From NCBI RefSeq assembly GCF_009720385.1, contig NZ_WARX01000014.1, positions 186,001 through 250,000 of the forward strand: a DNA stretch of 64,000 nt, written 5' to 3'. Shown here one piece after another: positions 1-64,000 of this stretch. This DNA comes from Catellatospora vulcania. Its GTDB lineage: Bacteria > Actinomycetota > Actinomycetes > Mycobacteriales > Micromonosporaceae. The notes below the pieces were generated by a model, which made no database searches, was not told where the DNA came from, and saw nothing but the letters and a program-made list of their open reading frames with translations. How positions within the stretch are numbered: the stretch's first letter is position 1; each line of letters starts with the position of its first letter. Made by a program: the position numbers and the translations under genes.

Positions 1-1
1 C

Positions 2-412
2 GAGCGTCAGTGGCACGTTATCGACGCTTCTGACGTCGTGCTGGGCCGGCTCGCCACCCACACCGCCAACCTTCTGCGCGGTAAGCACAAGCCGACTTTC
101 GCGCCGCACGTCGACACCGGCGACTTTGTGGTCATCATCAACGCCGGCAAGGTTGCCCTGACCGGCAACAAGCGCGCGACCAAGATCGCTTACCGGCACT
201 CCGGTTACCCGGGCGGCCTCAAGCAGATCGGCTACGACGAGCTGCTCACCAAGCGTCCCGAGCGGGCGATCGAGCTGGCCGTCAAGGGCATGATCCCCCA
301 CAACAAGCTGGGCCGTCAGATCATGTCGAAGCTGAAGGTCTACGCTGGCGCGGAGCACCCGCACGCGGCGCAGCAGCCCGTGCCGTTCGAACTCAAGCAG
401 ATCGCGCAGTGA
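2..412 (+). CDS. rplM: 50S ribosomal protein L13, 5' end cut by window edge
   Basis: Large-subunit ribosomal protein L13. The reading frame is open from base 2 ([18 protein letters not shown]), so about a dozen N-terminal residues lie outside the window. Internal family signatures are visible: VLGRLAT near the start, the HSGYPGGLK segment, then [20 protein letters not shown] and a C-terminal HPHAAQQP. The TGA stop at 410-412 overlaps a GTG at 409 that is in frame with rpsI, so the two ribosomal genes are probably translationally coupled. The rplM-rpsI-glmM order is the usual actinobacterial one. Confidence 0.97.
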
Positions 413-432
413 GCGCGGACGAAGGAATCACC

Positions 433-924
433 ATGACCGACACTTCCGTGCCGACCCAGGCCGTGGTCGAGGCTGAGGCTGAGGCCTCGGTCGCCACCGC
501 CGTCGCTGTCAAGCCGGCCACCCCGAAGTTCAAGGGTGACCGCCCGATCCAGACCGTGGGCCGCCGCAAGCAGGCCATCGTCCGGGTGCGTCTGATCCCG
601 GGCACCGGCAAGATCACCTGCAACGGCCAGGAGCTGGAGAAGTACTTCCCCAGCAAGGTCGCGCAGCAGTCGGTGCGGGAGCCGCTGGTCACCGCTGAGA
701 AGACCGAGGGTCTCGACATCATCGCCAACCTGCGTGGCGGTGGCATCAGCGGCCAGGCCGGCGCGCTGCGTCTGGCGATCGCGCGCGCCCTGTGCGAGCT
801 CGACATCGACGACCGCCCGGCGCTGAAGAAGGCCGGCTTCCTCACTCGTGACGCCCGCGTCACGGAGAGCAAGAAGTACGGTCTCAAGAAGGCCCGTAAG
901 GCCCCGCAGTACTCCAAGCGTTGA
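433..924 (+). CDS. rpsI: 30S ribosomal protein S9
   Basis: Small-subunit ribosomal protein S9, 163 aa from the ATG at 433, which has a GAAGGA ribosome-binding site 6 bases upstream. An in-frame GTG at 409 overlapping the rplM stop would add eight residues (MSADEGIT); I prefer 433 because of the binding site. The N-terminal 45 residues are an Ala/Val/Glu-rich extension common in actinobacteria, followed by the S9 core ([46 protein letters not shown]). The C-terminus KAPQYSKR is the conserved basic tail that reaches the P-site tRNA in this family. Confidence 0.97.
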
Positions 925-940
925 TCGCTGTCTGCTGATC

Positions 941-984
941 GGCCGGGCACGCTCCTGCTTCACGGCGGGAATGCGTGCCCGGCC
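941..984 (+). terminator. Hairpin after rplM-rpsI
   Basis: A 12-bp perfect stem (ggccgggcacgc at 941-952 with its complement at 973-984) encloses a 20-base loop and is followed by tttcg. It begins 17 bases after the rpsI stop and probably ends the ribosomal-protein transcript before glmM. Confidence 0.7.
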
Positions 985-1061
985 TTTCGACTTTGGCCCG
1001 TCATCCGTGGGCCGGGTCGTCTCGAACCCCTCCTTTCGCACCCCACAGAAAGGGCCACCGA

Positions 1062-2402
1062 ATGGCACGCCTTTTCGGCACCGACGGCGTACGCGGTCTG
1101 GCCAACGCGGACCTCAGCCCCGAGCTCGCACTCTCGCTGGCTGTCGCCGCGGCGCACACCCTGCCCGACCCTGATCGCGAGCAGCCGCCGCTGGTGGTGG
1201 TCGGCCGCGACCCCCGGGCCAGTGGGGAGATGCTCGAGGCGGCCGTGGTCGCGGGCCTGGCCAGTGCCGGCGCGAACGTGGTGCGGGTCGGGGTGCTGCC
1301 GACGCCCGGCGTGGCCTACCTGACCGCCGAGGTGCGGGCGGACTTCGGCGTGATGATCTCCGCCAGTCACAACCCGATGCCGGACAACGGCATCAAGTTC
1401 TTCGCCGCCGGCGGGCACAAGCTGACCGATGAGCAGGAGGACGCCATCGAGGCCGCGCTCGGCGCGACCTGGACGCGGCCCACCGGAGCGTCGGTCGGGC
1501 GGGTGCACGACCTGCTGGACGGGGCCGAGCACTACGCCACGCACCTGGTGGAGGCCACCGGCCACCCGCTCGCCGGGATCAAGGTCGTGGTCGACTGCGC
1601 GCACGGCGCGGCCAGCGACGTGGCGCCCGAGGCGTTCCGCGAGGCCGGGGCCGAGGTCATCGCCATCAACGCCGAGCCCGACGGTCTCAACATCAACGAC
1701 GAGTGCGGCGCGACCCACCTGGGGCCGCTGAAGGCGGCCGTGGTCGAGCACGGAGCCCACCTGGGCATCGCGGTCGACGGCGACGCCGACCGGTGCCTGG
1801 CGGTCGACGCGTCCGGGGCCGAGGTGGACGGCGACCAGATCATGGCGATCCTCGCGCTGGCCATGCGCGACGCGGGCACGCTGGTCAACGACACCCTGGT
1901 CGCGACCGTCATGAGCAACCTCGGGCTGCGCATCGCCATGCGCGAGGCCGGCATCACCCTGGTCGAGACCAAGGTCGGCGACAGGTACGTGCTGGAGGAG
2001 CTGCGGGCCGGCGGGTTCAGCCTGGGCGGCGAGCAGAGCGGCCACGTGGTCTTCACCGAGCACGCGACCACGGGCGATGGTGTGCTGACGGGCCTGCGCC
2101 TGCTGGCCCGGGTCGCGGAGACAGGCAAGTCGCTGGCCGAGCTGGCGGCCGTGGTCAACCGGCTGCCGCAGGTGCTGATCAACGTACGGGTCGCCGACAA
2201 GGCCGTGGCCCGCGCTCCAGAGATCCTCGCCGCGGTCGCCGCGGCCGAGGCCCAGCTCCACGGGACCGGACGGGTGCTGCTGCGCCCGTCGGGCACCGAG
2301 CAGCTGGTCCGGGTGATGGTCGAGGCGTCCGGCGAGGACATCGCGCAGAAGATCGCCGAGGACATCGCCGCCGACGTGCGGGCGGCCAGCCCGGCGGCGT
2401 GA
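1062..2402 (+). CDS. glmM: Phosphoglucosamine mutase
   Basis: Interconverts glucosamine-6-phosphate and glucosamine-1-phosphate, feeding UDP-GlcNAc and peptidoglycan synthesis. The 446-aa protein starts [12 protein letters not shown] at an ATG with an AGAAAGGG binding site at 1046-1053. It has the phosphoserine loop ISASHNP with the catalytic serine at residue 102, the metal-binding loop DGDADR with aspartates at about 239, 241 and 243, and the C-terminal phosphate-binding RPSGTE motif. Length is normal for the family. It lies between two hairpins, so it is probably transcribed mostly on its own; glmS, the preceding pathway step, is 0.9 kb downstream. Confidence 0.97.
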
Positions 2403-2420
2403 ACGTCGCCACAGCATGAA

Positions 2421-2454
2421 TTCAGGGCGTCCCCGTGCACGGGGACGCCCTGAA
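2421..2454. terminator. Bidirectional hairpin between glmM and the MmpS-like gene
   Basis: A perfect 14-bp stem (ttcagggcgtcccc at 2421-2434, complement at 2441-2454) closes on a 6-base loop. It lies between the convergent ends of glmM and the gene on the minus strand, as expected of a shared terminator. Confidence 0.85.
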
Positions 2455-2468
2455 TCAGTTGCGGGGTG

Positions 2469-3050
2469 TCAGCCCGCCACGAACACGCTGATGCAGGTCG
2501 CGGACGTGCCCGTGCCGTCGCGCTGCTGCCGTTCGGTGCCGTCGACGGAGATCGAGCAGCCGGTCACGTTGGCCTCGCCGCCCGGCGCGCGGAAGGCGAT
2601 CACCGACAGGCCGAACGAGTCGCTGTTCAGCGTGAAGTTCTTGGTCCACGGCAGGGTCACCGTCTCGCTCTGCGTGTTGCCCGGCCCCTCCGAGTACGTG
2701 ATCAGGGCCTGGCCGGTGCCCTCGACGGCGTAGCGCACCGAGTGCGAGCCTGTCGCGTCCCCGGTCGCCACGCCGACGCTCGGGATCATGTCCGGCAGGT
2801 CCTGGATCGCCTCGTCGGCCTTGTTGTAGAGGTAGTAGGCGCCGACGCCGCAGATCGCGCAGAGCAGCAGCACGATGCCGACGATGATGCCGATGATCAG
2901 ACCGGCCTTGCTCTTCTTGGGCGGCTGCACCGGCGAGGGCTGGTAGGCGGGGGTCCCATAGGCCGGTGTGCCGTAGGGCTGCTGCGGCTGGTTCGGCTGC
3001 CACGGCGGTGGCGTCGGCTGGTTCGGGTCATACGGAGGGGGGTAGCTCAT
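2469..3050 (-). CDS. Membrane protein with MmpS-like extracellular domain
   Basis: A 193-aa protein of unknown precise role. Residues 1-45 are a Pro/Gln/Tyr-rich cytoplasmic stretch, with GTPAYGTPAY as a small repeat. One membrane helix follows (AGLIIGIIVGIVLLLCAICG, about 50-70), then an extracellular beta-rich domain of about 120 residues. That domain has YAVEGTGQALITYSEGPG, an LPW motif, and two late cysteines that could form a disulfide. The pattern resembles MmpS/DUF4190-type transport-accessory proteins, but no MmpL partner is adjacent. The ATG at 3050 has an AGGAGAAGAAGG binding site lying in a sequence related to the repeated start cassette seen elsewhere in the window. Confidence 0.75.
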   Translation of the reverse strand: MSYPPPYDPNQPTPPPWQPNQPQQPYGTPAYGTPAYQPSPVQPPKKSKAGLIIGIIVGIVLLLCAICGVGAYYLYNKADEAIQDLPDMIPSVGVATGDATGSHSVRYAVEGTGQALITYSEGPGNTQSETVTLPWTKNFTLNSDSFGLSVIAFRAPGGEANVTGCSISVDGTERQQRDGTGTSATCISVFVAG

Positions 3051-3079
3051 GCCTTCTTCTCCTGGCTGCGCTCGTCGGC
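3051..3079 (-). repeat. Start-cassette-like leader of the MmpS-like gene
   Basis: On the minus strand this reads gccgacgagcgcagc followed by caggagaagaaggc and then ATGAGC. It matches the 3' half of the cassette found before tsaD and between the two ABC exporter genes, with a three-base insertion in the purine-rich part. It supplies the Shine-Dalgarno sequence. No in-frame upstream mini-ORF start is evident in this copy. Confidence 0.55.
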
Positions 3080-3288
3080 GGGGGAGGCGGCGCGTCGGCC
3101 ACCGGGGACCCGCTCCGCTTGCTCACCCGCGGATGGTAGGCCCCCCGCGCTCACCGGCGGCAGGCGGTGGCAGCAATCCGTCACTTATCGGTCACGCCGA
3201 GGTCCGTCCGGGTTGCAAGCAAATCCGGTGCGTGATTGACCAGGTTCCGAACATGCAAGATGAGCGAAACTCCGCTAAGGTAACGGGC

Positions 3289-5199
3289 ATGTGCGGGATC
3301 GTGGGATACGTGGGCGGCCAGCAGGCGCTCGGTGTGGTGTTGGACGGGCTGCGGCGGCTGGAATACCGGGGTTACGACTCCGCCGGCGTCGCCGTGCTGG
3401 CGAACAGCCGGCTGCTGCTGGCCAAGAAGGCCGGCAAGCTGTCGAATCTGGAGAAGATGCTGGCCGAGGCCGCCGAGGCGGACCTGCGCGCGGGGACCAC
3501 GGGCATCGGTCACACCCGCTGGGCCACCCACGGGGGTCCCACCGATCGCAACGCGCACCCGCACCTGTCGGCCGACGGCCGCATCGCGGTGATCCACAAC
3601 GGCATTATCGAGAACTTCGCGAAGCTGCGGGCCGAATTGCAGGCAGAAGGCATCGAGTTCGCCAGCGACACCGACACCGAGTGCGTGGCGCACCTGCTGG
3701 CCGCCGAGCTGGCCGGGATCGACGGCAGCCCGCACGCGCTCGCTGACGCGATGCGCCGGGTCTGCGGCCGCCTGGAGGGCGCGTTCACCCTGCTCGCCGT
3801 CGACGCGCAGGCGCCCGGCGCGGTGGTCGGCGCGCGCCGCAACTCCCCGCTCGTGGTGGGCCGCGGCAACGGCGAGAACTTCCTGGCCAGCGACGTCAGC
3901 GCGTTCATCGAGCACACCCGCGAGGCCGTCGAGCTGGGCCAGGACCAGATCGTGCTGATCACCGCCGACACCATCGAGATCACCGACTTCGCGGGCAACC
4001 CCGCCGAAGGGCTCGACTACCACGTGGACTGGGACGCCCGCGCCGCCGAGAAGGACGGCCACGCCTGGTTCATGCTCAAGGAGATCGCCGAGCAGCCCCA
4101 GGCCGTGGCCGACACGCTGCGCGGCCGCATCGGCGAGACCGGCGAGATCATGCTCGACGAGGTCCGGCTCACCGACCAGGACCTGCGCGACGTGGACAAG
4201 GTCTTCATCGTCTCCTGCGGCACGTCCTACCACGCCGGCCTGGTCGCCAAGTACGCCATCGAGCACTGGACCCGGATCCCGTGCGAGGTCGAGCTGGCCA
4301 GCGAGTTCCGCTACCGCGACCCGGTGCTCGACCGCTCCACGCTGGTCGTGGTCATCTCCCAGTCGGGCGAGACCATGGACACGCTGATGGCACTGCGGCA
4401 CGCCAAGGAGCAGAAGGCCCGGGTGCTGGCCATCTGCAACACCAACGGCTCCACCATCCCGCGCGAGTCCGACGCCGTGCTCTACACCCACGGCGGCCCG
4501 GAGATCGCGGTCGCCTCCACCAAGGCGTTCCTGACCCAGCTCGCCGCCTGCTTCCTGGTCGGCCTGCACCTGGCCCAGGTGCGCGGCGTGAAGTACGCCG
4601 ACGAGGTGGCCGCGGTCGTCGCGCAGCTGCAGGAGATGCCCGCGAAGATCGAGAAGGTGCTGGCCGGCATGGACCCGGTCCGTGAGCTGGGCCGCGAGCT
4701 GGCCGACAAGAAGGCGTCCACGGTGCTGTTCATCGGCCGCCACGTCGGCTACCCGGTGGCGCTGGAAGGCGCGCTCAAGCTCAAGGAGCTGGCGTACATG
4801 CACGCCGAGGGCTTCGCCGCGGGTGAGCTCAAGCACGGCCCGATCGCGTTGATCGCGGGCCCCGCCGACGACGAGCTGGGAAATCCGGTCGGCCACGGCA
4901 CGCCCGTGGTCTGCATCGTGCCCTCGCCGGCCGGGCGTGGCCTGCTGCACGACAAGATCGTCAGCAACATCCAGGAGGTGCGGGCACGCGGTGCGCACAC
5001 CATCGTCATCGCCGAGGAGGGCGACGACGCCGTCGTCCCCTACGCCGACGTGCTGGTGCGGGTGCCGCGTACGCCCACGCTGCTGGCCCCGTTCGTGACC
5101 ACCGTGCCGCTGCAGGTGCTCGCCGCGGCGATCGCCGACGCCCGCGGCCACGACGTCGACCAGCCCCGCAACCTGGCCAAGTCCGTCACGGTCGAGTAG
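3289..5199 (+). CDS. glmS: Glutamine--fructose-6-phosphate aminotransferase (isomerizing)
   Basis: First committed step of amino-sugar synthesis: fructose-6-phosphate plus glutamine gives glucosamine-6-phosphate. The start at 3289 gives MCGIVGYVG, placing the nucleophilic cysteine at position 2, where Met removal exposes it; in-frame upstream starts would bury it. The N-terminal glutamine amidotransferase (about 1-220; RRLEYRGYDSAG, GIGHTRWATHG, HNGIIENF) is followed by two SIS domains (SCGTSYHAG, SQSGETMDTL, about 290-600). The C-terminus ends NLAKSVTVE, a family signature. The protein is 636 aa, slightly longer than E. coli GlmS. It is not next to glmM but in the same neighbourhood. Confidence 0.98.
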   Translation: MCGIVGYVGGQQALGVVLDGLRRLEYRGYDSAGVAVLANSRLLLAKKAGKLSNLEKMLAEAAEADLRAGTTGIGHTRWATHGGPTDRNAHPHLSADGRIAVIHNGIIENFAKLRAELQAEGIEFASDTDTECVAHLLAAELAGIDGSPHALADAMRRVCGRLEGAFTLLAVDAQAPGAVVGARRNSPLVVGRGNGENFLASDVSAFIEHTREAVELGQDQIVLITADTIEITDFAGNPAEGLDYHVDWDARAAEKDGHAWFMLKEIAEQPQAVADTLRGRIGETGEIMLDEVRLTDQDLRDVDKVFIVSCGTSYHAGLVAKYAIEHWTRIPCEVELASEFRYRDPVLDRSTLVVVISQSGETMDTLMALRHAKEQKARVLAICNTNGSTIPRESDAVLYTHGGPEIAVASTKAFLTQLAACFLVGLHLAQVRGVKYADEVAAVVAQLQEMPAKIEKVLAGMDPVRELGRELADKKASTVLFIGRHVGYPVALEGALKLKELAYMHAEGFAAGELKHGPIALIAGPADDELGNPVGHGTPVVCIVPSPAGRGLLHDKIVSNIQEVRARGAHTIVIAEEGDDAVVPYADVLVRVPRTPTLLAPFVTTVPLQVLAAAIADARGHDVDQPRNLAKSVTVE

Positions 5200-5208
5200 C
5201 CCGCGCAC

Positions 5209-5250
5209 CGGCCCCGGTGGCCTGCCTGTCACGGCAGCCCACCGGGGCCG
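5209..5250. terminator. Bidirectional hairpin after glmS
   Basis: A 12-bp stem (5209-5220 with 5239-5250) is extended by an inner cctgcc/ggcag stem. It lies between convergent glmS and the DUF1023 hydrolase gene. Confidence 0.8.
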
Positions 5251-5264
5251 TCGCGTGCCCGCCC

Positions 5265-6998
5265 TCAGCGCGGCGGGCCGGGGGCGGTTCCGTGCTCGCC
5301 GGTCACGATCTCGGCCAGGGTCTGCAGGCCCGGGTTGCTCTCGGCGAAGTACACGCCGTGGGCGTCGAACGGGTCCCGGCCCGGGTCCGACGCGAACACC
5401 CGCGCGCCGAACTGCTCCGACGACGGGTCGACGCCGTGCCACAGGTCGGCGTTGCCGCGCACCACCGCGTCCGTGGCCGAACCCGCGAAGAGGTAAGCAG
5501 GCCCGCCGAGCGCGTCCAGCGCCAGCTCGCCCTTCGAGGACGCGTACAGCACGATGTCGTTGCGGGACGTGGACGCCCACACGTGCCCGGGGTGCCCGAG
5601 CTCGGCCGCGCCGGCCACGCCCATGCCGGGGCTGCCCAGGGCGACGATCTCGTCGGCGACGACCGCGCCGTCGCGCTCGGCCACGCCGACCGCGAGGCTG
5701 CCGTAGGAGTGGCCGATCAGGCTCAGCCGTGCGGGCTCGCCCTCGTGCGCGGCGGCCAGCCCGGCCTGGAACGCGCCGAGGTCGCCGCGGGCGGCCAGCG
5801 CGGCGCGTTCGCTCGCCGCGTCCAGGCCGTCCGGCGGGTCGTAACCCAGCCACATCACCGTCGCCGTCGCGGCGTCCGGGGCCGTCGCCGCCGCCCGCGC
5901 CTGCAGCGCCGCGGCCCGGTCCACCTCACCGGCGAAGGCGTCCAGCGACGTGCCCACGCCCGGCACGTAGGTGGCCACGTTGTCGCTGCCGTCGGGGTCG
6001 CCGAAGGCCACCACCATCCGGCCGTCTCCGCTCGGGTCCAGCCGCAGCAGGTAGGCCCGTGGGTGCGCCTGGTCGAGCCGTTCGGCCAGGCCGGCCAGCG
6101 CGGTCAGCCGCTGCTGGGCGCCGGCCTCCGGCGGGCGCGCCGTGGCGGCGTCGCGCAGCCGGTCCAGCTCCCGGTCGAGCAGCTCCCGGTTGGCGCGGTC
6201 GCGGACCGCCGCAGGCACCCCGTCCAGCCTGCCGAGCTCCTCCGGCCGGGCGGCGACCAGCCAGACGCGCTCGGCGTCGGTCAGCCCGGCCCACCAGCGG
6301 GCCACGTCCGCCGGCGTGCCCGTCGCCGGCAGCGACACCCGGGTGCCGGACCAGGCCTGCGCGGCTGCCTTGGCCAGCGCGGTGAGGCGGCGGGAGATCT
6401 CCTCGTCGCTCGCCCGTGCCTCCCGCAGCACCGCGTCGATCTCGGCGGAGACCCGCACCGCCAGCGCCACATCCGACGCCCCGGGAGCCCGGCCCGCCAG
6501 TGGGGCCGCGTAGGCGCCGCCGCGCGACGCGGCCCACCCGACAGCGCCCGCCGGGCCGCCGGCCGATGTGCCGGCACTCGCCGGGACACTGCCCTGACCG
6601 CCGCGCATCCCGGGCGGGTCCGGCCGGGGGCCGTCCGGCACGACCACACTCACCTGCCCGTCGTCGGACACCTGCACGGCGGTGCCGCGCACCGCGGACA
6701 GCGCCTCGGCCAGCCGCCGCTGCAGCAGCCGGATCCGCTCGGCGTGCCGCCACAGCAGCTGGTCGACCTCCAGCAGCGCCGGGGGCGCGGTGGCGAGCCG
6801 GCGGCGGAGGGCCGCCCCGGACTCGCGGGCCGCGACGGCGGCGGTGCCGCCGTGCCAGAACCGCTCCTGCCCGGTGAGCCGAAGAGCCAGGTCGTCGTGG
6901 TGGTCGTCCAGCGCGCGACTCAGCCGCCGCCAGGCGGAGGCGCTGTCGACCCAGCGCGCGGGATCAGCGGCCAGCAGCAGCGCGTACGAGACGGTCAT
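5265..6998 (-). CDS. Alpha/beta hydrolase of DUF1023 type with N-terminal WXG-like domain
   Basis: A 577-aa protein with two parts. Residues 1-100 are a helical region with a Trp-X-Gly turn (FWHGG, W48), resembling WXG100/ESX substrate domains. A long Ala/Arg-rich helical linker follows, and residues of about 320-560 form an alpha/beta hydrolase of the DUF1023 family. Its nucleophile elbow IGHSYGS has the catalytic serine at about residue 431. Substrate is unknown. No signal peptide is seen, which fits export by a type VII system rather than Sec. The start ATG overlaps the stop of the upstream EspC-like gene (ATGA), so the two are translationally coupled. This is the classic layout of a type VII substrate and its small partner, although no ESX core genes lie in the window. 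Confidence 0.85.
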   Translation of the reverse strand: MTVSYALLLAADPARWVDSASAWRRLSRALDDHHDDLALRLTGQERFWHGGTAAVAARESGAALRRRLATAPPALLEVDQLLWRHAERIRLLQRRLAEALSAVRGTAVQVSDDGQVSVVVPDGPRPDPPGMRGGQGSVPASAGTSAGGPAGAVGWAASRGGAYAAPLAGRAPGASDVALAVRVSAEIDAVLREARASDEEISRRLTALAKAAAQAWSGTRVSLPATGTPADVARWWAGLTDAERVWLVAARPEELGRLDGVPAAVRDRANRELLDRELDRLRDAATARPPEAGAQQRLTALAGLAERLDQAHPRAYLLRLDPSGDGRMVVAFGDPDGSDNVATYVPGVGTSLDAFAGEVDRAAALQARAAATAPDAATATVMWLGYDPPDGLDAASERAALAARGDLGAFQAGLAAAHEGEPARLSLIGHSYGSLAVGVAERDGAVVADEIVALGSPGMGVAGAAELGHPGHVWASTSRNDIVLYASSKGELALDALGGPAYLFAGSATDAVVRGNADLWHGVDPSSEQFGARVFASDPGRDPFDAHGVYFAESNPGLQTLAEIVTGEHGTAPGPPR

Positions 6999-7321
6999 CG
7001 GCGCGCACCCGCCGCGGCGATCTTGCGGGCCAGTTGCGAGTCGCGATCGGCGTAGATCAGCCCGGCGACGCGCAGCCGTTCACCGAAGGCGGCCAGGTCG
7101 TCGGAGAAGCCGACCAGGTAGGTGCCCACCTCGTGGGCCAGCCCGGCCTGCGCCCCGCTCACGGCCCAGCCCGACGGCCCACTGGTGAGCCCGGTGGCGT
7201 ACGGCACCTCGCGCGCGACCGCGTCGGCCAGCCGCGCCAGCCCGCCACCCAATCTGATCAGCTCGTCCGGCTCGACGTGCACGGGCTCGGGCACGGTCCC
7301 GGAAGGGTTCTCGGCATCCAT
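6995..7321 (-). CDS. Small EspC/WXG-like protein, probable type VII secretion partner
   Basis: A 108-aa protein beginning MDAENPSG at the ATG of 7321. An upstream extension is possible, but it would run through the DnaA-box cluster and is unlikely. It has the EspC-type pattern: an acidic start, HVEPDELIRLGGGLARLADAV, a Trp-containing turn (GPSGWAVSG) and a second long helix (YLVGFSDDLAAFGERLRVAG). In this family such proteins form helical hairpins that co-export with, or chaperone, a partner. Its stop overlaps the start of the DUF1023 hydrolase by 4 bases, which supports a two-gene operon. Function is inferred from pattern and context only. Confidence 0.75.
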   Translation of the reverse strand: MDAENPSGTVPEPVHVEPDELIRLGGGLARLADAVAREVPYATGLTSGPSGWAVSGAQAGLAHEVGTYLVGFSDDLAAFGERLRVAGLIYADRDSQLARKIAAAGARR

Positions 7322-7361
7322 ACCGCCGATGCTTCCGCTCCGCGCCACCCCCGGCCAGCCT

Positions 7362-7447
7362 TGTGGATAACTCGGAGCCCGGTTGCCCACAGGTTTTCCA
7401 CAGCCCTTGTCCACAGGTGATTGCCCTGGTAGGGGTCCTGTGGACAA
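7362..7447. promoter_or_regulatory. Cluster of five DnaA boxes
   Basis: Five 9-mers matching DnaA boxes lie in 86 bp: ttatccaca (minus strand, 7362-7370), ttgcccaca (7383-7391, one mismatch to the actinobacterial box), ttttccaca (7394-7402), ttgtccaca (7407-7415) and ttgtccaca on the minus strand (7439-7447). The middle three share one orientation and the outer two the other. There is no dnaA, dnaN or AT-rich unwinding region nearby, so this is not oriC. A titration or regulatory site is more likely. It also covers the promoter region of the EspC-like gene. Confidence 0.75.
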
Positions 7448-7455
7448 CGCCAGGG

Positions 7456-9066
7456 TCAGCCGCCGTGGACCAGCCGCCCGGCCACCCAGGTCAGCTGGGC
7501 ACGTGCCGCCCCGATCTCCGCCGGCGGCCCGGCGAACGGGTCCCGGTCCAACACGGTCAGATCCGCGCGCAGGCCCGGCGCGATGCGCCCCGCGTCATCG
7601 AAGTGGTTCACGTACGCCGAACCGGCCGTGTACGCCGCCAGCGCCGCGTCCAGGTCGATCGCCTGCTCGGGGCCGAGCGGCGGCTCGTCGAAGCGGTAGC
7701 CGACCCGGTTCACCGCCACGTGGACCGCGCGCATCGGGTCGGGGTCGGACACCGGCCAGTCGCTGCCCGCGGCCAGCCGCCCGCCGCCGCGGTGCACCGC
7801 CCCGAACGGGTACTGCCAGCTCGCGCGCTCCGCGCCGAGGAACGGGATGGTCAGCTCGTCCATCGCCGGCTCGTGCGCCGCCCACAGGGCCTGCATGGTC
7901 ACCGTCAGCCCGAGCTGGGCGAACCTCGGCACGTCGGCGGGATGCACCACCTGCACGTGCGCCACGTGATGCCGCAGCGGCGAGCCGGCCACCGGACCCA
8001 CCGCGTCCAGCACCTCGCGGGTGGCCCGGTCGCCGATGGCGTGGAAGTGGACCTGGAACCCGGCCGCGTCCAGCACCGCCACGACCCCGGTCAGCTCGGC
8101 CGGATCGACCCGGGAGATACCCCTGCGGTCGGTCGCGCAGCCGCAGCTGTCGAGGTACGGGTCGAGCATCGCGGCGGTGAAGTTCTCCGCCACCCCGTCC
8201 TGCATGATCTTGACAGTCTCCGCGCGGAAGTTCGTCCCACCCGCGGTCCGCGCCCGCTCCCGGCGTGCCCGCAGCTCGTCGAGCTGCTCCAGGCCGCGCG
8301 ACGGCTCCCACCACAGCGCGCCGCGCACCCGCGCGGTCAGCAGCCCTTCGGCGTCGGCGGCCAGGTATGCCTCGAACGCGTCCGGCCAGCCGCCGTAGTC
8401 GCCCAGGATCGCGTCCTGCCAGGCGGTCACCCCCAGCGCGTGCAGCCGCGACTGGGCCAGCAGCAGGGCCCGCCGGATCTCGGCCGCGTCCGGCCGCGGC
8501 GCCAGCTCGCCGACCAGCTCCATCGCGCTCTCGTGCAGCACGCCGGTCGGCTCGCCGTCGGCGTCGCGTTCGATCCGGCCGCCCTCGGGGTCGGGCGTGT
8601 GCCGGTCGATCCCGGCCAGCGCCAGCGCACGGGAATTGCACCAGGCACTGTGTGCGTCGCGTACCGCCAGGTAGACGGGGCGGTCGGGGACCACACGGTC
8701 GAGCATGGCCCGGTTCGGCTGGTCGCCGCCGAAGGCGTCGTACGACCAGCCCGCGCCCATCACCCAGGCCCGGTCGGGGTACGCGTGCGCATACCGGGCG
8801 ACCTCGCCCAGGTACGCCGCCGCGTCGTGCTGCTCGGTCAGCTCGCAGCGCAGCAGGTTCAGCCCGGCGAAGACCGGGTGCACATGCGCGTCCTGGAAGC
8901 CCGGCAGCAGCAGGCGCCCAGCCAGGTCCACCACCTCGGTACGCCCGGTGACCAGTGATTTCATCTCGGCGTCGGAGCCGACCGCGACGATCACGCCGCG
9001 GTCTGCCGCCACCGCGGTCGCGCCCGGCGACCCGTACACGTTGCCGGAGCGAAGTACCAGATCCAC
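7456..9066 (-). CDS. Amidohydrolase family protein (YtcJ-like)
   Basis: A 536-aa metal-dependent hydrolase of the amidohydrolase superfamily (YtcJ/AepA group), probably cytoplasmic; the substrate is unknown. The GTG start at 9066 gives VDLVLRSGNVYGSPG, with AAGG just upstream; the longer reading frame runs into acpS. Visible motifs are the N-terminal small beta domain, the HxH metal motif in FQDAHVHPVF, a lysine-containing strand (FRAETVKIMQDG), VHFHAIGD and VAHVQVVHP histidine motifs, and the terminal SDWPVSDPDPM. It is divergent from acpS with only 23 bases between starts, so the promoters must overlap one or both coding regions. Confidence 0.88.
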   Translation of the reverse strand: MDLVLRSGNVYGSPGATAVAADRGVIVAVGSDAEMKSLVTGRTEVVDLAGRLLLPGFQDAHVHPVFAGLNLLRCELTEQHDAAAYLGEVARYAHAYPDRAWVMGAGWSYDAFGGDQPNRAMLDRVVPDRPVYLAVRDAHSAWCNSRALALAGIDRHTPDPEGGRIERDADGEPTGVLHESAMELVGELAPRPDAAEIRRALLLAQSRLHALGVTAWQDAILGDYGGWPDAFEAYLAADAEGLLTARVRGALWWEPSRGLEQLDELRARRERARTAGGTNFRAETVKIMQDGVAENFTAAMLDPYLDSCGCATDRRGISRVDPAELTGVVAVLDAAGFQVHFHAIGDRATREVLDAVGPVAGSPLRHHVAHVQVVHPADVPRFAQLGLTVTMQALWAAHEPAMDELTIPFLGAERASWQYPFGAVHRGGGRLAAGSDWPVSDPDPMRAVHVAVNRVGYRFDEPPLGPEQAIDLDAALAAYTAGSAYVNHFDDAGRIAPGLRADLTVLDRDPFAGPPAEIGAARAQLTWVAGRLVHGG

Positions 9067-9089
9067 ACCTGAGACCTTAAGGTCAACAC

Positions 9090-9464
9090 GTGATTGTCTC
9101 GGTGGGCAACGACGTCGTCCTGGTCGACCGCTTCGCACAGGCGCTGCGGCGTACCCCCAATCTGACCGAGCGCCTGTTCACCGAGGCCGAGCGCACCACC
9201 CGCAGCGGCAACCCGCGCTCGCCGGAGTCGCTGGCGGCCCGGTTCGCGGCCAAGGAGGCCGTCGCCAAGGCGCTCGGCGCACCGGCCGGGATGCAGTGGC
9301 ACGACTGCGAGATCGTCGTCGACGCCGACGGCCGCCCCTGGCTGACCGTCTCCGGGACCGTCGCCGCGGTCGCCGCCGAGCGCGGCGTCGAGCGCTGGCA
9401 CCTGTCCCTGTCCCACGACGGCGGTATCGCCTCCGCCGTGGTCATCGCCGAGGCGGGCCTGTGA
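9090..9464 (+). CDS. acpS: Holo-[acyl-carrier-protein] synthase
   Basis: Transfers the 4'-phosphopantetheine arm of CoA to acyl carrier protein. The 124-aa protein, from a GTG, has the family signatures: N-terminal [11 protein letters not shown] with the metal-binding aspartate, and [12 protein letters not shown] with the catalytic Glu and Lys. The C-terminal [17 protein letters not shown] holds the conserved SHD. Its TGA overlaps a GTG that opens a 70-codon ORF leading to nnr, so the three are probably co-translated. Confidence 0.95.
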
Positions 9465-9673
9465 ACGCGTACCGCGGGCGGGCCGCGTCCAGGCCGCCGC
9501 TCGCGGCATGCAGTGCCGTGTCAGCAGGCCTTGCCGTGTCAGCGGGCCTCGCCGGTTCGGCAGGCCTTGCCGCGGCGGATACGGCAAGCACGCTCGTCTC
9601 CGATTCGGGCGCGAACGGGTGGTGCGGCGGGCGACACTCAGGCGCAGACGAGCGGAACGGAGCCCCCGCATGA
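9461..9673 (+). CDS. Bridging ORF between acpS and nnr
   Basis: A 70-codon ORF whose GTG overlaps the acpS stop (GTGA, 9461-9464) and whose TGA overlaps the nnr start (ATGA, 9670-9673). The predicted peptide begins [10 protein letters not shown], contains [12 protein letters not shown] and GSAGLA in tandem, and ends [10 protein letters not shown]. That end resembles the ADERSEEKA ending of the shorter bridging cassettes elsewhere in the window. I recognise no domain. It may serve mainly to carry ribosomes from acpS to nnr; a stable product is unproven. Confidence 0.4.
9518..9571 (+). repeat. Three tandem 18-bp repeats inside the bridging ORF
   Basis: Units at 9518-9535, 9536-9553 and 9554-9571 share the core tcagcaggccttgcc with few changes. 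The period is a multiple of three, so the reading frame is kept, giving the hexapeptide repeat [18 protein letters not shown]. Confidence 0.8.
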
Positions 9674-11175
9674 GGTCGGTCTACCGCGTGGCGCAGGTGC
9701 GGGCCGCCGAGTCCGCGCTGATGGCGACGCTGCCCGCGGGCACGCTGATGCAGCGCGCCGCCGCGGGGCTGGCCCGCCGCTGCGCGGTCACCCTGCGCGG
9801 GCTCGGCGGGGTGTATGCCTCCCGCGTGGTCCTGCTGGTCGGGCCTGGCGACAACGGCGGCGACGCGCTGCACGCCGGAGCGATGCTGGCGCGGCAGGGC
9901 GTCTGGGTCGGCGCGCTGCTGAGCGACCCGGAACGCGCGCACGCCGAAGGCTTGGCCGCGCTGCGCGGCGCGGGCGGCCGGGTGTTGACCGACTGGCCTA
10001 AACAGCTCGACCTGGTCGTCGACGGCCTGCTCGGCATCGGTGCCACCGGCGCGCTGCGCGGCACCGCGCTGACGCTCGCCGAGCAGCTCGCCGCACTGGC
10101 CCCGCGCCCGCCCGTGATCGCGGTCGACGTGCCGTCCGGGGTGGCCGTGGACACCGGTGACGTGCCCGGCACCGCGATCCGCGCCGACGTGACCGTCGCC
10201 TTCGGCTGCCTCAAGCCCGCGCACGTGGTCGGCCCGGCCGCGGTGCTGGCCGGGCAGGTGGAACTCGTCGACATCGGGTTGGTCCCGCACCTGCACGGCG
10301 ACCCGGCACTGCGCGTCGCCGACACCGCCGACATCGCCGCCTGGTGGCCGCAGCCCGGACCGGTCTCGGACAAGTACACCCGCGGCGTCGTCGGCGTGGC
10401 GACCGGCTCGGCCGGCTACCCCGGCGCTGCCCTGCTCTCCCTGTCCGGCGCGCTGGCCGGCCCGGCCGGGCTGGTCCGCTACGCCGGGTCGGCGCACGAG
10501 ATCGTGGTGCCCGCCCACCCGAGCGTCATCGCCGCGCCGCGCGTCGCCGAGGCGGGACGGGTGCAGGCGTGGGTCTGCGGCAGCGGCCTGGGCACGGACG
10601 AGCGGGCCGCGGTCGAGGTGCGGGGTGTGCTGGCCGCGCCGGTGCCCGCGCTGCTCGACGCTGACGCCATCACCCTGCTCGTCGACGGCTCGATGGCCGG
10701 CGAGCTGCGCAGCCGGGACGCGCCGACGGTGCTCACCCCGCACGACCGGGAGTACGCCCGGCTCGCCGGTCAGGACCCCGGCGAGGACCGGGTCGCCGCC
10801 GCCCAGAAACTGGCCTCGTGGACCCGGTCGGTGGTGCTGCTCAAGGGCGACCGCACCGTCGTCGCCGGACCGTCCGGCGAGGCCTGGGTCAACCCCACCG
10901 GCACCCCCGCGCTGGCCACCGGCGGCACCGGTGACGTGCTGTCCGGCCTGCTCGGCTCGCTGCTCGCGGCCGGGGTGCCCGCGATCCGCGCGGCGGTCGC
11001 GGCGGCCTACGTACACGGACTGGCGGGGCGCATCGCCGCCGACTCCGGCCCGGTCACCGCCGTCGACGTGGCCGCCTCCCTGCGCGCCGCGGTCGCCTCG
11101 CTGGGTGTCGTCGCGACCGGCACGGCTCCGGTACGCGCCGCCTTCGGCGCGGTCTACCGCAGCGGCCCCCCCTAG
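9670..11175 (+). CDS. nnr: Bifunctional NAD(P)HX epimerase / ADP-dependent NAD(P)HX dehydratase
   Basis: Repairs hydrated nicotinamide cofactors: the N-terminal domain epimerises NAD(P)HX and the C-terminal domain dehydrates the S-form using ADP. The 501-aa protein starts [14 protein letters not shown] at 9670, with GGAG 7 bases before. The epimerase half (about 1-215) has GPGDNGGDALHAG and VDVPSGV. The dehydratase half (about 220-500) is ribokinase-like with DADAI, LTPHDREYARL, KGDRTVVAGP and the ATGGTGDVLSG anion hole near the end. Length fits the fused E. coli Nnr. The start overlaps the bridging ORF, tying it to acpS. Confidence 0.95.
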   Translation: MRSVYRVAQVRAAESALMATLPAGTLMQRAAAGLARRCAVTLRGLGGVYASRVVLLVGPGDNGGDALHAGAMLARQGVWVGALLSDPERAHAEGLAALRGAGGRVLTDWPKQLDLVVDGLLGIGATGALRGTALTLAEQLAALAPRPPVIAVDVPSGVAVDTGDVPGTAIRADVTVAFGCLKPAHVVGPAAVLAGQVELVDIGLVPHLHGDPALRVADTADIAAWWPQPGPVSDKYTRGVVGVATGSAGYPGAALLSLSGALAGPAGLVRYAGSAHEIVVPAHPSVIAAPRVAEAGRVQAWVCGSGLGTDERAAVEVRGVLAAPVPALLDADAITLLVDGSMAGELRSRDAPTVLTPHDREYARLAGQDPGEDRVAAAQKLASWTRSVVLLKGDRTVVAGPSGEAWVNPTGTPALATGGTGDVLSGLLGSLLAAGVPAIRAAVAAAYVHGLAGRIAADSGPVTAVDVAASLRAAVASLGVVATGTAPVRAAFGAVYRSGPP

Positions 11176-11250
11176 CGGCCACGCCCCGCCGGGCGCACAC
11201 ATGTTGCGCCCACCCGCGACAATCGACGCGGATCAGGGGACGGAGGCAGC

Positions 11251-11853
11251 ATGGCGGACGCGTCGGCGGACTGGGCCGACCTGCTGCGAGCCGATCGGGA
11301 ATGCACCCGGGCCCGCGTTCGGATGGCGCCGGGCAACAGCGCGGCGGATGTGGCGGCGGGCCGGGCGGACCTCGTTCAGGCCGAGCAGGATTACGCCCGA
11401 TGCCTGGGCAGGCTGCTCGCGGGCGATCCGACCGAGGTTCTCCGGCACGGACTGTCGACGAAGACGCGGCACACCCAGGACGACCGCCGCGTGGCGGTCC
11501 ATGTCGTGTTCGAGGCGGAGGGCCTCCACCTCGACGTCATCCGCAGGCTGCTGCCGGAGTTGTTCGAGCTTTCGCTGGCTGTGCACTGGATCAGCGTCCG
11601 GATGTGGAAGGTCATCGGACAGCTGGACCCGCACGACCTGGTCGAAGACCTCACGCCGCTGGTCGCGGCGTTCCTGGCCGACCCGGAGCGCGACGCGTCG
11701 GAGTACTGGGGCGCCATCGGGCTGGCGCATCAGGTGCGACTCGTGCCGCTGGCGGACCTGCTGATGGATGCCGCCCGCCGCTCACCCGATCCGGAGATCC
11801 GCGGGGCCGCCGAGGGGTGGCACTACCCCGAGAACGACGCAGCCGAGTCCTGA
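11251..11853 (+). CDS. Hypothetical protein
   Basis: A 200-aa soluble, mostly helical, acidic protein that I do not recognise. It starts at an ATG with a strong GGGGACGGAGG binding site (11236-11246). No signal peptide, membrane helix or cysteine motif is seen. The middle contains HVVFEAEGLHLDVIRRLLPE and several Trp-rich turns (HWISVRMWKVIGQLD), followed by a HEAT-like helical end. It stands alone between nnr (same strand, 75 bases upstream) and convergent tsaE. Codon use matches its neighbours, so it looks native. Confidence 0.75.
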   Translation: MADASADWADLLRADRECTRARVRMAPGNSAADVAAGRADLVQAEQDYARCLGRLLAGDPTEVLRHGLSTKTRHTQDDRRVAVHVVFEAEGLHLDVIRRLLPELFELSLAVHWISVRMWKVIGQLDPHDLVEDLTPLVAAFLADPERDASEYWGAIGLAHQVRLVPLADLLMDAARRSPDPEIRGAAEGWHYPENDAAES

Positions 11854-11859
11854 CCGAGC

Positions 11860-12351
11860 TCAGCCGCGCTCGGCGGCGGCTTCCGACAGGGCCGCGACGC
11901 GGTCGGACCAGTCGCCGTGGTGGCCGATCAGGTCGACCGTGCGGGAGTCGTCGTCGCGGCGGTCGATGCGGACCTCGAGGTACGCGTCGGCGAGCTGCTC
12001 GACCATGCCCTCGCCCCACTCGACCAGGGTCACCGAGTCCTCGACCGACGCGTCCAGGTCCAGGTCGTCGACCTGGGCGCGGGGGTCGGTGACGTTGCCC
12101 AGCCGGTACGCGTCCACGTGCACCATCGGCACGGTGCCGCCCGCGGCCCGGTCGGGGCGGTGCACCCGGGCGATGACGAACGTCGGCGACGTGACGTCAC
12201 CGAGCACCCGCAGCCCGCGCCCGATGCCCTGGGCCAGCGCGGTCTTGCCGGCGCCGAGCGGGCCGCTCAGCACGAGGAGGTCACCGGCGCGCAGCACGGC
12301 GGCCAGCCGTACGCCGAAGTCGCGGGTGTCGTCGACGGTTGTGAGGATCAT
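11860..12351 (-). CDS. tsaE: tRNA t6A biosynthesis ATPase TsaE
   Basis: ATPase of the threonylcarbamoyl-adenosine (t6A37) tRNA modification complex, partner of TsaB and TsaD, which are encoded 2.5-4 kb away. The 163-aa protein has the Walker A GPLGAGKT at about 30-37, the family motifs SPTF in DVTSPTFVIA, the HVDAYRL segment and the conserved VEWGEGM. Its ATG overlaps the stop of the upstream alpha/beta hydrolase (ATGA). Gene order alr - hydrolase - tsaE is common in actinobacteria. Confidence 0.95.
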   Translation of the reverse strand: MILTTVDDTRDFGVRLAAVLRAGDLLVLSGPLGAGKTALAQGIGRGLRVLGDVTSPTFVIARVHRPDRAAGGTVPMVHVDAYRLGNVTDPRAQVDDLDLDASVEDSVTLVEWGEGMVEQLADAYLEVRIDRRDDDSRTVDLIGHHGDWSDRVAALSEAAAERG

Positions 12352-13487
12352 AGGAGCTCCAGCTCGTCCAGGAAGGTGACCAGCGCCTGGTTGACCTCGT
12401 CGGCGTGCTCCAGCATCACCACGTGGCCGCTGTCGGGGATCAGCACCAGTTTCGCGTGGGGCAGCAGCCGGCAGATCTCCTCGGAGTGGGACACCGGGGT
12501 GATCAGGTCTGCGTCGCCGACGACGACCATGACGGGCACCTGGTTGAGGGCGCGCAGGGCCGGGTAGCGGGCGTGGCTGTTGATGGTGCGCAGGTAGCGG
12601 GCGACGGTCTCGGTGGTGGTGCGCGAGTTCATCTGCTCCACGTACGAGACGAGGGCTGCGCTGGGCTTGTCGCCGCCGAAGCCGTACCGCCGGGTCAGCA
12701 GCCAGGCGAGGTCGGTGCTGGCCTGCCGGGCCTTGTCGATCATCGGGCCGGTGAACCGGGCCGCGCCGGTGAGCAGGGCGAGCAGCGGGCCGCTGGTGCG
12801 GTTGAGGATGTCGGGCAGGTTGCCGTAGCTGACGCCGTCGAGCTGGCCGCCGGAGGTGGAGATGAGCACGGCCCCGGCGACGCGGTCGGCGAACAGGTCG
12901 GGGTGCTGCTCGGCGCAGGCCATGATGGCCATGCCGCCCATCGAGTGGCCGACCAGCACGATCGGGCCGACCGGGGTGGTGGCCTTGATGACGTCGTAGA
13001 GGGCGTCACCGAGCGCGGGCAGCTCGTACTCGCCCTCGTGCAGGGCGGTGGACAGGCCGTGGCCGGGCTGGTCGTAGAAGACCATCCGGTGCTCGCCGAG
13101 CGCGTCGAGGGCCTTGCGCTGGAAGTGGAACGTGCCCTGGTCGAGGCAGAACCCGTGGACGAAGATGATGGTCGGCTCGGGCGGTCCGGCCTTGCCGTAG
13201 TCGACCGTGATCCCGTCGACCGGCTCGACGATCTCCACGTGCAGCTGTACGCCGTCGTCGGTGGTGACGGTGAGCGTCTCGTCGTAGGGCAGGCGGCCGA
13301 AGGGCTCGTCGGCGAACGGGTCGGTGTCCTGGCGGCGGGTGCGTTTGACGACCAGGCGCTCGACGGCGACACCCGCGGCGACGCCGGCCGCGGCGACACC
13401 GATGACGGCGCCGATCAGCCCTGCCTTGCGGCGGGTCGCCGGGACGACCTTGGCCACGGCCTTGTCCTCGGTCGTCGCGTCGCTCAC
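12348..13487 (-). CDS. Alpha/beta hydrolase with N-terminal membrane anchor
   Basis: A 379-aa alpha/beta-hydrolase-fold protein with unknown substrate. The GTG start at 13487 (VSDATTEDKAV) follows GGGGTGATCTC; a longer frame exists but runs into the bridging ORF. Residues 24-43 form one hydrophobic helix (LIGAVIGVAAAGVAAGVAVE), probably an anchor. The hydrolase domain shows HGFCLDQGTF (oxyanion region), the nucleophile elbow VGHSMGG, and a late GDADLITP with DSGHVVMLEHAD giving the acid and histidine of the triad. It sits between alr and tsaE with NTGA-type junctions on both sides. Confidence 0.88.
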   Translation of the reverse strand: MSDATTEDKAVAKVVPATRRKAGLIGAVIGVAAAGVAAGVAVERLVVKRTRRQDTDPFADEPFGRLPYDETLTVTTDDGVQLHVEIVEPVDGITVDYGKAGPPEPTIIFVHGFCLDQGTFHFQRKALDALGEHRMVFYDQPGHGLSTALHEGEYELPALGDALYDVIKATTPVGPIVLVGHSMGGMAIMACAEQHPDLFADRVAGAVLISTSGGQLDGVSYGNLPDILNRTSGPLLALLTGAARFTGPMIDKARQASTDLAWLLTRRYGFGGDKPSAALVSYVEQMNSRTTTETVARYLRTINSHARYPALRALNQVPVMVVVGDADLITPVSHSEEICRLLPHAKLVLIPDSGHVVMLEHADEVNQALVTFLDELELL

Positions 13488-13552
13488 GAGATCACCCCGT
13501 CGATGTGCATGCCGTGCCCTGCCGGGTGCCGTCGCAGGTTCCGCTCGCTCAC
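13484..13552 (-). repeat. Bridging mini-ORF between alr and the hydrolase gene
   Basis: On the minus strand a 22-codon ORF begins with a GTG overlapping the alr stop (GTGA) and ends with a TGA overlapping the hydrolase start (GTGA). The predicted peptide begins VSERNLRR, matching the VSERSER start of the cassettes between the ABC exporter genes, and ends GVIS. It looks like a diverged cassette retaining only the 5' half. Confidence 0.6.
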
Positions 13553-14685
13553 GCGGCACCACCGCGGTACACCCGGGGCACCCGGGTGCTGCCGAAGCGC
13601 GTCACGATCTCGTAGTTGATGGTGCCGACGGCCTCGGCCCAGTCGTCGGCGGTGGGTTCGCCCTGGTCGCCGGGCCCGAACAGGGTCACCTCGTCGCCCT
13701 CGGTGACCTCGGCGTCGCCGACGTCGACCACGAACTGGTCCATGCAGACCCGCCCGGCGACGGTGTACCGGCCACCGTTGAGCTGCACCGGACCGAGGTT
13801 GGAGGCGTGCCGGGGGACCCCGTCGGCGTAGCCGAGCGGCACCAGTGCGACGGTCGACTCCCGCTGCGTGACGTAGGTGTGCCCGTAGGAGACGCCCTGC
13901 CCGGCGGGGATGCGCTTGGACAGCAGCACCCGGGCGCGGGCGGTCATCGCCGGGCGCAGCGTGGCCCGCACCGCGGGGTCGTCCAGCGGGGACAGTCCGT
14001 ACACGGCGATGCCGGGGCGGACCAGGTCGAAATGGGTGTCGGGCCTGGTCAGCGTGGCCGCGGAGTTGGCCATGTGGCGCAGCTGCGGTTCGACGCCGAG
14101 GCGCTTGGCGACGTCGAGGGCGTCGGCGAAGCCGGCCAGCTGCCGGTCGACGGTCTCGTGGCCGGGTGCGTCGGCGCAGGCGAAGTGGCTCCACACGCCG
14201 ACGACCTCGGCGTACCCGTCGGCTTGGGCCTTGCCCGCGGCCTCGACGAGCTGCGGCCAGTCAGGCGCGGCAGCCCCGCTGCGGGACAGCCCAGTGTCGA
14301 TCTTGAGGTGGATCCGGGCGGCCCGCCCGGCCTCACGGGCTCCGGCGATCACCGCCGCGAGCTGCGACAGCCCGGCCACACTGAGGTCCACGTCACACCC
14401 GATCGCCCGGTCGACCGGCTGTCCGGGCAGCCACAGCCAGGCCAGCACCGGCGCGGTCAGGCCCGCGGCGCGCAGCCCGAACGCCTCCTCCAGGGTGCAG
14501 ACGCCGAGCCAGGTCGCGCCGCCGGACAGCGCGGCGCGGGCGGCGGGGACCATGCCGTGCCCGTACCCGTCTGCCTTGACCACGGCCATGACCTGGGCAG
14601 GCGTACTGGACCGCAGCGTGCGCACGTTGGCGCGGATCGCGTCGAGGTCCACCACGACCTGGGACTGAGCGTCGGCCTGCCACAT
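13549..14685 (-). CDS. alr: Alanine racemase
   Basis: PLP enzyme making D-alanine for peptidoglycan. The 378-aa protein starts MWQADAQSQVVVDLDAI; GGGACTC precedes the ATG. The PLP lysine is in VMAVVKADGYGHG near residue 36. The second catalytic tyrosine region is SYGHTY, and MDQFVVDVGD and GYADGVPRHASN are family signatures. It heads a run alr - bridging ORF - hydrolase - tsaE on the minus strand and is divergent from tsaB across a dispersed palindrome. Confidence 0.97.
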   Translation of the reverse strand: MWQADAQSQVVVDLDAIRANVRTLRSSTPAQVMAVVKADGYGHGMVPAARAALSGGATWLGVCTLEEAFGLRAAGLTAPVLAWLWLPGQPVDRAIGCDVDLSVAGLSQLAAVIAGAREAGRAARIHLKIDTGLSRSGAAAPDWPQLVEAAGKAQADGYAEVVGVWSHFACADAPGHETVDRQLAGFADALDVAKRLGVEPQLRHMANSAATLTRPDTHFDLVRPGIAVYGLSPLDDPAVRATLRPAMTARARVLLSKRIPAGQGVSYGHTYVTQRESTVALVPLGYADGVPRHASNLGPVQLNGGRYTVAGRVCMDQFVVDVGDAEVTEGDEVTLFGPGDQGEPTADDWAEAVGTINYEIVTRFGSTRVPRVYRGGAA

Positions 14686-14780
14686 GAGTCCCAGCCTACC
14701 CAGCAGTACGCGGCGGACCCTCGAGGGCCGCGCCCGGTCCCACGTGGTGCCGCCCACTCCGGCCGCCCTGCCGAGCCGCC

Positions 14781-14840
14781 ATCGATCATGAACCTGTGAC
14801 CACGACACGCCGCCGAGCCGTGCCACAAGTTCATGATCAT
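14781..14840. repeat. Dispersed palindrome family B, copy 1
   Basis: A 60-bp imperfect palindrome with outer arms gatcatgaacctgtg (14784-14798) and its near-complement at 14824-14838 (one mismatch). A second copy at 30109-30168 matches at 52 of 60 positions, including the asymmetric centre acgacacgccgccg. Here it lies in the divergent alr/tsaB promoter region. Each arm begins with GATC. Confidence 0.8.
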
Positions 14841-14875
14841 CTGGGTGGGGCGGGCGGCACAGTAGGGTGGGGGGC

Positions 14876-15553
14876 GTGTTGGTGCTGGTGTTGGATACCG
14901 CTACGCCTGCGGTCACCGCCGCGCTCGCCGAGGTGCACCCGTCCGGGCACGCCGTGCTGGCGCAGCGGGCGACGGTCGACGGCCGCGCGCATGGTGAGCT
15001 GCTCGCTCCGCAGATAGACGCGCTGCTGGCCGAGGCCGGGGTCAAGCCCCGCGACCTGGCCGCCGTCATCGCCGGGGTCGGGCCGGGCCCGTTCACCGGC
15101 CTGCGGGTCGGCCTGGTCACCGCCGCGTCGTTCACGATGGCCCTGGACATCCCGGCGTACGGCGTCTGCACGCTGGACGCGCTGGGTCTGCGCACCGCGG
15201 GCCGGGCCCTGGTCGCGACCGACGCGCGGCGGCGCGAGGTCTACTGGGCGGTGTACGCCGACGGCCGCCCGCTGACCGGCCCCGCCGTGGACAAGCCCGC
15301 CGACGTCGCGCCGAAACTGGCCGGGTACGCGGTGACCGCCGCGGTGGGCGAAGGCGCGGCGAAGTACGCCGACGTGTTCGGCCTGCCCGCCGGTGCGCAG
15401 CTCTACCCGGAGCCGTCGGCCCTCGTCGAGCTGGCCGCGTCGCGGGTCTGCGACGGCGCGCCGAGCGAGCCGCTGACGCCGCTCTACCTGCGCCGACCCG
15501 ACGCGGTCGAGCCGGCCGCCCGCAAGCCGGCCCTGTCCGCGAGCGAGCGATGA
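14876..15553 (+). CDS. tsaB: tRNA t6A biosynthesis protein TsaB
   Basis: Non-catalytic partner of TsaD in t6A37 tRNA modification. The 225-aa ASKHA-fold protein begins VLVLVLDTATPAVTAAL; a GTG nine bases upstream is an alternative start. Family motifs: N-terminal LDTAT, HGELLAPQIDALL, and VGPGPFTGLRVGLVTA. The C-terminal half is short and variable, as usual. Its stop overlaps the rimI start (ATGA), and tsaD follows rimI, giving the conserved tsaB-rimI-tsaD operon. Confidence 0.95.
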   Translation: MLVLVLDTATPAVTAALAEVHPSGHAVLAQRATVDGRAHGELLAPQIDALLAEAGVKPRDLAAVIAGVGPGPFTGLRVGLVTAASFTMALDIPAYGVCTLDALGLRTAGRALVATDARRREVYWAVYADGRPLTGPAVDKPADVAPKLAGYAVTAAVGEGAAKYADVFGLPAGAQLYPEPSALVELAASRVCDGAPSEPLTPLYLRRPDAVEPAARKPALSASER

Positions 15554-15990
15554 AGATCGAGCGGCTGCGCTGGTGGCAGATCGAGGATCTGCTGCCGGTC
15601 GAGGCCGACCTGTTCGGCGCCGAGGCGTGGACCGCGGCGATGTTCTGGAACGAGCTGGCCAACGGCCACCACTACCTGATCGCCACCGAGGACGACGGCA
15701 CCGTGCTCGGGTACGCCGGGCTGGCCGTCGGCCAGGGCGAGGGCTGGGTCAACAACATCGCGGTACGCCGCGACGCGCAGCGGCGCGGCATCGGCCGGGC
15801 CCTGCTGGAGGCGCTGCTGGCCGAGGGCCGGCGGCACCAGGTGAAGCAGGTGCTGCTGGAGGTCGCCGCGGACAACACGCCGGCCCAGCGCCTCTATGCC
15901 GCCTACGGCTTCGAGGCGATCGGCATCCGCAAGGGCTACTACCAGCCCAGCAACACCGACGCACTGGTGATGCGCCGGGAAGAGCCGTGA
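15550..15990 (+). CDS. rimI: Ribosomal-protein-alanine N-acetyltransferase
   Basis: GNAT acetyltransferase of the RimI group, which acetylates the N-terminal alanine of ribosomal protein S18 in E. coli. The 146-aa protein has the acetyl-CoA loop [15 protein letters not shown] (about residues 74-88), preceded by the INNIAV-like strand (VNNIAV) and followed by the [17 protein letters not shown] signature. It overlaps tsaB by 4 bases. Its own stop opens a 12-codon bridging ORF that leads into tsaD. Confidence 0.93.
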
Positions 15991-16025
15991 CATACATCCG
16001 CGAGCGCAGCGAGGAGAAGGCGTGA
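15987..16025 (+). repeat. Bridging mini-ORF cassette between rimI and tsaD
   Basis: A 12-codon ORF ([12 protein letters not shown]) whose GTG overlaps the rimI stop and whose TGA overlaps the tsaD GTG. Its 3' part, gcgagcgcagcgaggag followed by aaggc, is the recurring cassette and supplies the tsaD Shine-Dalgarno sequence GAGGAGAAGG. Confidence 0.7.
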
Positions 16026-17068
16026 GCAGCGAACCCCTGGTCCTGGGGATCGAGAGCAGCTGTGACGAGACCGGCGTCGGCATCGTGCGGGGGCACACCC
16101 TGCTGGCCGACGCGCTGGCGTCCAGCGTGGACGAGCACGCCCGCTTCGGCGGGGTGGTGCCCGAGGTGGCCAGCCGCGCGCACCTGCAGGCGCTGGTGCC
16201 GACGCTGCACCGGGCCCTGGACGAGGCCGGGGTGACCCTGGCCGACATCGACGCCATCGCCGTCACCGCCGGTCCCGGCCTGGCCGGGGCGCTGCTGGTC
16301 GGCGTCGCCGGGGCCAAGGGCCTGGCGCTGGCCACCGAGAAGCCCATCTACGGCGTGAACCACCTCGCGGCGCACGTCGCGGTGGACACCCTGGAGCACG
16401 GCCCGCTGCCGGAGCCCGCGATCGCGCTGCTGGTCTCGGGCGGGCACTCCTCGCTGCTGAGGGTCGACGACCTGGCCCGTGGGGTGACCCCGCTCGGCGC
16501 GACCATCGACGACGCAGCCGGGGAGGCCTTCGACAAGGTGGCCCGGCTGCTGGGCATGCCGTTCCCGGGCGGCCCGCCGATCGACAAGGCGGCGCGCGAC
16601 GGCGACCCGCTGGCGATCACCTTCCCGCGCGGCCTGACCGGGCCGAAGGACCTGGTCGAGCACCGGTTCGACTTCTCCTTCTCCGGGCTGAAGACCGCTG
16701 TGGCGCGCTGGGTCGAGGCGCGCGAGCGGTCCGGTGAGCCGGTGCCGGTCAACGACGTCGCGGCGAGCTTCCAGGACGCGGTCTGCGACGTGCTGACCCG
16801 CAAGGCCATCGACGCCTGCCGGACCCAGGGCATCGAGACGCTCGTCATCGGCGGCGGCGTGGCCGCGAACTCGCGGCTGAAGGCGATGGCGGCCGAGCGC
16901 GCGGCGAAGTACGGCATCACCGTGCGGGTGCCGCGGCCCAAGCTGTGCACCGACAACGGGGCCATGGTGGCCGCGCTCGGCGCGCATCTGGTGGCCGCCG
17001 GAACGGCACCGTCCAAGCTGGACTTCGCGGCCGACTCCGCGATGCCGCTGACGCTTGTCGGGGTGTAG
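16022..17068 (+). CDS. tsaD: tRNA N6-adenosine threonylcarbamoyltransferase TsaD
   Basis: Catalytic subunit transferring the threonylcarbamoyl group to A37 of tRNAs reading ANN codons. The 348-aa ASKHA protein starts from a GTG ([17 protein letters not shown], the family start). The metal-binding histidines are in NHLAAH (about 111-115). [12 protein letters not shown] and [16 protein letters not shown] are further signatures, and the C-terminal TDNGAMVA holds the third metal ligand. Its translation is probably coupled to rimI through the mini-ORF. Confidence 0.97.
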
Positions 17069-17094
17069 CTTTGCCCGGTGCTGTGGGCGACGAC

Positions 17095-17349
17095 GTGATC
17101 GTGCGTATGTGGGAGGTGCGCGCCTACCCGCGTACCTTCACCGATCTGCTGACCTGGGTGTGTGACGAGGCGGTGCCGCGGCTGGAGGTCGAGCCGCTGC
17201 ACATCGCGAGCGAGGTGTTCTCCTCGACGGACCTGCGCATCGTGGTGATCTCGCGCTGGCGCGGGGACCCCCGCCCCCTCGCCGACCCCCCCGACGGCCT
17301 CGCCGCCCGCTCCCCTCACGTCTGGGACTTCGCCCCCGTCGACCGCTGA
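17095..17349 (+). CDS. Conserved small hypothetical protein
   Basis: An 84-aa protein (VIVRMWEVRAYP...) just after tsaD. Other in-frame starts exist at 17083, 17101 and 17107; 17095 is chosen from the VIVRMWE start. The sequence has a beta-alpha-beta pattern with VFSSTDLRIVVISRWRG, suggesting a small ferredoxin-like (antibiotic monooxygenase-type) fold. The C-terminus is Pro/Asp-rich. I do not recognise a function, and no strong ribosome-binding site is seen. Confidence 0.6.
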   Translation: MIVRMWEVRAYPRTFTDLLTWVCDEAVPRLEVEPLHIASEVFSSTDLRIVVISRWRGDPRPLADPPDGLAARSPHVWDFAPVDR

Positions 17350-17384
17350 CCCGCCGCGCCGCCGCGGCCCGCCCCGGGGCGGTG

Positions 17385-17449
17385 AAGATCGCTGTTTCTG
17401 GTCGGAATCTGCGGTTCCACCTCACTGATCGACCCGAAACGGCGATCTT
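17385..17449. repeat. Dispersed palindrome family C, copy 1
   Basis: A 65-bp inverted repeat: arm aagatcgctgtttctggtcg at 17385-17404, near-complement at 17430-17449 with two mismatches, and a 25-base centre. The outer aagatcgctgtttc is shared with the palindrome at 42807-42869, while the centres differ. GATC occurs in both arms. Confidence 0.7.
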
Positions 17450-17554
17450 GGGCGCGTCGGTGGCTGTCGTGCGGGCGAGTGTCGGCGTGGCGTGGCGGCG
17501 CGGGCCGCAGCGGGCGGCGACGATGAGAGCCACCCCCGGTTCGAGGGGGTACGC

Positions 17555-19177
17555 ATGGTCTCGCGTCGTGGGGTGCTGTTCGGCGGCGGTGCCGTGGTCG
17601 TGGCGGGGCTGTTCGGGCGGCCGGCGAGCGCGGAGGGCCCGGCGAGCGATCCGTTCACGCTGGGTGTGGCCTCGGGTGACCCGTCCCCGGACGGATTCGT
17701 GATCTGGACCCGGCTGGCGGTGAGCCCGATGTCCGACGACGGCCGCGGGGGCATGGCCGACCGGGCTTACGAACTCTGGTGGCAGGTCGCCCACGACGAG
17801 CACTTCACCCGGCTGGCCGTGTCCGGCACGACCTGGGCGGAGCCGTCCTGGGCGCACAGCGTGCACGTCGAACCGTCGGGCCTCGCGCCTGGCCGGGAGT
17901 ACTTCTACCGCTTCGGCGTCGACCGCTGGATCTCCCCGGTGGGCCGTACCCGCACCGCCCCGGCCCGTGGCTCGATGCCGATAGCGCTGGACTTGGCCTT
18001 CCTGTCGTGCGCGCAGTACGAGCACGGCTTCTTCACCGGCTACCGCCGGATCGCGGAGTCCGAACCGGAGCTGATCGTGCATCTGGGCGACTACGTCTAC
18101 GAGTACGCGGCCCGGGTCTACAACGCGCCGAGCGGCAACGTGCGCGACCATGCCGGTCCGGAGACCCAGTCCCTGGCTAACTACCGGCAGCGTTTCGCGC
18201 AGTACAAGCTGGACCCGGATCTGCAGGCGGCGCACGCGGTCGCGCCGTGGCTGGTGGTCTTCGACGACCACGAGGTGGACAACAACTGGGCGGGGCCGGT
18301 GCCGGAGCGGCCGAACCCGCGCTTCGAGCAGCGCCGCACCGCGGCGATGCGGGCGTACTGGGAGAACATGCCGCTGCGCAACGCCCGGCAGCCGCGCGGC
18401 ACGGCGCTGCCGCTGTACCGCCGGGTGCGCTGGGGCGGCCTGGCCACCTTCCACCTGCTCGACACCCGGCAGTATCGCGACGACCAGGGCTGCGGCGACG
18501 GCTACCGGGACTGCCCGGCGGCCGGCGACCCGGCCCGCTCAATCCTCGGCGCGCCGCAGGAGAAGTGGCTGCTGGACGGGTTCCGGCGCAGCGGCGCGAC
18601 CTGGGACATCCTGGGCCAGCAGGTCTTCTTCGCGCAGCGCGACAGGGACCCGGGGCCGGTGCTGAGCACGAGCCAGGACGCCTGGGACGGGTACGCGGCC
18701 TCGCGGCAGCGGGTGGTGCAGGGCTGGCTCGACGCGAAGGTGCGCAACGCGGTGGTGCTGACCGGCGACGTGCACGCGCACTGGGCGGCCGATGTCAAGC
18801 TGGACTTCGCCGACCCGGACGCGCCGGTGGTCGGGTCGGAGCTGGTCTGCACCTCGCTGACCACGGGCGGCGACGGGTCCGACTCGGACCCGGCGACGCA
18901 CCCGTTCCTGGCCCACAACAAGCACCTGCGCCTCTACAACGGCCAGCGCGGCTACGTGCGCGCCACGGTCACCCCGGCCGAGCTGACCGCGGACTTCATG
19001 ACCCTGCCGTACGTGCACCGCGCCGGCGCGCCCGCCCAGCGCAAGGCGGGCTTCGTGATCGCGGACGGCGTGCCCGGCCTGCAGCGGCGCTACCTGCGCC
19101 CGTACACCGGGCCGCAGGCGTTCTCGCCGCAGGAGCAGGCCGACCGCACGGTGTGGTCGGAGACGGAGCGTCCGTGA
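17555..19177 (+). CDS. phoD: Alkaline phosphatase D, Tat-exported
   Basis: Secreted metallophosphatase/phosphodiesterase of the PhoD family. The 540-aa protein has a twin-arginine signal at the very start (VSRRGVLFGGG, then a hydrophobic core and a PASAEG cleavage region). GAGGGGG precedes the ATG. After the N-terminal FTLGVASGDPSPDGFVIWTR domain comes the metal core: FLSCAQYEHGFF, HLGDYVYEYA, DDHEVDNNW and LTGDVHAHW, all typical of PhoD metal binding. A Tat signal fits folding with metals before export. It stands alone; no phosphate-box was searched for systematically. Confidence 0.93.
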   Translation: MVSRRGVLFGGGAVVVAGLFGRPASAEGPASDPFTLGVASGDPSPDGFVIWTRLAVSPMSDDGRGGMADRAYELWWQVAHDEHFTRLAVSGTTWAEPSWAHSVHVEPSGLAPGREYFYRFGVDRWISPVGRTRTAPARGSMPIALDLAFLSCAQYEHGFFTGYRRIAESEPELIVHLGDYVYEYAARVYNAPSGNVRDHAGPETQSLANYRQRFAQYKLDPDLQAAHAVAPWLVVFDDHEVDNNWAGPVPERPNPRFEQRRTAAMRAYWENMPLRNARQPRGTALPLYRRVRWGGLATFHLLDTRQYRDDQGCGDGYRDCPAAGDPARSILGAPQEKWLLDGFRRSGATWDILGQQVFFAQRDRDPGPVLSTSQDAWDGYAASRQRVVQGWLDAKVRNAVVLTGDVHAHWAADVKLDFADPDAPVVGSELVCTSLTTGGDGSDSDPATHPFLAHNKHLRLYNGQRGYVRATVTPAELTADFMTLPYVHRAGAPAQRKAGFVIADGVPGLQRRYLRPYTGPQAFSPQEQADRTVWSETERP

Positions 19178-19235
19178 CGATTTCCCGGCCGTGCGGAGGT
19201 GCCGCGAGCGTCCCACCCTCCGGTAACCTCTGCGC

Positions 19236-19925
19236 GTGCTGGACATCCGGAGGGCGCGACGGCGGGGCGCGATCCTGTTCGACCTCTACGAAACCCTGAT
19301 CCCGGATCGGACGCCCGCGCAGCGTGACGAGGTCAGCCGACGGATGGCCGGGGCGCTGGGCGTGGATCCGGACGGGTTCGCCACCCTGTTCCGGGGCACG
19401 ATGGCGGCCCGGATGCGCGGCGAGTTCGGCACGCTGAGCGAGACCATCCGCACCCTGGCGTACCGGCTGGGCGGTGAGCCCACGGACGCGGCGGTGCGCT
19501 TCGCGGAGGTGGCCCGGCTGCGGTTCACCCGGGAGGTGCTCTGGCCCTCCGCCCGCGTGCTGGCGGTGCTGGACGGGCTGCGCGCCGCGGGCCACCCCCT
19601 GGGACTGGTCACGAACTGCTCGACGGAGACCGTGACGCTGTGGCGGGAGCAGCCGCTGGCGCCGCGGTTCGACGTCGCGGGGTTCTCCTGCCTGCTCGGG
19701 GTGACCAAGCCCGACCCGGTGCTGTTCCTCAAGGTGTGCGGGGACCTGGGCGTCCCGCCGCAGGAGTGCGTCTTCGTCGGCGACGGTCACGGCGGCGAGC
19801 TGGCCGCGGCCGCGGCGCTGGGGATGCGGGTGGTGCGCTCGGTCGAGCACGCCGACAGCGATCCGGGCTGGAACGGGGAGACCGTCCACCGTCTGGGTGA
19901 CCTGCCCGCCCTGCTGGCTGCCTGA
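19236..19925 (+). CDS. HAD-family hydrolase
   Basis: A 229-aa haloacid-dehalogenase-like phosphatase starting at a GTG. Motif I is LFDLYETL, with Tyr in place of the second Asp (DxYxT), as in dehalogenase-like members. Motif II is LVTNCST. Motif III/IV are the lysine of TKPDPVLF and FVGDGHGGEL. The cap is helical (about 25-110). The substrate is unknown. It lies between phoD and an ABC exporter on the same strand, with 58 bases before it and 55 after, so operon membership is uncertain. Confidence 0.87.
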   Translation: MLDIRRARRRGAILFDLYETLIPDRTPAQRDEVSRRMAGALGVDPDGFATLFRGTMAARMRGEFGTLSETIRTLAYRLGGEPTDAAVRFAEVARLRFTREVLWPSARVLAVLDGLRAAGHPLGLVTNCSTETVTLWREQPLAPRFDVAGFSCLLGVTKPDPVLFLKVCGDLGVPPQECVFVGDGHGGELAAAAALGMRVVRSVEHADSDPGWNGETVHRLGDLPALLAA

Positions 19926-19980
19926 ATGCCGGGAAAACCGGTGGCGCTCGACGGGGTGGACTAGTAAGTTCGGCTCCGCT

Positions 19981-21684
19981 ATGCGTTCCTTACCTCTGGC
20001 CGATCCCGGCACCCCCGACAGCAGGTCAGCCTTCCGGTATCTGTGGTGGCTGGCCTCGCACCAGTTCCGGACCATCGGCCTGGGCATGTTCTTCGGCATC
20101 ACCTGGATGCTGGTGGGCGCGCTGATACCCATGGTCATCGGTAAGGCGATCGATGCCGGCATCACCACCAAGGACACCTCCGCCCTGGCCCGCTGGGCCG
20201 GGGCGTTCATGCTGCTGGGGCTGGTGCAGGCGGGCAGCGGCATCATGCGCCACCGCAACGCGGTGTTCAACTGGATGTCGGCGAACTTCCGCACCGTGCA
20301 GGCGGTCGTGCGGCACGCCAACCGCCTCGGCGCGACCCTGCCCAAGCGCATGGCCACCGGTGAGGTCGTCGCCATCGGCGCCGCCGACACCAGCCACATC
20401 GGCAACGCGCTCGACATCACCGCCCGCGGCTCGGCCGCGGTCGTCAGCCTGATCACCGTCACCGTCATCCTGCTGACCGCGTCGGTCAAGCTGGGTCTGG
20501 TGGTGCTGCTCGGCGTGCCGGTGCAGATGGCGGTGGTGAGCCTGCTCATCAAGCCGCTGCACCGCCGCCAGCAGGCATACCGCGACCAGCAGGGGGCGCT
20601 CACCGGGCGGGCAGTCGACATCGTCGCGGGCCTGCGCGTGCTGCGCGGCATCGGCGGCGAGCAGGTCTTCGCCGACCGCTACCGGACCCAGTCGCAGCAG
20701 CTGCGCGAGGCGGGCGTACGGGCGGCGCGGATCGACTCGCTGCTGGAGTCGATCCAGGTGCTGATGCCCGGACTGTTCCTGGCCCTGGTCACCTGGCTCG
20801 GCGCGCGGCTCGCCGTCGCGGGCGAGATCGGGCCGGGTGACCTGGCGGCCTTCTACGGTTATGCCGCGTTCCTGGTCATGCCGATGCGCACGCTCGCGGA
20901 GATGCTGGAGAAGATGACGCGCGGCCATGTCTCGGCGGGCCGGGTGCTCAAGGTGCTGCGGCTCGAACCGGAGATCACCGCCCCGGCGTCGCCGCAGCCG
21001 CTGCCCGAACACGGCACGCTGGTGGACGTGAAGTCCGGCCTGTCCCTGCGGCCCGGCGTGCTGACCGTGCTGGCCGCGGACCGGCCCGAGGACGCGATCG
21101 AGATCGCCGACCGGCTCGGCCGGTACGCCGAGGGCGAGGTGACCCTGGGCGGCGTGCCGCTGTCCGCCGCGACGCGGGACGAGGTGCGCGCCCGCATCCT
21201 GGTCGCCGACAACAACGCCCGGCTGTTCAGCGGCCCGCTGCGCGAGGAGCTGGACCCCACCGGCACGGCCGTCGACGAGCAGATCCTCGCCGCGCTGCGG
21301 GTCGCCAGCGCCGAGGAGGTCCTCGACGCGCTGCCGGACGGCCTCGCCGCGTTCGTCGCCGAGCGCGGGCGGGAGTTCTCCGGCGGCCAGCAGCAGCGGC
21401 TGCGGCTGGCCCGGGCGCTGCTCGCCGACGCGCCGATCCTGATCATGGTCGAGCCGACCAGCGCCGTCGACGCGCACACCGAGGCCCGTATCGCGCGCCG
21501 CATCGGCCCCGCCCGGCAGGGCCGCACCACGCTGCTCGCCGCCACCAGCCCGCTGCTGCTGGACCAGGCCGATCACGTCGTCTTCGTCGACGACGGCAAG
21601 GTCATTGCCGAGGGCACCCACCGCGAGCTGCTGGCGGGCGAGCCCCGCTACCGCGCCGTGGTGACCAGGAGCGTGGACGCATGA
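19981..21684 (+). CDS. Heterodimeric ABC exporter subunit with degenerate ATPase (keeps only the signature motif)
   Basis: A 567-aa fused permease-ATPase. Residues 1-330 contain six membrane segments of the exporter type. The nucleotide-binding domain (about 340-567) is strongly degenerate. The Walker A position reads VLTVLAADRPEDAIEI (about 359-374) with no GxxGxGKS. The Q-loop region is VADNNARLFSG without the Gln. Walker B is LIMVEPTSA, with Val replacing the Asp. The H-loop histidine is replaced (LLAATSPLL). The LSGGQ signature is kept (FSGGQQQRLRLARALL, about 466). It must therefore pair with the next gene, whose defects are the opposite. The start at 19981 is the only one giving a sensible N-terminus; the ribosome-binding site is weak. 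Confidence 0.92.
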   Translation: MRSLPLADPGTPDSRSAFRYLWWLASHQFRTIGLGMFFGITWMLVGALIPMVIGKAIDAGITTKDTSALARWAGAFMLLGLVQAGSGIMRHRNAVFNWMSANFRTVQAVVRHANRLGATLPKRMATGEVVAIGAADTSHIGNALDITARGSAAVVSLITVTVILLTASVKLGLVVLLGVPVQMAVVSLLIKPLHRRQQAYRDQQGALTGRAVDIVAGLRVLRGIGGEQVFADRYRTQSQQLREAGVRAARIDSLLESIQVLMPGLFLALVTWLGARLAVAGEIGPGDLAAFYGYAAFLVMPMRTLAEMLEKMTRGHVSAGRVLKVLRLEPEITAPASPQPLPEHGTLVDVKSGLSLRPGVLTVLAADRPEDAIEIADRLGRYAEGEVTLGGVPLSAATRDEVRARILVADNNARLFSGPLREELDPTGTAVDEQILAALRVASAEEVLDALPDGLAAFVAERGREFSGGQQQRLRLARALLADAPILIMVEPTSAVDAHTEARIARRIGPARQGRTTLLAATSPLLLDQADHVVFVDDGKVIAEGTHRELLAGEPRYRAVVTRSVDA

Positions 21685-21752
21685 GCGAGCGCAGCGAGCG
21701 AATCATGTGGACGGGCCAGGCCGCCGACGAGCGCGGCGAGGAGAAGGCGTGA
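21681..21752 (+). repeat. Bridging mini-ORF cassette 1 between ABC exporter genes
   Basis: A 23-codon ORF starting at an ATG that overlaps the stop of the first ABC gene and ending in a TGA that overlaps the GTG of the next mini-ORF. The peptide starts MSERSERIM and ends AADERGEEKA. The 5' and 3' parts repeat closely in the next unit; the middle varies. Confidence 0.75.
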
Positions 21753-21826
21753 GCGAGCGCAGCGAGCGAACCATGCGGTGGGGGCAGTCTCATGCCGCCG
21801 ACGAGCGCAGCGAGGAGAAGGCATGA
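21749..21826 (+). repeat. Bridging mini-ORF cassette 2 between ABC exporter genes
   Basis: A 25-codon ORF in tandem with cassette 1. It begins VSERSERTM, ends AADERSEEKA, and its TGA overlaps the ATG of the second ABC gene. The final gaggagaaggc is that gene's Shine-Dalgarno sequence. Confidence 0.75.
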
Positions 21827-23562
21827 GCAGGGTGCAACTGCCGGTCGCGGACGTGGCCGCGGTGCGCCGGTATGCCCGGCAGCTGCTCGGCCGGCACCCC
21901 GGCGCGCTCGCCCGGGTCGTCGTGCTGCACGGGCTCGCCGCGCTGGCGGGCCTGGTCACGCCGTACCTGCTCGGGCGGCTGATCGGCGGCATCGGCAACG
22001 GCATGACGCTGTCCGACGTCGACGGGATCGCCCTCGCGCTGGTGACGTTCGTGCTGGTGCAGGCCGTGCTCACCCGGTTCGCCGCGTTCGCGTCGGCGAC
22101 GCTGGGCGAGCGGGTGCTGGCCGAGCTGCGTGAGGAGTTCGTCGACCGGGTGCTGGCCATCCCGCTGTCCACCGTGGAGCGGGCGGGCACCGGTGACCTG
22201 GTCACCCGTACCAGCCGGGATGTCGCGCAGCTGTCGCACAGCATGCGCCGGGGCGTGCCGGAGACGCTGATCGCCCTGATCACGCTGCTGCTGACCGCGG
22301 CGGCCCTGGTCTGGCTGTCCCCGCTGCTGGCCCTGCCCTGCCTGGTCGGCGCGCCGATCATCGTCGGCGGCGCCCGCTGGTACCTGCGCCGCGCGCCCAA
22401 GGCCTACCTGCGCGAGAACGCCGCCTCCTCCGAGGTCATCGACGGGCTCACGGAGACCTTCGACGGCGCGCGGACCACCGAGGCGCTGCGCACCGGCGCC
22501 CGCCGGATCCGCCGCACCGACCACGACCTGCACGAGCAGTACCGGGCCGAGCGGGCCACGCTGCGGCTGCGCACCTTCTTCTGGCCGATCGTCGACCTGG
22601 GCTTCACCCTGCCCGTGGCGGCAACGCTGCTGCTGGGCGGCTGGTTCTACATCAAGGGCTGGGTGCCGCTGGCCCTGGTCGTCACCGCGGTGTTCTACGT
22701 GCAGCAGCTGATCGAGCCGATCGACCGGCTGCTCGGCTGGGCCGATGAGCTGCAGGTCGGCGCGACGTCGCTGGCCCGGCTGCTGGGCGTGGCCGAGATC
22801 GCCGACGACCGGGAGGTCACCGGCGTGCGCCCCGACTCGGAGCGGCTCACTGCGACGGACGTGCGCTACGCGTACGTCGAGGGCCGCGACGTGCTGCACG
22901 GCGTCGACCTGTCCATCGCGCCCGGCGAGCGGCTGGCCATGGTCGGCCCGTCCGGCGCGGGCAAGTCGACGCTGGGGCGGCTGCTGGCGGGCATCGACGG
23001 GCCGCGTACCGGCACCGTCGCCGTCGGCGGCGCGCCGCTGGTCGAGCTGCCGCTGGAGGAGCTGCGCGGCCACGTCGCGCTGGTCACCCAGGAGCACCAC
23101 GTCTTCGTGGGCACGCTGCGCGACAACCTGGCCCTGGCCCGGCCGGACGCGTCCGAGGAGCGGCTGCGCGAGGCGCTGGCCGCCGTCGACGCGCTGGACT
23201 GGGTGGACGAGCTGCCCGCGGGCCTCGACACGGAGGTCGGCGGCGGGCGGCATGAGATCTCACCCGCGCAGGCGCAGCAGCTTGCGCTCGCCCGCCTCGT
23301 GCTGGCCGACCCGCACACACTGGTGCTGGACGAGGCGACCTCGCTGATCGACCCGCGCGCGGCCCGGCACCTGGAACGCTCGCTGGCCGCGGTGCTGGAC
23401 GGGCGGACCGTGGTCGCGATCGCGCACCGGTTGTTCTCGGCGCACGACGCCGACCGGGTCGCCGTGGTCGAGGACGGCCGCATCGCGGAGCTGGGCTCGC
23501 ATGACGAGCTCGTCGCCGCCGACGGTTCCTATGCCGCGCTCTGGCGGTCCTGGCAGTCCTGA
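21823..23562 (+). CDS. Heterodimeric ABC exporter subunit with intact Walker motifs and lost signature
   Basis: A 579-aa fused permease-ATPase, with six membrane segments in residues 1-320 and a nucleotide-binding domain in about 340-579. Walker A is GPSGAGKST (about 375-383), the Q-loop is VTQEHHVF, Walker B is TLVLDEATS with the catalytic Glu, and the H-loop is VAIAHRL, all intact. The signature, normally LSGGQ, reads ISPAQAQ (about 479-485). Combined with the upstream gene, exactly one composite ATP site (these Walker motifs plus the partner's FSGGQ) can work; the other has neither Walker A nor signature. Substrate unknown. The ATG lies within a start cassette. Confidence 0.93.
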   Translation: MSRVQLPVADVAAVRRYARQLLGRHPGALARVVVLHGLAALAGLVTPYLLGRLIGGIGNGMTLSDVDGIALALVTFVLVQAVLTRFAAFASATLGERVLAELREEFVDRVLAIPLSTVERAGTGDLVTRTSRDVAQLSHSMRRGVPETLIALITLLLTAAALVWLSPLLALPCLVGAPIIVGGARWYLRRAPKAYLRENAASSEVIDGLTETFDGARTTEALRTGARRIRRTDHDLHEQYRAERATLRLRTFFWPIVDLGFTLPVAATLLLGGWFYIKGWVPLALVVTAVFYVQQLIEPIDRLLGWADELQVGATSLARLLGVAEIADDREVTGVRPDSERLTATDVRYAYVEGRDVLHGVDLSIAPGERLAMVGPSGAGKSTLGRLLAGIDGPRTGTVAVGGAPLVELPLEELRGHVALVTQEHHVFVGTLRDNLALARPDASEERLREALAAVDALDWVDELPAGLDTEVGGGRHEISPAQAQQLALARLVLADPHTLVLDEATSLIDPRAARHLERSLAAVLDGRTVVAIAHRLFSAHDADRVAVVEDGRIAELGSHDELVAADGSYAALWRSWQS

Positions 23563-23585
23563 CCGCGTTCCGCAGCCCGTTCTTC

Positions 23586-23650
23586 ATAGACGTTGGCCTA
23601 TCTGGATGAGTTCGATCGCCGAATTCTCATCTGGATAGGCCAACGTCTAT
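23586..23650. repeat. Dispersed palindrome family A, copy 1
   Basis: A 65-bp element: 25-base arms at 23586-23610 and 23626-23650 (23 of 25 pair) around a 15-base centre starting ttcgatcgc. The first arm begins atagacgttggcctatctgg. A second copy at 52035-52099 has an identical first arm. This copy lies between convergent genes and its right end provides the TAG stop of the methylase gene. Confidence 0.85.
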
Positions 23651-24633
23651 CGGGGGGCGGGTGAGCCGCCCGCGGCTGGTCCGGTCAGGGCCGCGTGGAC
23701 CGCGTCGGGGCCGCCGAGGCGGGCGGCCAGGGCGGGGGAGAGGTAGAGGGACTCGACGGTGCGGGTGTGCCGGCCGTTGAGGGTGGCCTGGGAGGACGTG
23801 CCCGCGTCGAGGTGCAGGTGGAGCAGGCCGAGTTCGGCGGGGAGCGGGTCGCCGTAGGTGCGTTCGGCGGCGTCGCCTTCGCGGGACGGACCGTCGTAGG
23901 ACAGGCCGTCGTAGGACAGCAGGAACGAGGTGTTCCGGGCGACTGCCTCGCGCAGTCGGGCCACGAACGCCTCGCGGGGCAGCCCGGCCATGTACCGGTG
24001 GTCCCGGGCCTGGCTCACGCCCTGGTAGGGCGGGTCGAGGTAGACGACGTCGGCGGGTTCGGCGCTGCTGAGCACGTCGGCGTAGTCGGCGGTGTACGCC
24101 CGGCAGCCGGACAGGACCCGGGCGGTGGCGGCCAGCCGGGTGCGCATCGCGGCTGGGCGCGCGCCCAGCCGCCGCCGGTCGGGGCCTTGGTTGAAGCCGC
24201 CGTCGCGGTTGTAGCGCACCGCCGCCTTGACGCAGCGGGCGAGCAGGTAGAGCAGGCAGTGCGGCTCGTGGGTCTGGTTGAAGCGGGTGCGCACCGCGTC
24301 GTAGTACGCCTTCGGGTCGGCCAGCTGCTCGTGCCACAGCCGTTCGTAGTCGTCGGCGAGCGCGACCGGCTCGGCCAGCACCCGCTGCCACAGCCGCATC
24401 AGCGGCTCGTTCACGTCGCTGATCTCCGCGGTGTCGCCGATGCGCAGGTGGCGGGCGGCGATGGCGACGGCGGCCGACCCGGCGAACGGCTCCAGCAGCC
24501 GGGCGGTGTCCGGCGGCAGCAGCGGCACGATCGCGTGTGCGAGCTGCCGCTTGCTGCCCTGGTACGGGATCGCGTGCGGCGCGTCGGACAGGCCGGGCAG
24601 GCGACGAGGCGGGAAGGGGGCGAGCACAACCAT
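23647..24633 (-). CDS. Orphan Dam-type DNA adenine methylase (D12 class)
   Basis: N6-adenine DNA methyltransferase of the D12/Dam class, 328 aa. Motif I region IPYQGSKRQLA is near the N-terminus, LLEPFAGSAAVAIA is the SAM-binding loop, and the catalytic DPPY is at residues 200-203 (VVYLDPPYQG). The usual Dam target is GATC, but specificity here is unproven. There is no restriction endonuclease or specificity subunit next to it, so it looks solitary. A 15-bp in-frame tandem duplication (23891-23919) gives SYDGL-SYDGP. The stop codon lies inside a family A palindrome. Codon usage looks like its neighbours. Confidence 0.88.
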   Translation of the reverse strand: MVVLAPFPPRRLPGLSDAPHAIPYQGSKRQLAHAIVPLLPPDTARLLEPFAGSAAVAIAARHLRIGDTAEISDVNEPLMRLWQRVLAEPVALADDYERLWHEQLADPKAYYDAVRTRFNQTHEPHCLLYLLARCVKAAVRYNRDGGFNQGPDRRRLGARPAAMRTRLAATARVLSGCRAYTADYADVLSSAEPADVVYLDPPYQGVSQARDHRYMAGLPREAFVARLREAVARNTSFLLSYDGLSYDGPSREGDAAERTYGDPLPAELGLLHLHLDAGTSSQATLNGRHTRTVESLYLSPALAARLGGPDAVHAALTGPAAGGSPAPR

Positions 24634-24669
24634 CCATTGTGCTGGATGGTTCGGGCTACCGGCCGGTAT

Positions 24670-25845
24670 TCACCCCAGCGGGTCGGCGAGCAACTGCTCG
24701 AAGGCGAGTTCCGCCGCGCCCAGCAGGGCCGCGTCGCCGCCCAGCTTGGGCGTGCGCAGCCGGACGTGCTCGCGGGTGGCGGGCAGGCCGATGCTGTTCA
24801 GCCGGCTGCGCACCTGCGCCGCCGAGGCCAGGTAGACGTCGCGCAGCGTGCCGCCGAAGATGACCAGCTCAGGGTTGAAGATGTTGACCAGGTTGGCCAC
24901 GCCGAACCCGAGCCAGTCGCCGACCTGGCGTACCGCGACCTGGGCGGTGGCGTCGCCGCGCGCGGCGGCCTCGACCACGGCCAGCACCGCCTCGCTGCCC
25001 AGCGCGGTGTCCCGGCCGGCCGCGCGCAGCAGCGCCTGCTCGCCGATCTCGGTCTCCCAGCAGCCGCGGGAGCCGCAGCCGCAGGGGCGGCCGTGCGGGT
25101 TGACCACCATGTGGCCGACCTCGCCGCCGTAACCGCCGTGCCCGGTGACCCGGCGCCCGCCGGCGATGATGCCCGCGCCGACGCCGACGTCGCCGTACAT
25201 GTAGATGATGTTGTCGCAGCCCACGGCGACGCCGCGGGTGTGCTCGGCGAGCGCGCACAGATCTGCCACGTTGCCGACGGCGACCTGCGGGAGCAGGTCG
25301 GGCAGCCGGTCCTGCAGCGCGTGCCCGAGCGGCTCGTCCAGCCAGCCCAGGTGCGGTCCGAGCCGGACCAGGCCGTCCTCGCGGCGGACCAGCCCGCACA
25401 CGGCGATGCCGGCCCCGATGCACCGGGCCTGCGGCTTGACGCTCTCTGCCATCTGCGCGACGAACTCGGCCACGGGGCGTACCGCCTCGATGGCCTCGCC
25501 GTGCGGGCGCGGCGCCTCCCGCTGATCCAGGATGACGCCGCCCAGCCCGACCCGCGCCACCCGGATCCGGTCCACCTCCACGCTCGCGGCGTAGGCGTAG
25601 ACCAGGTCCGAGGACGGGCGCACCACCAGCGACGGGCGGCCGGCGCGGCCGGTCTCCCGCGGCGCCTCCTCGCTGACCAGGCCGACAGCGGCCAGGTCAG
25701 CGGTGAGGGCGCCGATGGTGGAGCGGTTGAGACCGAGTTCGGAGGTGAGCTCGGCGCGGGAGATGGAGCCGCGCACGTGCACGAACCGCAGCAACGCGCC
25801 GAGGTTCTGCCGCCGGATCTCCTCCTGGCTCGGTCCCGCTCGCAT
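24670..25845 (-). CDS. ROK-family transcriptional regulator of the sugar importer
   Basis: A 391-aa repressor of the ROK/NagC/XylR type. The N-terminal winged helix (about 1-75) contains QNLGALLRFVHVRGSISRAE and LNRSTIGALTADL. The sugar-kinase-like domain follows, with GAGIAVCG, DVGVGAGIIAGG and the zinc motif GHMVVNPHGRPCGCGSRGCW. It is the last gene of a four-gene minus-strand run SBP - ATPase - permease - ROK, so it most likely controls that importer. The inducer is not predictable beyond a sugar, possibly xylose because the transport proteins resemble XylFGH. Confidence 0.9.
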   Translation of the reverse strand: MRAGPSQEEIRRQNLGALLRFVHVRGSISRAELTSELGLNRSTIGALTADLAAVGLVSEEAPRETGRAGRPSLVVRPSSDLVYAYAASVEVDRIRVARVGLGGVILDQREAPRPHGEAIEAVRPVAEFVAQMAESVKPQARCIGAGIAVCGLVRREDGLVRLGPHLGWLDEPLGHALQDRLPDLLPQVAVGNVADLCALAEHTRGVAVGCDNIIYMYGDVGVGAGIIAGGRRVTGHGGYGGEVGHMVVNPHGRPCGCGSRGCWETEIGEQALLRAAGRDTALGSEAVLAVVEAAARGDATAQVAVRQVGDWLGFGVANLVNIFNPELVIFGGTLRDVYLASAAQVRSRLNSIGLPATREHVRLRTPKLGGDAALLGAAELAFEQLLADPLG

Positions 25846-25874
25846 GATTCTCCCGTTTACAGGCGTACGTCGGT

Positions 25875-27140
25875 TCAGCTGCTCGCGGCGGAACGCCTAC
25901 GCGAGAAAGCGTCCACGCTCGCCGCCAGCAGCAGCACGATGCCGGTGGCAACGTACTTGTACGCCGAACTCCAGCCGACCAGGCCCATGCCGTTGATGAT
26001 CATCGTGATGACCAGGCCGCCGAGCACCGCGTCGAGGACGCGGCCCTTGCCGCCGAAGAGGCTGGTGCCACCGATGACGGCCGCGGCGACGCCGTACAGC
26101 AGCACGTTCGAGCCGCCCGTGTTCGGGTCGACCGAGCGCGCCATGCTGGCGGCGAGGATGCCGCTGACCGCCGCCATCGCGGAGCAGATGACGAACGCGG
26201 AGATGCGGATGCGGTCCACGGCGATACCGGCCCGGCGGGCCGCCTCGCGGTTGCCGCCGACGGCGTAGATGTGGCGGCCGAAGGCGGTGCGGCGCAGCAC
26301 GAACGTCCACAGCAGCAGGAGCACGCCGATCACGGGCACCACGATCGGCACGCCCTTGAGCGAGAACAGCGCGTTGCGGCTGCGCTCCTCGTTCAGCACG
26401 GCGACGGCGATGCCGACGAGCACGGCCAGGCCCACCACGCGGAAGGTGACGACCTGCCAGAGCAGCGCGGGCAGCCCGCGGCGGCGGCGGTTGCGCTGCT
26501 GGATGAGCTGGGTGGCGGCGAAGCCGAGCACGGTCAACGCGCCCAGTGCCCAGCCGACCGTCGGCGGCAGGTACTCGTTCTCCAGCGAGATGATGACCTC
26601 GTCGCGGATCGAGATGTTGGTGCCTTCCTTGAGCAGCCACAGCACGGTGCCCTGGAAAGCCAGGAAGCCGGCGAGGGTGACCACGAAGGAGGGGATGCCG
26701 ACCTTCGCCACCAGGAAGCCCAGCAGCAGGCCGATCACGACGCCGGTGACGATCGCCGCGAGCACCCCGACGTACCAGGGGAAGCCGTGCGTGGTCAGCA
26801 TGATCGCGAGCACCGCGGCGCAGACGCCCGAGGCGAAGCCGGCGCTGAGGTCGATCTCGCCGAGCAGCAGCACGAAGACCAGGCCCATGCCGAGCACGAC
26901 GATCGGTCCGGCCTGGGTGAGCAGGTTGGCGAAGTTCAGCGGGGTGAGGAAGGACGGCCGGGCGGCCGAGAAGACGATCGACAGTACGATGATGCCGAGC
27001 ACCGCCGGCAGCGCGCCCATGTCGCCGCCGCGGACCCGCTGGCCGTAGCTGCGCAGGTAACCCCAGAGACCGCCGTCGTCCTTCGCCGGGAGCGCGACCT
27101 TCTCCCCGGTCTCGTAGGGGTTCGTGGTGGTGGTGCTCAC
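25875..27140 (-). CDS. Sugar ABC transporter permease (XylH-like)
   Basis: A 421-aa permease of the ribose/xylose family (BPD_transp_2). About ten hydrophobic segments are visible. The family motif around GMGLVFVLLLGEIDLSAGFASG is near residue 100, and the loop GGNREAARRAGIAVDRIR is the cytoplasmic coupling region. One central stretch (RNRRRRGLP) is strongly basic. The GTG start overlaps the ATPase stop (GTGA), giving coupling. It forms the membrane pore together with the adjacent ATPase. Confidence 0.92.
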   Translation of the reverse strand: MSTTTTNPYETGEKVALPAKDDGGLWGYLRSYGQRVRGGDMGALPAVLGIIVLSIVFSAARPSFLTPLNFANLLTQAGPIVVLGMGLVFVLLLGEIDLSAGFASGVCAAVLAIMLTTHGFPWYVGVLAAIVTGVVIGLLLGFLVAKVGIPSFVVTLAGFLAFQGTVLWLLKEGTNISIRDEVIISLENEYLPPTVGWALGALTVLGFAATQLIQQRNRRRRGLPALLWQVVTFRVVGLAVLVGIAVAVLNEERSRNALFSLKGVPIVVPVIGVLLLLWTFVLRRTAFGRHIYAVGGNREAARRAGIAVDRIRISAFVICSAMAAVSGILAASMARSVDPNTGGSNVLLYGVAAAVIGGTSLFGGKGRVLDAVLGGLVITMIINGMGLVGWSSAYKYVATGIVLLLAASVDAFSRRRSAASS

Positions 27141-27907
27141 GCTGCGGCTCCTTCCTCGACGAGGCCCAGCGTGCCGCTGCGGCCGGAGGTGATCAGCTCG
27201 ACGACCTGCGAGTGGGTGACGTCCGAGGTCTTCACCTGGGCCGCCATCCGTCCCAGGTAGAGCGCGGCGATCTGGTCGGAGACAGCGAACACGTCGTTCA
27301 TGTTGTGGGAGATCAGGACAACGGCCAGACCGTTGTCGGCCAGGCGGCGGACCAGCTCCAGCACCTGCTGGGTCTGCGCCACGCCCAGGGCGGCGGTCGG
27401 CTCGTCGAGGATGACCAGCTTGCTGTTCCAGAGCACGGCCTTGGCGATGGCCACGGTCTGCCGCTGGCCGCCGGACAGGCTCGACACCTGCTGGCGCACC
27501 GACTTGACGGTACGCACGGACAGGCCGGCCAGCGTCTGCTGCGCGAGCTGCTCCATCGTCGGCTCGTCGAGGATCATGCCGCTCTTCTTCTCACGGCCCA
27601 GGAACATGTTCTGGACGATGTCCAGGTTGTCGCACAGGGCGAGATCCTGGTAGACGATCTCGACGCCGTGGCTGGCGGCGTCGCGCGGGTTGTGCACGTG
27701 GACGGGCTTACCCTCCATCAGGTACTCGCCTGAGTCGATGGGGTAGATCCCGCCGATGCACTTGACCAGCGTTGACTTGCCGGCGCCGTTGTCGCCGATG
27801 AGTGCGGTTACCTCGCCTGGGTGGACGGTGAGGGCGACGTCCCGCAGCACCTGCACCGGGCCGAAGCTCTTGTTGATCCCACGCAGTTCGAGTAGAGGGG
27901 TTCCCAT
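27137..27907 (-). CDS. Sugar ABC transporter ATP-binding protein, single domain
   Basis: A 256-aa ATPase with Walker A GDNGAGKST, signature LSGGQRQTVAIAKA, Walker B LVILDEPTAALG and H-loop LISHNMND. Typical E. coli XylG/RbsA proteins carry two such domains in about 500 aa; this is the one-domain form found with many actinobacterial sugar importers, so it presumably works as a homodimer. It is separated from the upstream binding-protein gene by 98 bases that hold a hairpin, and it is coupled to the permease by a 4-base overlap. Confidence 0.93.
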   Translation of the reverse strand: MGTPLLELRGINKSFGPVQVLRDVALTVHPGEVTALIGDNGAGKSTLVKCIGGIYPIDSGEYLMEGKPVHVHNPRDAASHGVEIVYQDLALCDNLDIVQNMFLGREKKSGMILDEPTMEQLAQQTLAGLSVRTVKSVRQQVSSLSGGQRQTVAIAKAVLWNSKLVILDEPTAALGVAQTQQVLELVRRLADNGLAVVLISHNMNDVFAVSDQIAALYLGRMAAQVKTSDVTHSQVVELITSGRSGTLGLVEEGAAA

Positions 27908-27948
27908 CAGGGCGCTCCGTTCGAGGGGTTACTGCCTGTTCCACAGAC

Positions 27949-27985
27949 GTGGTCCCCGGGGTGCCTTGCGACCCCCAGGGACCAC
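27949..27985 (-). terminator. Intercistronic hairpin after the sugar-binding-protein gene
   Basis: Outer stem gtggtccc/gggaccac (27949-27956, 27978-27985) with inner ggggt/acccc. It lies between the binding-protein gene and the ATPase gene in the transcript. Such hairpins usually lower read-through or protect the upstream mRNA, raising the binding protein relative to the membrane parts. Confidence 0.65.
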
Positions 27986-28005
27986 ATTCTGGTTGAGCGT
28001 GCAGG

Positions 28006-29091
28006 TCAGCTGATGCCGGCCTCGGTGCACTTGGCCGCGAAGTCGGCGGTGCACAGCTCTGCCTTGGTGACGTAGCCGTCGGTGACGACGTCCTTCACGT
28101 TGTTGAAGTAGATCGCCTGCGGCTCCAGCAGGACCGAGGGCACGTCCTTGCCGGTCTCGGAGTCCTTGGTGGTCTGCGAGACGGACTTGGTCTCACCCTT
28201 GGCCAGGGCGATCGCCAGCTCGGCGGTCGCGGTGGCCTCCTTCTTGACGGCCTTGTACACGGTCATGCACTGGTCGCCGAGGAGGATGTTCTGCAGGCCC
28301 TGCACGGTCGCGTCCTGGCCGGTGACCGGGACCTTGCCGTTGAGCTTGTTCTTCTTCAGGATCGAGATCGCCGCGTTGCCCAGGCCGTCGTTCGCGGCGA
28401 GCACGCCGTCGATCTTGCCGTTGGCCTTGGTCAGCATCTGCTCGAAGATCACGCCACCCTGCGCGTTGTCCCAGTCCGGCACGGCCTGGTCGTCAGCGAG
28501 GGTGTACTCCTTGGCGTCGTACTTCGGCTTCAGCACCGACACGCCGCCCTCCTTGAAGAGGGTCGCGTTGTTGTCGGTCGGCGAGCCGTTCAGCTGCACG
28601 ATGGCCGGGTTCTTGGCGCCCTTCTCAGTGAGGCACTTGACCAGGCCCTCACCCTGCAGGCGGCCGACCGCGACGTTGTCGAAGGACACGTAGTACTTCG
28701 CGTTGCCGCCCAGCGTGAGCCGGTCGTAGTCGATCGTGGGGATGCCCTGCGCCGCGGCCTTGTCCAGCACGGCCTTGCCGGTGCCGGAGTCGAGGTTGAC
28801 GATGACCAGGACGGTGACGCCCTTGGTGATCATCTGGTCGGCGAGGCTCTGGAACTGGGTCTTGTCACCCTGGGCGTTCTGGATGTCGTACTTGACACCC
28901 GCGGCCTTGAAGGCCTCTTCCAGGTACTTGCGGTCCGCGGTCTCCCAGCGGGCCGAGGACTTGCTGTCCGGCAGGATGACGCCCACGTAGGGCGTCTTCG
29001 AGTCGGCGGGCTGGGCGTCTTCCGCACAGGCGGCCAAGCCGGTGACGGCCATCAGGCCGGTCATGGCTACAGCCAGGATCCCTTTGCGCAT
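28006..29091 (-). CDS. Sugar ABC transporter substrate-binding lipoprotein (XylF-like)
   Basis: A 361-aa periplasmic-type binding protein anchored by lipid. The signal is MRKGILAVAMTGLMAVTG with lipobox LAAC (Cys at 22). The mature part has the two-lobe fold of the ribose/xylose group: VGVILPDSKSSARW, VTVLVIVNLDSG, IPTIDYDRLTLG, YVSFDNVAVGRLQGEG, ILAANDGLGNAA-like VLAANDGLGNAAIS, and VTGQDATVQGLQ. These strings resemble XylF/ChvE, so xylose or a related aldose is a fair guess. It is the first gene of the importer operon; GAGAGG precedes its ATG. Confidence 0.92.
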   Translation of the reverse strand: MRKGILAVAMTGLMAVTGLAACAEDAQPADSKTPYVGVILPDSKSSARWETADRKYLEEAFKAAGVKYDIQNAQGDKTQFQSLADQMITKGVTVLVIVNLDSGTGKAVLDKAAAQGIPTIDYDRLTLGGNAKYYVSFDNVAVGRLQGEGLVKCLTEKGAKNPAIVQLNGSPTDNNATLFKEGGVSVLKPKYDAKEYTLADDQAVPDWDNAQGGVIFEQMLTKANGKIDGVLAANDGLGNAAISILKKNKLNGKVPVTGQDATVQGLQNILLGDQCMTVYKAVKKEATATAELAIALAKGETKSVSQTTKDSETGKDVPSVLLEPQAIYFNNVKDVVTDGYVTKAELCTADFAAKCTEAGIS

Positions 29092-29216
29092 CGTTGCTCA
29101 AATCCTCTCGGATTCAGGGGTGTGTATTCAGGTGGTGCGGGCGGCCCCGCCGGGTTCCGGTTCCAGGCGAGTCCAACAGCGTTCATCAGTGCGTGAGGCC
29201 GGTCACACGGGGTTTT

Positions 29217-29286
29217 GTTGTGTGCGACAACGTATGCGCAACAAATGCAAACGCGCAAGCCCAAGGTTTGTTGTTGGCAATAACAA
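29217..29286. promoter_or_regulatory. Candidate operators of the sugar importer operon
   Basis: Two inverted repeats lie upstream of the binding-protein gene. One is gttgt-gtgcg-acaac (29217-29231). The other is ttgttgttg-g-caataacaa (29268-29286; 8 of 9 arm pairs match). The stretch is AT-richer than its surroundings. Position and symmetry suggest sites for the operon's ROK regulator; this is inference. Confidence 0.45.
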
Positions 29287-29596
29287 TTCAGCAACGTCCC
29301 CGTAACCCGCCCGCTCGCTGCCCTTTCCCGGGGCGACGATCTTGCACGTTTTGTGGGTACGACACACTCAATCCCGGCAATTGGACAACCCGCCCCGCGC
29401 GATCATCTTGATCTTGCGAGCTTTCGTCGGACCCGCCCGGCCGCCCGCCGCCCGCCGTCTTTCGTCCGGCGTCGGGCGTCCGCCGTCTGGCGGCCGCGAC
29501 TCTGGAGGAGTCGCGTCTTCCGGGTGCCCGGGTAGGCGCGACTCTTAACGAGATGTGACGAAGACGGCCTGGTCAGGACCGGGTCGGTGCGACGGG
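29287..29596. other. Gene-free stretch upstream of the importer operon and downstream of ybaK
   Basis: No convincing gene. The DNA is GC-rich and contains a small hairpin, cgcgactc-tggag-gagtcgcg (29495-29515), which could act as the ybaK terminator. A nearby cgcgactcttaacgag vaguely resembles the palindrome at 63461-63527. Confidence 0.4.
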
Positions 29597-30076
29597 TCAG
29601 GTGCGGGCGATGGGGGCGAGGACGGCCGAGGTGAGGCGGACCAGGTCGGCGGGGGCCAGGCGGAGCTGGAGGCCGCGCTTGCCGGCGGAGACGTAGATCA
29701 GGTCGGCGTCGAGGGCCGACCGGTCGATCACCGTGGGCAGGCGTTTGCGCTGGCCGAGGGGGCTGATGCCGCCGCGGACGTACCCGGTGGTCTTCTCCGC
29801 CAGGTCGCGATCGGCCAGCGCCGCCTTCTTGCCGCCCGCCGCCGCGGCCAGCGCCTTGAGGTCGATCTCGCCGGTCACCGGCACCACCGCCACGGTGAGT
29901 GCGCCGTCGACCTCGGTGACCAGCGTCTTGAACACGCGTGCCGGGTCGGCGCCGATGGCGTCGGCGACCAGCGCGCCGTAGTTGGGGGAGTCCGGCGACA
30001 CCTCGTACGGGTGCAGCGTGTGCTTCACCTTCTGCTTCGTGAGCAGTGCTGTCGCGGGAGTCCCCTGGCTGGCCAC
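29597..30076 (-). CDS. ybaK: Cys-tRNA(Pro)/aminoacyl-tRNA deacylase (YbaK/EbsC)
   Basis: Trans-editing enzyme hydrolysing mischarged Cys-tRNA(Pro). The 159-aa protein starts from a GTG (VASQGTPATALL). The YbaK core has a lysine in VFKTLV, the ALTVAVVPVTGEIDLK strand pair, KKAALADRDLAEKTTGYVRGGISPLG with the conserved GGISP loop, and the late ALDADLIYVSAGKRGLQLRL. Length is right for the family. It stands alone on the minus strand, just downstream of a palindromic repeat. Confidence 0.93.
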   Translation of the reverse strand: MASQGTPATALLTKQKVKHTLHPYEVSPDSPNYGALVADAIGADPARVFKTLVTEVDGALTVAVVPVTGEIDLKALAAAAGGKKAALADRDLAEKTTGYVRGGISPLGQRKRLPTVIDRSALDADLIYVSAGKRGLQLRLAPADLVRLTSAVLAPIART

Positions 30077-30108
30077 GCCGCGATGCTACCGCCGCCGCGG
30101 GCCGCGGA

Positions 30109-30168
30109 ATCGATCAGGGACTTGTGGACACGACACGCCGCCGAACCGTGCCATAAGTTCATGATCAA
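30109..30168. repeat. Dispersed palindrome family B, copy 2
   Basis: Second copy of the 60-bp element at 14781-14840 (52 of 60 identical). Outer arms gatcagggacttgtgg and ccataagttcatgatc pair with three mismatches. The end of the element supplies the TGA stop (30165-30167) of the methyltransferase gene on the minus strand. Confidence 0.8.
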
Positions 30169-31334
30169 CGCAGTTGAGGGACCGGGGTGGCGAGGATGGC
30201 CAGCGGGGTGGTTCCGGTGCGGGTGAGCAGGAGGGAGGCCGGGTGGGGGCCGGCGAGGCGGAGGTCGCGGCGGAGTTGTTCGACGTCGAGGGCGCTGCCG
30301 CGTTTGAGGATTTCGAGGCGGCCGACGCCGCGGTCGCGGAGGGTGGCGCGCAGGCGTTTGAGGGAGAAGGGGAGGACCTCGTCGACGGCGAAGCAGCGGC
30401 CGAAGGGGGACGTGATGGGGGTGTCGGACCAGGTGTAGGCGATGTTCGGGTCGGCTAGCCAGCCGTCGTGGGCGGCGGCGAACTCGGCGACCAGGTGGGC
30501 GCGGACGACGGCGCCGTCGGGGTCGGTGACGTAGCAGCCGGGCGGGGCCACCGGGGCGGTCCGGTCGCCGGTGCCGGTGAGCTCATGCGGGACGCCGTCG
30601 CGGAACACGGTGGCGCGGCGCGGCGCGGCCGCCAGCGGGCCGCACCAGGCGGCGGCCTCGACCACGTCGCCGTCGACGGAGACCAGCTCCAGCTCGCAGC
30701 CGGGGGGCAGCAGCGCCTGATCGATGCCGGGGGCCAGCTTGAGCACGGTGTGCGGCACGCGCTGGGGCAGGGACACCACCCAGTCCCAGGGCGGCGAGTA
30801 GTCCTCGGGGCGGAAGACGCGCCGTCCGCCGCTGCGCCGGGCCGGGTCGCAGAACACGGCGTCGACCTGGCTCAGGTCGAAGTCCTGAGCGTCGCCGCAG
30901 GCCACGGTCGCGTCGGGGGCGTTGAGCGCGGCGCAGGCGGCGGTCAGCGGGTCGGCGTCGACGCCGTACGCCCGGATGCCGGTGGCGGCGACCGCGCGCA
31001 GGTCGGCGCCGAGGCCGCAGCCCAGGTCGGCGAGTGCCGTCACGCCCGCGGCGCGCAGCCGGGCCGCGCGGCGCGTCGCGACGATCTCGCGGGTGGCCTG
31101 CTCCAGCCCCGCGCGGGTGAGGAAGACCCGCCCGGCGTCCGCGCCGAACTTGGCCGACGCCCGGCGGCGCAGGGCCACCTGGGTGAGGGCGGCGGCGGCC
31201 AGGCCCGGCGGCACGCCGCGAGCCCGCAGCGCCGACGCGGCGGCCAGCTCGTCGGTCCCGGCCAGCTCCGCGGCCAGGTCCAGCGCCGCCACACCGTCGG
31301 GGGTACGCAGCTGCGCGAGCTGATCGAGATCCAC
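30165..31334 (-). CDS. Class I SAM methyltransferase with THUMP-like C-terminal domain
   Basis: A 389-aa protein starting at a GTG. The N-terminal 100 residues are helical; then comes the SAM-binding core ALADLGCGLGADLRAVAATG and GVDADPLTAACA. The motif IV-like FCDPARR (usually DPPR or NPPY in RNA/DNA methylases) follows. The C-terminal 90 residues (FSLKRLRATLRDRGVGRLEIL, then LRRDLRLAGPHPASLLLTR) match a THUMP-like domain. The substrate is probably RNA but is unproven. The stop codon falls in a dispersed palindrome. Confidence 0.82.
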   Translation of the reverse strand: MDLDQLAQLRTPDGVAALDLAAELAGTDELAAASALRARGVPPGLAAAALTQVALRRRASAKFGADAGRVFLTRAGLEQATREIVATRRAARLRAAGVTALADLGCGLGADLRAVAATGIRAYGVDADPLTAACAALNAPDATVACGDAQDFDLSQVDAVFCDPARRSGGRRVFRPEDYSPPWDWVVSLPQRVPHTVLKLAPGIDQALLPPGCELELVSVDGDVVEAAAWCGPLAAAPRRATVFRDGVPHELTGTGDRTAPVAPPGCYVTDPDGAVVRAHLVAEFAAAHDGWLADPNIAYTWSDTPITSPFGRCFAVDEVLPFSLKRLRATLRDRGVGRLEILKRGSALDVEQLRRDLRLAGPHPASLLLTRTGTTPLAILATPVPQLR

Positions 31335-31466
31335 GCCCTCATTCTGGCAGCGGGCCCGGGGGGCGTCCCGGCGGCGGCAGGCGGATCGACGACGTCACAG
31401 CGGCCCGCGACACACCCCCGCTGAGCGCTGGACACCAGGTGAATCGGATAATTCACCAAGTGGCGG

Positions 31467-31493
31467 CTGGCACTCTCCTTGACTGAGTGCTAG
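31467..31493. promoter_or_regulatory. CIRCE element 1 (HrcA operator)
   Basis: CTGGCACTC-N9-GAGTGCTAG at 31467-31493, a near-consensus CIRCE inverted repeat with the exact nine-base spacer. It overlaps the -35 region of the groES promoter, so HrcA binding would block polymerase. Confidence 0.92.
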
Positions 31494-31507
31494 ACGCGGC
31501 ATAATGT
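31479..31507 (+). promoter_or_regulatory. Vegetative promoter of groES-groEL1
   Basis: TTGACT (31479-31484) and TAATGT (31502-31507) with a 17-base spacer match a housekeeping sigma promoter. It sits between, and overlaps, the two CIRCE elements. Confidence 0.75.
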
Positions 31508-31513
31508 TCGGAG

Positions 31514-31540
31514 TTAGCACCCTGCCATGCAGAGTGCTAA
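31514..31540. promoter_or_regulatory. CIRCE element 2 (HrcA operator)
   Basis: TTAGCACCC-N9-GAGTGCTAA at 31514-31540, one arm mismatch from the consensus, just downstream of the predicted start of transcription. Two CIRCE copies before groES are typical of actinobacteria. Confidence 0.92.
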
Positions 31541-31667
31541 CGCATGACCCGCCCGGCGACGCCGACACCCGCGACGACGGCTGCGTTCGGGCAGAAGACT
31601 TGACCAGAAGACAACACCCGGGTCTCGTGTTGCGAGAACCGGGGCTATACCCCAGGAGGGTATGCTC

Positions 31668-31976
31668 GTGACTACCGCGACGAAGGTTGCGATCAAGCCG
31701 CTCGAGGACCGGATCCTGGTCCAGGCGAACGAGGCTGAGACCACCACCGCGTCGGGCCTCGTGATCCCCGACACCGCCAAGGAGAAGCCGCAGGAGGGCA
31801 CCGTCCTCGCTGTCGGCCCCGGCCGCGTCGACGACAAGGGCACCCGCATCCCGGTGGACGTCAAGGTGGGTGACAAGGTCATCTACTCGAAGTACGGCGG
31901 CACCGAGGTCAAGTACGCCGGCGAGGAGTACCTGCTGCTCTCCGCCCGCGACGTCCTCGCGGTCGTCGAGAAGTGA
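31668..31976 (+). CDS. groES: Co-chaperonin GroES
   Basis: Ten-kDa lid of the GroEL chaperonin. The 102-aa protein starts at GTG 31668 ([17 protein letters not shown]), because AGGAGGG at 31654-31660 is correctly spaced for it and too close to the ATG at 31662. Family motifs: KPLEDRILV, the mobile loop [27 protein letters not shown], and [14 protein letters not shown]. It is heat-shock regulated through two CIRCE sites and co-transcribed with groEL1. Confidence 0.97.
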
Positions 31977-31982
31977 TCCGTG

Positions 31983-32022
31983 CGATGCCCCGGCACGCCC
32001 TCGCGGGCGGGCCGGGGCATCG
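31983..32022 (+). other. Intercistronic hairpin between groES and groEL1
   Basis: Perfect 12-bp stem, cgatgccccggc (31983-31994) with its complement at 32011-32022, loop 16. It is placed before the groEL1 ribosome-binding site. In mycobacteria the groES-groEL1 message is processed between the genes; this hairpin is a candidate processing or stabilising site. Confidence 0.65.
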
Positions 32023-32032
32023 TGACGTTTAA

Positions 32033-33688
<1,656 letters not shown>

Positions 33689-33705
33689 GCCTGAGCAGCT
33701 GACCT

Positions 33706-33743
33706 CGACAGCGGGTCCCGGCTCCGGCCGGGGCCCGCTGTCG
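33706..33743 (+). terminator. Terminator of groES-groEL1
   Basis: Stem cgacagcggg(t)ccc with gggcccgctgtcg at 33706-33719 and 33731-33743, one bulged base, followed by cctttcc. It lies 17 bases after the groEL1 stop. Confidence 0.8.
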
Positions 33744-33790
33744 CCTTTCCGTCCTTTGTGGCATGCGCAACGGTCGATAGGGTCCCTGGC

Positions 33791-34759
33791 ATGACAGGGC
33801 GCGGGATGCTGCGGTACTTCGGCCTGGTGGGCCTGGCCTACCTGGTCGCGACGCTGGGCACCGGCCTGACCGACTACCTGACCGCGGCCGAGGTGAGCCG
33901 GGCCAGGGCGCTGGCCATCTCGGGCGGCGTGGGCCTGGTGGTGGCCCTGCTGCTGGGCCTGATCGACCTGGCCAAGAGCAGCAGCTCCCGGACCCCGGCC
34001 ACGGAACTGCCCGGGGTGGCGCCGGGCGCGTTCCCGGCGGCGGGCCGCGCTCAGGTGGGCGGACGCGACGCGACCCGGCCCGGCGGCGGGACCGTCTACC
34101 CGGGCGGCTCCGCCTATCCCGCCGGTCGGGCGGCCCCACCCGGCACCCAGGGCTCGGCGTACCCGGGCACGCACGGTGCGGCTTATCCCGGCACCCCCGG
34201 TCATCCTGCGGGCGCGGCGGCGGGCTCGTCAGCGCGGCGTGGCGGCGGGATCGGCATGGTGCTGACCGCGCTCCTGCTGCTGGCCCTGTGCGCGGGCGGC
34301 GGTTACCTGGCCACTTCGATGGTGCAGGCCGGGGTGGCGAAGCTGAGCGAGTTCGCGACCCCGCCGTGGATCAACAAGCGCAACGAGTCCGGCCAGGAGC
34401 GGTTGGCGTCGGAGGCGTCCGAGACCGGCGGGCCGCTGACCATCACCGTGCTGAGCGTCGAGGTCACCAGCCAGGCCACCAAGGTCAAGATCCGCGGCGA
34501 GAACACCGGCCGGGACGCGCTGACCCTGCCGGTGTTCGGCCGGGCCCAGCTCACCGTCGCCGGCGAGACACTGCTGCCGGACCCCGGCGCGAGCACTTGG
34601 CAGGGGACCGTGCCCGCCGGCGGCGAGGCGACCGGCGTCATCGTCTTCGACGGCGTGCTCGGCCCCGACGTCGACTCGGTACGCCTCTCGTTCAGCGCCA
34701 TCTACGGCAGCTTCGACACCCCACCCAATATCGCCGTAGACATCCCCATCACCCACTAA
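33791..34759 (+). CDS. Hypothetical membrane protein with Gly/Pro/Tyr-rich middle
   Basis: A 322-aa protein I do not recognise. Two membrane helices are near the N-terminus (YFGLVGLAYLVATLGTGL and ALAISGGVGLVVALLLGLID). A cytoplasmic or linker segment of about 85 residues carries GTQGSAYPG/GTHGAAYPG/GTPGHPAG repeats. A third membrane helix (IGMVLTALLLLALCAGGGYL) leads into an extracellular beta-rich domain (about 215-322) with TITVLSVEVTSQATKVKIRGENTG, which looks like a DUF4352-type immunoglobulin-like fold. It is downstream of the groEL1 terminator and ends in a palindrome-rich gap. Confidence 0.75.
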   Translation: MTGRGMLRYFGLVGLAYLVATLGTGLTDYLTAAEVSRARALAISGGVGLVVALLLGLIDLAKSSSSRTPATELPGVAPGAFPAAGRAQVGGRDATRPGGGTVYPGGSAYPAGRAAPPGTQGSAYPGTHGAAYPGTPGHPAGAAAGSSARRGGGIGMVLTALLLLALCAGGGYLATSMVQAGVAKLSEFATPPWINKRNESGQERLASEASETGGPLTITVLSVEVTSQATKVKIRGENTGRDALTLPVFGRAQLTVAGETLLPDPGASTWQGTVPAGGEATGVIVFDGVLGPDVDSVRLSFSAIYGSFDTPPNIAVDIPITH

Positions 34760-34776
34760 CCCCACCCCACCCCACC

Positions 34777-34797
34777 CCGGGCCGCGCCGCGGCCCGG
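34777..34797. terminator. Small GC hairpin
   Basis: ccgggccgc-gcc-gcggcccgg, 9-3-9, just after the stop of the preceding gene and immediately before a larger palindrome. Confidence 0.6.
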
Positions 34798-34800
34798 CCT

Positions 34801-34860
34801 GCAGTTTCGGGGAAACTGCGTGATCAGGGGGCCGCGAGGCTGCAGTTTCCCCGAAACTGC
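34801..34860. repeat. Nested palindrome
   Basis: Arms gcagtttcggggaaactgc (34801-34819) and its exact complement (34842-34860), 19 of 19 paired, loop 22 containing GATC. Each arm is itself a near-palindrome (gcagtttc/gaaactgc), so the DNA can fold as one long stem or two small ones. No second copy occurs in this window. Confidence 0.8.
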
Positions 34861-34955
34861 GGCGCGATTCCGGACCCGGGCGTCGGCATCGGTAAGGGAT
34901 CGGTAAGGCGCGGGTGATGTTGTTCGGGGGGTGTTCGGAGCAGACTGGCGGCGTG

Positions 34956-36488
34956 GTGAGTCGGAGTCGGGCGATGGTGGCGGGCGTGGTCTCGGCCGCG
35001 GTGGCGGTCGGGCTGGGCGAGCTGGTCGCCGTGTGGACGGGACCGCGCAGCGCGCCGCTGATCGCGGTCGGCGGCGCGGTGATCGACCTGGTGCCGGAGC
35101 CGGTCAAGGCCGCGGCGATCAGCGTCTTCGGGGTGTACGACAAGGTCGCCCTGCTGGTCGGCACGTCGCTGCTGCTGGCGGTGTTCGCCGCGCTGGTGGG
35201 CCTGGCCGCGCGGCGGGACTTCCGCTGGGGCGTGGCCGGGATCGGGCTGTTCGGCCTGATCGGGGCGGTGGCGGCGCTGACCCGTCCGGACGCCGGAGCC
35301 TTCGCGTTCCTGCCGGCCGCGCTCGGCGCGGCCGCCGCGGTGGGCGTGCTGCACCTGCTGCTGGGGGTGGCCGACCGCGTGGCGGCGCTGCCCGACAGCC
35401 CGGCCACCGAGGCCTCCCGCGCGGCGGGGCGGCGGCGGTTCCTGCGGCTGAGCGCGGCCGGGGTCGGCGCGGCGCTGGTCGCCGGATACGTCGGGCGTGC
35501 GCTGGCGTCCCGCAAGGACGTGGAGCAGGCCCGAGCCGGGATCAAGCTGCCGCCGCCGGCGACGCCCGCGCCCGCGCTGCCGGGCACGGTCGATCCGGAG
35601 GTGGCGGGCCTGTCCGATTACGTGACCCCGAACGGCGACTTCTACCGCATTGACACGGCGCTGATCGTGCCGCAGGTCGATCCGGCCGGCTGGCAGTTGC
35701 GTATCCACGGCCGGGTGGCCCGGCCGATCACGCTGACCTACGAGCAGTTGCTGGCCCGCCCCATGATCGAGCGGTACGTGACGCTGGCCTGCGTCTCCAA
35801 CGAGGTCGGCGGCGACCTGATCGGCAACGCCCGCTGGCTCGGCGTGCCGCTGAAGGACCTGCTCGACGAGGCCGGCCCGCTGGACGGCGCGGACCAGGTG
35901 GTCAGCCGGTCGGTGGACGGCTGGAACTGCGGCACGCCGACCGCGGCGCTGCGCGACGGCCGGGACGCGATGCTGGCGGTGGGCATGAACGGCGAGCCGT
36001 TGCCGGTCGAGCACGGCTTCCCGGTGCGGATGGTGGTGCCCGGCCTCTACGGCTACGTCAGCGCCACCAAGTGGGTCACCGAGCTGGAGCTGAGCTCCTT
36101 CGCCGACTTCGACGCGTACTGGGTGCGCCGGGGCTGGTCCGCGCAGGGCCCGATCAAGACCGAGTCCCGGATCGACACCCCGCGCGAGGGCGGCACGGTC
36201 ACCGCGGGCACGGTGACCGTGGCCGGCGTCGCGTGGGCCCAGCACCGCGGGGTCACCGCGGTGGAGGTGCGCGTCGACGACGGCCCGTGGCAGCCCGCGG
36301 ACCTGGCCGGCACCGTCTCACCGGACACCTGGCGGCAGTGGACGTTCCGCTGGGACGCCGCGCCGGGCGAGCACACGCTCGCCGTGCGCGCGGCGGACAC
36401 CAGTGGTCAGGTGCAGACGGAGGACCGTGCCGATCCCGCCCCGGACGGGGCGACCGGCTGGCACACGATCAGCGTGCAGGTGCGCTGA
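34956..36488 (+). CDS. Membrane-bound molybdopterin-dependent oxidoreductase (sulfite oxidase fold)
   Basis: A 510-aa protein. Four to five membrane helices fill residues 1-175, with a basic RRRFLRLSAAGVG segment starting the last. The sulfite-oxidase-like molybdenum domain follows (about 210-390): QLRIHGRVARPITLTYEQL, the Mo-ligand cysteine in LACVSNEVGG (about residue 279), and VVPGLYGYVSATKWVTEL. A C-terminal Mo-co dimerisation domain (about 400-510) has VAGVAWAQHRGVTAVEVRVD and WTFRWDAAPGEH. Electron partner and substrate are unknown. The start is uncertain: in-frame alternatives are 34914, 34917 and 34953. The 3' end overlaps convergent whiB3 by 20 bases. Confidence 0.88.
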   Translation: MSRSRAMVAGVVSAAVAVGLGELVAVWTGPRSAPLIAVGGAVIDLVPEPVKAAAISVFGVYDKVALLVGTSLLLAVFAALVGLAARRDFRWGVAGIGLFGLIGAVAALTRPDAGAFAFLPAALGAAAAVGVLHLLLGVADRVAALPDSPATEASRAAGRRRFLRLSAAGVGAALVAGYVGRALASRKDVEQARAGIKLPPPATPAPALPGTVDPEVAGLSDYVTPNGDFYRIDTALIVPQVDPAGWQLRIHGRVARPITLTYEQLLARPMIERYVTLACVSNEVGGDLIGNARWLGVPLKDLLDEAGPLDGADQVVSRSVDGWNCGTPTAALRDGRDAMLAVGMNGEPLPVEHGFPVRMVVPGLYGYVSATKWVTELELSSFADFDAYWVRRGWSAQGPIKTESRIDTPREGGTVTAGTVTVAGVAWAQHRGVTAVEVRVDDGPWQPADLAGTVSPDTWRQWTFRWDAAPGEHTLAVRAADTSGQVQTEDRADPAPDGATGWHTISVQVR

Positions 36489-36840
36489 CGTCCTCGTCCT
36501 CGGAGAGGCGAGCCTCGAGCCGCTGCACGTCGACGCGGTCGCCGCGCCGGTCGGCGCATTCACGCCAGCCCAGCTGTAACAGCTGGTGCCGCTCGTGCTC
36601 GGTGAACCCGCCCCATACGCCGTATGGCTCGCGGGTGGTAAGCGCATGCGCGGCGCATTCGGATCGCACCGGGCAGCGGCCGCATACCTGTTTCGCCGCG
36701 TTCTCGCGACGGCCCCTAGATGAGCCTCTTTCACCATCGGGGTGGAAGAACTGCAGGCTGTCACGGCCTTTGCACGCGCCGTGATGCTGCCAGTCCCAAA
36801 CGTCGGCTATCGGACCGGGAAGTCTGCGGAAGTGAGCCAT
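36469..36840 (-). CDS. whiB3: WhiB-family iron-sulfur regulator, WhiB3-like
   Basis: A 123-aa Wbl protein with the four iron-sulfur ligands C23, C53, C56 and C62 (CxxCxxxxxC), then the GVWGG turn and a basic tail. The N-terminus LPGPIADVWDWQHHGACKG and FFHPDGERGSSR are closest in my memory to mycobacterial WhiB3. The location supports this: M. tuberculosis whiB3 is also beside groES-groEL1 and upstream of guaB2. AGGAGG precedes the ATG by 4 bases. It is divergent from the bldM-like gene. Confidence 0.9.
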   Translation of the reverse strand: MAHFRRLPGPIADVWDWQHHGACKGRDSLQFFHPDGERGSSRGRRENAAKQVCGRCPVRSECAAHALTTREPYGVWGGFTEHERHQLLQLGWRECADRRGDRVDVQRLEARLSEDEDVSAPAR

Positions 36841-36862
36841 CTGACCTCCTAGGGGATGGGAG

Positions 36863-36876
36863 GCTTGAGTTCAAGC
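36863..36876. promoter_or_regulatory. Perfect palindrome upstream of whiB3
   Basis: gcttga-gt-tcaagc, 22 bases before the whiB3 start in the divergent whiB3/bldM-like region. A possible operator; no known regulator can be assigned from the sequence. Confidence 0.35.
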
Positions 36877-37040
36877 GAAGAGATTTAGGCAACGTCAGCA
36901 CGTTACTCCGCGTACGTCCACTTGTCGCCATCCAGTGGATGATCAGGTAGTGCTGGACCGAGATTTCGACGGAATCCCCGGAAAGTGCGTAATGATCTGG
37001 GTGTCTCGTGGTCTTCTTCGCAGGAGAGAGGGGGATCACC

Positions 37041-37841
37041 GTGCAGACCGTTCTCGTATGCGTCCGCACCGCCGCGGCGGCCGCGACCATCGCCTCATGT
37101 GCCGACCGGTTGGGGGTGGCCGCGGGAGTACGTACCGTGACCAGTGCCGCCGAGGCGATAGCGCAGCTTGCCGCGTTCCCGGCCGGGATCGTGCTGGCCG
37201 ACACCGCGCTCACCCGGCCCGACACCGTGGGTTTCACCCGAAAGGTGATGACCGCGGTGCCGCACGCCCAGCTGGTGCTGTTCGGCCCGGAGGAGCCTGC
37301 CGCCGCGCAGGCCGCCATCCGGGCCGGGGCCAGAGGGCTGATCGGCGGGACCGACCCTGATCCGGTGAGCACCGCCGCCAAGGCGCTGCTGCTGGTCAGC
37401 CGACCCGCCACGCGTACCGCCGACGCCATCCGCCCCGCGGTCAGCGGGGTGATGGCCGGGGCCTCCCGCGCGCCCGCCCCCGGCGTCCACGGACCTGGCC
37501 GGGCCATGCCTCCCGCGGGTCCGGGCATGTCGGTGCCGTACGCCAACCGCGGTCCGGGCACGGTGTCGTCCGCGGTCGTGCCCGCCCAGCGCGGCGACCT
37601 GCCGGGGGAGGCTCCGCCCGGTGGCGCGGTGCGCCCGGCCCGCTCGGTCACCCTGACCGAGCGGGAACTCCAGGTGCTCCGCGGGATGGCCGACGGCCAG
37701 AGCAACGCCGAGATCGGCCGCGACCTGTTCGTCTCCGAGGACACCGTGAAGACCCACGCCCGGCGGCTGTTCCGCAAGCTCGGCGCGCGGGACCGGGCCC
37801 ATGCGGTCGCCGCGGGCTTCCGCGCCGGCCTGGTCTTCTGA
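37041..37841 (+). CDS. BldM-like LuxR-type regulator with degenerate receiver domain
   Basis: A 266-aa protein starting at GTG 37041 after GGGGGATCACC. The C-terminal LuxR helix-turn-helix (about 200-266; LTERELQVLRGMADGQSNAE, IGRDLFVSEDTVKTHARRLF) is very close to Streptomyces BldM. The N-terminal receiver-like domain (1-115) keeps an aspartate at 54 (VLADTAL) but lacks the acidic pair (LVCVRTAAA) and the conserved lysine. A Gly/Pro/Ala-rich linker of about 70 residues joins the two. Position between whiB3 and guaB matches bldM in Streptomyces. It is probably a phosphorylation-independent developmental regulator; this is inference. Confidence 0.85.
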   Translation: MQTVLVCVRTAAAAATIASCADRLGVAAGVRTVTSAAEAIAQLAAFPAGIVLADTALTRPDTVGFTRKVMTAVPHAQLVLFGPEEPAAAQAAIRAGARGLIGGTDPDPVSTAAKALLLVSRPATRTADAIRPAVSGVMAGASRAPAPGVHGPGRAMPPAGPGMSVPYANRGPGTVSSAVVPAQRGDLPGEAPPGGAVRPARSVTLTERELQVLRGMADGQSNAEIGRDLFVSEDTVKTHARRLFRKLGARDRAHAVAAGFRAGLVF

Positions 37842-37864
37842 CCCTCCCGCGCTGAACAAGCAAC

Positions 37865-37896
37865 GAGGCCGCACCCGGTGATCCGGGTGCGGCCTC
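37865..37896. terminator. Bidirectional hairpin between bldM-like gene and DUF5319 gene
   Basis: Perfect 14-bp stem gaggccgcacccgg (37865-37878) with complement 37883-37896, loop of 4, between convergent genes. Confidence 0.88.
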
Positions 37897-37912
37897 GGGC
37901 ACGTGTGGTGGG

Positions 37913-38293
37913 CTACTCCTCGACCATGTCGTCCACCGCGTCGGCGTAGCCGCGGGCGTACTCCCAGGTCACGTAGTGGTCCGGGTCGGGGTCGTAGGCG
38001 GGCTCGTGCACCCGCGGGCGGCCGGAGTCGAGCAGGTGGCGCAGGTTGCCCCGGAGCAGGTCCCAGTCGAAGTAGTGCGGCTCCCGGCAGTCCTCGCAGT
38101 CGACCACCAGGCCGCGGATGCCCTTGGGTGAGAGCAGCACCTGGTAGACCTCGAGCTCGGCGAGGTCGGCGAGCAGGTCGGCGCGCTCCTGGGTCGAGAG
38201 CTCGCCGTACGCGTCGCCCTCGGGGTCGTCCAGGCCGGCCGTGGGGTCGGTCGGGTCCCCGTGGAAGGGATCAATGGGCTCGTCGTGCTGCAC
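37913..38293 (-). CDS. DUF5319 family protein
   Basis: A 126-aa acidic cytoplasmic protein of unknown function, starting at a GTG. It has an HDEPIDPFHGDPTDP start, a helical middle (LSTQERADLLADLAELEVYQ) and VVDCEDCREPHYFDWDLL, whose CxxC may bind metal. It ends in an acidic stretch. The mycobacterial homologue (Rv3412) also lies next to guaB2, so the linkage to the guanine genes is conserved. It is divergent from guaB. Confidence 0.85.
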   Translation of the reverse strand: MQHDEPIDPFHGDPTDPTAGLDDPEGDAYGELSTQERADLLADLAELEVYQVLLSPKGIRGLVVDCEDCREPHYFDWDLLRGNLRHLLDSGRPRVHEPAYDPDPDHYVTWEYARGYADAVDDMVEE

Positions 38294-38334
38294 CCCTTCA
38301 CGTTAGACCCCTGAGCGCGGCAGCGGGGGCATGA

Positions 38335-40026
<1,692 letters not shown>

Positions 40027-40065
40027 CGTCTGCGAAGCTGAAGAGAACCGCGGAGAGGATCCACT

Positions 40066-41199
40066 GTGCGTGACATCGTCGAGATCGGCATGGGGAAGAC
40101 CGCCCAGCGCGGCTACCACCTGGATGACATCGCGATCGTGCCGAGCCGACGTACCCGCGATGTGGACGACGTCTCGACGAACTGGCAGCTGGACGCGTAC
40201 AAGTTCGGCATCCCGTGCGTGGCGCACCCGTCCGACGCGATCATGAGCCCGGCCAGCGCGGTCGCGCTGGGCCGGCTCGGCGGGCTGGGCGTGCTCAACG
40301 TCGAGGGCCTGTGGACCCGGTACGAGGACCCGCGCAAGCAGCTCGAAGCGCTGGCCGAGGCCGGCGAGGAGGAGAACCTGACCGCCCGGCTGCAGCAGCT
40401 CTACGCCGCCGAGCCGATCAAGCCGGAGCTGATCGCGGAGCGGGTGCGCGAGATGCGCGCACTGGCGGGCGACGGCAACGTCACCGTGGCGGTGCGGGTG
40501 TCCCCGCAGCACACCCTGGCGCTGGCCCCGGTCATCCTCGACTCCGGGGTGGACCTGCTGGTCATCCAGGGCACCCTGGTGTCGGCGGAGCACGTCTCCA
40601 CGGTGGACGAGCCGCTGAACCTCAAGGAGTTCATCGCCGACCTGGACCTGCCGGTCATCGTCGGCGGCTGCACCAACTACCAGACGGCGCTGCACCTGAT
40701 GCGCACCGGTGCGGCGGGCGTCATCGTCGGCATCGGCGCGGACCACCTGACCACCACGGACACCGTGCTCGGCATCCGGGTGCCGATGGCCAGCGCGATC
40801 GCCGACGCGGCCGCGGCCCGCCGCGACTACCTGGACGAGACCGGCGGCCGGTACGTGCACCTGATCGCCGACGGCGACCTGCACACCTCCGGCGACATCG
40901 CCAAGGCGCTGGGCTGCGGCGCGGACGCGGTCATGCTCGGCGCTCCGCTGTCACTTGCCGAGGACATGCCCGGCAACGGCCTGTGGTGGCACCCGTCGGC
41001 CAGCCACCCGAAGCTGCCGCGCGGCTCGATCGGGCTGACCCCGGAGCCGCTGGGCTCGCTGGAGCAGCTGCTCTACGGCCCGGCCACCGACCCCGACGGC
41101 CTGCTGAACCTGTTCGGCGGCCTCAAGCGGGCCATGGCCAAGTGCGGCTACCGCGACCTGAAGGAGTTCCAGAAGGTCGGCCTGCTGCTCGACAACTGA
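40066..41199 (+). CDS. guaB3: GuaB3 family IMP dehydrogenase-like protein
   Basis: A 377-aa IMP-dehydrogenase-like TIM barrel without CBS domains, from a GTG with GAGAGGAT upstream. It closely follows the actinobacterial GuaB3 pattern (DDIAIVPSRRTRDVDDVSTNW, LGGLGVLNVEGLW, TSGDIAKALGCGADAVMLG). At the position of the catalytic loop GPGxxCTTR it reads GIGADHLTTTD (about 222-232), so the cysteine and arginine are absent. Mycobacterial GuaB3 shares this, so an active dehydrogenase is doubtful; the role is unknown. It is co-transcribed with guaB. Confidence 0.92.
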   Translation: MRDIVEIGMGKTAQRGYHLDDIAIVPSRRTRDVDDVSTNWQLDAYKFGIPCVAHPSDAIMSPASAVALGRLGGLGVLNVEGLWTRYEDPRKQLEALAEAGEEENLTARLQQLYAAEPIKPELIAERVREMRALAGDGNVTVAVRVSPQHTLALAPVILDSGVDLLVIQGTLVSAEHVSTVDEPLNLKEFIADLDLPVIVGGCTNYQTALHLMRTGAAGVIVGIGADHLTTTDTVLGIRVPMASAIADAAAARRDYLDETGGRYVHLIADGDLHTSGDIAKALGCGADAVMLGAPLSLAEDMPGNGLWWHPSASHPKLPRGSIGLTPEPLGSLEQLLYGPATDPDGLLNLFGGLKRAMAKCGYRDLKEFQKVGLLLDN

Positions 41200-41220
41200 G
41201 CGCAGAGGAACGTCAGCGAA

Positions 41221-41254
41221 GCCCCGTCGCGCTGCCTGCGCAGCCCGGCGGGGC
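41221..41254 (+). terminator. Terminator of guaB-guaB3
   Basis: Imperfect stem gccccgtcgcgctgc / gcagcccggcggggc at 41221-41254 followed by ttt. Confidence 0.7.
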
Positions 41255-41341
41255 TTTGTGCGGTAACGCGCCGGATGGCCCCGAGTGGACGTGCGGCGTA
41301 GTCGGCTGCGGTTAGGGTGGGGCTCTAAGGCGGGAGGTCGC

Positions 41342-42775
41342 ATGGTCAGGCGTACGTGGGTCGTGGTGGCGGCGGTGACGGCCGCGCTGCTGGGCGGATG
41401 CTCGGGCGCCACCCGGCCCCTGTTCAGCGGTGCGGGCGCGCAGGACTTCCCCGACCCGGTCGCCATGCCCGTCGACCTGGCCGGCGCGGGTGATCCGTAC
41501 TTCCCCGGCTACGGCAACGGCGGGTACGACGTCTCCGCGTACGACCTGAAGATCAAGTATGACCCGGCGACCGACAAGCTGGCGGGCGTCGCCACGGTGA
41601 CCGCCACCGCCACCACCGACCTGTCGAAGTTCCACTTCGACCTGCACGGCCTGGTCGTCGACAAGATCACTGTCGAAGGCGTGGCGGCCGCCTCGACCCG
41701 GCAGGGCGACGAGCTGATCATCACCCCGGCCGTCCCGCTCGCGTCCGGCAAGCAGTTCGTCACCGTGGTCACCTACGGCGGCGTGCCCAAGGCGATCACC
41801 GCCCCCGACCTGGGCATCACCGGCTTCCTCACCACCGCCGACGGGGCGTTCACGCTCGGCGAGCCCGAGTCGGCGACCACCTGGTTCCCGGTCAACGACC
41901 ACCCCAGGGACAAGGCGCTGTACGCCATCGAGCTGACCGTGCCCGGTGACCTCGACGCCATCAGCAACGGCCTGCTCGACGGCAAGTCCACCGCGAACGG
42001 CTGGACCAGCTGGCGCTGGCGCGTCACCTCGCCGATGGCCCCCTACCTGGCCACCTTCGTGATCGGCGACTACCGCACGGTCGAGGGCGTGCACAAGGGA
42101 AAGCCGGTGCTGACCGCGGTCGCCGAGTCGCTGCCCAAGGGCAACATCGACGAGGCCATGGCGCAGACCACCGACATCACCGACTTCCTGGAGCAGTACT
42201 TCGGGCCGTACCCCTTCGACGCCTACGGCGGCATCGTCATCGATGATGAGCGGGTGCGCTATGCGCTGGAGACGCAGACCCGGCCGGTCTACTCCAACGC
42301 CTTCTGGAGCCGCGGGCAGAACACCGTCGTGGTCGCCCACGAGCTGGCCCACCAGTGGTTCGGCGACAGCGTCTCGGTGGACCGCTGGGAGCACATCTGG
42401 CTCAACGAGGGCTTCGCCACGTACGCCCAGTGGATGTGGGGCGAGAAGATCGGCGTCTCCACCATCCAGGAGGAGTTCGACTCCCGCTACGACGACCCCG
42501 GCAGCCGGATCTGGGACATCGCGCCCGGCTCGCCCGGCGCCGACAACATCTTCTCCGGCAGTGTCTACGACCGCGGCGGGATGACCCTGCACGCGCTGCG
42601 CAAGCTCGTCGGCGACGACAAGTTCTTCGAGATCCTGAAGACCTGGGCCGCCGAGCAGCGCGACGGCAACGCCAACACCGCCGAGTTCATCACCCTCGCC
42701 GAGCGCATAAGCGGCCAGAACCTCACCGACTTCTTCCAGAAGTGGCTCTTCGAAACCGGCCGCCCCGCCCAGTGA
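41342..42775 (+). CDS. M1-family aminopeptidase, lipoprotein
   Basis: A 477-aa extracytoplasmic zinc peptidase. The lipoprotein signal is VRRTWVVVAAVTAALLGGC with the lipid cysteine in LLGGC; GGGAGG precedes the ATG. A beta-rich N-terminal domain (about 45-225) is followed by the peptidase domain, with the zinc motif HELAHQW (His333, Glu334, His337) and the third ligand in WLNEGFATY. The usual aminopeptidase GxMEN motif is not obvious; the equivalent region reads YGGIVIDDERVRYALETQT, in which LETQT could be a variant. It is shorter than classic M1 enzymes because the C-terminal helical domain is lacking. Confidence 0.9.
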   Translation: MVRRTWVVVAAVTAALLGGCSGATRPLFSGAGAQDFPDPVAMPVDLAGAGDPYFPGYGNGGYDVSAYDLKIKYDPATDKLAGVATVTATATTDLSKFHFDLHGLVVDKITVEGVAAASTRQGDELIITPAVPLASGKQFVTVVTYGGVPKAITAPDLGITGFLTTADGAFTLGEPESATTWFPVNDHPRDKALYAIELTVPGDLDAISNGLLDGKSTANGWTSWRWRVTSPMAPYLATFVIGDYRTVEGVHKGKPVLTAVAESLPKGNIDEAMAQTTDITDFLEQYFGPYPFDAYGGIVIDDERVRYALETQTRPVYSNAFWSRGQNTVVVAHELAHQWFGDSVSVDRWEHIWLNEGFATYAQWMWGEKIGVSTIQEEFDSRYDDPGSRIWDIAPGSPGADNIFSGSVYDRGGMTLHALRKLVGDDKFFEILKTWAAEQRDGNANTAEFITLAERISGQNLTDFFQKWLFETGRPAQ

Positions 42776-42806
42776 CACCCCGCCGTTTCACCGTCGCGCC
42801 GCGACA

Positions 42807-42869
42807 AGATCGCTGTTTCGTGTCAAAACCTCAGGTCTGACCCCAGGTTCCGACACGAAACAGCGATCA
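42807..42869. repeat. Dispersed palindrome family C, copy 2
   Basis: Perfect 17-bp arms gatcgctgtttcgtgtc (42808-42824) and complement (42852-42868), with further inner pairing aacct/aggtt. It shares the outer sequence with the element at 17385-17449. It lies between two genes on the plus strand. Confidence 0.8.
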
Positions 42870-42932
42870 TGCGTGGAAGCGGCGCGGCGGACGGGTCTTC
42901 CGGTTAGTTAACTGGCCGGTAATAATCTCGGC

Positions 42933-44576
42933 ATGCGGTACGACGTGGTGGTGATCGGTTCCGGGTTCGGTGGGAGTGTGGCGGCGCTGCGGCTGGCCGA
43001 GAAGGGTTACTCGGTGGCCGTGCTGGAGGCGGGGCGGCGCTTCGCGGACGCCGACTTCCCGAAGACGAGCTGGCGGCTGCGGCGGTTCCTGTGGGCACCG
43101 GCGCTGGGCTGCTACGGCATCCAGCGCATCACCCTGCTGAGGCCGGACAAGGGCCACGACGGCGCTGGCGTGCTGGTGCTGTCCGGCGCGGGCGTCGGCG
43201 GCGGCTCGCTGGTGTACGCCAACACGCTGTACCGCCCGCTGGACGCGTTCTACAACGACCCGCAGTGGCGTGACATCACCGACTGGAAGACCGAACTGGC
43301 CCCGCACTACGACACCGCGGAGCGGATGCTCGGCGTGACCGTCTATGACCGCACCACGCCTGCCGACGAGGCGATGCGCAAGGTCGCGGAGCGGATGGGC
43401 GTCGGCGACACGTTCCATCCCACCCCCGTCGGGGTCTTCCTCGGTATGCCGGGCCAGTCCGTGCCGGACCCGTACTTCGACGGCAAGGGCCCGGAGCGCG
43501 CGGGCTGCCTGCACTGCGGCGAGTGCATGACCGGCTGCCGCCACAACGCGAAGAACACCCTGGTCAAGAACTACCTGTGGCTGGCCGAGCAGGCCGGGGC
43601 GCAGATCTTCCCGATGTCGACGGTCACCGCCGTGAAGCCGGTCGACGGCGGCGGCTACCGGGTCGAGCTGGCTCGAACCGGGACGCGGTTCGGGCGCAGG
43701 CGGCGGGCGGCCGGCGGCGGGGTGATCGAGGCCGGGCAGGTGGTGTTCGCGGCGGGCGCGCTGGGCACGCAGCGGCTGCTGCACGGCATGAAGGCCGCAG
43801 GCGTCCTGCCGGGGCTGTCGGACCGGCTGGGGGCGCTGACCCGGACCAACTCCGAGTCGCTGGTCGGCGCGACGGTGCTGCCGGGGCAGGCCCGCAAGCA
43901 GGGGCTCAAGTACACCGAGGGCGTGGCGATCACGAGTTCGTTCCACCCGGACGAGCGGACCCACATCGAGCCGGTGCGCTACGGCAAGGGCTCGAACTCG
44001 ATGGGCCTGCTGCAGTCGGCGCTGACCGACGGCGGGCCGGGTCGCGGGCGGCGCTGGGCTGCGGCGATGTTCCGGTGGCCGTTCGCTTACCTGCGGGCCA
44101 TGTCGGTGCGCGACTGGTCCAACCGCACCATCATCGCGCTGGTCATGCAGTCGGCGGACAACTCGCTGACGGTGCGGCTGCGGCGCGGCGGGCTGCGCTC
44201 GACGCAGGGCCACGGCGCGCCGAACCCGACCTGGATCCCGGCGGGCAACGAGGCGGTGCGCCTGCTGGCCGAGGAGATCGGCGGGCTGCCGGGCGGGGCG
44301 CTGCCGGAGGTGCTCGACATCCCGCTGACCGCGCACATCCTCGGCGGGGCCGTCATCGGGGCGGACGCCGAATATGGCGTCGTGGACCCGTACCAGCGCG
44401 TCTTCGGGCATCCGGGGCTGCACGTCGCCGACGGGGCGGCGGTCGCCGCGAACCTGGGCGTGAACCCGTCGCTGACCATCACCGCGCAGGCCGAGCGGGC
44501 CTTCGCGGCGTGGCCGGTGAAGGGGGAGCCGGATCGACGGCCGCCGCTGGGCGAGCCGTACCGGAAAATCACCTGA
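42933..44576 (+). CDS. GMC-type FAD oxidoreductase, cholesterol-oxidase-like
   Basis: A 547-aa flavoprotein. The FAD-binding start is VVVIGSGFGGSVAALRLAEKG. The GMC pattern continues with VLSGAGVGGGSLVYANTLYR, and the late HILGGAVIG and LHVADGAAVAANLGVNPSLTI close the active site. A cysteine-rich patch GCLHCGECMTGCRHNAKN (about residues 190-207) is typical of the ChoD/cholesterol-oxidase branch. In M. tuberculosis choD is also just downstream of guaB3, so this is probably its orthologue. True substrate is unproven. No signal peptide is seen. Confidence 0.88.
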   Translation: MRYDVVVIGSGFGGSVAALRLAEKGYSVAVLEAGRRFADADFPKTSWRLRRFLWAPALGCYGIQRITLLRPDKGHDGAGVLVLSGAGVGGGSLVYANTLYRPLDAFYNDPQWRDITDWKTELAPHYDTAERMLGVTVYDRTTPADEAMRKVAERMGVGDTFHPTPVGVFLGMPGQSVPDPYFDGKGPERAGCLHCGECMTGCRHNAKNTLVKNYLWLAEQAGAQIFPMSTVTAVKPVDGGGYRVELARTGTRFGRRRRAAGGGVIEAGQVVFAAGALGTQRLLHGMKAAGVLPGLSDRLGALTRTNSESLVGATVLPGQARKQGLKYTEGVAITSSFHPDERTHIEPVRYGKGSNSMGLLQSALTDGGPGRGRRWAAAMFRWPFAYLRAMSVRDWSNRTIIALVMQSADNSLTVRLRRGGLRSTQGHGAPNPTWIPAGNEAVRLLAEEIGGLPGGALPEVLDIPLTAHILGGAVIGADAEYGVVDPYQRVFGHPGLHVADGAAVAANLGVNPSLTITAQAERAFAAWPVKGEPDRRPPLGEPYRKIT

Positions 44577-44592
44577 GCGTGACCTGAACGCG

Positions 44593-45045
44593 ATGCGGGC
44601 ACCGCACCCTGACCGGGTGGACGAGACCGTGCGCACGGCCCGGGGCGGGCGCGCCGACGTGGTGTACGTGCTGCTGCTGGTGCAGGTCGGCGCGGGGCTG
44701 CTGGCGATGCTGGGCGAGCTGCTGTTCATGGGCGGCAACCCGCTCTACGCGCTCGCGCCGGTGACGAAGGCGGCGGTGACGCTGGTGTTCGCGGCGCTGG
44801 TGGTACGCGGACGGCGTGGCGCGCTGATCGCCGTGGTGGCACTGCAGCTGCTGACGCTGACCGGGTTCGCGCTGAGCGTAGTCGCCGGGGCACTGCCGCA
44901 ACTGGACTTCACGCCGACGCTGACGGGGCTGCTCACCGGGCTGGTGCTACCGGTCGCGGTGACCGTGACCTGCGTACGCCTGCTGATCGAGCCCGAACCG
45001 GAACCGGCCGCACCGGCCCTGCCGCCCGTGGGGGTGGTCCGGTGA
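44593..45045 (+). CDS. Small four-helix membrane protein
   Basis: A 150-aa integral membrane protein I do not recognise. Four hydrophobic segments are clear, about 24-45, 54-70, 77-98 and 105-127 (for example VVYVLLLVQVGAGLLAMLGE). The C-terminus is a Pro/Glu tail (EPEPEPAAPALPP). The start is uncertain: the ATG at 44593 has no clear binding site, and an in-frame GTG at 44617 (VDETVRTARGG) is an alternative. Its stop overlaps the start of the next membrane protein by 4 bases (GTGA), so the two probably act together. Confidence 0.75.
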   Translation: MRAPHPDRVDETVRTARGGRADVVYVLLLVQVGAGLLAMLGELLFMGGNPLYALAPVTKAAVTLVFAALVVRGRRGALIAVVALQLLTLTGFALSVVAGALPQLDFTPTLTGLLTGLVLPVAVTVTCVRLLIEPEPEPAAPALPPVGVVR

Positions 45046-46220
45046 ACGCCGTCGAGTCGCTGCTCACCGGGATCGCACCGGAGCACACCGCGGCGCTGAC
45101 CGCCGGCATCGTGGCGTGCCTGTTCCTGCCGTTCCTGCGGGGCGGCCCGGTCGCGCCGGTGTCGCGCTGGGCGTTCGTGCTGCTGGGCGCGGCGGGAGCG
45201 GTGCACCTGGCGCTGCCGCTGGGCCACCGGGACAGCGCGCTGCTGACCACGGGCTTCCTCGGCAGCGGCCTGGTCTACGGGCTGCTGGCCTGGCTGGCCT
45301 TCACCGGCCGCCGCGGCTGGCGGACCGGGACGGTGCTGCTCGTGCCGCTGAACCTGCTCGGCTACGTGATCGTCCTGCTGCGTGGCGGTGAGGAGGCCGA
45401 CCAGGTCGGCATCGCCGCGGCGCTGGTCGAGCTGGTCGCGTTCGGGCTGGCCGCGGTGCCCGTCCGTGCCCCGGCCCGGCCGCGCCGCCTGCTGCGGGCG
45501 CTGGGCTCGACGTCGACCGTGGCGGGGGTGCTGCTGACCGGCCTGGTGATCTGGCTGTCCACGCTCCAGGCGCACCAGTCGGCCGGGTCGGCGGCGAGCA
45601 CCGAGCAGGCCCCGGCGGTCGGGCACAGCCACGCGGGCGGCCACGAGCACCTGGCCCGCGCCCAGGCCGGGGTCATCATGCGGCCGCTGTCCGGGGACCA
45701 CCATCCGACCTCCGCGCAGGCCACGGCCGCCACCCGCCTGGCGTCGGCGACCAGGGAGTCGATGCGCAGGTTCGCCCGTCTCGGCGACGCGCTGGCCGCC
45801 GGATACCAGCTGCCGATCACCGGCCGGACCGGAACGGACGTGCACCTGGAACACCCGGACTTCAAGGCCGACGGCGCGGTGCTCGACCCGGCCCGCCCGG
45901 AGATGCTCGTCTTCGCGATCGAGGACGGCCGGGCGAGCCTGCTCGGGGTGGTCTTCGTGATGGAACGCGCGGGCGCGCCGGGGCCGGATCCGGGCGGCCC
46001 GGTGACCCGCTGGCACGCGCACAACCTGTGCCTGTCCGTCGCGCCGCCGGGCATCGGCGTGGTCACCCCGTACGGCGGCTGCCCGGCGCTGTCGGTCGCG
46101 GTCACCGTGCCCGAGATGATGCACGTCTGGACGTCGGATCCGCCCGGTGGCGCGTTCGCCGAGGGCGTGGAGCAGGTTTGGGCGCGGGACTACCTCCACA
46201 GGACCGGTCTGCCCACATAA
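45042..46220 (+). CDS. Membrane protein with His-rich loop and conserved soluble domain
   Basis: A 392-aa protein of unknown function. Residues 1-195 hold about six hydrophobic segments. A His-rich loop (VGHSHAGGHEHLARAQ, about 204-219, and GDHHPTSAQ) follows, and then a soluble domain (about 230-392). That domain has a helix (AATRLASATRESMRRFARLG) and a beta-rich part with DVHLEHPDFKADGAVLDP, EMLVFAIEDG, LLGVVFVMERAG, TRWHAHNLCLSVAP and MMHVWTSDPPGGAF. Its many His/Cys residues suggest a metal site. It starts at a GTG overlapping the upstream gene. It is probably extracytoplasmic on the C-terminal side. Confidence 0.78.
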   Translation: MNAVESLLTGIAPEHTAALTAGIVACLFLPFLRGGPVAPVSRWAFVLLGAAGAVHLALPLGHRDSALLTTGFLGSGLVYGLLAWLAFTGRRGWRTGTVLLVPLNLLGYVIVLLRGGEEADQVGIAAALVELVAFGLAAVPVRAPARPRRLLRALGSTSTVAGVLLTGLVIWLSTLQAHQSAGSAASTEQAPAVGHSHAGGHEHLARAQAGVIMRPLSGDHHPTSAQATAATRLASATRESMRRFARLGDALAAGYQLPITGRTGTDVHLEHPDFKADGAVLDPARPEMLVFAIEDGRASLLGVVFVMERAGAPGPDPGGPVTRWHAHNLCLSVAPPGIGVVTPYGGCPALSVAVTVPEMMHVWTSDPPGGAFAEGVEQVWARDYLHRTGLPT

Positions 46221-46230
46221 GGTGATCGCC

Positions 46231-46986
46231 ATGGGGAGGATCTTCACCGCTCGTTTGACGACGGTCGCCGTCCTGGCGCTGGCCCTGGCCGGGTGCGGCA
46301 CGCCCGAGCAGCCGGAGTTCCAGCAGGCCGCGTCGCCGCAGCCGCTGGTGTCGGCGGAGCCGTCGGCTGCCGAGCCGTCGCCGTCGCCGTCGAAGGCGCC
46401 GTCGCCGAAGCCGACGAAGAACGCCCCCGTGCTGGAGCGCGGCGAGGGCACGTTCAGCACCGCCGCGGGCAGCTCGCCGGTGGTCGGCGACGCCGGCACC
46501 CTGCGCCGGTACCAGGTGCAGGTGGAGGAGGGCATCACCGCGTTCGACCCGGACGGGTTCGCGGCGGTGGTGGATGAGGTGCTGGCCGACGAGCACAGCT
46601 GGATCGCCTCGAAGAAGTGGCGCTTCCAGCGGGTCGCCGCGGGCGCGAGCGCGAACTTCCGCATCATGCTGTCCACCCCCGGCACCACCGACCGGCTCTG
46701 TGCCAAGGCGGGGCTGCAGACCAACGGCATCTTCTCCTGCCGGTACGGCGACAACGTGGTGATCAACCTGCGGCGCTGGACCAGCGGCGCGGACGGGTTC
46801 ACCGACATGGACGTGTACCGGCACATGGTCATCAACCATGAGGTGGGGCACTTCCTCGGCAAGGGACACGTCAACTGCCCCGGCAAGGGCAGGCTCGCGC
46901 CGGTGATGCAGCAGCAGACCAAGTCGCTGCAGGGCTGCAAGCCCAACCCGTACCCGTACCCGGACGGGGTCCACTACGTGGGGTGA
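46231..46986 (+). CDS. DUF3152 lipoprotein, putative zinc metalloprotease
   Basis: A 251-aa exported lipoprotein. The signal MGRIFTARLTTVAVLALALAG ends in lipobox LAGC. A disordered Ser/Pro/Ala/Glu stretch follows (about 30-70). The DUF3152 domain (about 75-251) contains the zinc motif NHEVGHFLGKGH (HExxHxxxxxH), with CPGKGRLAPVMQQQT after it, a Met-turn-like element of the metzincin type. Two cysteine pairs may form disulfides. Such proteins are common in actinobacteria and usually uncharacterised. Eleven bases separate it from the upstream membrane gene. Confidence 0.88.
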   Translation: MGRIFTARLTTVAVLALALAGCGTPEQPEFQQAASPQPLVSAEPSAAEPSPSPSKAPSPKPTKNAPVLERGEGTFSTAAGSSPVVGDAGTLRRYQVQVEEGITAFDPDGFAAVVDEVLADEHSWIASKKWRFQRVAAGASANFRIMLSTPGTTDRLCAKAGLQTNGIFSCRYGDNVVINLRRWTSGADGFTDMDVYRHMVINHEVGHFLGKGHVNCPGKGRLAPVMQQQTKSLQGCKPNPYPYPDGVHYVG

Positions 46987-47013
46987 CCTGCGTCGCACCC
47001 TAAGATTGACGTC

Positions 47014-48567
47014 ATGACGACGCCTCGCCCCGTCCTGGTGGTTGACTACGGTGCCCAGTACGCCCAGCTCATCGCCCGTCGGGTGCGGGAGGCTCGGGTC
47101 TACTCCGAGATCGTGCCGCACTCCATGCCGGTCGAGGAGATGATGCGGAAGAACCCGGCCGCGATCATCCTGTCCGGCGGCCCGTCCAGCGTGTACGAGC
47201 AGGGCGCCCCGCAGGTCGACGCGGGCCTGTTCGAGCAGGGTGTGCCGGTGTTCGGCATCTGCTACGGCTTCCAGGCGATGGCCGCGGCGCTGGGCGGCAC
47301 GGTCAGCCACACCGGCCTGCGCGAGTTCGGCGGCACCGTGGTCGAGGCGCAGCCCGAGGCGGGCGTGCTGTTCGCCGGGCTGCCCGCGCAGCAGGACGTG
47401 TGGATGAGCCACGGCGACTGCGTGAGCGCCGCCCCGGCCGGGTTCACCGTCACGGCGGCCTCGCCGGGCGCGCCGGTGGCCGCGTTCGAGGACGTCAGCC
47501 GCGGCTTCGCCGGGGTGCAGTTCCACCCCGAGGTGGCGCACACCCCGTACGGCCAGCGCCTGCTGGAGAAGTTCCTGCACGAGGTGGCCGGCATCGAGCC
47601 GGTCTGGACCATGGGCAACGTCATCGACGACCAGGTGGCCGCGATCCGCGCCCAGGTCGGCGACGCCGAGGTGATCTGCGGCCTGTCCGGCGGCGTCGAC
47701 TCGGCGGTGGCCGCGGCGCTGGTGCACAAGGCCGTCGGCGACCAGCTGACCTGCGTGTTCGTCGACCACGGCCTGCTGCGCGCGGGCGAGGCGGAGCAGG
47801 TGGAGCGCGACTACGTCGCCGCGACCGGTATCAAGCTCAAGGTGGTCGACGCGACCGAGCGCTTCCTGGGTGCGCTGGCCGGGGTGACCGACCCGGAGGC
47901 CAAGCGCAAGATCATCGGTCGGGAGTTCATCCGGGTCTTCGAGGCGGCGGCCCGCGAGATCGCCACCGCCGGCGACGTGCGCTTCCTGGTCCAGGGCACG
48001 CTCTACCCCGACGTGGTCGAGTCCGGCGGCGGCACCGGCACCGCCAACATCAAGAGCCACCACAACGTGGGCGGCCTGCCCGACGACCTCAAGTTCGACC
48101 TGGTCGAGCCGCTGCGCATGCTGTTCAAGGACGAGGTGCGGGCGCTGGGGGCGACCCTGGGCCTGCCCGAGGAGATGGTCTGGCGGCACCCGTTCCCGGG
48201 TCCGGGCCTGGCCATCCGCATCATCGGCGAGGTCAACCAGCACAACCTCGACATCCTGCGGGCGGCCGACCTGATCGCCCGCCAGGAGCTCACCGCGTCG
48301 GGGCTGGACCGCGACGTGTGGCAGTTCCCGGTGGTGCTGCTGGCCGACGTGCGCTCGGTCGGCGTGCAGGGCGACGGCCGCACCTACGGCCACCCGGTGG
48401 TGCTGCGCCCGGTCTCCAGCGAGGACGCGATGACCGCCGACTGGTCGCGCCTGCCGTACGACCTCATCGCCCGGATCTCGACCCGGATCACCAACGAGGT
48501 GCGGGAGATCAACCGGGTGACGCTGGACGTGACGAGCAAGCCCCCGGGCACCATCGAATGGGAGTGA
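47014..48567 (+). CDS. guaA: GMP synthase (glutamine-hydrolyzing)
   Basis: Converts XMP to GMP with glutamine and ATP. The 517-aa protein has a class I amidotransferase domain (about 1-195), with the nucleophile Cys83 in FGICYGFQ and [10 protein letters not shown] with the catalytic histidine. The ATP pyrophosphatase P-loop [16 protein letters not shown] begins at about 224. The dimerisation domain ends [17 protein letters not shown], the standard terminus. It completes the guanine-nucleotide genes of this region (guaB, guaB3, guaA). Confidence 0.98.
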
Positions 48568-48587
48568 ATCCCGCTATCTGCTGATCG

Positions 48588-48614
48588 AGGCCTCACCCTT
48601 ACCGGGTGGGGCCT
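48588..48614 (+). terminator. Terminator of guaA
   Basis: Stem aggcctcaccc / gggtggggcct (48588-48598, 48604-48614) with one wobble pair, followed by ttt, 20 bases after the guaA stop. Confidence 0.8.
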
Positions 48615-48731
48615 TTGATCACTTCTGGGGTAGGCCGAACGGCCGGTGCAAACCAGCGCATAGCGGTGGAAACATGATCGTAAAATCGGACATCTTGTCG
48701 TGATCTTCTCGCCGGGGGAGAATGGTTTCTC

Positions 48732-49691
48732 GTGACCACCGCGCTGGAGCCGTTGCGGCGGATCGCCGCCTACGCCGTCATCACCAACGAGGCCGACCAG
48801 GTCCTTCTGGTCCGGGCCTCCATGCAGTCCGGTACGCCGGGCGTGTGGTCCCTGCCTGGCGGGGCAGTGGACCACGGCGAGCATCCCAATGACACCGTCG
48901 TCAGGGAGACCGCCGCAGAGACCGGGTTGAGCGTGGCCGTGACCGGGCTGCGCGACGTCCTGGCCGACATGCGGGCGCTGCCGCACCGCGGCGTCACCAT
49001 CCACACCGACCGCGTGATCTACGCGGCCCGGGTTCGCGGCGGCGCGTTGCGGGAGCGCGTCGACCAGCCCACCGACCTGGTGCGCTGGCTCAGCCCCGAG
49101 GAGGCGGCCCTGCTGCCGCTGCGGCCGTTCACGGCGGGCGCGCTGGGCGTCACCGAGGCGGCGATCGACCTGCTGCCCGACGAGGTGCCGGACTTCCCGT
49201 CCTTCTTCGCGGCGCCGGGGCCGGACGGGCTGCACCGCGCGCAGCGCTTCGCGGCGTACGCCGTGGTCACCGACCGGCTGCAGCGGGTGCTGCTGACCCG
49301 GATCGCGGCCAACTACCCGGGCGCCGGCAAGTGGCACCTGCCCGGCGGCGGCACCGACTACGGCGAGCAGCCCGGGGTCGCCCTGATCCGGGAGCTGGTC
49401 GAGGAGACGGGCCAGCGCGGCCGGCTCGGCGAGCTGCTCGGGGTGGCCAGCCACCGCGACGCGGCGTCGCTGGGCCCGGAGGGCTACCCCATCGACTGGC
49501 ACGGCGTGCGGGCCTTCTACCGGGTCCGCGTCGACCGGGCCACCAAACCCAAGGTGTACGACGTCGGCGGCTCGACCGCCGAGGCCCGCTGGGTCACCAA
49601 GGACGAGCTGGGCGAACTCGGCCCGGAGGACGTCACCGAGGTCACCTTCGAGGCGCTGAAGGCGGCCTCGCTGGATCACCAGGCGGGCTGA
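48732..49691 (+). CDS. Tandem double-Nudix hydrolase 1
   Basis: A 319-aa protein made of two Nudix domains (about 10-150 and 170-310), each hydrolysing a nucleoside diphosphate linked to another group if active. The first Nudix box reads GGAVDHGEHPNDTVVRETAA followed by ETGL; an alanine replaces the first Glu of REUxEExGU, a residue normally needed for metal. The second reads GGGTDYGEQPGVALIRELVE followed by ETGQ and is intact. GTG start after GGGGGAGAATGG. The next gene encodes a paralogue with the same two-domain plan, so a gene duplication followed an earlier domain duplication. Confidence 0.88.
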   Translation: MTTALEPLRRIAAYAVITNEADQVLLVRASMQSGTPGVWSLPGGAVDHGEHPNDTVVRETAAETGLSVAVTGLRDVLADMRALPHRGVTIHTDRVIYAARVRGGALRERVDQPTDLVRWLSPEEAALLPLRPFTAGALGVTEAAIDLLPDEVPDFPSFFAAPGPDGLHRAQRFAAYAVVTDRLQRVLLTRIAANYPGAGKWHLPGGGTDYGEQPGVALIRELVEETGQRGRLGELLGVASHRDAASLGPEGYPIDWHGVRAFYRVRVDRATKPKVYDVGGSTAEARWVTKDELGELGPEDVTEVTFEALKAASLDHQAG

Positions 49692-49726
49692 CCGGCCGTG
49701 TCGTGGGCGCCCGATAGCCTGTCGTG

Positions 49727-49795
49727 GTGAGCGAGCGCAGCGAGCGAATCATGACGCTTGGTCATGCCGCCGGCTTGCGTCAGCGAGGAGACGGC
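49727..49795 (+). repeat. Start cassette upstream of, and in frame with, the second Nudix gene
   Basis: Reads GTG then SERSERIM, a variable middle (TLGHAAGLRQRGDG) and runs in frame into the ATG at 49796 without a stop. It is the same cassette as between the ABC exporter genes, but here it could extend the protein by 23 residues if the GTG at 49727 is used. The 3' part supplies GAGGAGAC as ribosome-binding site. Confidence 0.65.
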
Positions 49796-50728
49796 ATGGA
49801 GAAGCGGCGGCGTATCGGGGCCTACGGCATAGCGCATGACGAGCAGGGCCGGCTGCTGCTGGTCCGCTCGTCGGCCAGGTCCAACTTCCCGGGCGTGTGG
49901 TTCCTGCCCGGGGGCGGCCTGGAGCACGGCGAGGACCCGGCGGCGGCCGTGGTCCGCGAGTTCCGCGAGGAGACCGGGCTGACCGCCCGCATCGCGGGCC
50001 TGCGCGAGGTGACATCCGACCTCGTCGAGTTCCCGTGGCGCGGGGTGCTGCTGCACCACGACCGGATCATCTACGACATGACGGTCACCGGCGGCGACCT
50101 GACCGTGGAAACCGACGGCACCTCCGACCTGCCCGCGTGGATCGAGCCGTCGCGGCTGGGTTCGCTGGACCTCATTCCCTTCGCCTCCCGCACGCTCGGG
50201 CTGGAGACCGCGGGCCCCGCCGCGGGGCAGCGGCCCGCCCGGCCCGACGAGTCGGGGGAGACGGGCCCGGACGGCCGCGACCTCGCCGGCGCGCGCAAGG
50301 TGGCCCGCTTCGGGGCGTACGGCGTGGTCACCGACCCGGCCGGCCGGGTGCTGCTGTCGCTGATCGCGGAGAACTATCCGGGCGCGGGCAAGTGGCACCT
50401 GCCCGGCGGCGGCACCGACTTCGGCGAGACCCCGCCGGTCGGCCTGGTCCGCGAGGTGTTCGAGGAGTCGGGGCAGGTCGGCGAGGTGACCGAGCTGCTG
50501 CGGGTGAACTCGACACACAATCCCGCCGCGATGGGCCCCGAGGGCGAGCCCTACGACTGGTATGTCGTGCGCGCCGTGTACCGGGTGGAGGTGCCGGAGC
50601 CCACAGTGCCGTCGGTCACCGAGGCGGTCGGCGGGTCCACCGCGCAGGCCCGCTGGTTCACCCACGCTGAGCTGGCCGGTATTCCGCTCACGGAGTCGGC
50701 TCACCGAGAATTGCGACATATTTCCTGA
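49796..50728 (+). CDS. Tandem double-Nudix hydrolase 2
   Basis: A 310-aa paralogue of the preceding gene, again with two Nudix domains (about 8-140 and 165-300). Both boxes are intact (GGGLEHGEDPAAAVVREFRE followed by ETGL, and GGGTDFGETPPVGLVREVFE followed by ESGQ). The linker (AAGQRPARPDESGETG) is Pro/Glu-rich. The ATG at 49796 has GAGGAGAC upstream and gives MEKRRRIGAYGI; an in-frame upstream GTG in the cassette could add residues. Substrates are unknown. Confidence 0.88.
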   Translation: MEKRRRIGAYGIAHDEQGRLLLVRSSARSNFPGVWFLPGGGLEHGEDPAAAVVREFREETGLTARIAGLREVTSDLVEFPWRGVLLHHDRIIYDMTVTGGDLTVETDGTSDLPAWIEPSRLGSLDLIPFASRTLGLETAGPAAGQRPARPDESGETGPDGRDLAGARKVARFGAYGVVTDPAGRVLLSLIAENYPGAGKWHLPGGGTDFGETPPVGLVREVFEESGQVGEVTELLRVNSTHNPAAMGPEGEPYDWYVVRAVYRVEVPEPTVPSVTEAVGGSTAQARWFTHAELAGIPLTESAHRELRHIS

Positions 50729-50948
50729 TTGCCGCTGTCGGGTAGACTCGGACGCTGACAAGACGAACAGCCCCCGGAGCGCTCATGCCCTCCGATGGGC
50801 GGATTGCCCCCGTCAGCAGGGACGGCGCATGAAGATCGCGCCGGGTATCGCCAAGGCACACGCACGTGTGCGATGGTGTAGGCCGCAAAAGCCGGTCGGT
50901 CCGCTGAGGCGGCGGAAAGGAACCGAAACCGGTATGGAGGGACGACAC

Positions 50949-51917
50949 GTGCCGAGAGCCTTATGGCGTCGGCGTCGCTTGACGGACAGCCCGCGCCCTG
51001 CGGGCCGCCAGTGGACCGGCCGCTTGCGTGCCGGTGGCTCCTTCGCCCGGCAGATGCTGCTGGTGCCGGTGGGCCGCCTGCGCAAGGCTGATCACTCCGT
51101 TGCGACGAGCACCGCGCTGCCTGGCCTTGACCCGGTCGAACTGCGTGCCATCGAGCAGGCCGCCACGGCCGAGACGGTGGAGCAGCCGACCCCGACGACG
51201 ATCCCGCTGCTGCCGGGCGAGCGCACGCTCGACCGCCGCATCAAGTTCGCACTGGTACAGGCTTGCACGCTGAGCAGCCTGCTGCTCGGTATGACCGCCA
51301 TCTTCCTCGCGGTCACCCAGCAGAACCCCATGTACGGCGCACTGTGCCTGCTCGCCTGCATCACCTTCGACGGCCTCGACGGCGCGCTGGCCCGCAAGTT
51401 CGGTGTGGCCAGCCCCTTCGGCGTGCAGATGGACTCGCTGGGCGACATGACGTCGTTCGGCGTCGCCGCCCCCGTCGTCGTGTTCGCCACGCTCAAGGAC
51501 GCCGTGCCGACGCCCGTGCTGATCGTGGCCTGCGCCATGGTCGCCTGCTGCGCGGCCGTCCGGCTGGCCCGGTTCAACGTCTCGCCGAAGGACGGCCGCT
51601 TCTTCTGCGGCGTGCCGACCACCATGGCGGCGACGGTGCTGGCGGTGACCGTGCTGCTGAAGACCACGATGGGCAGCGAGCTGCCGGCCGGGGCGATGGT
51701 GTTCGGGGTGGTGCTGCTGGCCATCGCGATGGTCTCCAGCTTCCCGTACGCGAAGCTCGCGAAGGTGGTCAAGCTGCCGCCGACGCTGTTCCTGCTGCCG
51801 CTGGTCGGCCTGGTCTGGAACACGCAGGTCACGTTCGGCCTGCTGGTGCTGGTGTACCTGATGAGCGGCCCGGTCATCTGGGCCCGCCAGCGCAGGACCG
51901 CCGCCCGCATCGCCTGA
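50949..51917 (+). CDS. pssA: CDP-diacylglycerol--serine O-phosphatidyltransferase
   Basis: Makes phosphatidylserine from CDP-diacylglycerol and L-serine in the membrane. The 322-aa protein starts at GTG 50949 after GGAGG; a basic N-terminus (PRALWRRRRLTDSPR) precedes the enzyme. The CDP-alcohol phosphatidyltransferase motif DGxxARx8Gx3Dx3D is complete (DGALARKFG, then GVQMDSLGD), around residues 140-162. About six further membrane segments follow. The convergent psd gene performs the next step, so the phosphatidylethanolamine pathway is split over two strands here. Confidence 0.93.
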   Translation: MPRALWRRRRLTDSPRPAGRQWTGRLRAGGSFARQMLLVPVGRLRKADHSVATSTALPGLDPVELRAIEQAATAETVEQPTPTTIPLLPGERTLDRRIKFALVQACTLSSLLLGMTAIFLAVTQQNPMYGALCLLACITFDGLDGALARKFGVASPFGVQMDSLGDMTSFGVAAPVVVFATLKDAVPTPVLIVACAMVACCAAVRLARFNVSPKDGRFFCGVPTTMAATVLAVTVLLKTTMGSELPAGAMVFGVVLLAIAMVSSFPYAKLAKVVKLPPTLFLLPLVGLVWNTQVTFGLLVLVYLMSGPVIWARQRRTAARIA

Positions 51918-52034
51918 CGCACAAGACCTACCGAGCGCCGCTCCGGTCCACTGGACCGGGGCGGCGCTTCTTGCGCTCGCTCCGTGCCCCGGCCGCTCCG
52001 CAGCCGCCGCACACCGCTTCGCGGCCCGTTCAAG

Positions 52035-52099
52035 ATAGACGTTGGCCTATCTGGATGAGTTCGATCGCGGTTTTCTCATCCAGATAGGCCAACGTCTAT
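52035..52099. repeat. Dispersed palindrome family A, copy 2
   Basis: 65 bp: perfect 25-bp arms (52035-52059, 52075-52099) around a 15-base centre. The first arm is identical to that of copy 1 at 23586; the centres share ttcgatcgc. It lies between convergent pssA and psd. Confidence 0.9.
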
Positions 52100-52165
52100 G
52101 CGAAAACGGACCGGGGCCGCGCCGCGTGGTGCGGCAGGGCCCCGGTCCGGGGGAGTGCGGGAGGG

Positions 52166-53422
52166 TCAGCGCAGGCGGGCGATGACCGTGGAGCCGCCCG
52201 AGACGCGGTCGCCGGGGGCGACCAGGGCCTCGGCCTTGTCGGCGGGCAGGTAGACGTCGGTGCGGGAGCCGAAGCGGATCAGGCCGAACCGCTCGCCCTT
52301 GGCCAGCAGCGCGCCGATCGGGGCCCGCTGCACGATGCGGCGAGCGATCAGGCCGGTGCGCTGGGCCACCACGACCCGGTTGCGGTCCGGCGTCTCCAGC
52401 ACGGTGTACGCGGCCACGTTGTGCTCCGCCTCCGGCTTCATCGCGTTGGCGTACCCGCCGTCCTCGACGAAGTAGTCGACGACCTTGCCGGCCACCGGGG
52501 CCCGGTTGACGTGCACGTCGAGCACGGACAGGAACACCGCGATGCGCAGGAACTCCTCGTCGGCGAAGCGCTCGTCGTAGATGTGCTCCACGCTGAGGAC
52601 CCGGCCGTCGGCCGAGGCGACGACAGCGCTCGGGTCGGCGGGGATCTCGCGCTCGGGGTCGCGGAAGAAGGCGGCCACGGGGGCGGCGAGCAGCGCGGGC
52701 AGCACCCACGCCTTCGACTTCGGGCGGGTGGCCTTGAGGAACGCGGCCGCGCCCAGCGCGATGCCGGCCGCCGCGACGCCGTTGGAGTCGATGTTCATGG
52801 TGCCGAACAGCGGCACGCTGGACGGGCGGAAGGCCGGGCTGAGTTTGCCGGCCACGCTCGGGTCGACGTCGGTGAAGCGCAGGCGGTGCACGCGTACCGG
52901 CGGGGTGTTGCGCAGCACCAGGTCGGAGCCGACGCCCTGGCGGGCGGCGATGCGGTCGAGTTCGTCGGTCGCCCCGCCGGACAGGCCGGGCAGCGCCACC
53001 GCGGCGATGATCAGCAGACCGCCCTCGGCGACGTACTTGCTCAGCTGCTCGACGGTGTTGCGCGCCTCCTCGCCGGAGCCGACCACCGGCTCGGCGACGA
53101 TGACCAGGTCGGCGGCCTCGGCCGCGGGCAGGTCGTCGACGACCTTGACCCGCTCGGCCAGGAAGCTGCCCAGGGTGGCCAGGTGGCCCGCGACGCTCGC
53201 GTCGGCGGCGACCACGGTGAGCTTGTCACCGGGCAGCAGCGCGTCCAGCGCCTCGGCCAGCACCAGCGAGTCCGCCGACGCGCCGACCAGCAGGGCGGTC
53301 TTGGGGCCCGCGTGGCGGGCCAGCTCGGTGGTCAGGGTGCGGGCGGCGCGGTCGCCGATCCGGATCTGGCCGAGGGGACCCAGCGCGGGGGCGCCGGGTC
53401 GATCGGTCGGGTGCTGGCTCAT
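52166..53422 (-). CDS. psd: Phosphatidylserine decarboxylase with N-terminal Rossmann-like extension
   Basis: Decarboxylates phosphatidylserine to phosphatidylethanolamine after self-cleavage to form a pyruvoyl group. The decarboxylase part (about 210-418) has VLDVHVNRAPVAGKV, the cleavage site RFGSRTDVYLP with Ser386 as the pyruvoyl precursor, and a short alpha chain after it. A hydrophobic hairpin (about 235-262) anchors it. Residues 1-205 form an extra domain (IRIGDRAARTLTTELARHAG, TALLVGASADSLVLAEAL, GDKLTVVAADA, GGLLIIAAVALPG) with the pattern of a SAM-dependent methyltransferase fold, though the glycine-rich motif is weak. Usual actinobacterial Psd proteins are about half this length. 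Confidence 0.9.
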   Translation of the reverse strand: MSQHPTDRPGAPALGPLGQIRIGDRAARTLTTELARHAGPKTALLVGASADSLVLAEALDALLPGDKLTVVAADASVAGHLATLGSFLAERVKVVDDLPAAEAADLVIVAEPVVGSGEEARNTVEQLSKYVAEGGLLIIAAVALPGLSGGATDELDRIAARQGVGSDLVLRNTPPVRVHRLRFTDVDPSVAGKLSPAFRPSSVPLFGTMNIDSNGVAAAGIALGAAAFLKATRPKSKAWVLPALLAAPVAAFFRDPEREIPADPSAVVASADGRVLSVEHIYDERFADEEFLRIAVFLSVLDVHVNRAPVAGKVVDYFVEDGGYANAMKPEAEHNVAAYTVLETPDRNRVVVAQRTGLIARRIVQRAPIGALLAKGERFGLIRFGSRTDVYLPADKAEALVAPGDRVSGGSTVIARLR

Positions 53423-53490
53423 TCCTTCTCCTCAGTGCGCTCGTCGGCGGCGTGACCGGGCGTAGTGGCTGGCTCGCTGCGCTCGCTCAC
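53419..53490 (-). repeat. Bridging mini-ORF cassette directly upstream of psd
   Basis: A 23-codon minus-strand ORF from GTG (53490) to a TGA overlapping the psd ATG. The peptide starts VSERSEPA and ends AADERTEEKE. Its 3' part supplies GAGGAGAAGG before psd. Confidence 0.7.
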
Positions 53491-53546
53491 GCCTGCTGCT
53501 CGCTGCGCTCGTCGGCAGCCTGACCGAGCGGGTCTTGCTCGCGCAC
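53487..53546 (-). repeat. Second bridging mini-ORF upstream of psd
   Basis: A 19-codon minus-strand ORF starting VREQDPLG and ending AADERSEQQA; its TGA overlaps the GTG of the next mini-ORF (GTGA). GAGGAGC lies just before its GTG. It has no larger gene upstream on this strand, so psd would be led by two linked micro-ORFs. Confidence 0.6.
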
Positions 53547-53649
53547 GGTGGCTGCTCCTCGTCGTCGTCGGCCGGTGTCTCACCGGTCAGCATAGAGCGC
53601 CCCCCACCGCGGGCTCGCGCGGTGAGGGGCGCTTGGTGGAGACGGGCGC

Positions 53650-53916
53650 TCAGCCGGCGCGCTCAGGCTCCGGCTCGGCGGCGGCCCCGACCGGCTCCGG
53701 CTCCGGCTCCGGTGTCGGCTCGACGGCGGCGGGCCGCCGGGGCGACAGCGCCCCGAGCACGGCCAGCACGCCCAGGATGATCAGGCCGCCGGCGATGAAC
53801 CAGCCCAGCGAGGGCAGCGCCACGTCGGTCACCTGGTCGACCAGGAAGGCGCCTGCCACGAGCAGGAAGATGAGGCCGAAGAACAGTGAAACCGAATCGG
53901 TGCGGTGGTTCTTCAC
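53650..53916 (-). CDS. Small two-helix membrane protein in the PspC operon
   Basis: An 88-aa protein from a GTG with GGAGGTGGT upstream. Two hydrophobic helices (SLFFGLIFLLVAGAFLVDQV and LGWFIAGGLIILGVLAVLG) are followed by a Pro/Glu-rich tail (EPTPEPEPEPVGAAA). The start overlaps the stop of the PspC/LiaF-like gene by GTGA. The two-helix layout resembles LiaI-type partner proteins of envelope-stress systems. Function is inferred from context only. Confidence 0.75.
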   Translation of the reverse strand: MKNHRTDSVSLFFGLIFLLVAGAFLVDQVTDVALPSLGWFIAGGLIILGVLAVLGALSPRRPAAVEPTPEPEPEPVGAAAEPEPERAG

Positions 53917-55229
53917 CGGACCACCTCCGCGTGACCGAGGTTGACGTCGAGTACGAGGTGCAGCTTGCCGGGGCCTGGCTTGCCGTCGTCGCCGAGGCTG
54001 GTCTGGGTGTCGCGCTGCCCGGCCCCGCTGATGCTGCGGCCGAAGACGTCGGCGTCGGCGAGGTTGACCTTGGTGACGACGGTGACGTCGGTGTCCGGCG
54101 GCAGGATGACCCTCAGGTCGCCGCCGGTGATCTGCGCGGTCACCTGCACGTCCTTGCCGGTCAGGTCGAGCCCGCTCAGGTCGAGGGTGGCCTCGCCGAA
54201 GCGGTGCTCGTACCGGTCGTGCAGCTCTTCCATGGTGGTGGGCATCCAGGTCACGCTGCCGGCCTGGGTGCGCTCGCGGCTCCAGTCGCCGGTCGCGGCG
54301 ACCATCGGCAGCGCCAGGGCGAGCACGATGCCGATCAGGATGTAGCCGCGGGCCCGGCCGAACCAGGCGCCGATGACCAGCCCGAAGCCCACCACACCCA
54401 GCGCGGCGGCGACGTAGAGGCTGCCCGGAACCGAGCGGCCGGTCATGTCGATCATGGCCAGGCCGCCGAGTGCGACCATGGCGAGCCCGAAGATCAGCCG
54501 GCCGAGCCGGGACGGCTCGCGCTTGATCTTGAGCGGCTTGGGCGGGAGCGGCGGGGGCGGCGGCGCGGCCGGGGCGTACGGCCCGTGCGGGGCGAACGGG
54601 GCCCGGTAACCGGCGGGGTCCACCGGCGGCACGGGCACCGTCACCGCGCTGGGCATCGGGGCGGCGGCCGGCACGGTGACCGGTGCCGCCGCGTAGTCGG
54701 GGGGCAGGTAGGTCGCGCCGGGGCGGCTGCGCGGCGGCTGGCCGCCGACCGTGTTGCGGCTCACCACGAGCGCGGCGATGACCAGCCCGATCGCGGCGAT
54801 GACGGCGACCTCGAAACTGTTGGTCACCGCACCGATCATGATCACCGTGAGTACGCCGATCACCAGCGTCAGCGTGGACGAGGTGCCCGAGTAGCCGCGG
54901 CCGAACAGCGCCTCGACCGGCGAGGAGCTGTCGCCCTCGGCCGGGGTGAGCAGCCAGGCCGCCAGGTAGATGACGATGCCCACGCCGAACACGGACAGCA
55001 CGCCGATCAGCACCCGCCACAGCAGCGGATCGGTCTTGGTGGCGCGGCCCAGTGCGCCGCACACGCCGGCCAGGTAGCGGCCGTGGCGCGGCCGGATCAG
55101 GCCGTACGGCGCCGCCCAGGAGACGTACGGGGAGGAGGGCTCGCCCTGGGGTGGGGGTGGCGCCTGTGCCGCGGGCGGAGCCTCCGCGGAGGGCACCGCG
55201 CCGGGGGGCGCCGGGGTCTCGTCGGTCAT
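53913..55229 (-). CDS. PspC and LiaF-type domain protein, envelope-stress sensor component
   Basis: A 438-aa membrane protein starting at ATG 55229. A Pro/Ala-rich N-terminus (1-45) is followed by a PspC domain (about 50-105; GRYLAGVCGALGRATKTDPL, then a helix FGVGIVIYLAAWLLTP). Further helices and a central proline-rich loop come next, with more helices at about 230-310. The C-terminal beta-rich domain (about 330-438; GEATLDLSGLDLTGKDVQVT, GDLRVILPPDTDVTVV) matches the LiaF/DUF2154-like cell-wall stress domain. It is divergent from a PspC-histidine kinase, forming a Psp/Lia-like cell-envelope stress module. Confidence 0.88.
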   Translation of the reverse strand: MTDETPAPPGAVPSAEAPPAAQAPPPPQGEPSSPYVSWAAPYGLIRPRHGRYLAGVCGALGRATKTDPLLWRVLIGVLSVFGVGIVIYLAAWLLTPAEGDSSSPVEALFGRGYSGTSSTLTLVIGVLTVIMIGAVTNSFEVAVIAAIGLVIAALVVSRNTVGGQPPRSRPGATYLPPDYAAAPVTVPAAAPMPSAVTVPVPPVDPAGYRAPFAPHGPYAPAAPPPPPLPPKPLKIKREPSRLGRLIFGLAMVALGGLAMIDMTGRSVPGSLYVAAALGVVGFGLVIGAWFGRARGYILIGIVLALALPMVAATGDWSRERTQAGSVTWMPTTMEELHDRYEHRFGEATLDLSGLDLTGKDVQVTAQITGGDLRVILPPDTDVTVVTKVNLADADVFGRSISGAGQRDTQTSLGDDGKPGPGKLHLVLDVNLGHAEVVR

Positions 55230-55363
55230 ATGACGATAGTCGCGCTGAGCTGGCCTGACCTGCCTCAGGCGGCGACCCTGAGCGGACCCTGAGAATGTCG
55301 GGTGGCCCATCTCCGGGGCTCACCCGTGGGCGATGGCGTCCACCTCGTGAAACCATCGACCCT

Positions 55364-56611
55364 GTGCAGCCCTCCGTGCCCGAGTACCCCCGCCTGACCC
55401 GCTCCCGCTCCGACCGCCTGGTCGCCGGGGTGGCCGGGGGCATCGCCGCGAACGTACGGCTGTCACCCACCCTGATCCGGATCGCCTTCGTGCTGCTGCT
55501 GCCGATCAACGGCCTGGGCGCGCTGCTGTATGCCGCCTTCTGGGCCGTGCTGCCCGCCGGGCCGGGGGAGACCCGTCCCCGCTCGCTGCTGCGGCTGGCC
55601 CCGTTCGTGCTGGCCGGGCTGGCGCTGATGACGGTGAGCACCCTGATCAACCGCAACGGCGGGATCGGGATGACCGTCGGCTGGCTGGTCGCCCTGGTCG
55701 CGGTCGGCGCGGGCATCATCTGGCACCAGAGCGACCCGGACCGCCGCCAGCGCTGGTCCGACGAGTCGCCGTCGGCGCCCTGGCTGGCCGCGCTCTCCGA
55801 CGGCGACCGCCGGATCTACCTGCTGCGCTTCCTGGCCGGCGGGGTGCTGGTCGCGGTCGGCATCCTCGGGCTGGTCTTCCTCTACTCCCCGGTCGCCAAC
55901 GTCTCCTGGGCCGACATGTGGCGGGCGATCGCGTTCGCGCTGGTCGCGCTCGCGGGCGTCGGCCTGGTGGCGGCACCGGTGCTGTGGCGCACGCTGACCG
56001 CGCTGCGCGCCGAGCGGGAGGGCCGCATCCGCGAGCAGGAGCGGGCGGAGCTCGCCGCGATGGTGCACGACCAGGTGCTGCACACGCTGGCGCTGATCCA
56101 GCGCAACGCCGCCGACCCGGCCGCCGTGCAGCGCATCGCCCGCGGCCAGGAGCGCAGCCTGCGGAACTGGCTCTACCAGCCCACCGGGTCGCCGACCGAG
56201 CACTTCGCCGCGGCGCTCCAGCAGGCCGCCGCCGAGGTCGAGGACACCTACGGCATCGCCGTGGAGGCGGTGGTGGTCGGTGACCGCCTGGTGGACGACA
56301 AGGTCTCGGCGATCGTGGCCGCGGCGCGTGAGGCACTGGTCAACGCGGCCCGCCACGCCAAGGTCAAGACCGTGTCGTTGTACGCCGAGGCGGAGCCGAC
56401 CATGCTGAGCGTGTTCGTCCGCGACCGCGGCGTCGGGTTCGACCTCAACGGCGTCGAGGAGCGGCGGCACGGCGTCCGTGGTTCGATCATCGGGCGCATG
56501 TCGCGGCACGGCGGCCACGCGGAGATCCGCAGCGAGGTCGGCGAGGGCACCGAGGTCAGGCTGACCATGACGGTCGCCTCGCCGAAGGAGCCCAAGGAGA
56601 CGCCGGCATGA
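55364..56611 (+). CDS. Sensor histidine kinase fused to an N-terminal PspC domain
   Basis: A 415-aa kinase starting at GTG 55364. Residues 10-70 are a PspC domain (RSRSDRLVAGVAGGIAANVR, then a membrane helix), followed by about four more membrane segments to residue 210. The HisKA_3 dimerisation helix has the phosphorylated His235 in ELAAMVHDQVLHTL. The ATPase domain has AREALVNAARHAK, VRDRGVGFD and GHAEIRSEVGEGTEVRL. It is of the LiaS/DesK group. The regulator gene follows through a bridging mini-ORF. The PspC fusion suggests sensing of membrane stress together with the divergent PspC/LiaF protein. Confidence 0.92.
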   Translation: MQPSVPEYPRLTRSRSDRLVAGVAGGIAANVRLSPTLIRIAFVLLLPINGLGALLYAAFWAVLPAGPGETRPRSLLRLAPFVLAGLALMTVSTLINRNGGIGMTVGWLVALVAVGAGIIWHQSDPDRRQRWSDESPSAPWLAALSDGDRRIYLLRFLAGGVLVAVGILGLVFLYSPVANVSWADMWRAIAFALVALAGVGLVAAPVLWRTLTALRAEREGRIREQERAELAAMVHDQVLHTLALIQRNAADPAAVQRIARGQERSLRNWLYQPTGSPTEHFAAALQQAAAEVEDTYGIAVEAVVVGDRLVDDKVSAIVAAAREALVNAARHAKVKTVSLYAEAEPTMLSVFVRDRGVGFDLNGVEERRHGVRGSIIGRMSRHGGHAEIRSEVGEGTEVRLTMTVASPKEPKETPA

Positions 56612-56682
56612 GCGGGCGACAGCGGGCACGGCAGGGCAGCGGGCGACGAGCCATGAACGAGCGTAGCGAGGAGCGGGCATGA
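56608..56682 (+). repeat. Bridging mini-ORF between kinase and response regulator
   Basis: A 24-codon ORF starting at an ATG that overlaps the kinase stop (ATGA) and ending in a TGA that overlaps the regulator ATG (ATGA). The peptide starts MSGRQRARQG and ends MNERSEERA. Its 3' half is a recognisable cassette copy; the 5' half has drifted. Confidence 0.7.
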
Positions 56683-57338
56683 GCGAGAGCGTCAGCGGGC
56701 AGCGGTTGCGGGTGTTCCTGGTCGACGACCACGGGATGTTCCGGGCGGGTGTGCGGGCCGAGCTGGGGGCGCACGTCGACGTGGTCGGCGAGGCGGCGAC
56801 GGTGGCCCAGGCCGTGTCGATGATCGGTTCGGTGGTGCCGGACGTGGTGCTGCTGGACGTGCACATGCCCGACGGCGGGGGCCGGGCGGTGCTCGACGCG
56901 GTGCGCAAGACCCAGCCGCAGGTGCGCTTCCTGGCGCTGTCGGTCTCCGACGCGGCCGAGGACGTGATCGGCCTGATCCGGGCGGGGGCTCGCGGCTACG
57001 TCACCAAGACGATCTCCCCGGACGACCTGGTGGACGCGATCCGGCGGGTGGCCGACGGGGACGCGGTCTTCTCGCCCCGGCTGGCCGGCTTCGTGCTGGA
57101 CGCCTTCGCCGCGCGCCCGGACGCGCCGGTGGCCGACCCGGAGCTGGACCAGCTGACCAACCGGGAGCGCGAGGTGCTGCGGCTGCTGGCGCGGGGGTAC
57201 GCGTACAAGGAGATCGCCAAGGAGCTGTTCATCTCCATCAAGACGGTGGAGACCCACGTCTCCAATGTGCTCCGAAAGCTACAGATGTCCAACCGGTACG
57301 AATTGTCGCGTTGGGCCGCAGATCGACGCCTCGTGTAA
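56679..57338 (+). CDS. LuxR-type response regulator
   Basis: A 219-aa regulator. The receiver (about 10-125) is complete, with the acidic pair D16 and D17 (VFLVDDHG), the phosphorylation site D60 (VVLLDVHMPDGG) and the lysine in GYVTKTI. The LuxR helix-turn-helix is about 150-219 (LTNREREVLRLLARGYAYKE, ISIKTVETHVSNVLRKLQM). It is the partner of the PspC-kinase, by gene adjacency and coupled translation. Targets may include the divergent PspC operon; this is inference. Confidence 0.94.
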   Translation: MSESVSGQRLRVFLVDDHGMFRAGVRAELGAHVDVVGEAATVAQAVSMIGSVVPDVVLLDVHMPDGGGRAVLDAVRKTQPQVRFLALSVSDAAEDVIGLIRAGARGYVTKTISPDDLVDAIRRVADGDAVFSPRLAGFVLDAFAARPDAPVADPELDQLTNREREVLRLLARGYAYKEIAKELFISIKTVETHVSNVLRKLQMSNRYELSRWAADRRLV

Positions 57339-57588
57339 CTCTCGGTATCGCCCACAGGCTGGGATGCCAGTTACCATCTTGTTTCGTTCCTCGATCAACT
57401 TCTCCGTCAGGCGGCCTAAATCCGCTGGTCAAAAAGCTACGCGGAGATGTGAAGGATTTCTTGACGGGATATCGGCGTCGTCCCGTCTCGGTAACGGGTT
57501 GGTATCAGGCCCTTCCGGCGCGTGCTCACGGGGTGCGAAAGTGTGGCCACCTCACACCCCCTCGTGAGACGCCTGAGGAGGCACACGC

Positions 57589-59223
57589 ATGCGTGGGATT
57601 ACCCCATGGAAGGTGGCAGTCGGTCTGACCGCTGTCGCCCTGGCCGCCGCTGGTTGCACCAGCACGCCTGAGCCGGAAGCACCCAAGACTGACGGCTCGT
57701 TCATCATCAGCTGGGGCGAGCCCCAGAACCCGCTCGTGCCGGCCGGTACCTCGGAGACCCAGGGCGGCGTGGTCATCGACGCGCTCTTCACCGGTCTGAC
57801 GAACTACGCGGCTGCCGACGCCAAGACCGAGATGGCGAACGCCGAGTCGATCACCTCCGCTGACAGCGGCGCGACCTGGACGGTCAAGCTGAAGTCGGGC
57901 TGGAAGTGGCACGACGGCACCCCCGTCACCGCGAAGAACTACGTCGACGCGTGGAACTACGCGGCGTACTCGCCGAACGGCCTGGTCAACGGCACCTTCT
58001 TCGCCGACATCAAGGGCTACGACAAGGTCGCGACCGCGGACCCGGACGATGACGGCCCCAAGGAGGCTCCGAAGCCGGCGGCCGACAAGCTCGAGGGCCT
58101 CGCGGTCGTCGACGACACCACCTTCACGGTGACCCTGGGCGCTCCGTCCAACCTGTGGCCGATCAAGGTCGGTTACTCGGCGTTCATGCCGCTGCCCGAG
58201 GCCTTCTTCAAGGACCCGGCTGCCTTCGGCCAGAAGCCGATCGGCAACGGCCCCTTCAAGCTCGAGTCGTGGACCAAGAACGTCGAGCTGAAGGTCACCC
58301 GCTTCGACGACTACCAGGGTGCCGAGAAGCCGAAGGTGAAGGACGTCATCTTCCGCGTCTACACCGACGACGCCGCCGCCTACGAGGACGTCAAGAACGG
58401 CACCATCGACTTCCAGCAGCAGGTCCCGCAGGCCAAGCTGGTCGGCGACCTGTACAAGACGGACTTCGGCGCTGCCTCGAGCAACAAGCCGGTCTCGTCG
58501 TCGGCCTTCCTCGCGATGCCGACCTGGCTGCCGGGTTACAACGACCCGAAGGTGCGCCAGGCGATCTCGATGGCGATCGACCGCAAGCTGATCGTCGAGA
58601 AGATCTTCAACAACACCCGCATCCCGATGAACGGCTGGGTCAACCCGAACATGGCCGGCTTCAAGGACGGCGTGTGCGGCGAGTTCTGCACGTTCGACGC
58701 CGCCAAGGCCAAGGCCCTGTTCGACTCGGCGGCCACCAAGCCGGCCGAGATCTCCCTGGCGTACAACGGTGACGGCCCGCACAAGGCGTGGGTCGACGCG
58801 GTCTGCAACAGCATCCAGACCTCTCTGGGTGTGCCGTGCGTGGGCAAGCCGTTCCCGACCTTCGGTGAGTTCCGCACCCTGGTCCAGACCCAGAAGATGA
58901 CGGGCATGTCCCGCGCCGGCTGGCAGGCTGACTACCCGCACATCGAGAACTGGCTGAACCCGCTGGTCAAGACGGGTGCCTCGTCCAACGACGGCAAGTT
59001 CTCGGACGCGGCCCTCGACGCCAAGCTGAAGGAGGCCGACGGTACCTCCGACCTCGCGGCCGCCGAGAAGCTGTACCAGGAAGCCGAGGCGATGCTGCCG
59101 GCGCTCATGCCGACCATCCCGATGTGGCACTCGTCGCAGCAGTCGGTGTGGTCCGCGAAGCTCGGCACCGTCACCATCAACACCTTCGGCGAGCTCGACC
59201 TGGCCACGGTCACGGTCAAGTGA
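57589..59223 (+). CDS. Peptide ABC transporter substrate-binding lipoprotein
   Basis: A 544-aa SBP_bac_5 family protein, first gene of a complete oligo/dipeptide importer. The signal ends in lipobox LAAAGC. Family signatures: FIISWGEPQNPL at the start, WTVKLKSGWKWHDGTPVTA (the core pattern), IGNGPFKLESWTKN, and KVRQAISMAIDRKLIVEKIF. GAGGAGG lies 7 bases before the ATG. The upstream 250 bases contain several possible promoters but none clear enough to name. A multi-stem hairpin separates it from the permease genes. Confidence 0.93.
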   Translation: MRGITPWKVAVGLTAVALAAAGCTSTPEPEAPKTDGSFIISWGEPQNPLVPAGTSETQGGVVIDALFTGLTNYAAADAKTEMANAESITSADSGATWTVKLKSGWKWHDGTPVTAKNYVDAWNYAAYSPNGLVNGTFFADIKGYDKVATADPDDDGPKEAPKPAADKLEGLAVVDDTTFTVTLGAPSNLWPIKVGYSAFMPLPEAFFKDPAAFGQKPIGNGPFKLESWTKNVELKVTRFDDYQGAEKPKVKDVIFRVYTDDAAAYEDVKNGTIDFQQQVPQAKLVGDLYKTDFGAASSNKPVSSSAFLAMPTWLPGYNDPKVRQAISMAIDRKLIVEKIFNNTRIPMNGWVNPNMAGFKDGVCGEFCTFDAAKAKALFDSAATKPAEISLAYNGDGPHKAWVDAVCNSIQTSLGVPCVGKPFPTFGEFRTLVQTQKMTGMSRAGWQADYPHIENWLNPLVKTGASSNDGKFSDAALDAKLKEADGTSDLAAAEKLYQEAEAMLPALMPTIPMWHSSQQSVWSAKLGTVTINTFGELDLATVTVK

Positions 59224-59242
59224 GCTAGGCACCGGATATGAA

Positions 59243-59332
59243 CCGGCGTGCCGTGGCCCGCGAGGGCGCGGCACGCCGGCGGGTCCGACCCCAGGTGACG
59301 CGGCGGGTGACCGCCGTGGCATGTGGGGTCGG
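59243..59332 (+). terminator. Double hairpin between the peptide-binding-protein gene and the permease gene
   Basis: First stem ccggcgtgccg / cggcacgccgg (59243-59253, 59269-59279). Second: ccgacccca / tggggtcgg (59285-59293, 59324-59332) with an inner cggcgg/ccgccg. It probably stabilises or partly ends the message after the binding-protein gene. Confidence 0.65.
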
Positions 59333-59365
59333 CCCTATCTCGGCGAGGTTCAGTGAGGAGTAGTC

Positions 59366-60274
59366 ATGGGGCGTTATGCCCTCCGCCGGTTGCTGCAGGC
59401 GATCCCTGTGTTCATCGGCACCACCTTTCTCATCTGGTTCCTGGTGTGGGGACTACCAGGTGATCCCTTCGCGGGACGCTGCGGCGAGCGGCAGTGCCCG
59501 GAGTCGTACGTCAAGTTCATGACCGACAAGTTCGGCCTGGACGACCCGCTGCCCGTGCAGTACTTCAACTACCTGACCAACCTGCTGCAGGGCGAGTTCG
59601 GTCAGACCTTCAACGGCACCGAGATCGGCGACCTGCTCGCGCAGGCCTTCCCCGTCTCGATCAAGCTGGCGCTGGTCGCCGTGGCGGCCGAGGCGCTCAT
59701 CGGCATCACCGCCGGTGTGCTCACGGGCCTGCGCCGGGGCAGCTTCATCGACAACCTGGTGCTGGTGTCGACCCTGGTCCTGATCGCGATGCCGATCTTC
59801 GTGATCGGTCTGGTGGCCCGCTACTCCCTGGGTCTGGCGTCGGTGTCGCCGGAGGCGCCCTGGGTGGAGCTGATCATCCCGGGTCTCATCCTGGGCAGCG
59901 GCTCGCTGGCGTACATCACCCGGTTGACCCGGGTGAACCTGGTGGAGAACCGGCGCGCCGACTACGTGCGGACCGCGGTCGCCAAGGGCCTGGCCCCCAG
60001 CCGAGTCACGGGCGTGCACCTGCTGCGCAACTCGATGATCCCGGTCGTCACCTGGCTCGGCCTCGACCTCGGCTCGCTCATGGGCGGCGCCATCGTCACC
60101 GAGGGCATCTTCAACATCCGCGGCATCGGCGGTCTGCTGTTCGACTCGATCAACCGCCGGCAGTCCGGTGTGGTGGTGTCGATCGTGGCGATCCTGGTGC
60201 TCGTCTACCTCATCGTCAACCTGCTCGTCGACCTTCTGTACGGGGTCTTGGACCCGAGGATCCGCTATGAGTAG
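59366..60274 (+). CDS. Peptide ABC transporter permease (DppB-like)
   Basis: A 302-aa permease with six predicted helices, beginning MGRYALRRLLQAIPVFIGTT as usual for DppB/OppB. The coupling motif is RADYVRTAVAKGLAPSRVTG, followed by HLLRNSMIPVVTWLGLDLGS. GGAG precedes the ATG. Its end overlaps dppC by 8 bases. Confidence 0.94.
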   Translation: MGRYALRRLLQAIPVFIGTTFLIWFLVWGLPGDPFAGRCGERQCPESYVKFMTDKFGLDDPLPVQYFNYLTNLLQGEFGQTFNGTEIGDLLAQAFPVSIKLALVAVAAEALIGITAGVLTGLRRGSFIDNLVLVSTLVLIAMPIFVIGLVARYSLGLASVSPEAPWVELIIPGLILGSGSLAYITRLTRVNLVENRRADYVRTAVAKGLAPSRVTGVHLLRNSMIPVVTWLGLDLGSLMGGAIVTEGIFNIRGIGGLLFDSINRRQSGVVVSIVAILVLVYLIVNLLVDLLYGVLDPRIRYE

Positions 60275-61250
60275 CCCGGAAGTGGCCACCCCCACGGCCG
60301 AGGCCGCCCCGATGCCGGTGACCCCGGCGGTGGTGGAGCCGGCCCCCCGCAAGGACAAGCCCCGCAGCCTGTGGACGGACGCGTGGTACGAGCTGCGGCG
60401 CAAGCCGCTGTTCGTGATCTCGGCGATCCTGATCACGCTCTTCGTGCTGATGGCCGCCGTCCCGCAGCTGTTCACCTCCGCGGACCCGCTGGCGGCCGAC
60501 CTCAACCGGAGCCTGACCCCGCCGGACTTCGGCGCGTGGTTCCAGTTCGGCAAGCAGGGCCAGTTCGGATTCGACCTGCAGGGCGCGGACATCTACGCCC
60601 GGACGATCTACGGCGCCCGCGCCTCGATCCTGGTGGGTCTGTCCGCCGTCATCGGCAACATGCTGCTGGGCGGGTTCTTCGGCATCCTGAGCGGCTACCT
60701 GGGCGGCTGGACCGACACCCTGCTGGCACGGTTCGGCGACATCTTCCTCGGTCTGCCGTTCGTGCTGGGCGCACTGGTCATCCTGTCGACCTTCGCGCCG
60801 GTGCAGAGCAACCCGAGCGCCTTCCGGATCACCAGCCTGGTGATCCTGACGTTCATCGCGCTTGGCTGGCCGTCGTTCGCCCGCATCATGCGGGCGGCGG
60901 TGCTGTCGACCAAGCAGCTGGACTACGTCCACGCCGCGCAGGCACTGGGCGCACGCCCGGGCCGGGTCATCTTCCGGCACGTCCTGCCCAACGCCATCGC
61001 GCCGATGGTGGTGGTCGGCACGATCACGCTGGGTGCGTACATCGGCGCGGAGGCGACGCTGTCGTTCCTCGGTGTCGGTCTGCGTCAGCCGGTCGTCTCC
61101 TGGGGCATCATGATCGGCGACAGCCGCCAGTACATGGAGGCCGCGCCGTACATGATGGCGTTCCCCGCCGCATTCCTCGCGATCGCGGTGCTCAGCTTCG
61201 TCATGCTCGGCGACGCCGTGCGCGACGCACTCGACCCGAAGCTGCGCTAG
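60267..61250 (+). CDS. Peptide ABC transporter permease (DppC-like)
   Basis: A 327-aa permease. A Pro/Ala-rich cytoplasmic N-terminus (1-40) precedes WYELRRKPLFVISAILITLF, the family's first helix. Then comes the inner-membrane core with GYLGGWTDTLLARFGDIFLG and the coupling loop TKQLDYVHAAQALGARPGRV. It ends GDAVRDALDPKLR, the standard OppC terminus. It pairs with the DppB-like protein to form the pore. Confidence 0.94.
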   Translation: MSSPEVATPTAEAAPMPVTPAVVEPAPRKDKPRSLWTDAWYELRRKPLFVISAILITLFVLMAAVPQLFTSADPLAADLNRSLTPPDFGAWFQFGKQGQFGFDLQGADIYARTIYGARASILVGLSAVIGNMLLGGFFGILSGYLGGWTDTLLARFGDIFLGLPFVLGALVILSTFAPVQSNPSAFRITSLVILTFIALGWPSFARIMRAAVLSTKQLDYVHAAQALGARPGRVIFRHVLPNAIAPMVVVGTITLGAYIGAEATLSFLGVGLRQPVVSWGIMIGDSRQYMEAAPYMMAFPAAFLAIAVLSFVMLGDAVRDALDPKLR

Positions 61251-61258
61251 GAGGCGTC

Positions 61259-62296
61259 GTGAGTGACATCAAAGTGAAGACGGCGCCGGTGCTGGGCGTC
61301 GACGGCCGCTCCGCCGGCCACCTGCTCGAGATCGAGAACCTGCACGTGGAGTTCCGCACCCGGGACGGCGTGGCCAAGGTGATCAACGGCGTGTCGTACC
61401 ACGTGGACGCCGGTGAGACGTTGGCGGTGCTCGGCGAGTCCGGGTCCGGCAAGAGCGTCACGGCGCAGACCATCATGGGCATCCTCGACACCCCGCCGGG
61501 CTTCGTGACGAACGGGTCCATCCGCTTCCGCGGCAAGGACCTGCTCACCATGGGCAAGGACGAGCGTCGGCTGGTCCGCGGCGAGGGCATCGCCATGGTG
61601 TTCCAGGACGCGCTCTCGGCGCTGAACCCGGTCTTCACGGTCGGGTTCCAGATCGCCGAGCTGTTCCGCAAGCGGCGGGGCATGAGCCGCGCCGACGGGT
61701 ACAAGCGCGCCACGGAACTGCTGGACCTGGTCAAGATCCCGGCGGCCAAGACGCGCCTGAAGGACTACCCGCACCAGTTCTCCGGCGGCATGCGCCAGCG
61801 CGTCATGATCGCCATGGCGCTGGCGCTGGACCCCGAGGTGCTGATCGCGGACGAGCCCACCACGGCGCTCGACGTGACGGTGCAGGCCCAGATCATGGAC
61901 CTGCTGGCGGAGATCCGCCGCGACCGGAACATGGGCATGATCCTGATCACCCACGACCTCGGCGTGGTCGCCGACGTCGCGGACCGGATCGCGGTCATGT
62001 ACGCGGGCCGGATCGTGGAGCAGGCCGACGTGCACGCGCTGTACGGCAAGCCCTGCCACCCGTACACGCTGGCCCTGCTGGACTCGCTGCCGCGCCTGGA
62101 CCTCAAGGGCCAGGAGCTCAACACCATCAAGGGCCTTCCGCCCAACCTGCTGCGCATTCCGTCGGGCTGCGCCTTCCACCCGCGGTGCCGGATGGCGCGT
62201 GACATCTGCTCGACCCAGCGCCCCGCGCTGCTCGAGCTGGGTGGCGTCCGGTCAAGTGCCTGTCACTTCGCAGAGGAGCTGTACGGCCGTGAGTGA
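61259..62296 (+). CDS. Peptide ABC transporter ATP-binding protein (DppD-like)
   Basis: A 345-aa ATPase from a GTG with TAGGAGG upstream. Walker [12 protein letters not shown]-loop [12 protein letters not shown], signature [15 protein letters not shown], Walker [14 protein letters not shown] and H-loop LITHDLG are all intact. The C-terminal oligopeptide-ATPase extension carries cysteines in [17 protein letters not shown], typical of the family and able to hold an iron-sulfur cluster. It overlaps dppF by 8 bases. Confidence 0.95.
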
Positions 62297-63296
62297 AGTG
62301 ATCCTCGAAGTACGCGACCTGGTCAAGCACTTCCCGATCCGCCAGGGCGTTCTCTTCAAGCGCGTCATCGGGCAGATCAAGGCGGTCGACGGCGTCTCGC
62401 TGGACCTGCACAAGGGTGAGACGCTGGGCATCGTCGGCGAGTCCGGCTGCGGCAAGTCGACGCTGGCCAAGCTGCTGATGAACCTCGAGAAGCCGACCTC
62501 CGGTGAGGTGCGCTACCAGGGGCGGGACGTGCTGCGGCTCAACCCGGCCGATCAGCGCCGGCTGCGCCGCAACATCCAGCTGGTCATGCAGGACCCGTAC
62601 ACCTCGCTCAACCCGCGGATGACCGTGGGCGACATCGTCGGAGAGCCGTTCGACATCCACCCCGACGTGGCGCCCAAGCGCGACCGGCGGCGCAAGGTGC
62701 AGGAACTGCTCGACGTGGTCGGCCTCAACCCCGAGCACATCAACCGGTACCCGCACCAGTTCTCCGGCGGACAGCGCCAGCGCATCGGCATCGCCCGCGC
62801 GCTGGCTCTCAAGCCCGAGGTCATCGTCTGCGACGAGCCCGTGTCGGCACTCGACGTGTCGATCCAGGCGCAGGTGATGAACCTGCTGGACCAGCTGCAG
62901 AACGAGTTCAACCTGTCGTACATCTTCATCGCCCACGACCTGTCGGTGGTGCGCCACATCGCCGACCGGGTGGGCGTGATGTACCTCGGCAAGATGGTCG
63001 AGGTCGGCACGGACGACGACATCTACGTCCGGCCGACGCACCCGTACACGCAGGCTCTGCTGTCCGCGGTGCCGGTGCCGGACCCCACGGTCCGTCAGCA
63101 CAAGGCGGTCATCCGGCTGGAGGGCGACGTCCCGTCGCCGGCCAACCCGCCGTCGGGCTGCCGCTTCCGTACCCGGTGCTGGAAGGCCCAGGAGATCTGC
63201 GCGACGGAGCCGCCGCTGCTGCAGATCCGCCCCACCTCGGGCCACCCGAGCGCGTGCCACTTCGCCCAGGAGAAGGACGTGGTGCACGCGGGGTAG
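62289..63296 (+). CDS. Peptide ABC transporter ATP-binding protein (DppF-like)
   Basis: A 335-aa ATPase. Walker A GESGCGKSTL, Q-loop LVMQDPYTSLNPRM, signature FSGGQRQRIGIARAL, Walker B EVIVCDEPVSALD and H-loop FIAHDLS are intact. The C-terminal extension has GCRFRTRCWKAQEICAT. Starts at a GTG inside the end of the DppD-like gene. It heterodimerises with that ATPase in this family. It is the last gene of the importer operon. Confidence 0.95.
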   Translation: MSEVILEVRDLVKHFPIRQGVLFKRVIGQIKAVDGVSLDLHKGETLGIVGESGCGKSTLAKLLMNLEKPTSGEVRYQGRDVLRLNPADQRRLRRNIQLVMQDPYTSLNPRMTVGDIVGEPFDIHPDVAPKRDRRRKVQELLDVVGLNPEHINRYPHQFSGGQRQRIGIARALALKPEVIVCDEPVSALDVSIQAQVMNLLDQLQNEFNLSYIFIAHDLSVVRHIADRVGVMYLGKMVEVGTDDDIYVRPTHPYTQALLSAVPVPDPTVRQHKAVIRLEGDVPSPANPPSGCRFRTRCWKAQEICATEPPLLQIRPTSGHPSACHFAQEKDVVHAG

Positions 63297-63371
63297 GAGT
63301 GTCTCCCGGTGGCGAACGGTCAGGTGGAAATGAGCCTCCGGCCGGACCGCCCGCCACCGGGTCAACATAGA

Positions 63372-63406
63372 GCAGGGCACCGTCCGCATAGCGGGCGGTG
63401 CCCTGT
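63372..63406. terminator. Terminator of the peptide importer operon
   Basis: A 16-bp stem (gcagggcaccgtccgc at 63372-63387, near-complement at 63391-63406 with wobble pairs) on a 3-base loop, about 75 bases after the last gene. Confidence 0.75.
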
Positions 63407-63460
63407 GCATGTGCCCCCAACCACCCGACCCCACCTGCGGCCACCCGCCGCCCCCCACCT

Positions 63461-63527
63461 GCCGCAACTCTTAAAGAGTCGCGGCTACGGCGGGTCGCGA
63501 TGGCCGCGTCTCTTTAAGAGTTGCGGC
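63461..63527. repeat. Long palindrome downstream of the peptide importer
   Basis: 25-base arms at 63461-63485 (gccgcaactcttaaagagtc then gcggc) and 63503-63527, paired at 24 of 25 positions, with a 17-base loop. Each arm contains the small palindrome ctcttaaagag. It lies between convergent genes. No full second copy is in the window. Confidence 0.8.
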
Positions 63528-63560
63528 CAGGAGCGGTGCGCGGGTGCGCGGCTGCGCAGG

Positions 63561-63845
63561 TCAGAGGGGGCCGCGGCCGGCGCGGAGGATGAGCAGGGCG
63601 AGCTGGGTGCCGTCGGGGCCGAGCTCGGCGCGGAAGCGGTCCATGATCTCGCGCTCGCGGCTGAGCACCAGGCGGGTGCCGCCGGAGGCGACGCGGGTCT
63701 TGCCGACCTGCTGCGAGATCGCGGCACGCTCCTGCCACAGCGCGATGAGGGTGGCGTCGATCTGGTCGATGCGTTCGCGCATCGAGCTGATCTCGGTGGC
63801 TGCCTCCGGCGCGGCGGTGCCGGTCTCGTGGGCGATGGCGCTCAT
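63561..63845 (-). CDS. Chorismate mutase (AroQ type)
   Basis: A 94-aa helical enzyme converting chorismate to prephenate for phenylalanine and tyrosine synthesis. The start at 63845 (MSAIAHETG) follows GAGGAGTCCC. The AroQ pattern is present: ISSMRERIDQIDATLIALWQ with the active-site arginine, ERAAISQQVGKTR with the lysine, and the late SREREIMDRFRAEL helix. It stands alone at the right edge; the upstream minus-strand leader holds a strong hairpin. Confidence 0.9.
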   Translation of the reverse strand: MSAIAHETGTAAPEAATEISSMRERIDQIDATLIALWQERAAISQQVGKTRVASGGTRLVLSREREIMDRFRAELGPDGTQLALLILRAGRGPL

Positions 63846-63892
63846 GTGGGACTCCTCAGTGGGATTGTCGCTCACCAGTGGCCGGGGCAAGG

Positions 63893-63927
63893 CGAAAGCC
63901 CCGGGCTCTGGGAGCCCGGGGCTTTCG
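63893..63927. terminator. Strong hairpin in the leader of the chorismate mutase gene
   Basis: A 16-bp perfect stem (cgaaagccccgggctc, 63893-63908, complement 63912-63927) with a 3-base loop, 48 bases upstream of the chorismate mutase start. It could be the terminator of a gene beyond the window or an attenuator of this gene. The remaining 73 bases to the window end show no gene. Confidence 0.7.
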
Positions 63928-64000
63928 TGAGGTCTGTGTGCTCAGGCGCGACCCACGGCTGCCGGGTTCCCGGAGCCATAGGTAAACGAGCACGCCTGGT

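Follow-up and report, generated by a model that had tools for sequence, protein, structure and literature searches.

Most of the small ORFs noted at gene junctions in a 64-kb window (the whole 64,000-nt stretch of Catellatospora DNA analyzed here) belong to a dispersed repeat of about 70 to 80 bp, which inserts at start codons in the gene's own sense, keeps the frame of its mini-ORF, and carries two hairpins with covarying base pairs. We consider it probable that the repeat is a MIRU-like, non-autonomous element, whose in-frame mini-ORF and hairpin-gated restart would keep the interrupted genes translationally coupled. The first-pass annotation of this DNA had listed the mini-ORFs, all of which are present where it placed them, and had proposed that they bridge gene pairs by NTGA overlaps at both ends.

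The right end of the repeat had 54 exact matches in the window's own genome (G000), as compared to none for the reversed control. Rfam gave no match above the gathering score within the 64-kb window. Copies run from RTGA to RTGA, are mostly 72, 75, or 78 nt long, and enclose a mini-ORF; 21 of 138 arrays hold tandem units (two to four), and solo forms of 30 nt were found four times. In total, 220 copies were collected, unique by copy plus 30-base flanks, with orthologous places in sister species counted apart and at least one duplicate apparently included, as L079 and L189 seem to be the same place. Removal of 40 shorter ones left 180 near-full copies, of which 174 and 175 carried RTGA at the two respective ends; this was partly imposed by the search, as terminal RTGA or TGA was demanded by several search patterns and the profile seed, whereas no such condition was placed on length modulo 3, internal stops, or gene context.

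In the window, the repeat profile matched seven of the places listed before, four near full length and three by the right part only (Table 1). The two remaining mini-ORFs, at the acpS-nnr and alr-hydrolase junctions, had been counted with the others but had no profile match. The acpS-nnr junction ranges from 4 to 213 nt across species (once 80), and the alr-hydrolase junction holds true copies in G002, G006, and G007. The copy absent from the earlier list (cluster 39, a 5' leader) measures 77 to 81 nt in other species, and its frame is not kept. Pfam agreed with the gene names given before, except that rimI can be called merely a GNAT acetyltransferase and the presumed kinase consists of PspC plus HATPase_c. 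The NTGA overlaps, described as invariable, fail at the GTGC start of the second copy before psd and at the end of the Nudix copy, which reads ATGG.

Table 1. Copies of the repeat, their hairpins, and two unrelated mini-ORFs in the window.
Feature	Position	Strand	Structure and context	Basis
Degenerate copy, absent from the first-pass annotation	3047..3126	-	ends at ATG of minus-strand ORF 2469-3050	
acpS-nnr mini-ORF, not a copy	9461..9673	+	NTGA at both ends	no profile match
alr-hydrolase mini-ORF, not a copy	13484..13552	-	NTGA at both ends; likeness to the repeat in the first codons only	
Shortened copy, right end only	15987..16025	+	between GNAT acetyltransferase gene (formerly rimI) and tsaD	
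Full copy 1	21681..21752	+	RTGA to RTGA, mini-ORF MSERSERIMWTGQAADERGEEKA; between two ABC transporter genes	ORF list, profile, Pfam
Full copy 2, in tandem	21749..21826	+	mini-ORF VSERSERTMRWGQSHAADERSEEKA; stop overlaps start of second ABC gene	ORF list, profile, Pfam
Left hairpin of copy 2 (its positions 1 to 23)	21749..21771	+	fold alone not notable	covariation across copies
Right hairpin of copy 2	21790..21826	+	pairs Shine-Dalgarno GAGGAG and start ATG of downstream gene; GNA loop	covariation, RNA fold
Copy at GTG start of Nudix gene	49727..49799	+	in-frame fusion to Nudix gene, as noted before; empty site GTGG in G006	profile match
Near-full copy before psd	53419..53490	-	same site empty in G001 and G004	profile match
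Second copy before psd, right part recognizable	53487..53546	-	starts GTGC	profile match
Degenerate copy, PspC/HATPase gene to LuxR-type regulator	56608..56682	+	right end 56656-56682	profile match of right end

Comparison of orthologous junctions revealed both empty and filled sites. The ATGA site of cluster 21 is empty in G004 and G010 and filled in G000, that of cluster 48 (psd) is empty in G001 and G004 and filled in G010, and that of cluster 1 is empty in G000 and G002 and filled in G004. Likewise, the GTG site of the Nudix gene is empty in G006 and filled in the window. Filled sites carry NTGA at both ends with no longer duplication. Moreover, copies that are 96 to 97% identical lie amid unrelated flanks, such as L137 and L149 or L171 and L074. 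Together, the empty and filled sites, all observed between species, and the near-identical copies in unrelated flanks demonstrate that the repeat spreads by inserting at start codons (RTG, usually RTGA), in agreement with the earlier proposal of insertion at NTGA junctions or before starts.

The position of the copies was compared to that of random RTGA sites, using arrays built after the removal of any copy that was out of frame or lacked TGA at an end; a further 7 of the 138 arrays were set aside for a flank that was too short. We found that 89 of the remaining 131 bridged an upstream stop and a downstream start, as compared to 43 of 1961, 33 of 2078, and 34 of 2118 random sites (1.6 to 2.2%). 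The bridging of gene pairs claimed before is true of these arrays and not of the other 42; at Nudix and psd, no upstream gene stops at the copy. The downstream start taken alone is a weak test, passed by 128 of the 131 arrays but also by 34 to 36% of random sites.

The frame of the mini-ORF is kept, and the evidence for this is strong. Frameshifted copies were far rarer than in-frame ones, as the length was divisible by 3 in 171 of the 180 near-full copies, and none of these 171 had an internal stop. In a thinned set, the same was true of 94 of 101 lengths (p about 1e-36, although the sequences are still related). Frame loss looked rarer at overlaps than elsewhere before doubles were removed (2 of 98 vs 7 of 51, p=0.008), but the difference did not hold once one doubly counted place and two in-frame Nudix fusions had been taken out (2 of 98 vs 4 of 48, p=0.09).

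Covariation across copies, tested on 193 copies thinned to 101, revealed two hairpins per copy with a variable linker between them; the first survey of pairing had left out copies lacking TG at either end. Seven pairs exceeded shuffles (p<=0.001), two in the left stem (L1-L23 and L9-L15) and five in the right (R-34:R-4, -33:-5, -32:-6, -31:-7, and -29:-9), and both stems fitted better than all slid registers tried. In each stem, the partner of a covarying base is the first base of a terminal RTGA. The right hairpin pairs the Shine-Dalgarno site and start codon of the next gene; of the pairs that involve the start codon, -36:-2 is formed in only 71 and -35:-3 in only 72 of the 101 copies, and neither is able to covary because the T and G are fixed. 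Folding of three right-hairpin sequences as RNA gave -16.6, -19.7, and -22.7 kcal/mol (z -2.9, -5.9, and -4.5), the second being a composite that matches none of the collected loci. One whole 77-nt copy folded no better than shuffles (z +0.76), with its right half paired differently, and the left hairpin folded alone was unremarkable (z +0.82). With DNA parameters, the right hairpins were weaker (z -0.8, -3.8, and -2.1). The stems could also be selected as single-stranded DNA.

From this arrangement, we propose the following mechanism. The repeat inserts where a gene starts (RTG, usually RTGA), often at an operon stop/start overlap, and in the gene's own sense. The old start codon would then open a mini-ORF of some 25 codons, and the right end would bring the gene a new Shine-Dalgarno site and start codon, overlapping the mini-ORF stop and held in the right-end hairpin. 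Most translation of the gene would probably come from ribosomes that have passed through the mini-ORF, opening the hairpin and restarting at RTGA. One -4 overlap would be replaced by two, and coupling kept; the ribosome carry-over along the mini-ORF chain suggested by the first-pass annotation would be in line with this reading of the sequence.

As to how copies move, spread without a dedicated enzyme is possible but less likely than not; it would proceed by short-homology recombination or template switching via the GGC-RTGA-GC common to repeat ends and many gene starts. Consistent with it, GGC before and GC after RTGA are enriched in the flanks relative to a set of 353 junctions from these genomes, which may itself include repeat ends, and tandem units and 30-nt solo forms occur. 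However, some insertions (Nudix and psd) share merely TG or ATGA with their target, and the rule that pairs the stem with the start codon would be left unexplained. This rule, by which each stem's covarying base meets the first base of the terminal RTGA, would instead suit hairpins that serve movement rather than translation, as coding-strand single-stranded DNA recognized by an HUH/Y1 transposase (IS200/IS605 or RAYT type) inserting 3' of an RTGA word. We regard this as rather unlikely, and the evidence for a Y1/RAYT mobilizer was mixed. The NTGA ends without longer duplication agree with it, and within the surveyed block Y1_Tnp was found in 6 of 8 copy-bearing Catellatospora species, as compared to 0 of 3 without copies (p=0.06). 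Against it, Y1_Tnp was not found in copy-bearing G000 and G002 or in 7 of another 11 genomes that each gave several pattern matches (G449, G535, G632, G728, G512, G873, and G862; in G512, pattern matches alone), the best repeat match in eight Y1 loci of about 3.1 to 3.4 kb had E=3.2, and the kept frame is not accounted for.

Regarding what copies do, an improbable reading is that they act as promoters or other transcription signals for the downstream gene. It has mycobacterial analogs: according to parts of the respective articles, the senX3-regX3 spacer, which bears MIRUs, reportedly drives regX3 expression (PMC4213456), and promoter activity reportedly changes with the number of repeats (PMC4128351). 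Such a role leaves the kept frame and the stop/start overlaps unexplained. A function of the peptide SERSER...ADERSEEKA itself is more doubtful still and was rejected; the frame is open in most copies, but the linker codons are not conserved (median identity of 43% between non-orthologous copies of equal length), and the conservation of the peptide follows mostly from the hairpins. Because the free CGN position falls in the middle of the GNA loop, synonymous-site conservation was dropped as evidence for the peptide. Last, chance ORFs arising from codon bias and high G+C, given that stops are rare at 72% G+C, are refuted by the 54 matches vs 0 in the reversed control, the lengths modulo 3, and the empty and filled sites.

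Insertion of a coupling repeat at start codons, which we favor, has a known counterpart. The first-pass annotation knew of no published description; in the excerpts of PMC12548453 (citing Supply et al. 1997), however, mycobacterial MIRUs appear as mobile units that enter at start codons, create a -4 overlap, and carry a small ORF in coupling, so that the kind is already known. As in MIRUs, the repeat is short, dispersed, present in many copies, and locally tandem, lies at start codons and stop/start overlaps with -4 spacing, and encloses a small ORF whose ends overlap neighboring ORFs. As the 103 loci with a named genus comprised 100 from Catellatospora and one each from Streptomyces, Nocardia, and Plantactinospora, rather than from mycobacteria, we call it MIRU-like and not MIRU.

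Across 394 genomes of the class, the strict two-ended pattern matched only the window's own genome, while the right-end pattern matched 34, mostly once; such single matches mean little because one match to the reversed control is likewise seen in a number of genomes. The left-end pattern matched 234 of 392 genomes of genus g71 (inferred to be Streptomyces). Among 30 of these loci that were inspected, 17 were one conserved leader ORF, 7 were MIERSEV matches, 4 were others, 1 was a true copy (L347), and 1 was uncategorized. Of 25 Streptomyces copies (genus inferred), counted from rows with a recognizable right end, 22 were in frame and 24 obeyed the first-base rule; one Nocardia copy was counted apart. 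MIRU-like copies from a genus inferred to be Mycobacterium carry the core GAGCGNAGCGA.GAG and a terminal RTGA, both imposed by the search pattern. They show a hairpin around the core, with paired changes beyond shuffles at five stem positions (p 0.003-0.008, 30 loci), although a register slid by 2 did almost as well (0.40 of cells paired, against 0.43 in the register proposed).

Tentatively, the repeats of Catellatospora, Streptomyces, and Nocardia might be united with MIRUs in a single actinobacterial superfamily of mobile hairpins, for which start codons would serve as attachment sites and which would read the first base of the start codon. A base inside each stem, Y23 on the left and Y-34 on the right, would pair with the first base (A or G) of the terminal RTG, and A-type elements would accordingly be found at ATG and G-type at GTG. 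The likeness to MIRUs may also be convergence. As far as our literature search shows, the occurrence outside mycobacteria, the two-hairpin form, and the covariation are new. The repeat provides a MIRU-like element in soil genera that allow direct tests of movement and coupling, and the covariation suggests how it can land on a start codon with the gene unbroken, by supplying an in-frame bridge together with a ribosome site gated by its hairpin. A further consequence is that some of the small ORFs found at operon junctions in actinobacteria mark where a repeat has landed, and gene starts adjoining such repeats may be misannotated.

Mini-elements derived from IS200/IS605, and REP/RAYT elements, have imperfect hairpin ends on one strand and a short target word. 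Our repeat resembles them in these features, its one-strand hairpin ends being evident from covariation; in contrast to them, its copies lie at gene starts in one orientation with an in-frame ORF, and the Y1 transposase was not found in several copy-bearing genomes. With MIRUs, as described in the excerpts of PMC12548453, it shares the features listed above, but it differs in its hosts and its two hairpins joined by a variable linker, and its stem reaches into the start codon, while in many MIRU-like copies additional bases separate the stem from RTGA. Ordinary RTGA-overlap coupling, as modeled in the same excerpts, likewise combines a stop/start overlap with a hairpin over the downstream ribosome site; in contrast, the coupling unit here is itself a dispersed, copied sequence.

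The repeat is a MIRU-like element of ~70-80 bp running from RTGA to RTGA, whose consensus, drawn by eye, joins RTGAGCGAGCGNAGCGAGCGAAYC through a variable linker to CAYGCCGCCGACGAGCGNAGCGAGGAGAAGGC and a final RTGA. The 220 copies included 180 of near full length, and the length of 171 of these was divisible by 3 (94 of 101 after thinning). The mini-ORF frame was free of internal stops in all 171, while the other two frames carried stops in 29 and 78; the terminal RTGA was partly imposed by search patterns and seeds, whereas frame and gene context were not. Frame loss seemed rarer in copies with an overlapping upstream gene (2/98) than elsewhere (7/51, p=0.008), but removal of one place counted twice and two in-frame fusions left 2/98 versus 4/48 (p=0.09).

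We next judged coding frames by third-position G+C around the 131 of 138 arrays (single or tandem copies) with sufficient flank. The downstream frame started at the right RTG in 128; one of the three exceptions, L161, holds a copy and, between it and tsaD, a shortened one. In 102, the left TGA terminated the upstream frame, which was open for 80 codons or more in 92 of them. Because 34-36% of random RTGA sites pass the downstream test alone, the two-sided test is the one that counts. It identified a junction in 89/131 arrays, as compared to 43/1961, 33/2078, and 34/2118 random RTGA sites in three Catellatospora genomes (G008, G003, and G010, respectively).

Within the window, G000:C8:186001-250000, the mini-ORFs listed by the first-pass annotation were present as described. 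Seven of its places matched a repeat profile built from 54 copies, while the acpS-nnr and alr-hydrolase ORFs did not and were ruled out as copies. Among 11 species, the acpS-nnr spacer consists only of a GTGA overlap in three and measures 33-213 nt in the remaining eight; bounded by RTGA at both ends, it is an expanding spacer distinct from the repeat. The alr-hydrolase junction holds true copies in G002, G006, and G007, three other Catellatospora genomes. Further repeats of the window are listed in the table.

Repeat-related features and other repeats of the window
Feature	Position	Strand	Remark
Degenerate copy	3047-3126	minus	overlooked by the first-pass annotation
acpS-nnr ORF	9461-9673		not a copy
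alr-hydrolase ORF	13484-13552		not a copy
59-nt repeat pair	14781-14839 and 30109-30167		88% identical
AAGATCGCTGTTTC stem-loops	17385-17450 and 42805-42871
85-nt repeat	23566-23650 and 52015-52099		87% identical; perfect inverted arms of 25-26 nt (ATAGACGTTGGCCTATC...); another dispersed palindrome family
51-nt inverted pair	63442-63546		flanks CTCTTTAAGAG

Comparison of a syntenic block (81-179 kb) in 11 species, two with gaps, showed that the repeat has moved. Profile matches numbered 14 in G010, 13 in C. vulcania (G000), 13 in G004, 10 in G006, 8 in G003, 6 in G007, 4 in G001, and 2 in G002, with none in the block of G005, G008, and G009; G005 carries one copy outside it by the strict pattern. 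The 57 arrays of the block fall into 16 junctions. At cluster 21, the empty site gagcaggc-ATGA-gtt of G004 and G010 is opposed to 71 extra bases in G000. Similarly, at psd (cluster 48), ATGA is empty in G001 and G004 and gains 74 bases in G010, while TC-ATGA at cluster 1 is empty in G000 and G002 and filled in G004. The Nudix gene starts with GTGG in G006 versus GTGAGC...GGCATGG in G000, the native codon agreeing with the first R of the copy. Moreover, copies whose flanks are less than 50% identical (ungapped, 60 bases per side) can be as much as 96-97% identical themselves, for example, L137/L149 and L171/L074; the topmost pairs by copy identity are tandem neighbors.

Y1_Tnp (Y1) transposases, a candidate mobilizer, occur in 6/8 copy-bearing Catellatospora and in 0/3 of those without copies in the block (p=0.06). 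None was found in G000, G002, or 7/11 other genomes with several matches, and no repeat lay near the 8 Y1 loci inspected. Target flanks carry an excess of GGC ahead of RTGA and of GC behind it, a pattern compatible with short-homology exchange.

Mutual information and shuffles on the 101 thinned copies revealed two stems, both on the coding strand. The left one pairs R1-Y23 and T2-A22 and has tandem G.A steps at 3-4 and 7-8, separated by G-C and C-G pairs, and a three-base loop. In the right one, Y-34:R-4 and a GCC/GGC foot are followed by the pairs -30:-8 and -29:-9, which covary, by tandem G.A steps at -27/-26 and -24/-23, and by a GNA loop. Seven pairs exceeded shuffles (p<=0.001); several others are invariant and uninformative on covariation, and L6-L18 showed none (p 0.15). 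The Shine-Dalgarno bases lie within the right stem, as do the T and G of the start codon in 71-72/101 copies per position. Three right-hairpin sequences, the second a composite, folded as RNA at -16.6, -19.7, and -22.7 kcal/mol (z -2.9, -5.9, and -4.5), less clearly as DNA (z -0.8, -3.8, and -2.1). Folded as RNA, neither the left hairpin by itself nor an entire copy, of which one was examined, did better than shuffles. The kept frame is the best sign that ribosomes may run through the mini-ORF, which the hairpin covering the downstream ribosome site would oblige them to do.

At least 103 loci lie in named genomes; among the matches listed, 100 are Catellatospora and one each Streptomyces sp. 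CBMA123, Nocardia crassostreae, and Plantactinospora alkalitolerans. The last, of another Micromonosporaceae genus, matches the two-part pattern at least once (L182). CBMA123 (G449) gave 54 core matches versus 17 reversed. Together with three further genomes, of genus g71 (taken for Streptomyces), it supplied 25 full copies; 22 had lengths divisible by 3, and the first-base pairs were G-C (12), A-T (12), and A-C (1). The Nocardia copy is in frame with a G-C pair. Genomes of g71 have in common a leader ORF (gaagtagtacgaca-ATGAGCGAGCGGAGCGAG..., 114-144 nt) that ends with ATGA at a gene start (L343, L345, L349, L352-L357, L359-L363, L365, L368, L370, L397, and L407), possibly an old copy now fixed. 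Four loci (L391, L395, L405, and L410) hold 30-nt solo forms, a single core between two RTGA, in frame, as though recombination had merged the two cores of a full copy. Two other actinobacteria, G438 (L444) and G196 (L454), have 5 and 4 right-end matches in different surroundings, perhaps other families.

Last, we compared the repeats with mycobacterial interspersed repetitive units (MIRUs). The review PMC12548453, citing Supply et al. (1997), presents MIRUs as mobile repeats that enter at start codons, with a -4 overlap and a coupled small ORF. Searches of open-licence literature yielded no report of such repeats outside mycobacteria or of a MIRU hairpin. In genus g34 (taken for Mycobacterium), the right-end pattern occurred in 64/118 genomes, at up to 31 places per genome, as compared to 3 matches in total for the reversed control. 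Among 30 loci, each represented by a single row, positions 4, 10, 13, 14, and 16 of the stem exceeded shuffles (p 0.003-0.008), while 5 and 17 did not; the pattern imposed the loop and the initial four pairs, some rows (a few) are evidently different sequences, and a register slid by 2 was nearly as good (0.40 versus 0.43 paired). PMC4128351 describes parA as leaderless in M. marinum and with a 77-nt leader formed by a MIRU in M. bovis. According to PMC4213456, the MIRUs of one spacer occur in M. leprae and the Mtb complex alone, where they can drive expression. We name the repeats described here MIRU-like.
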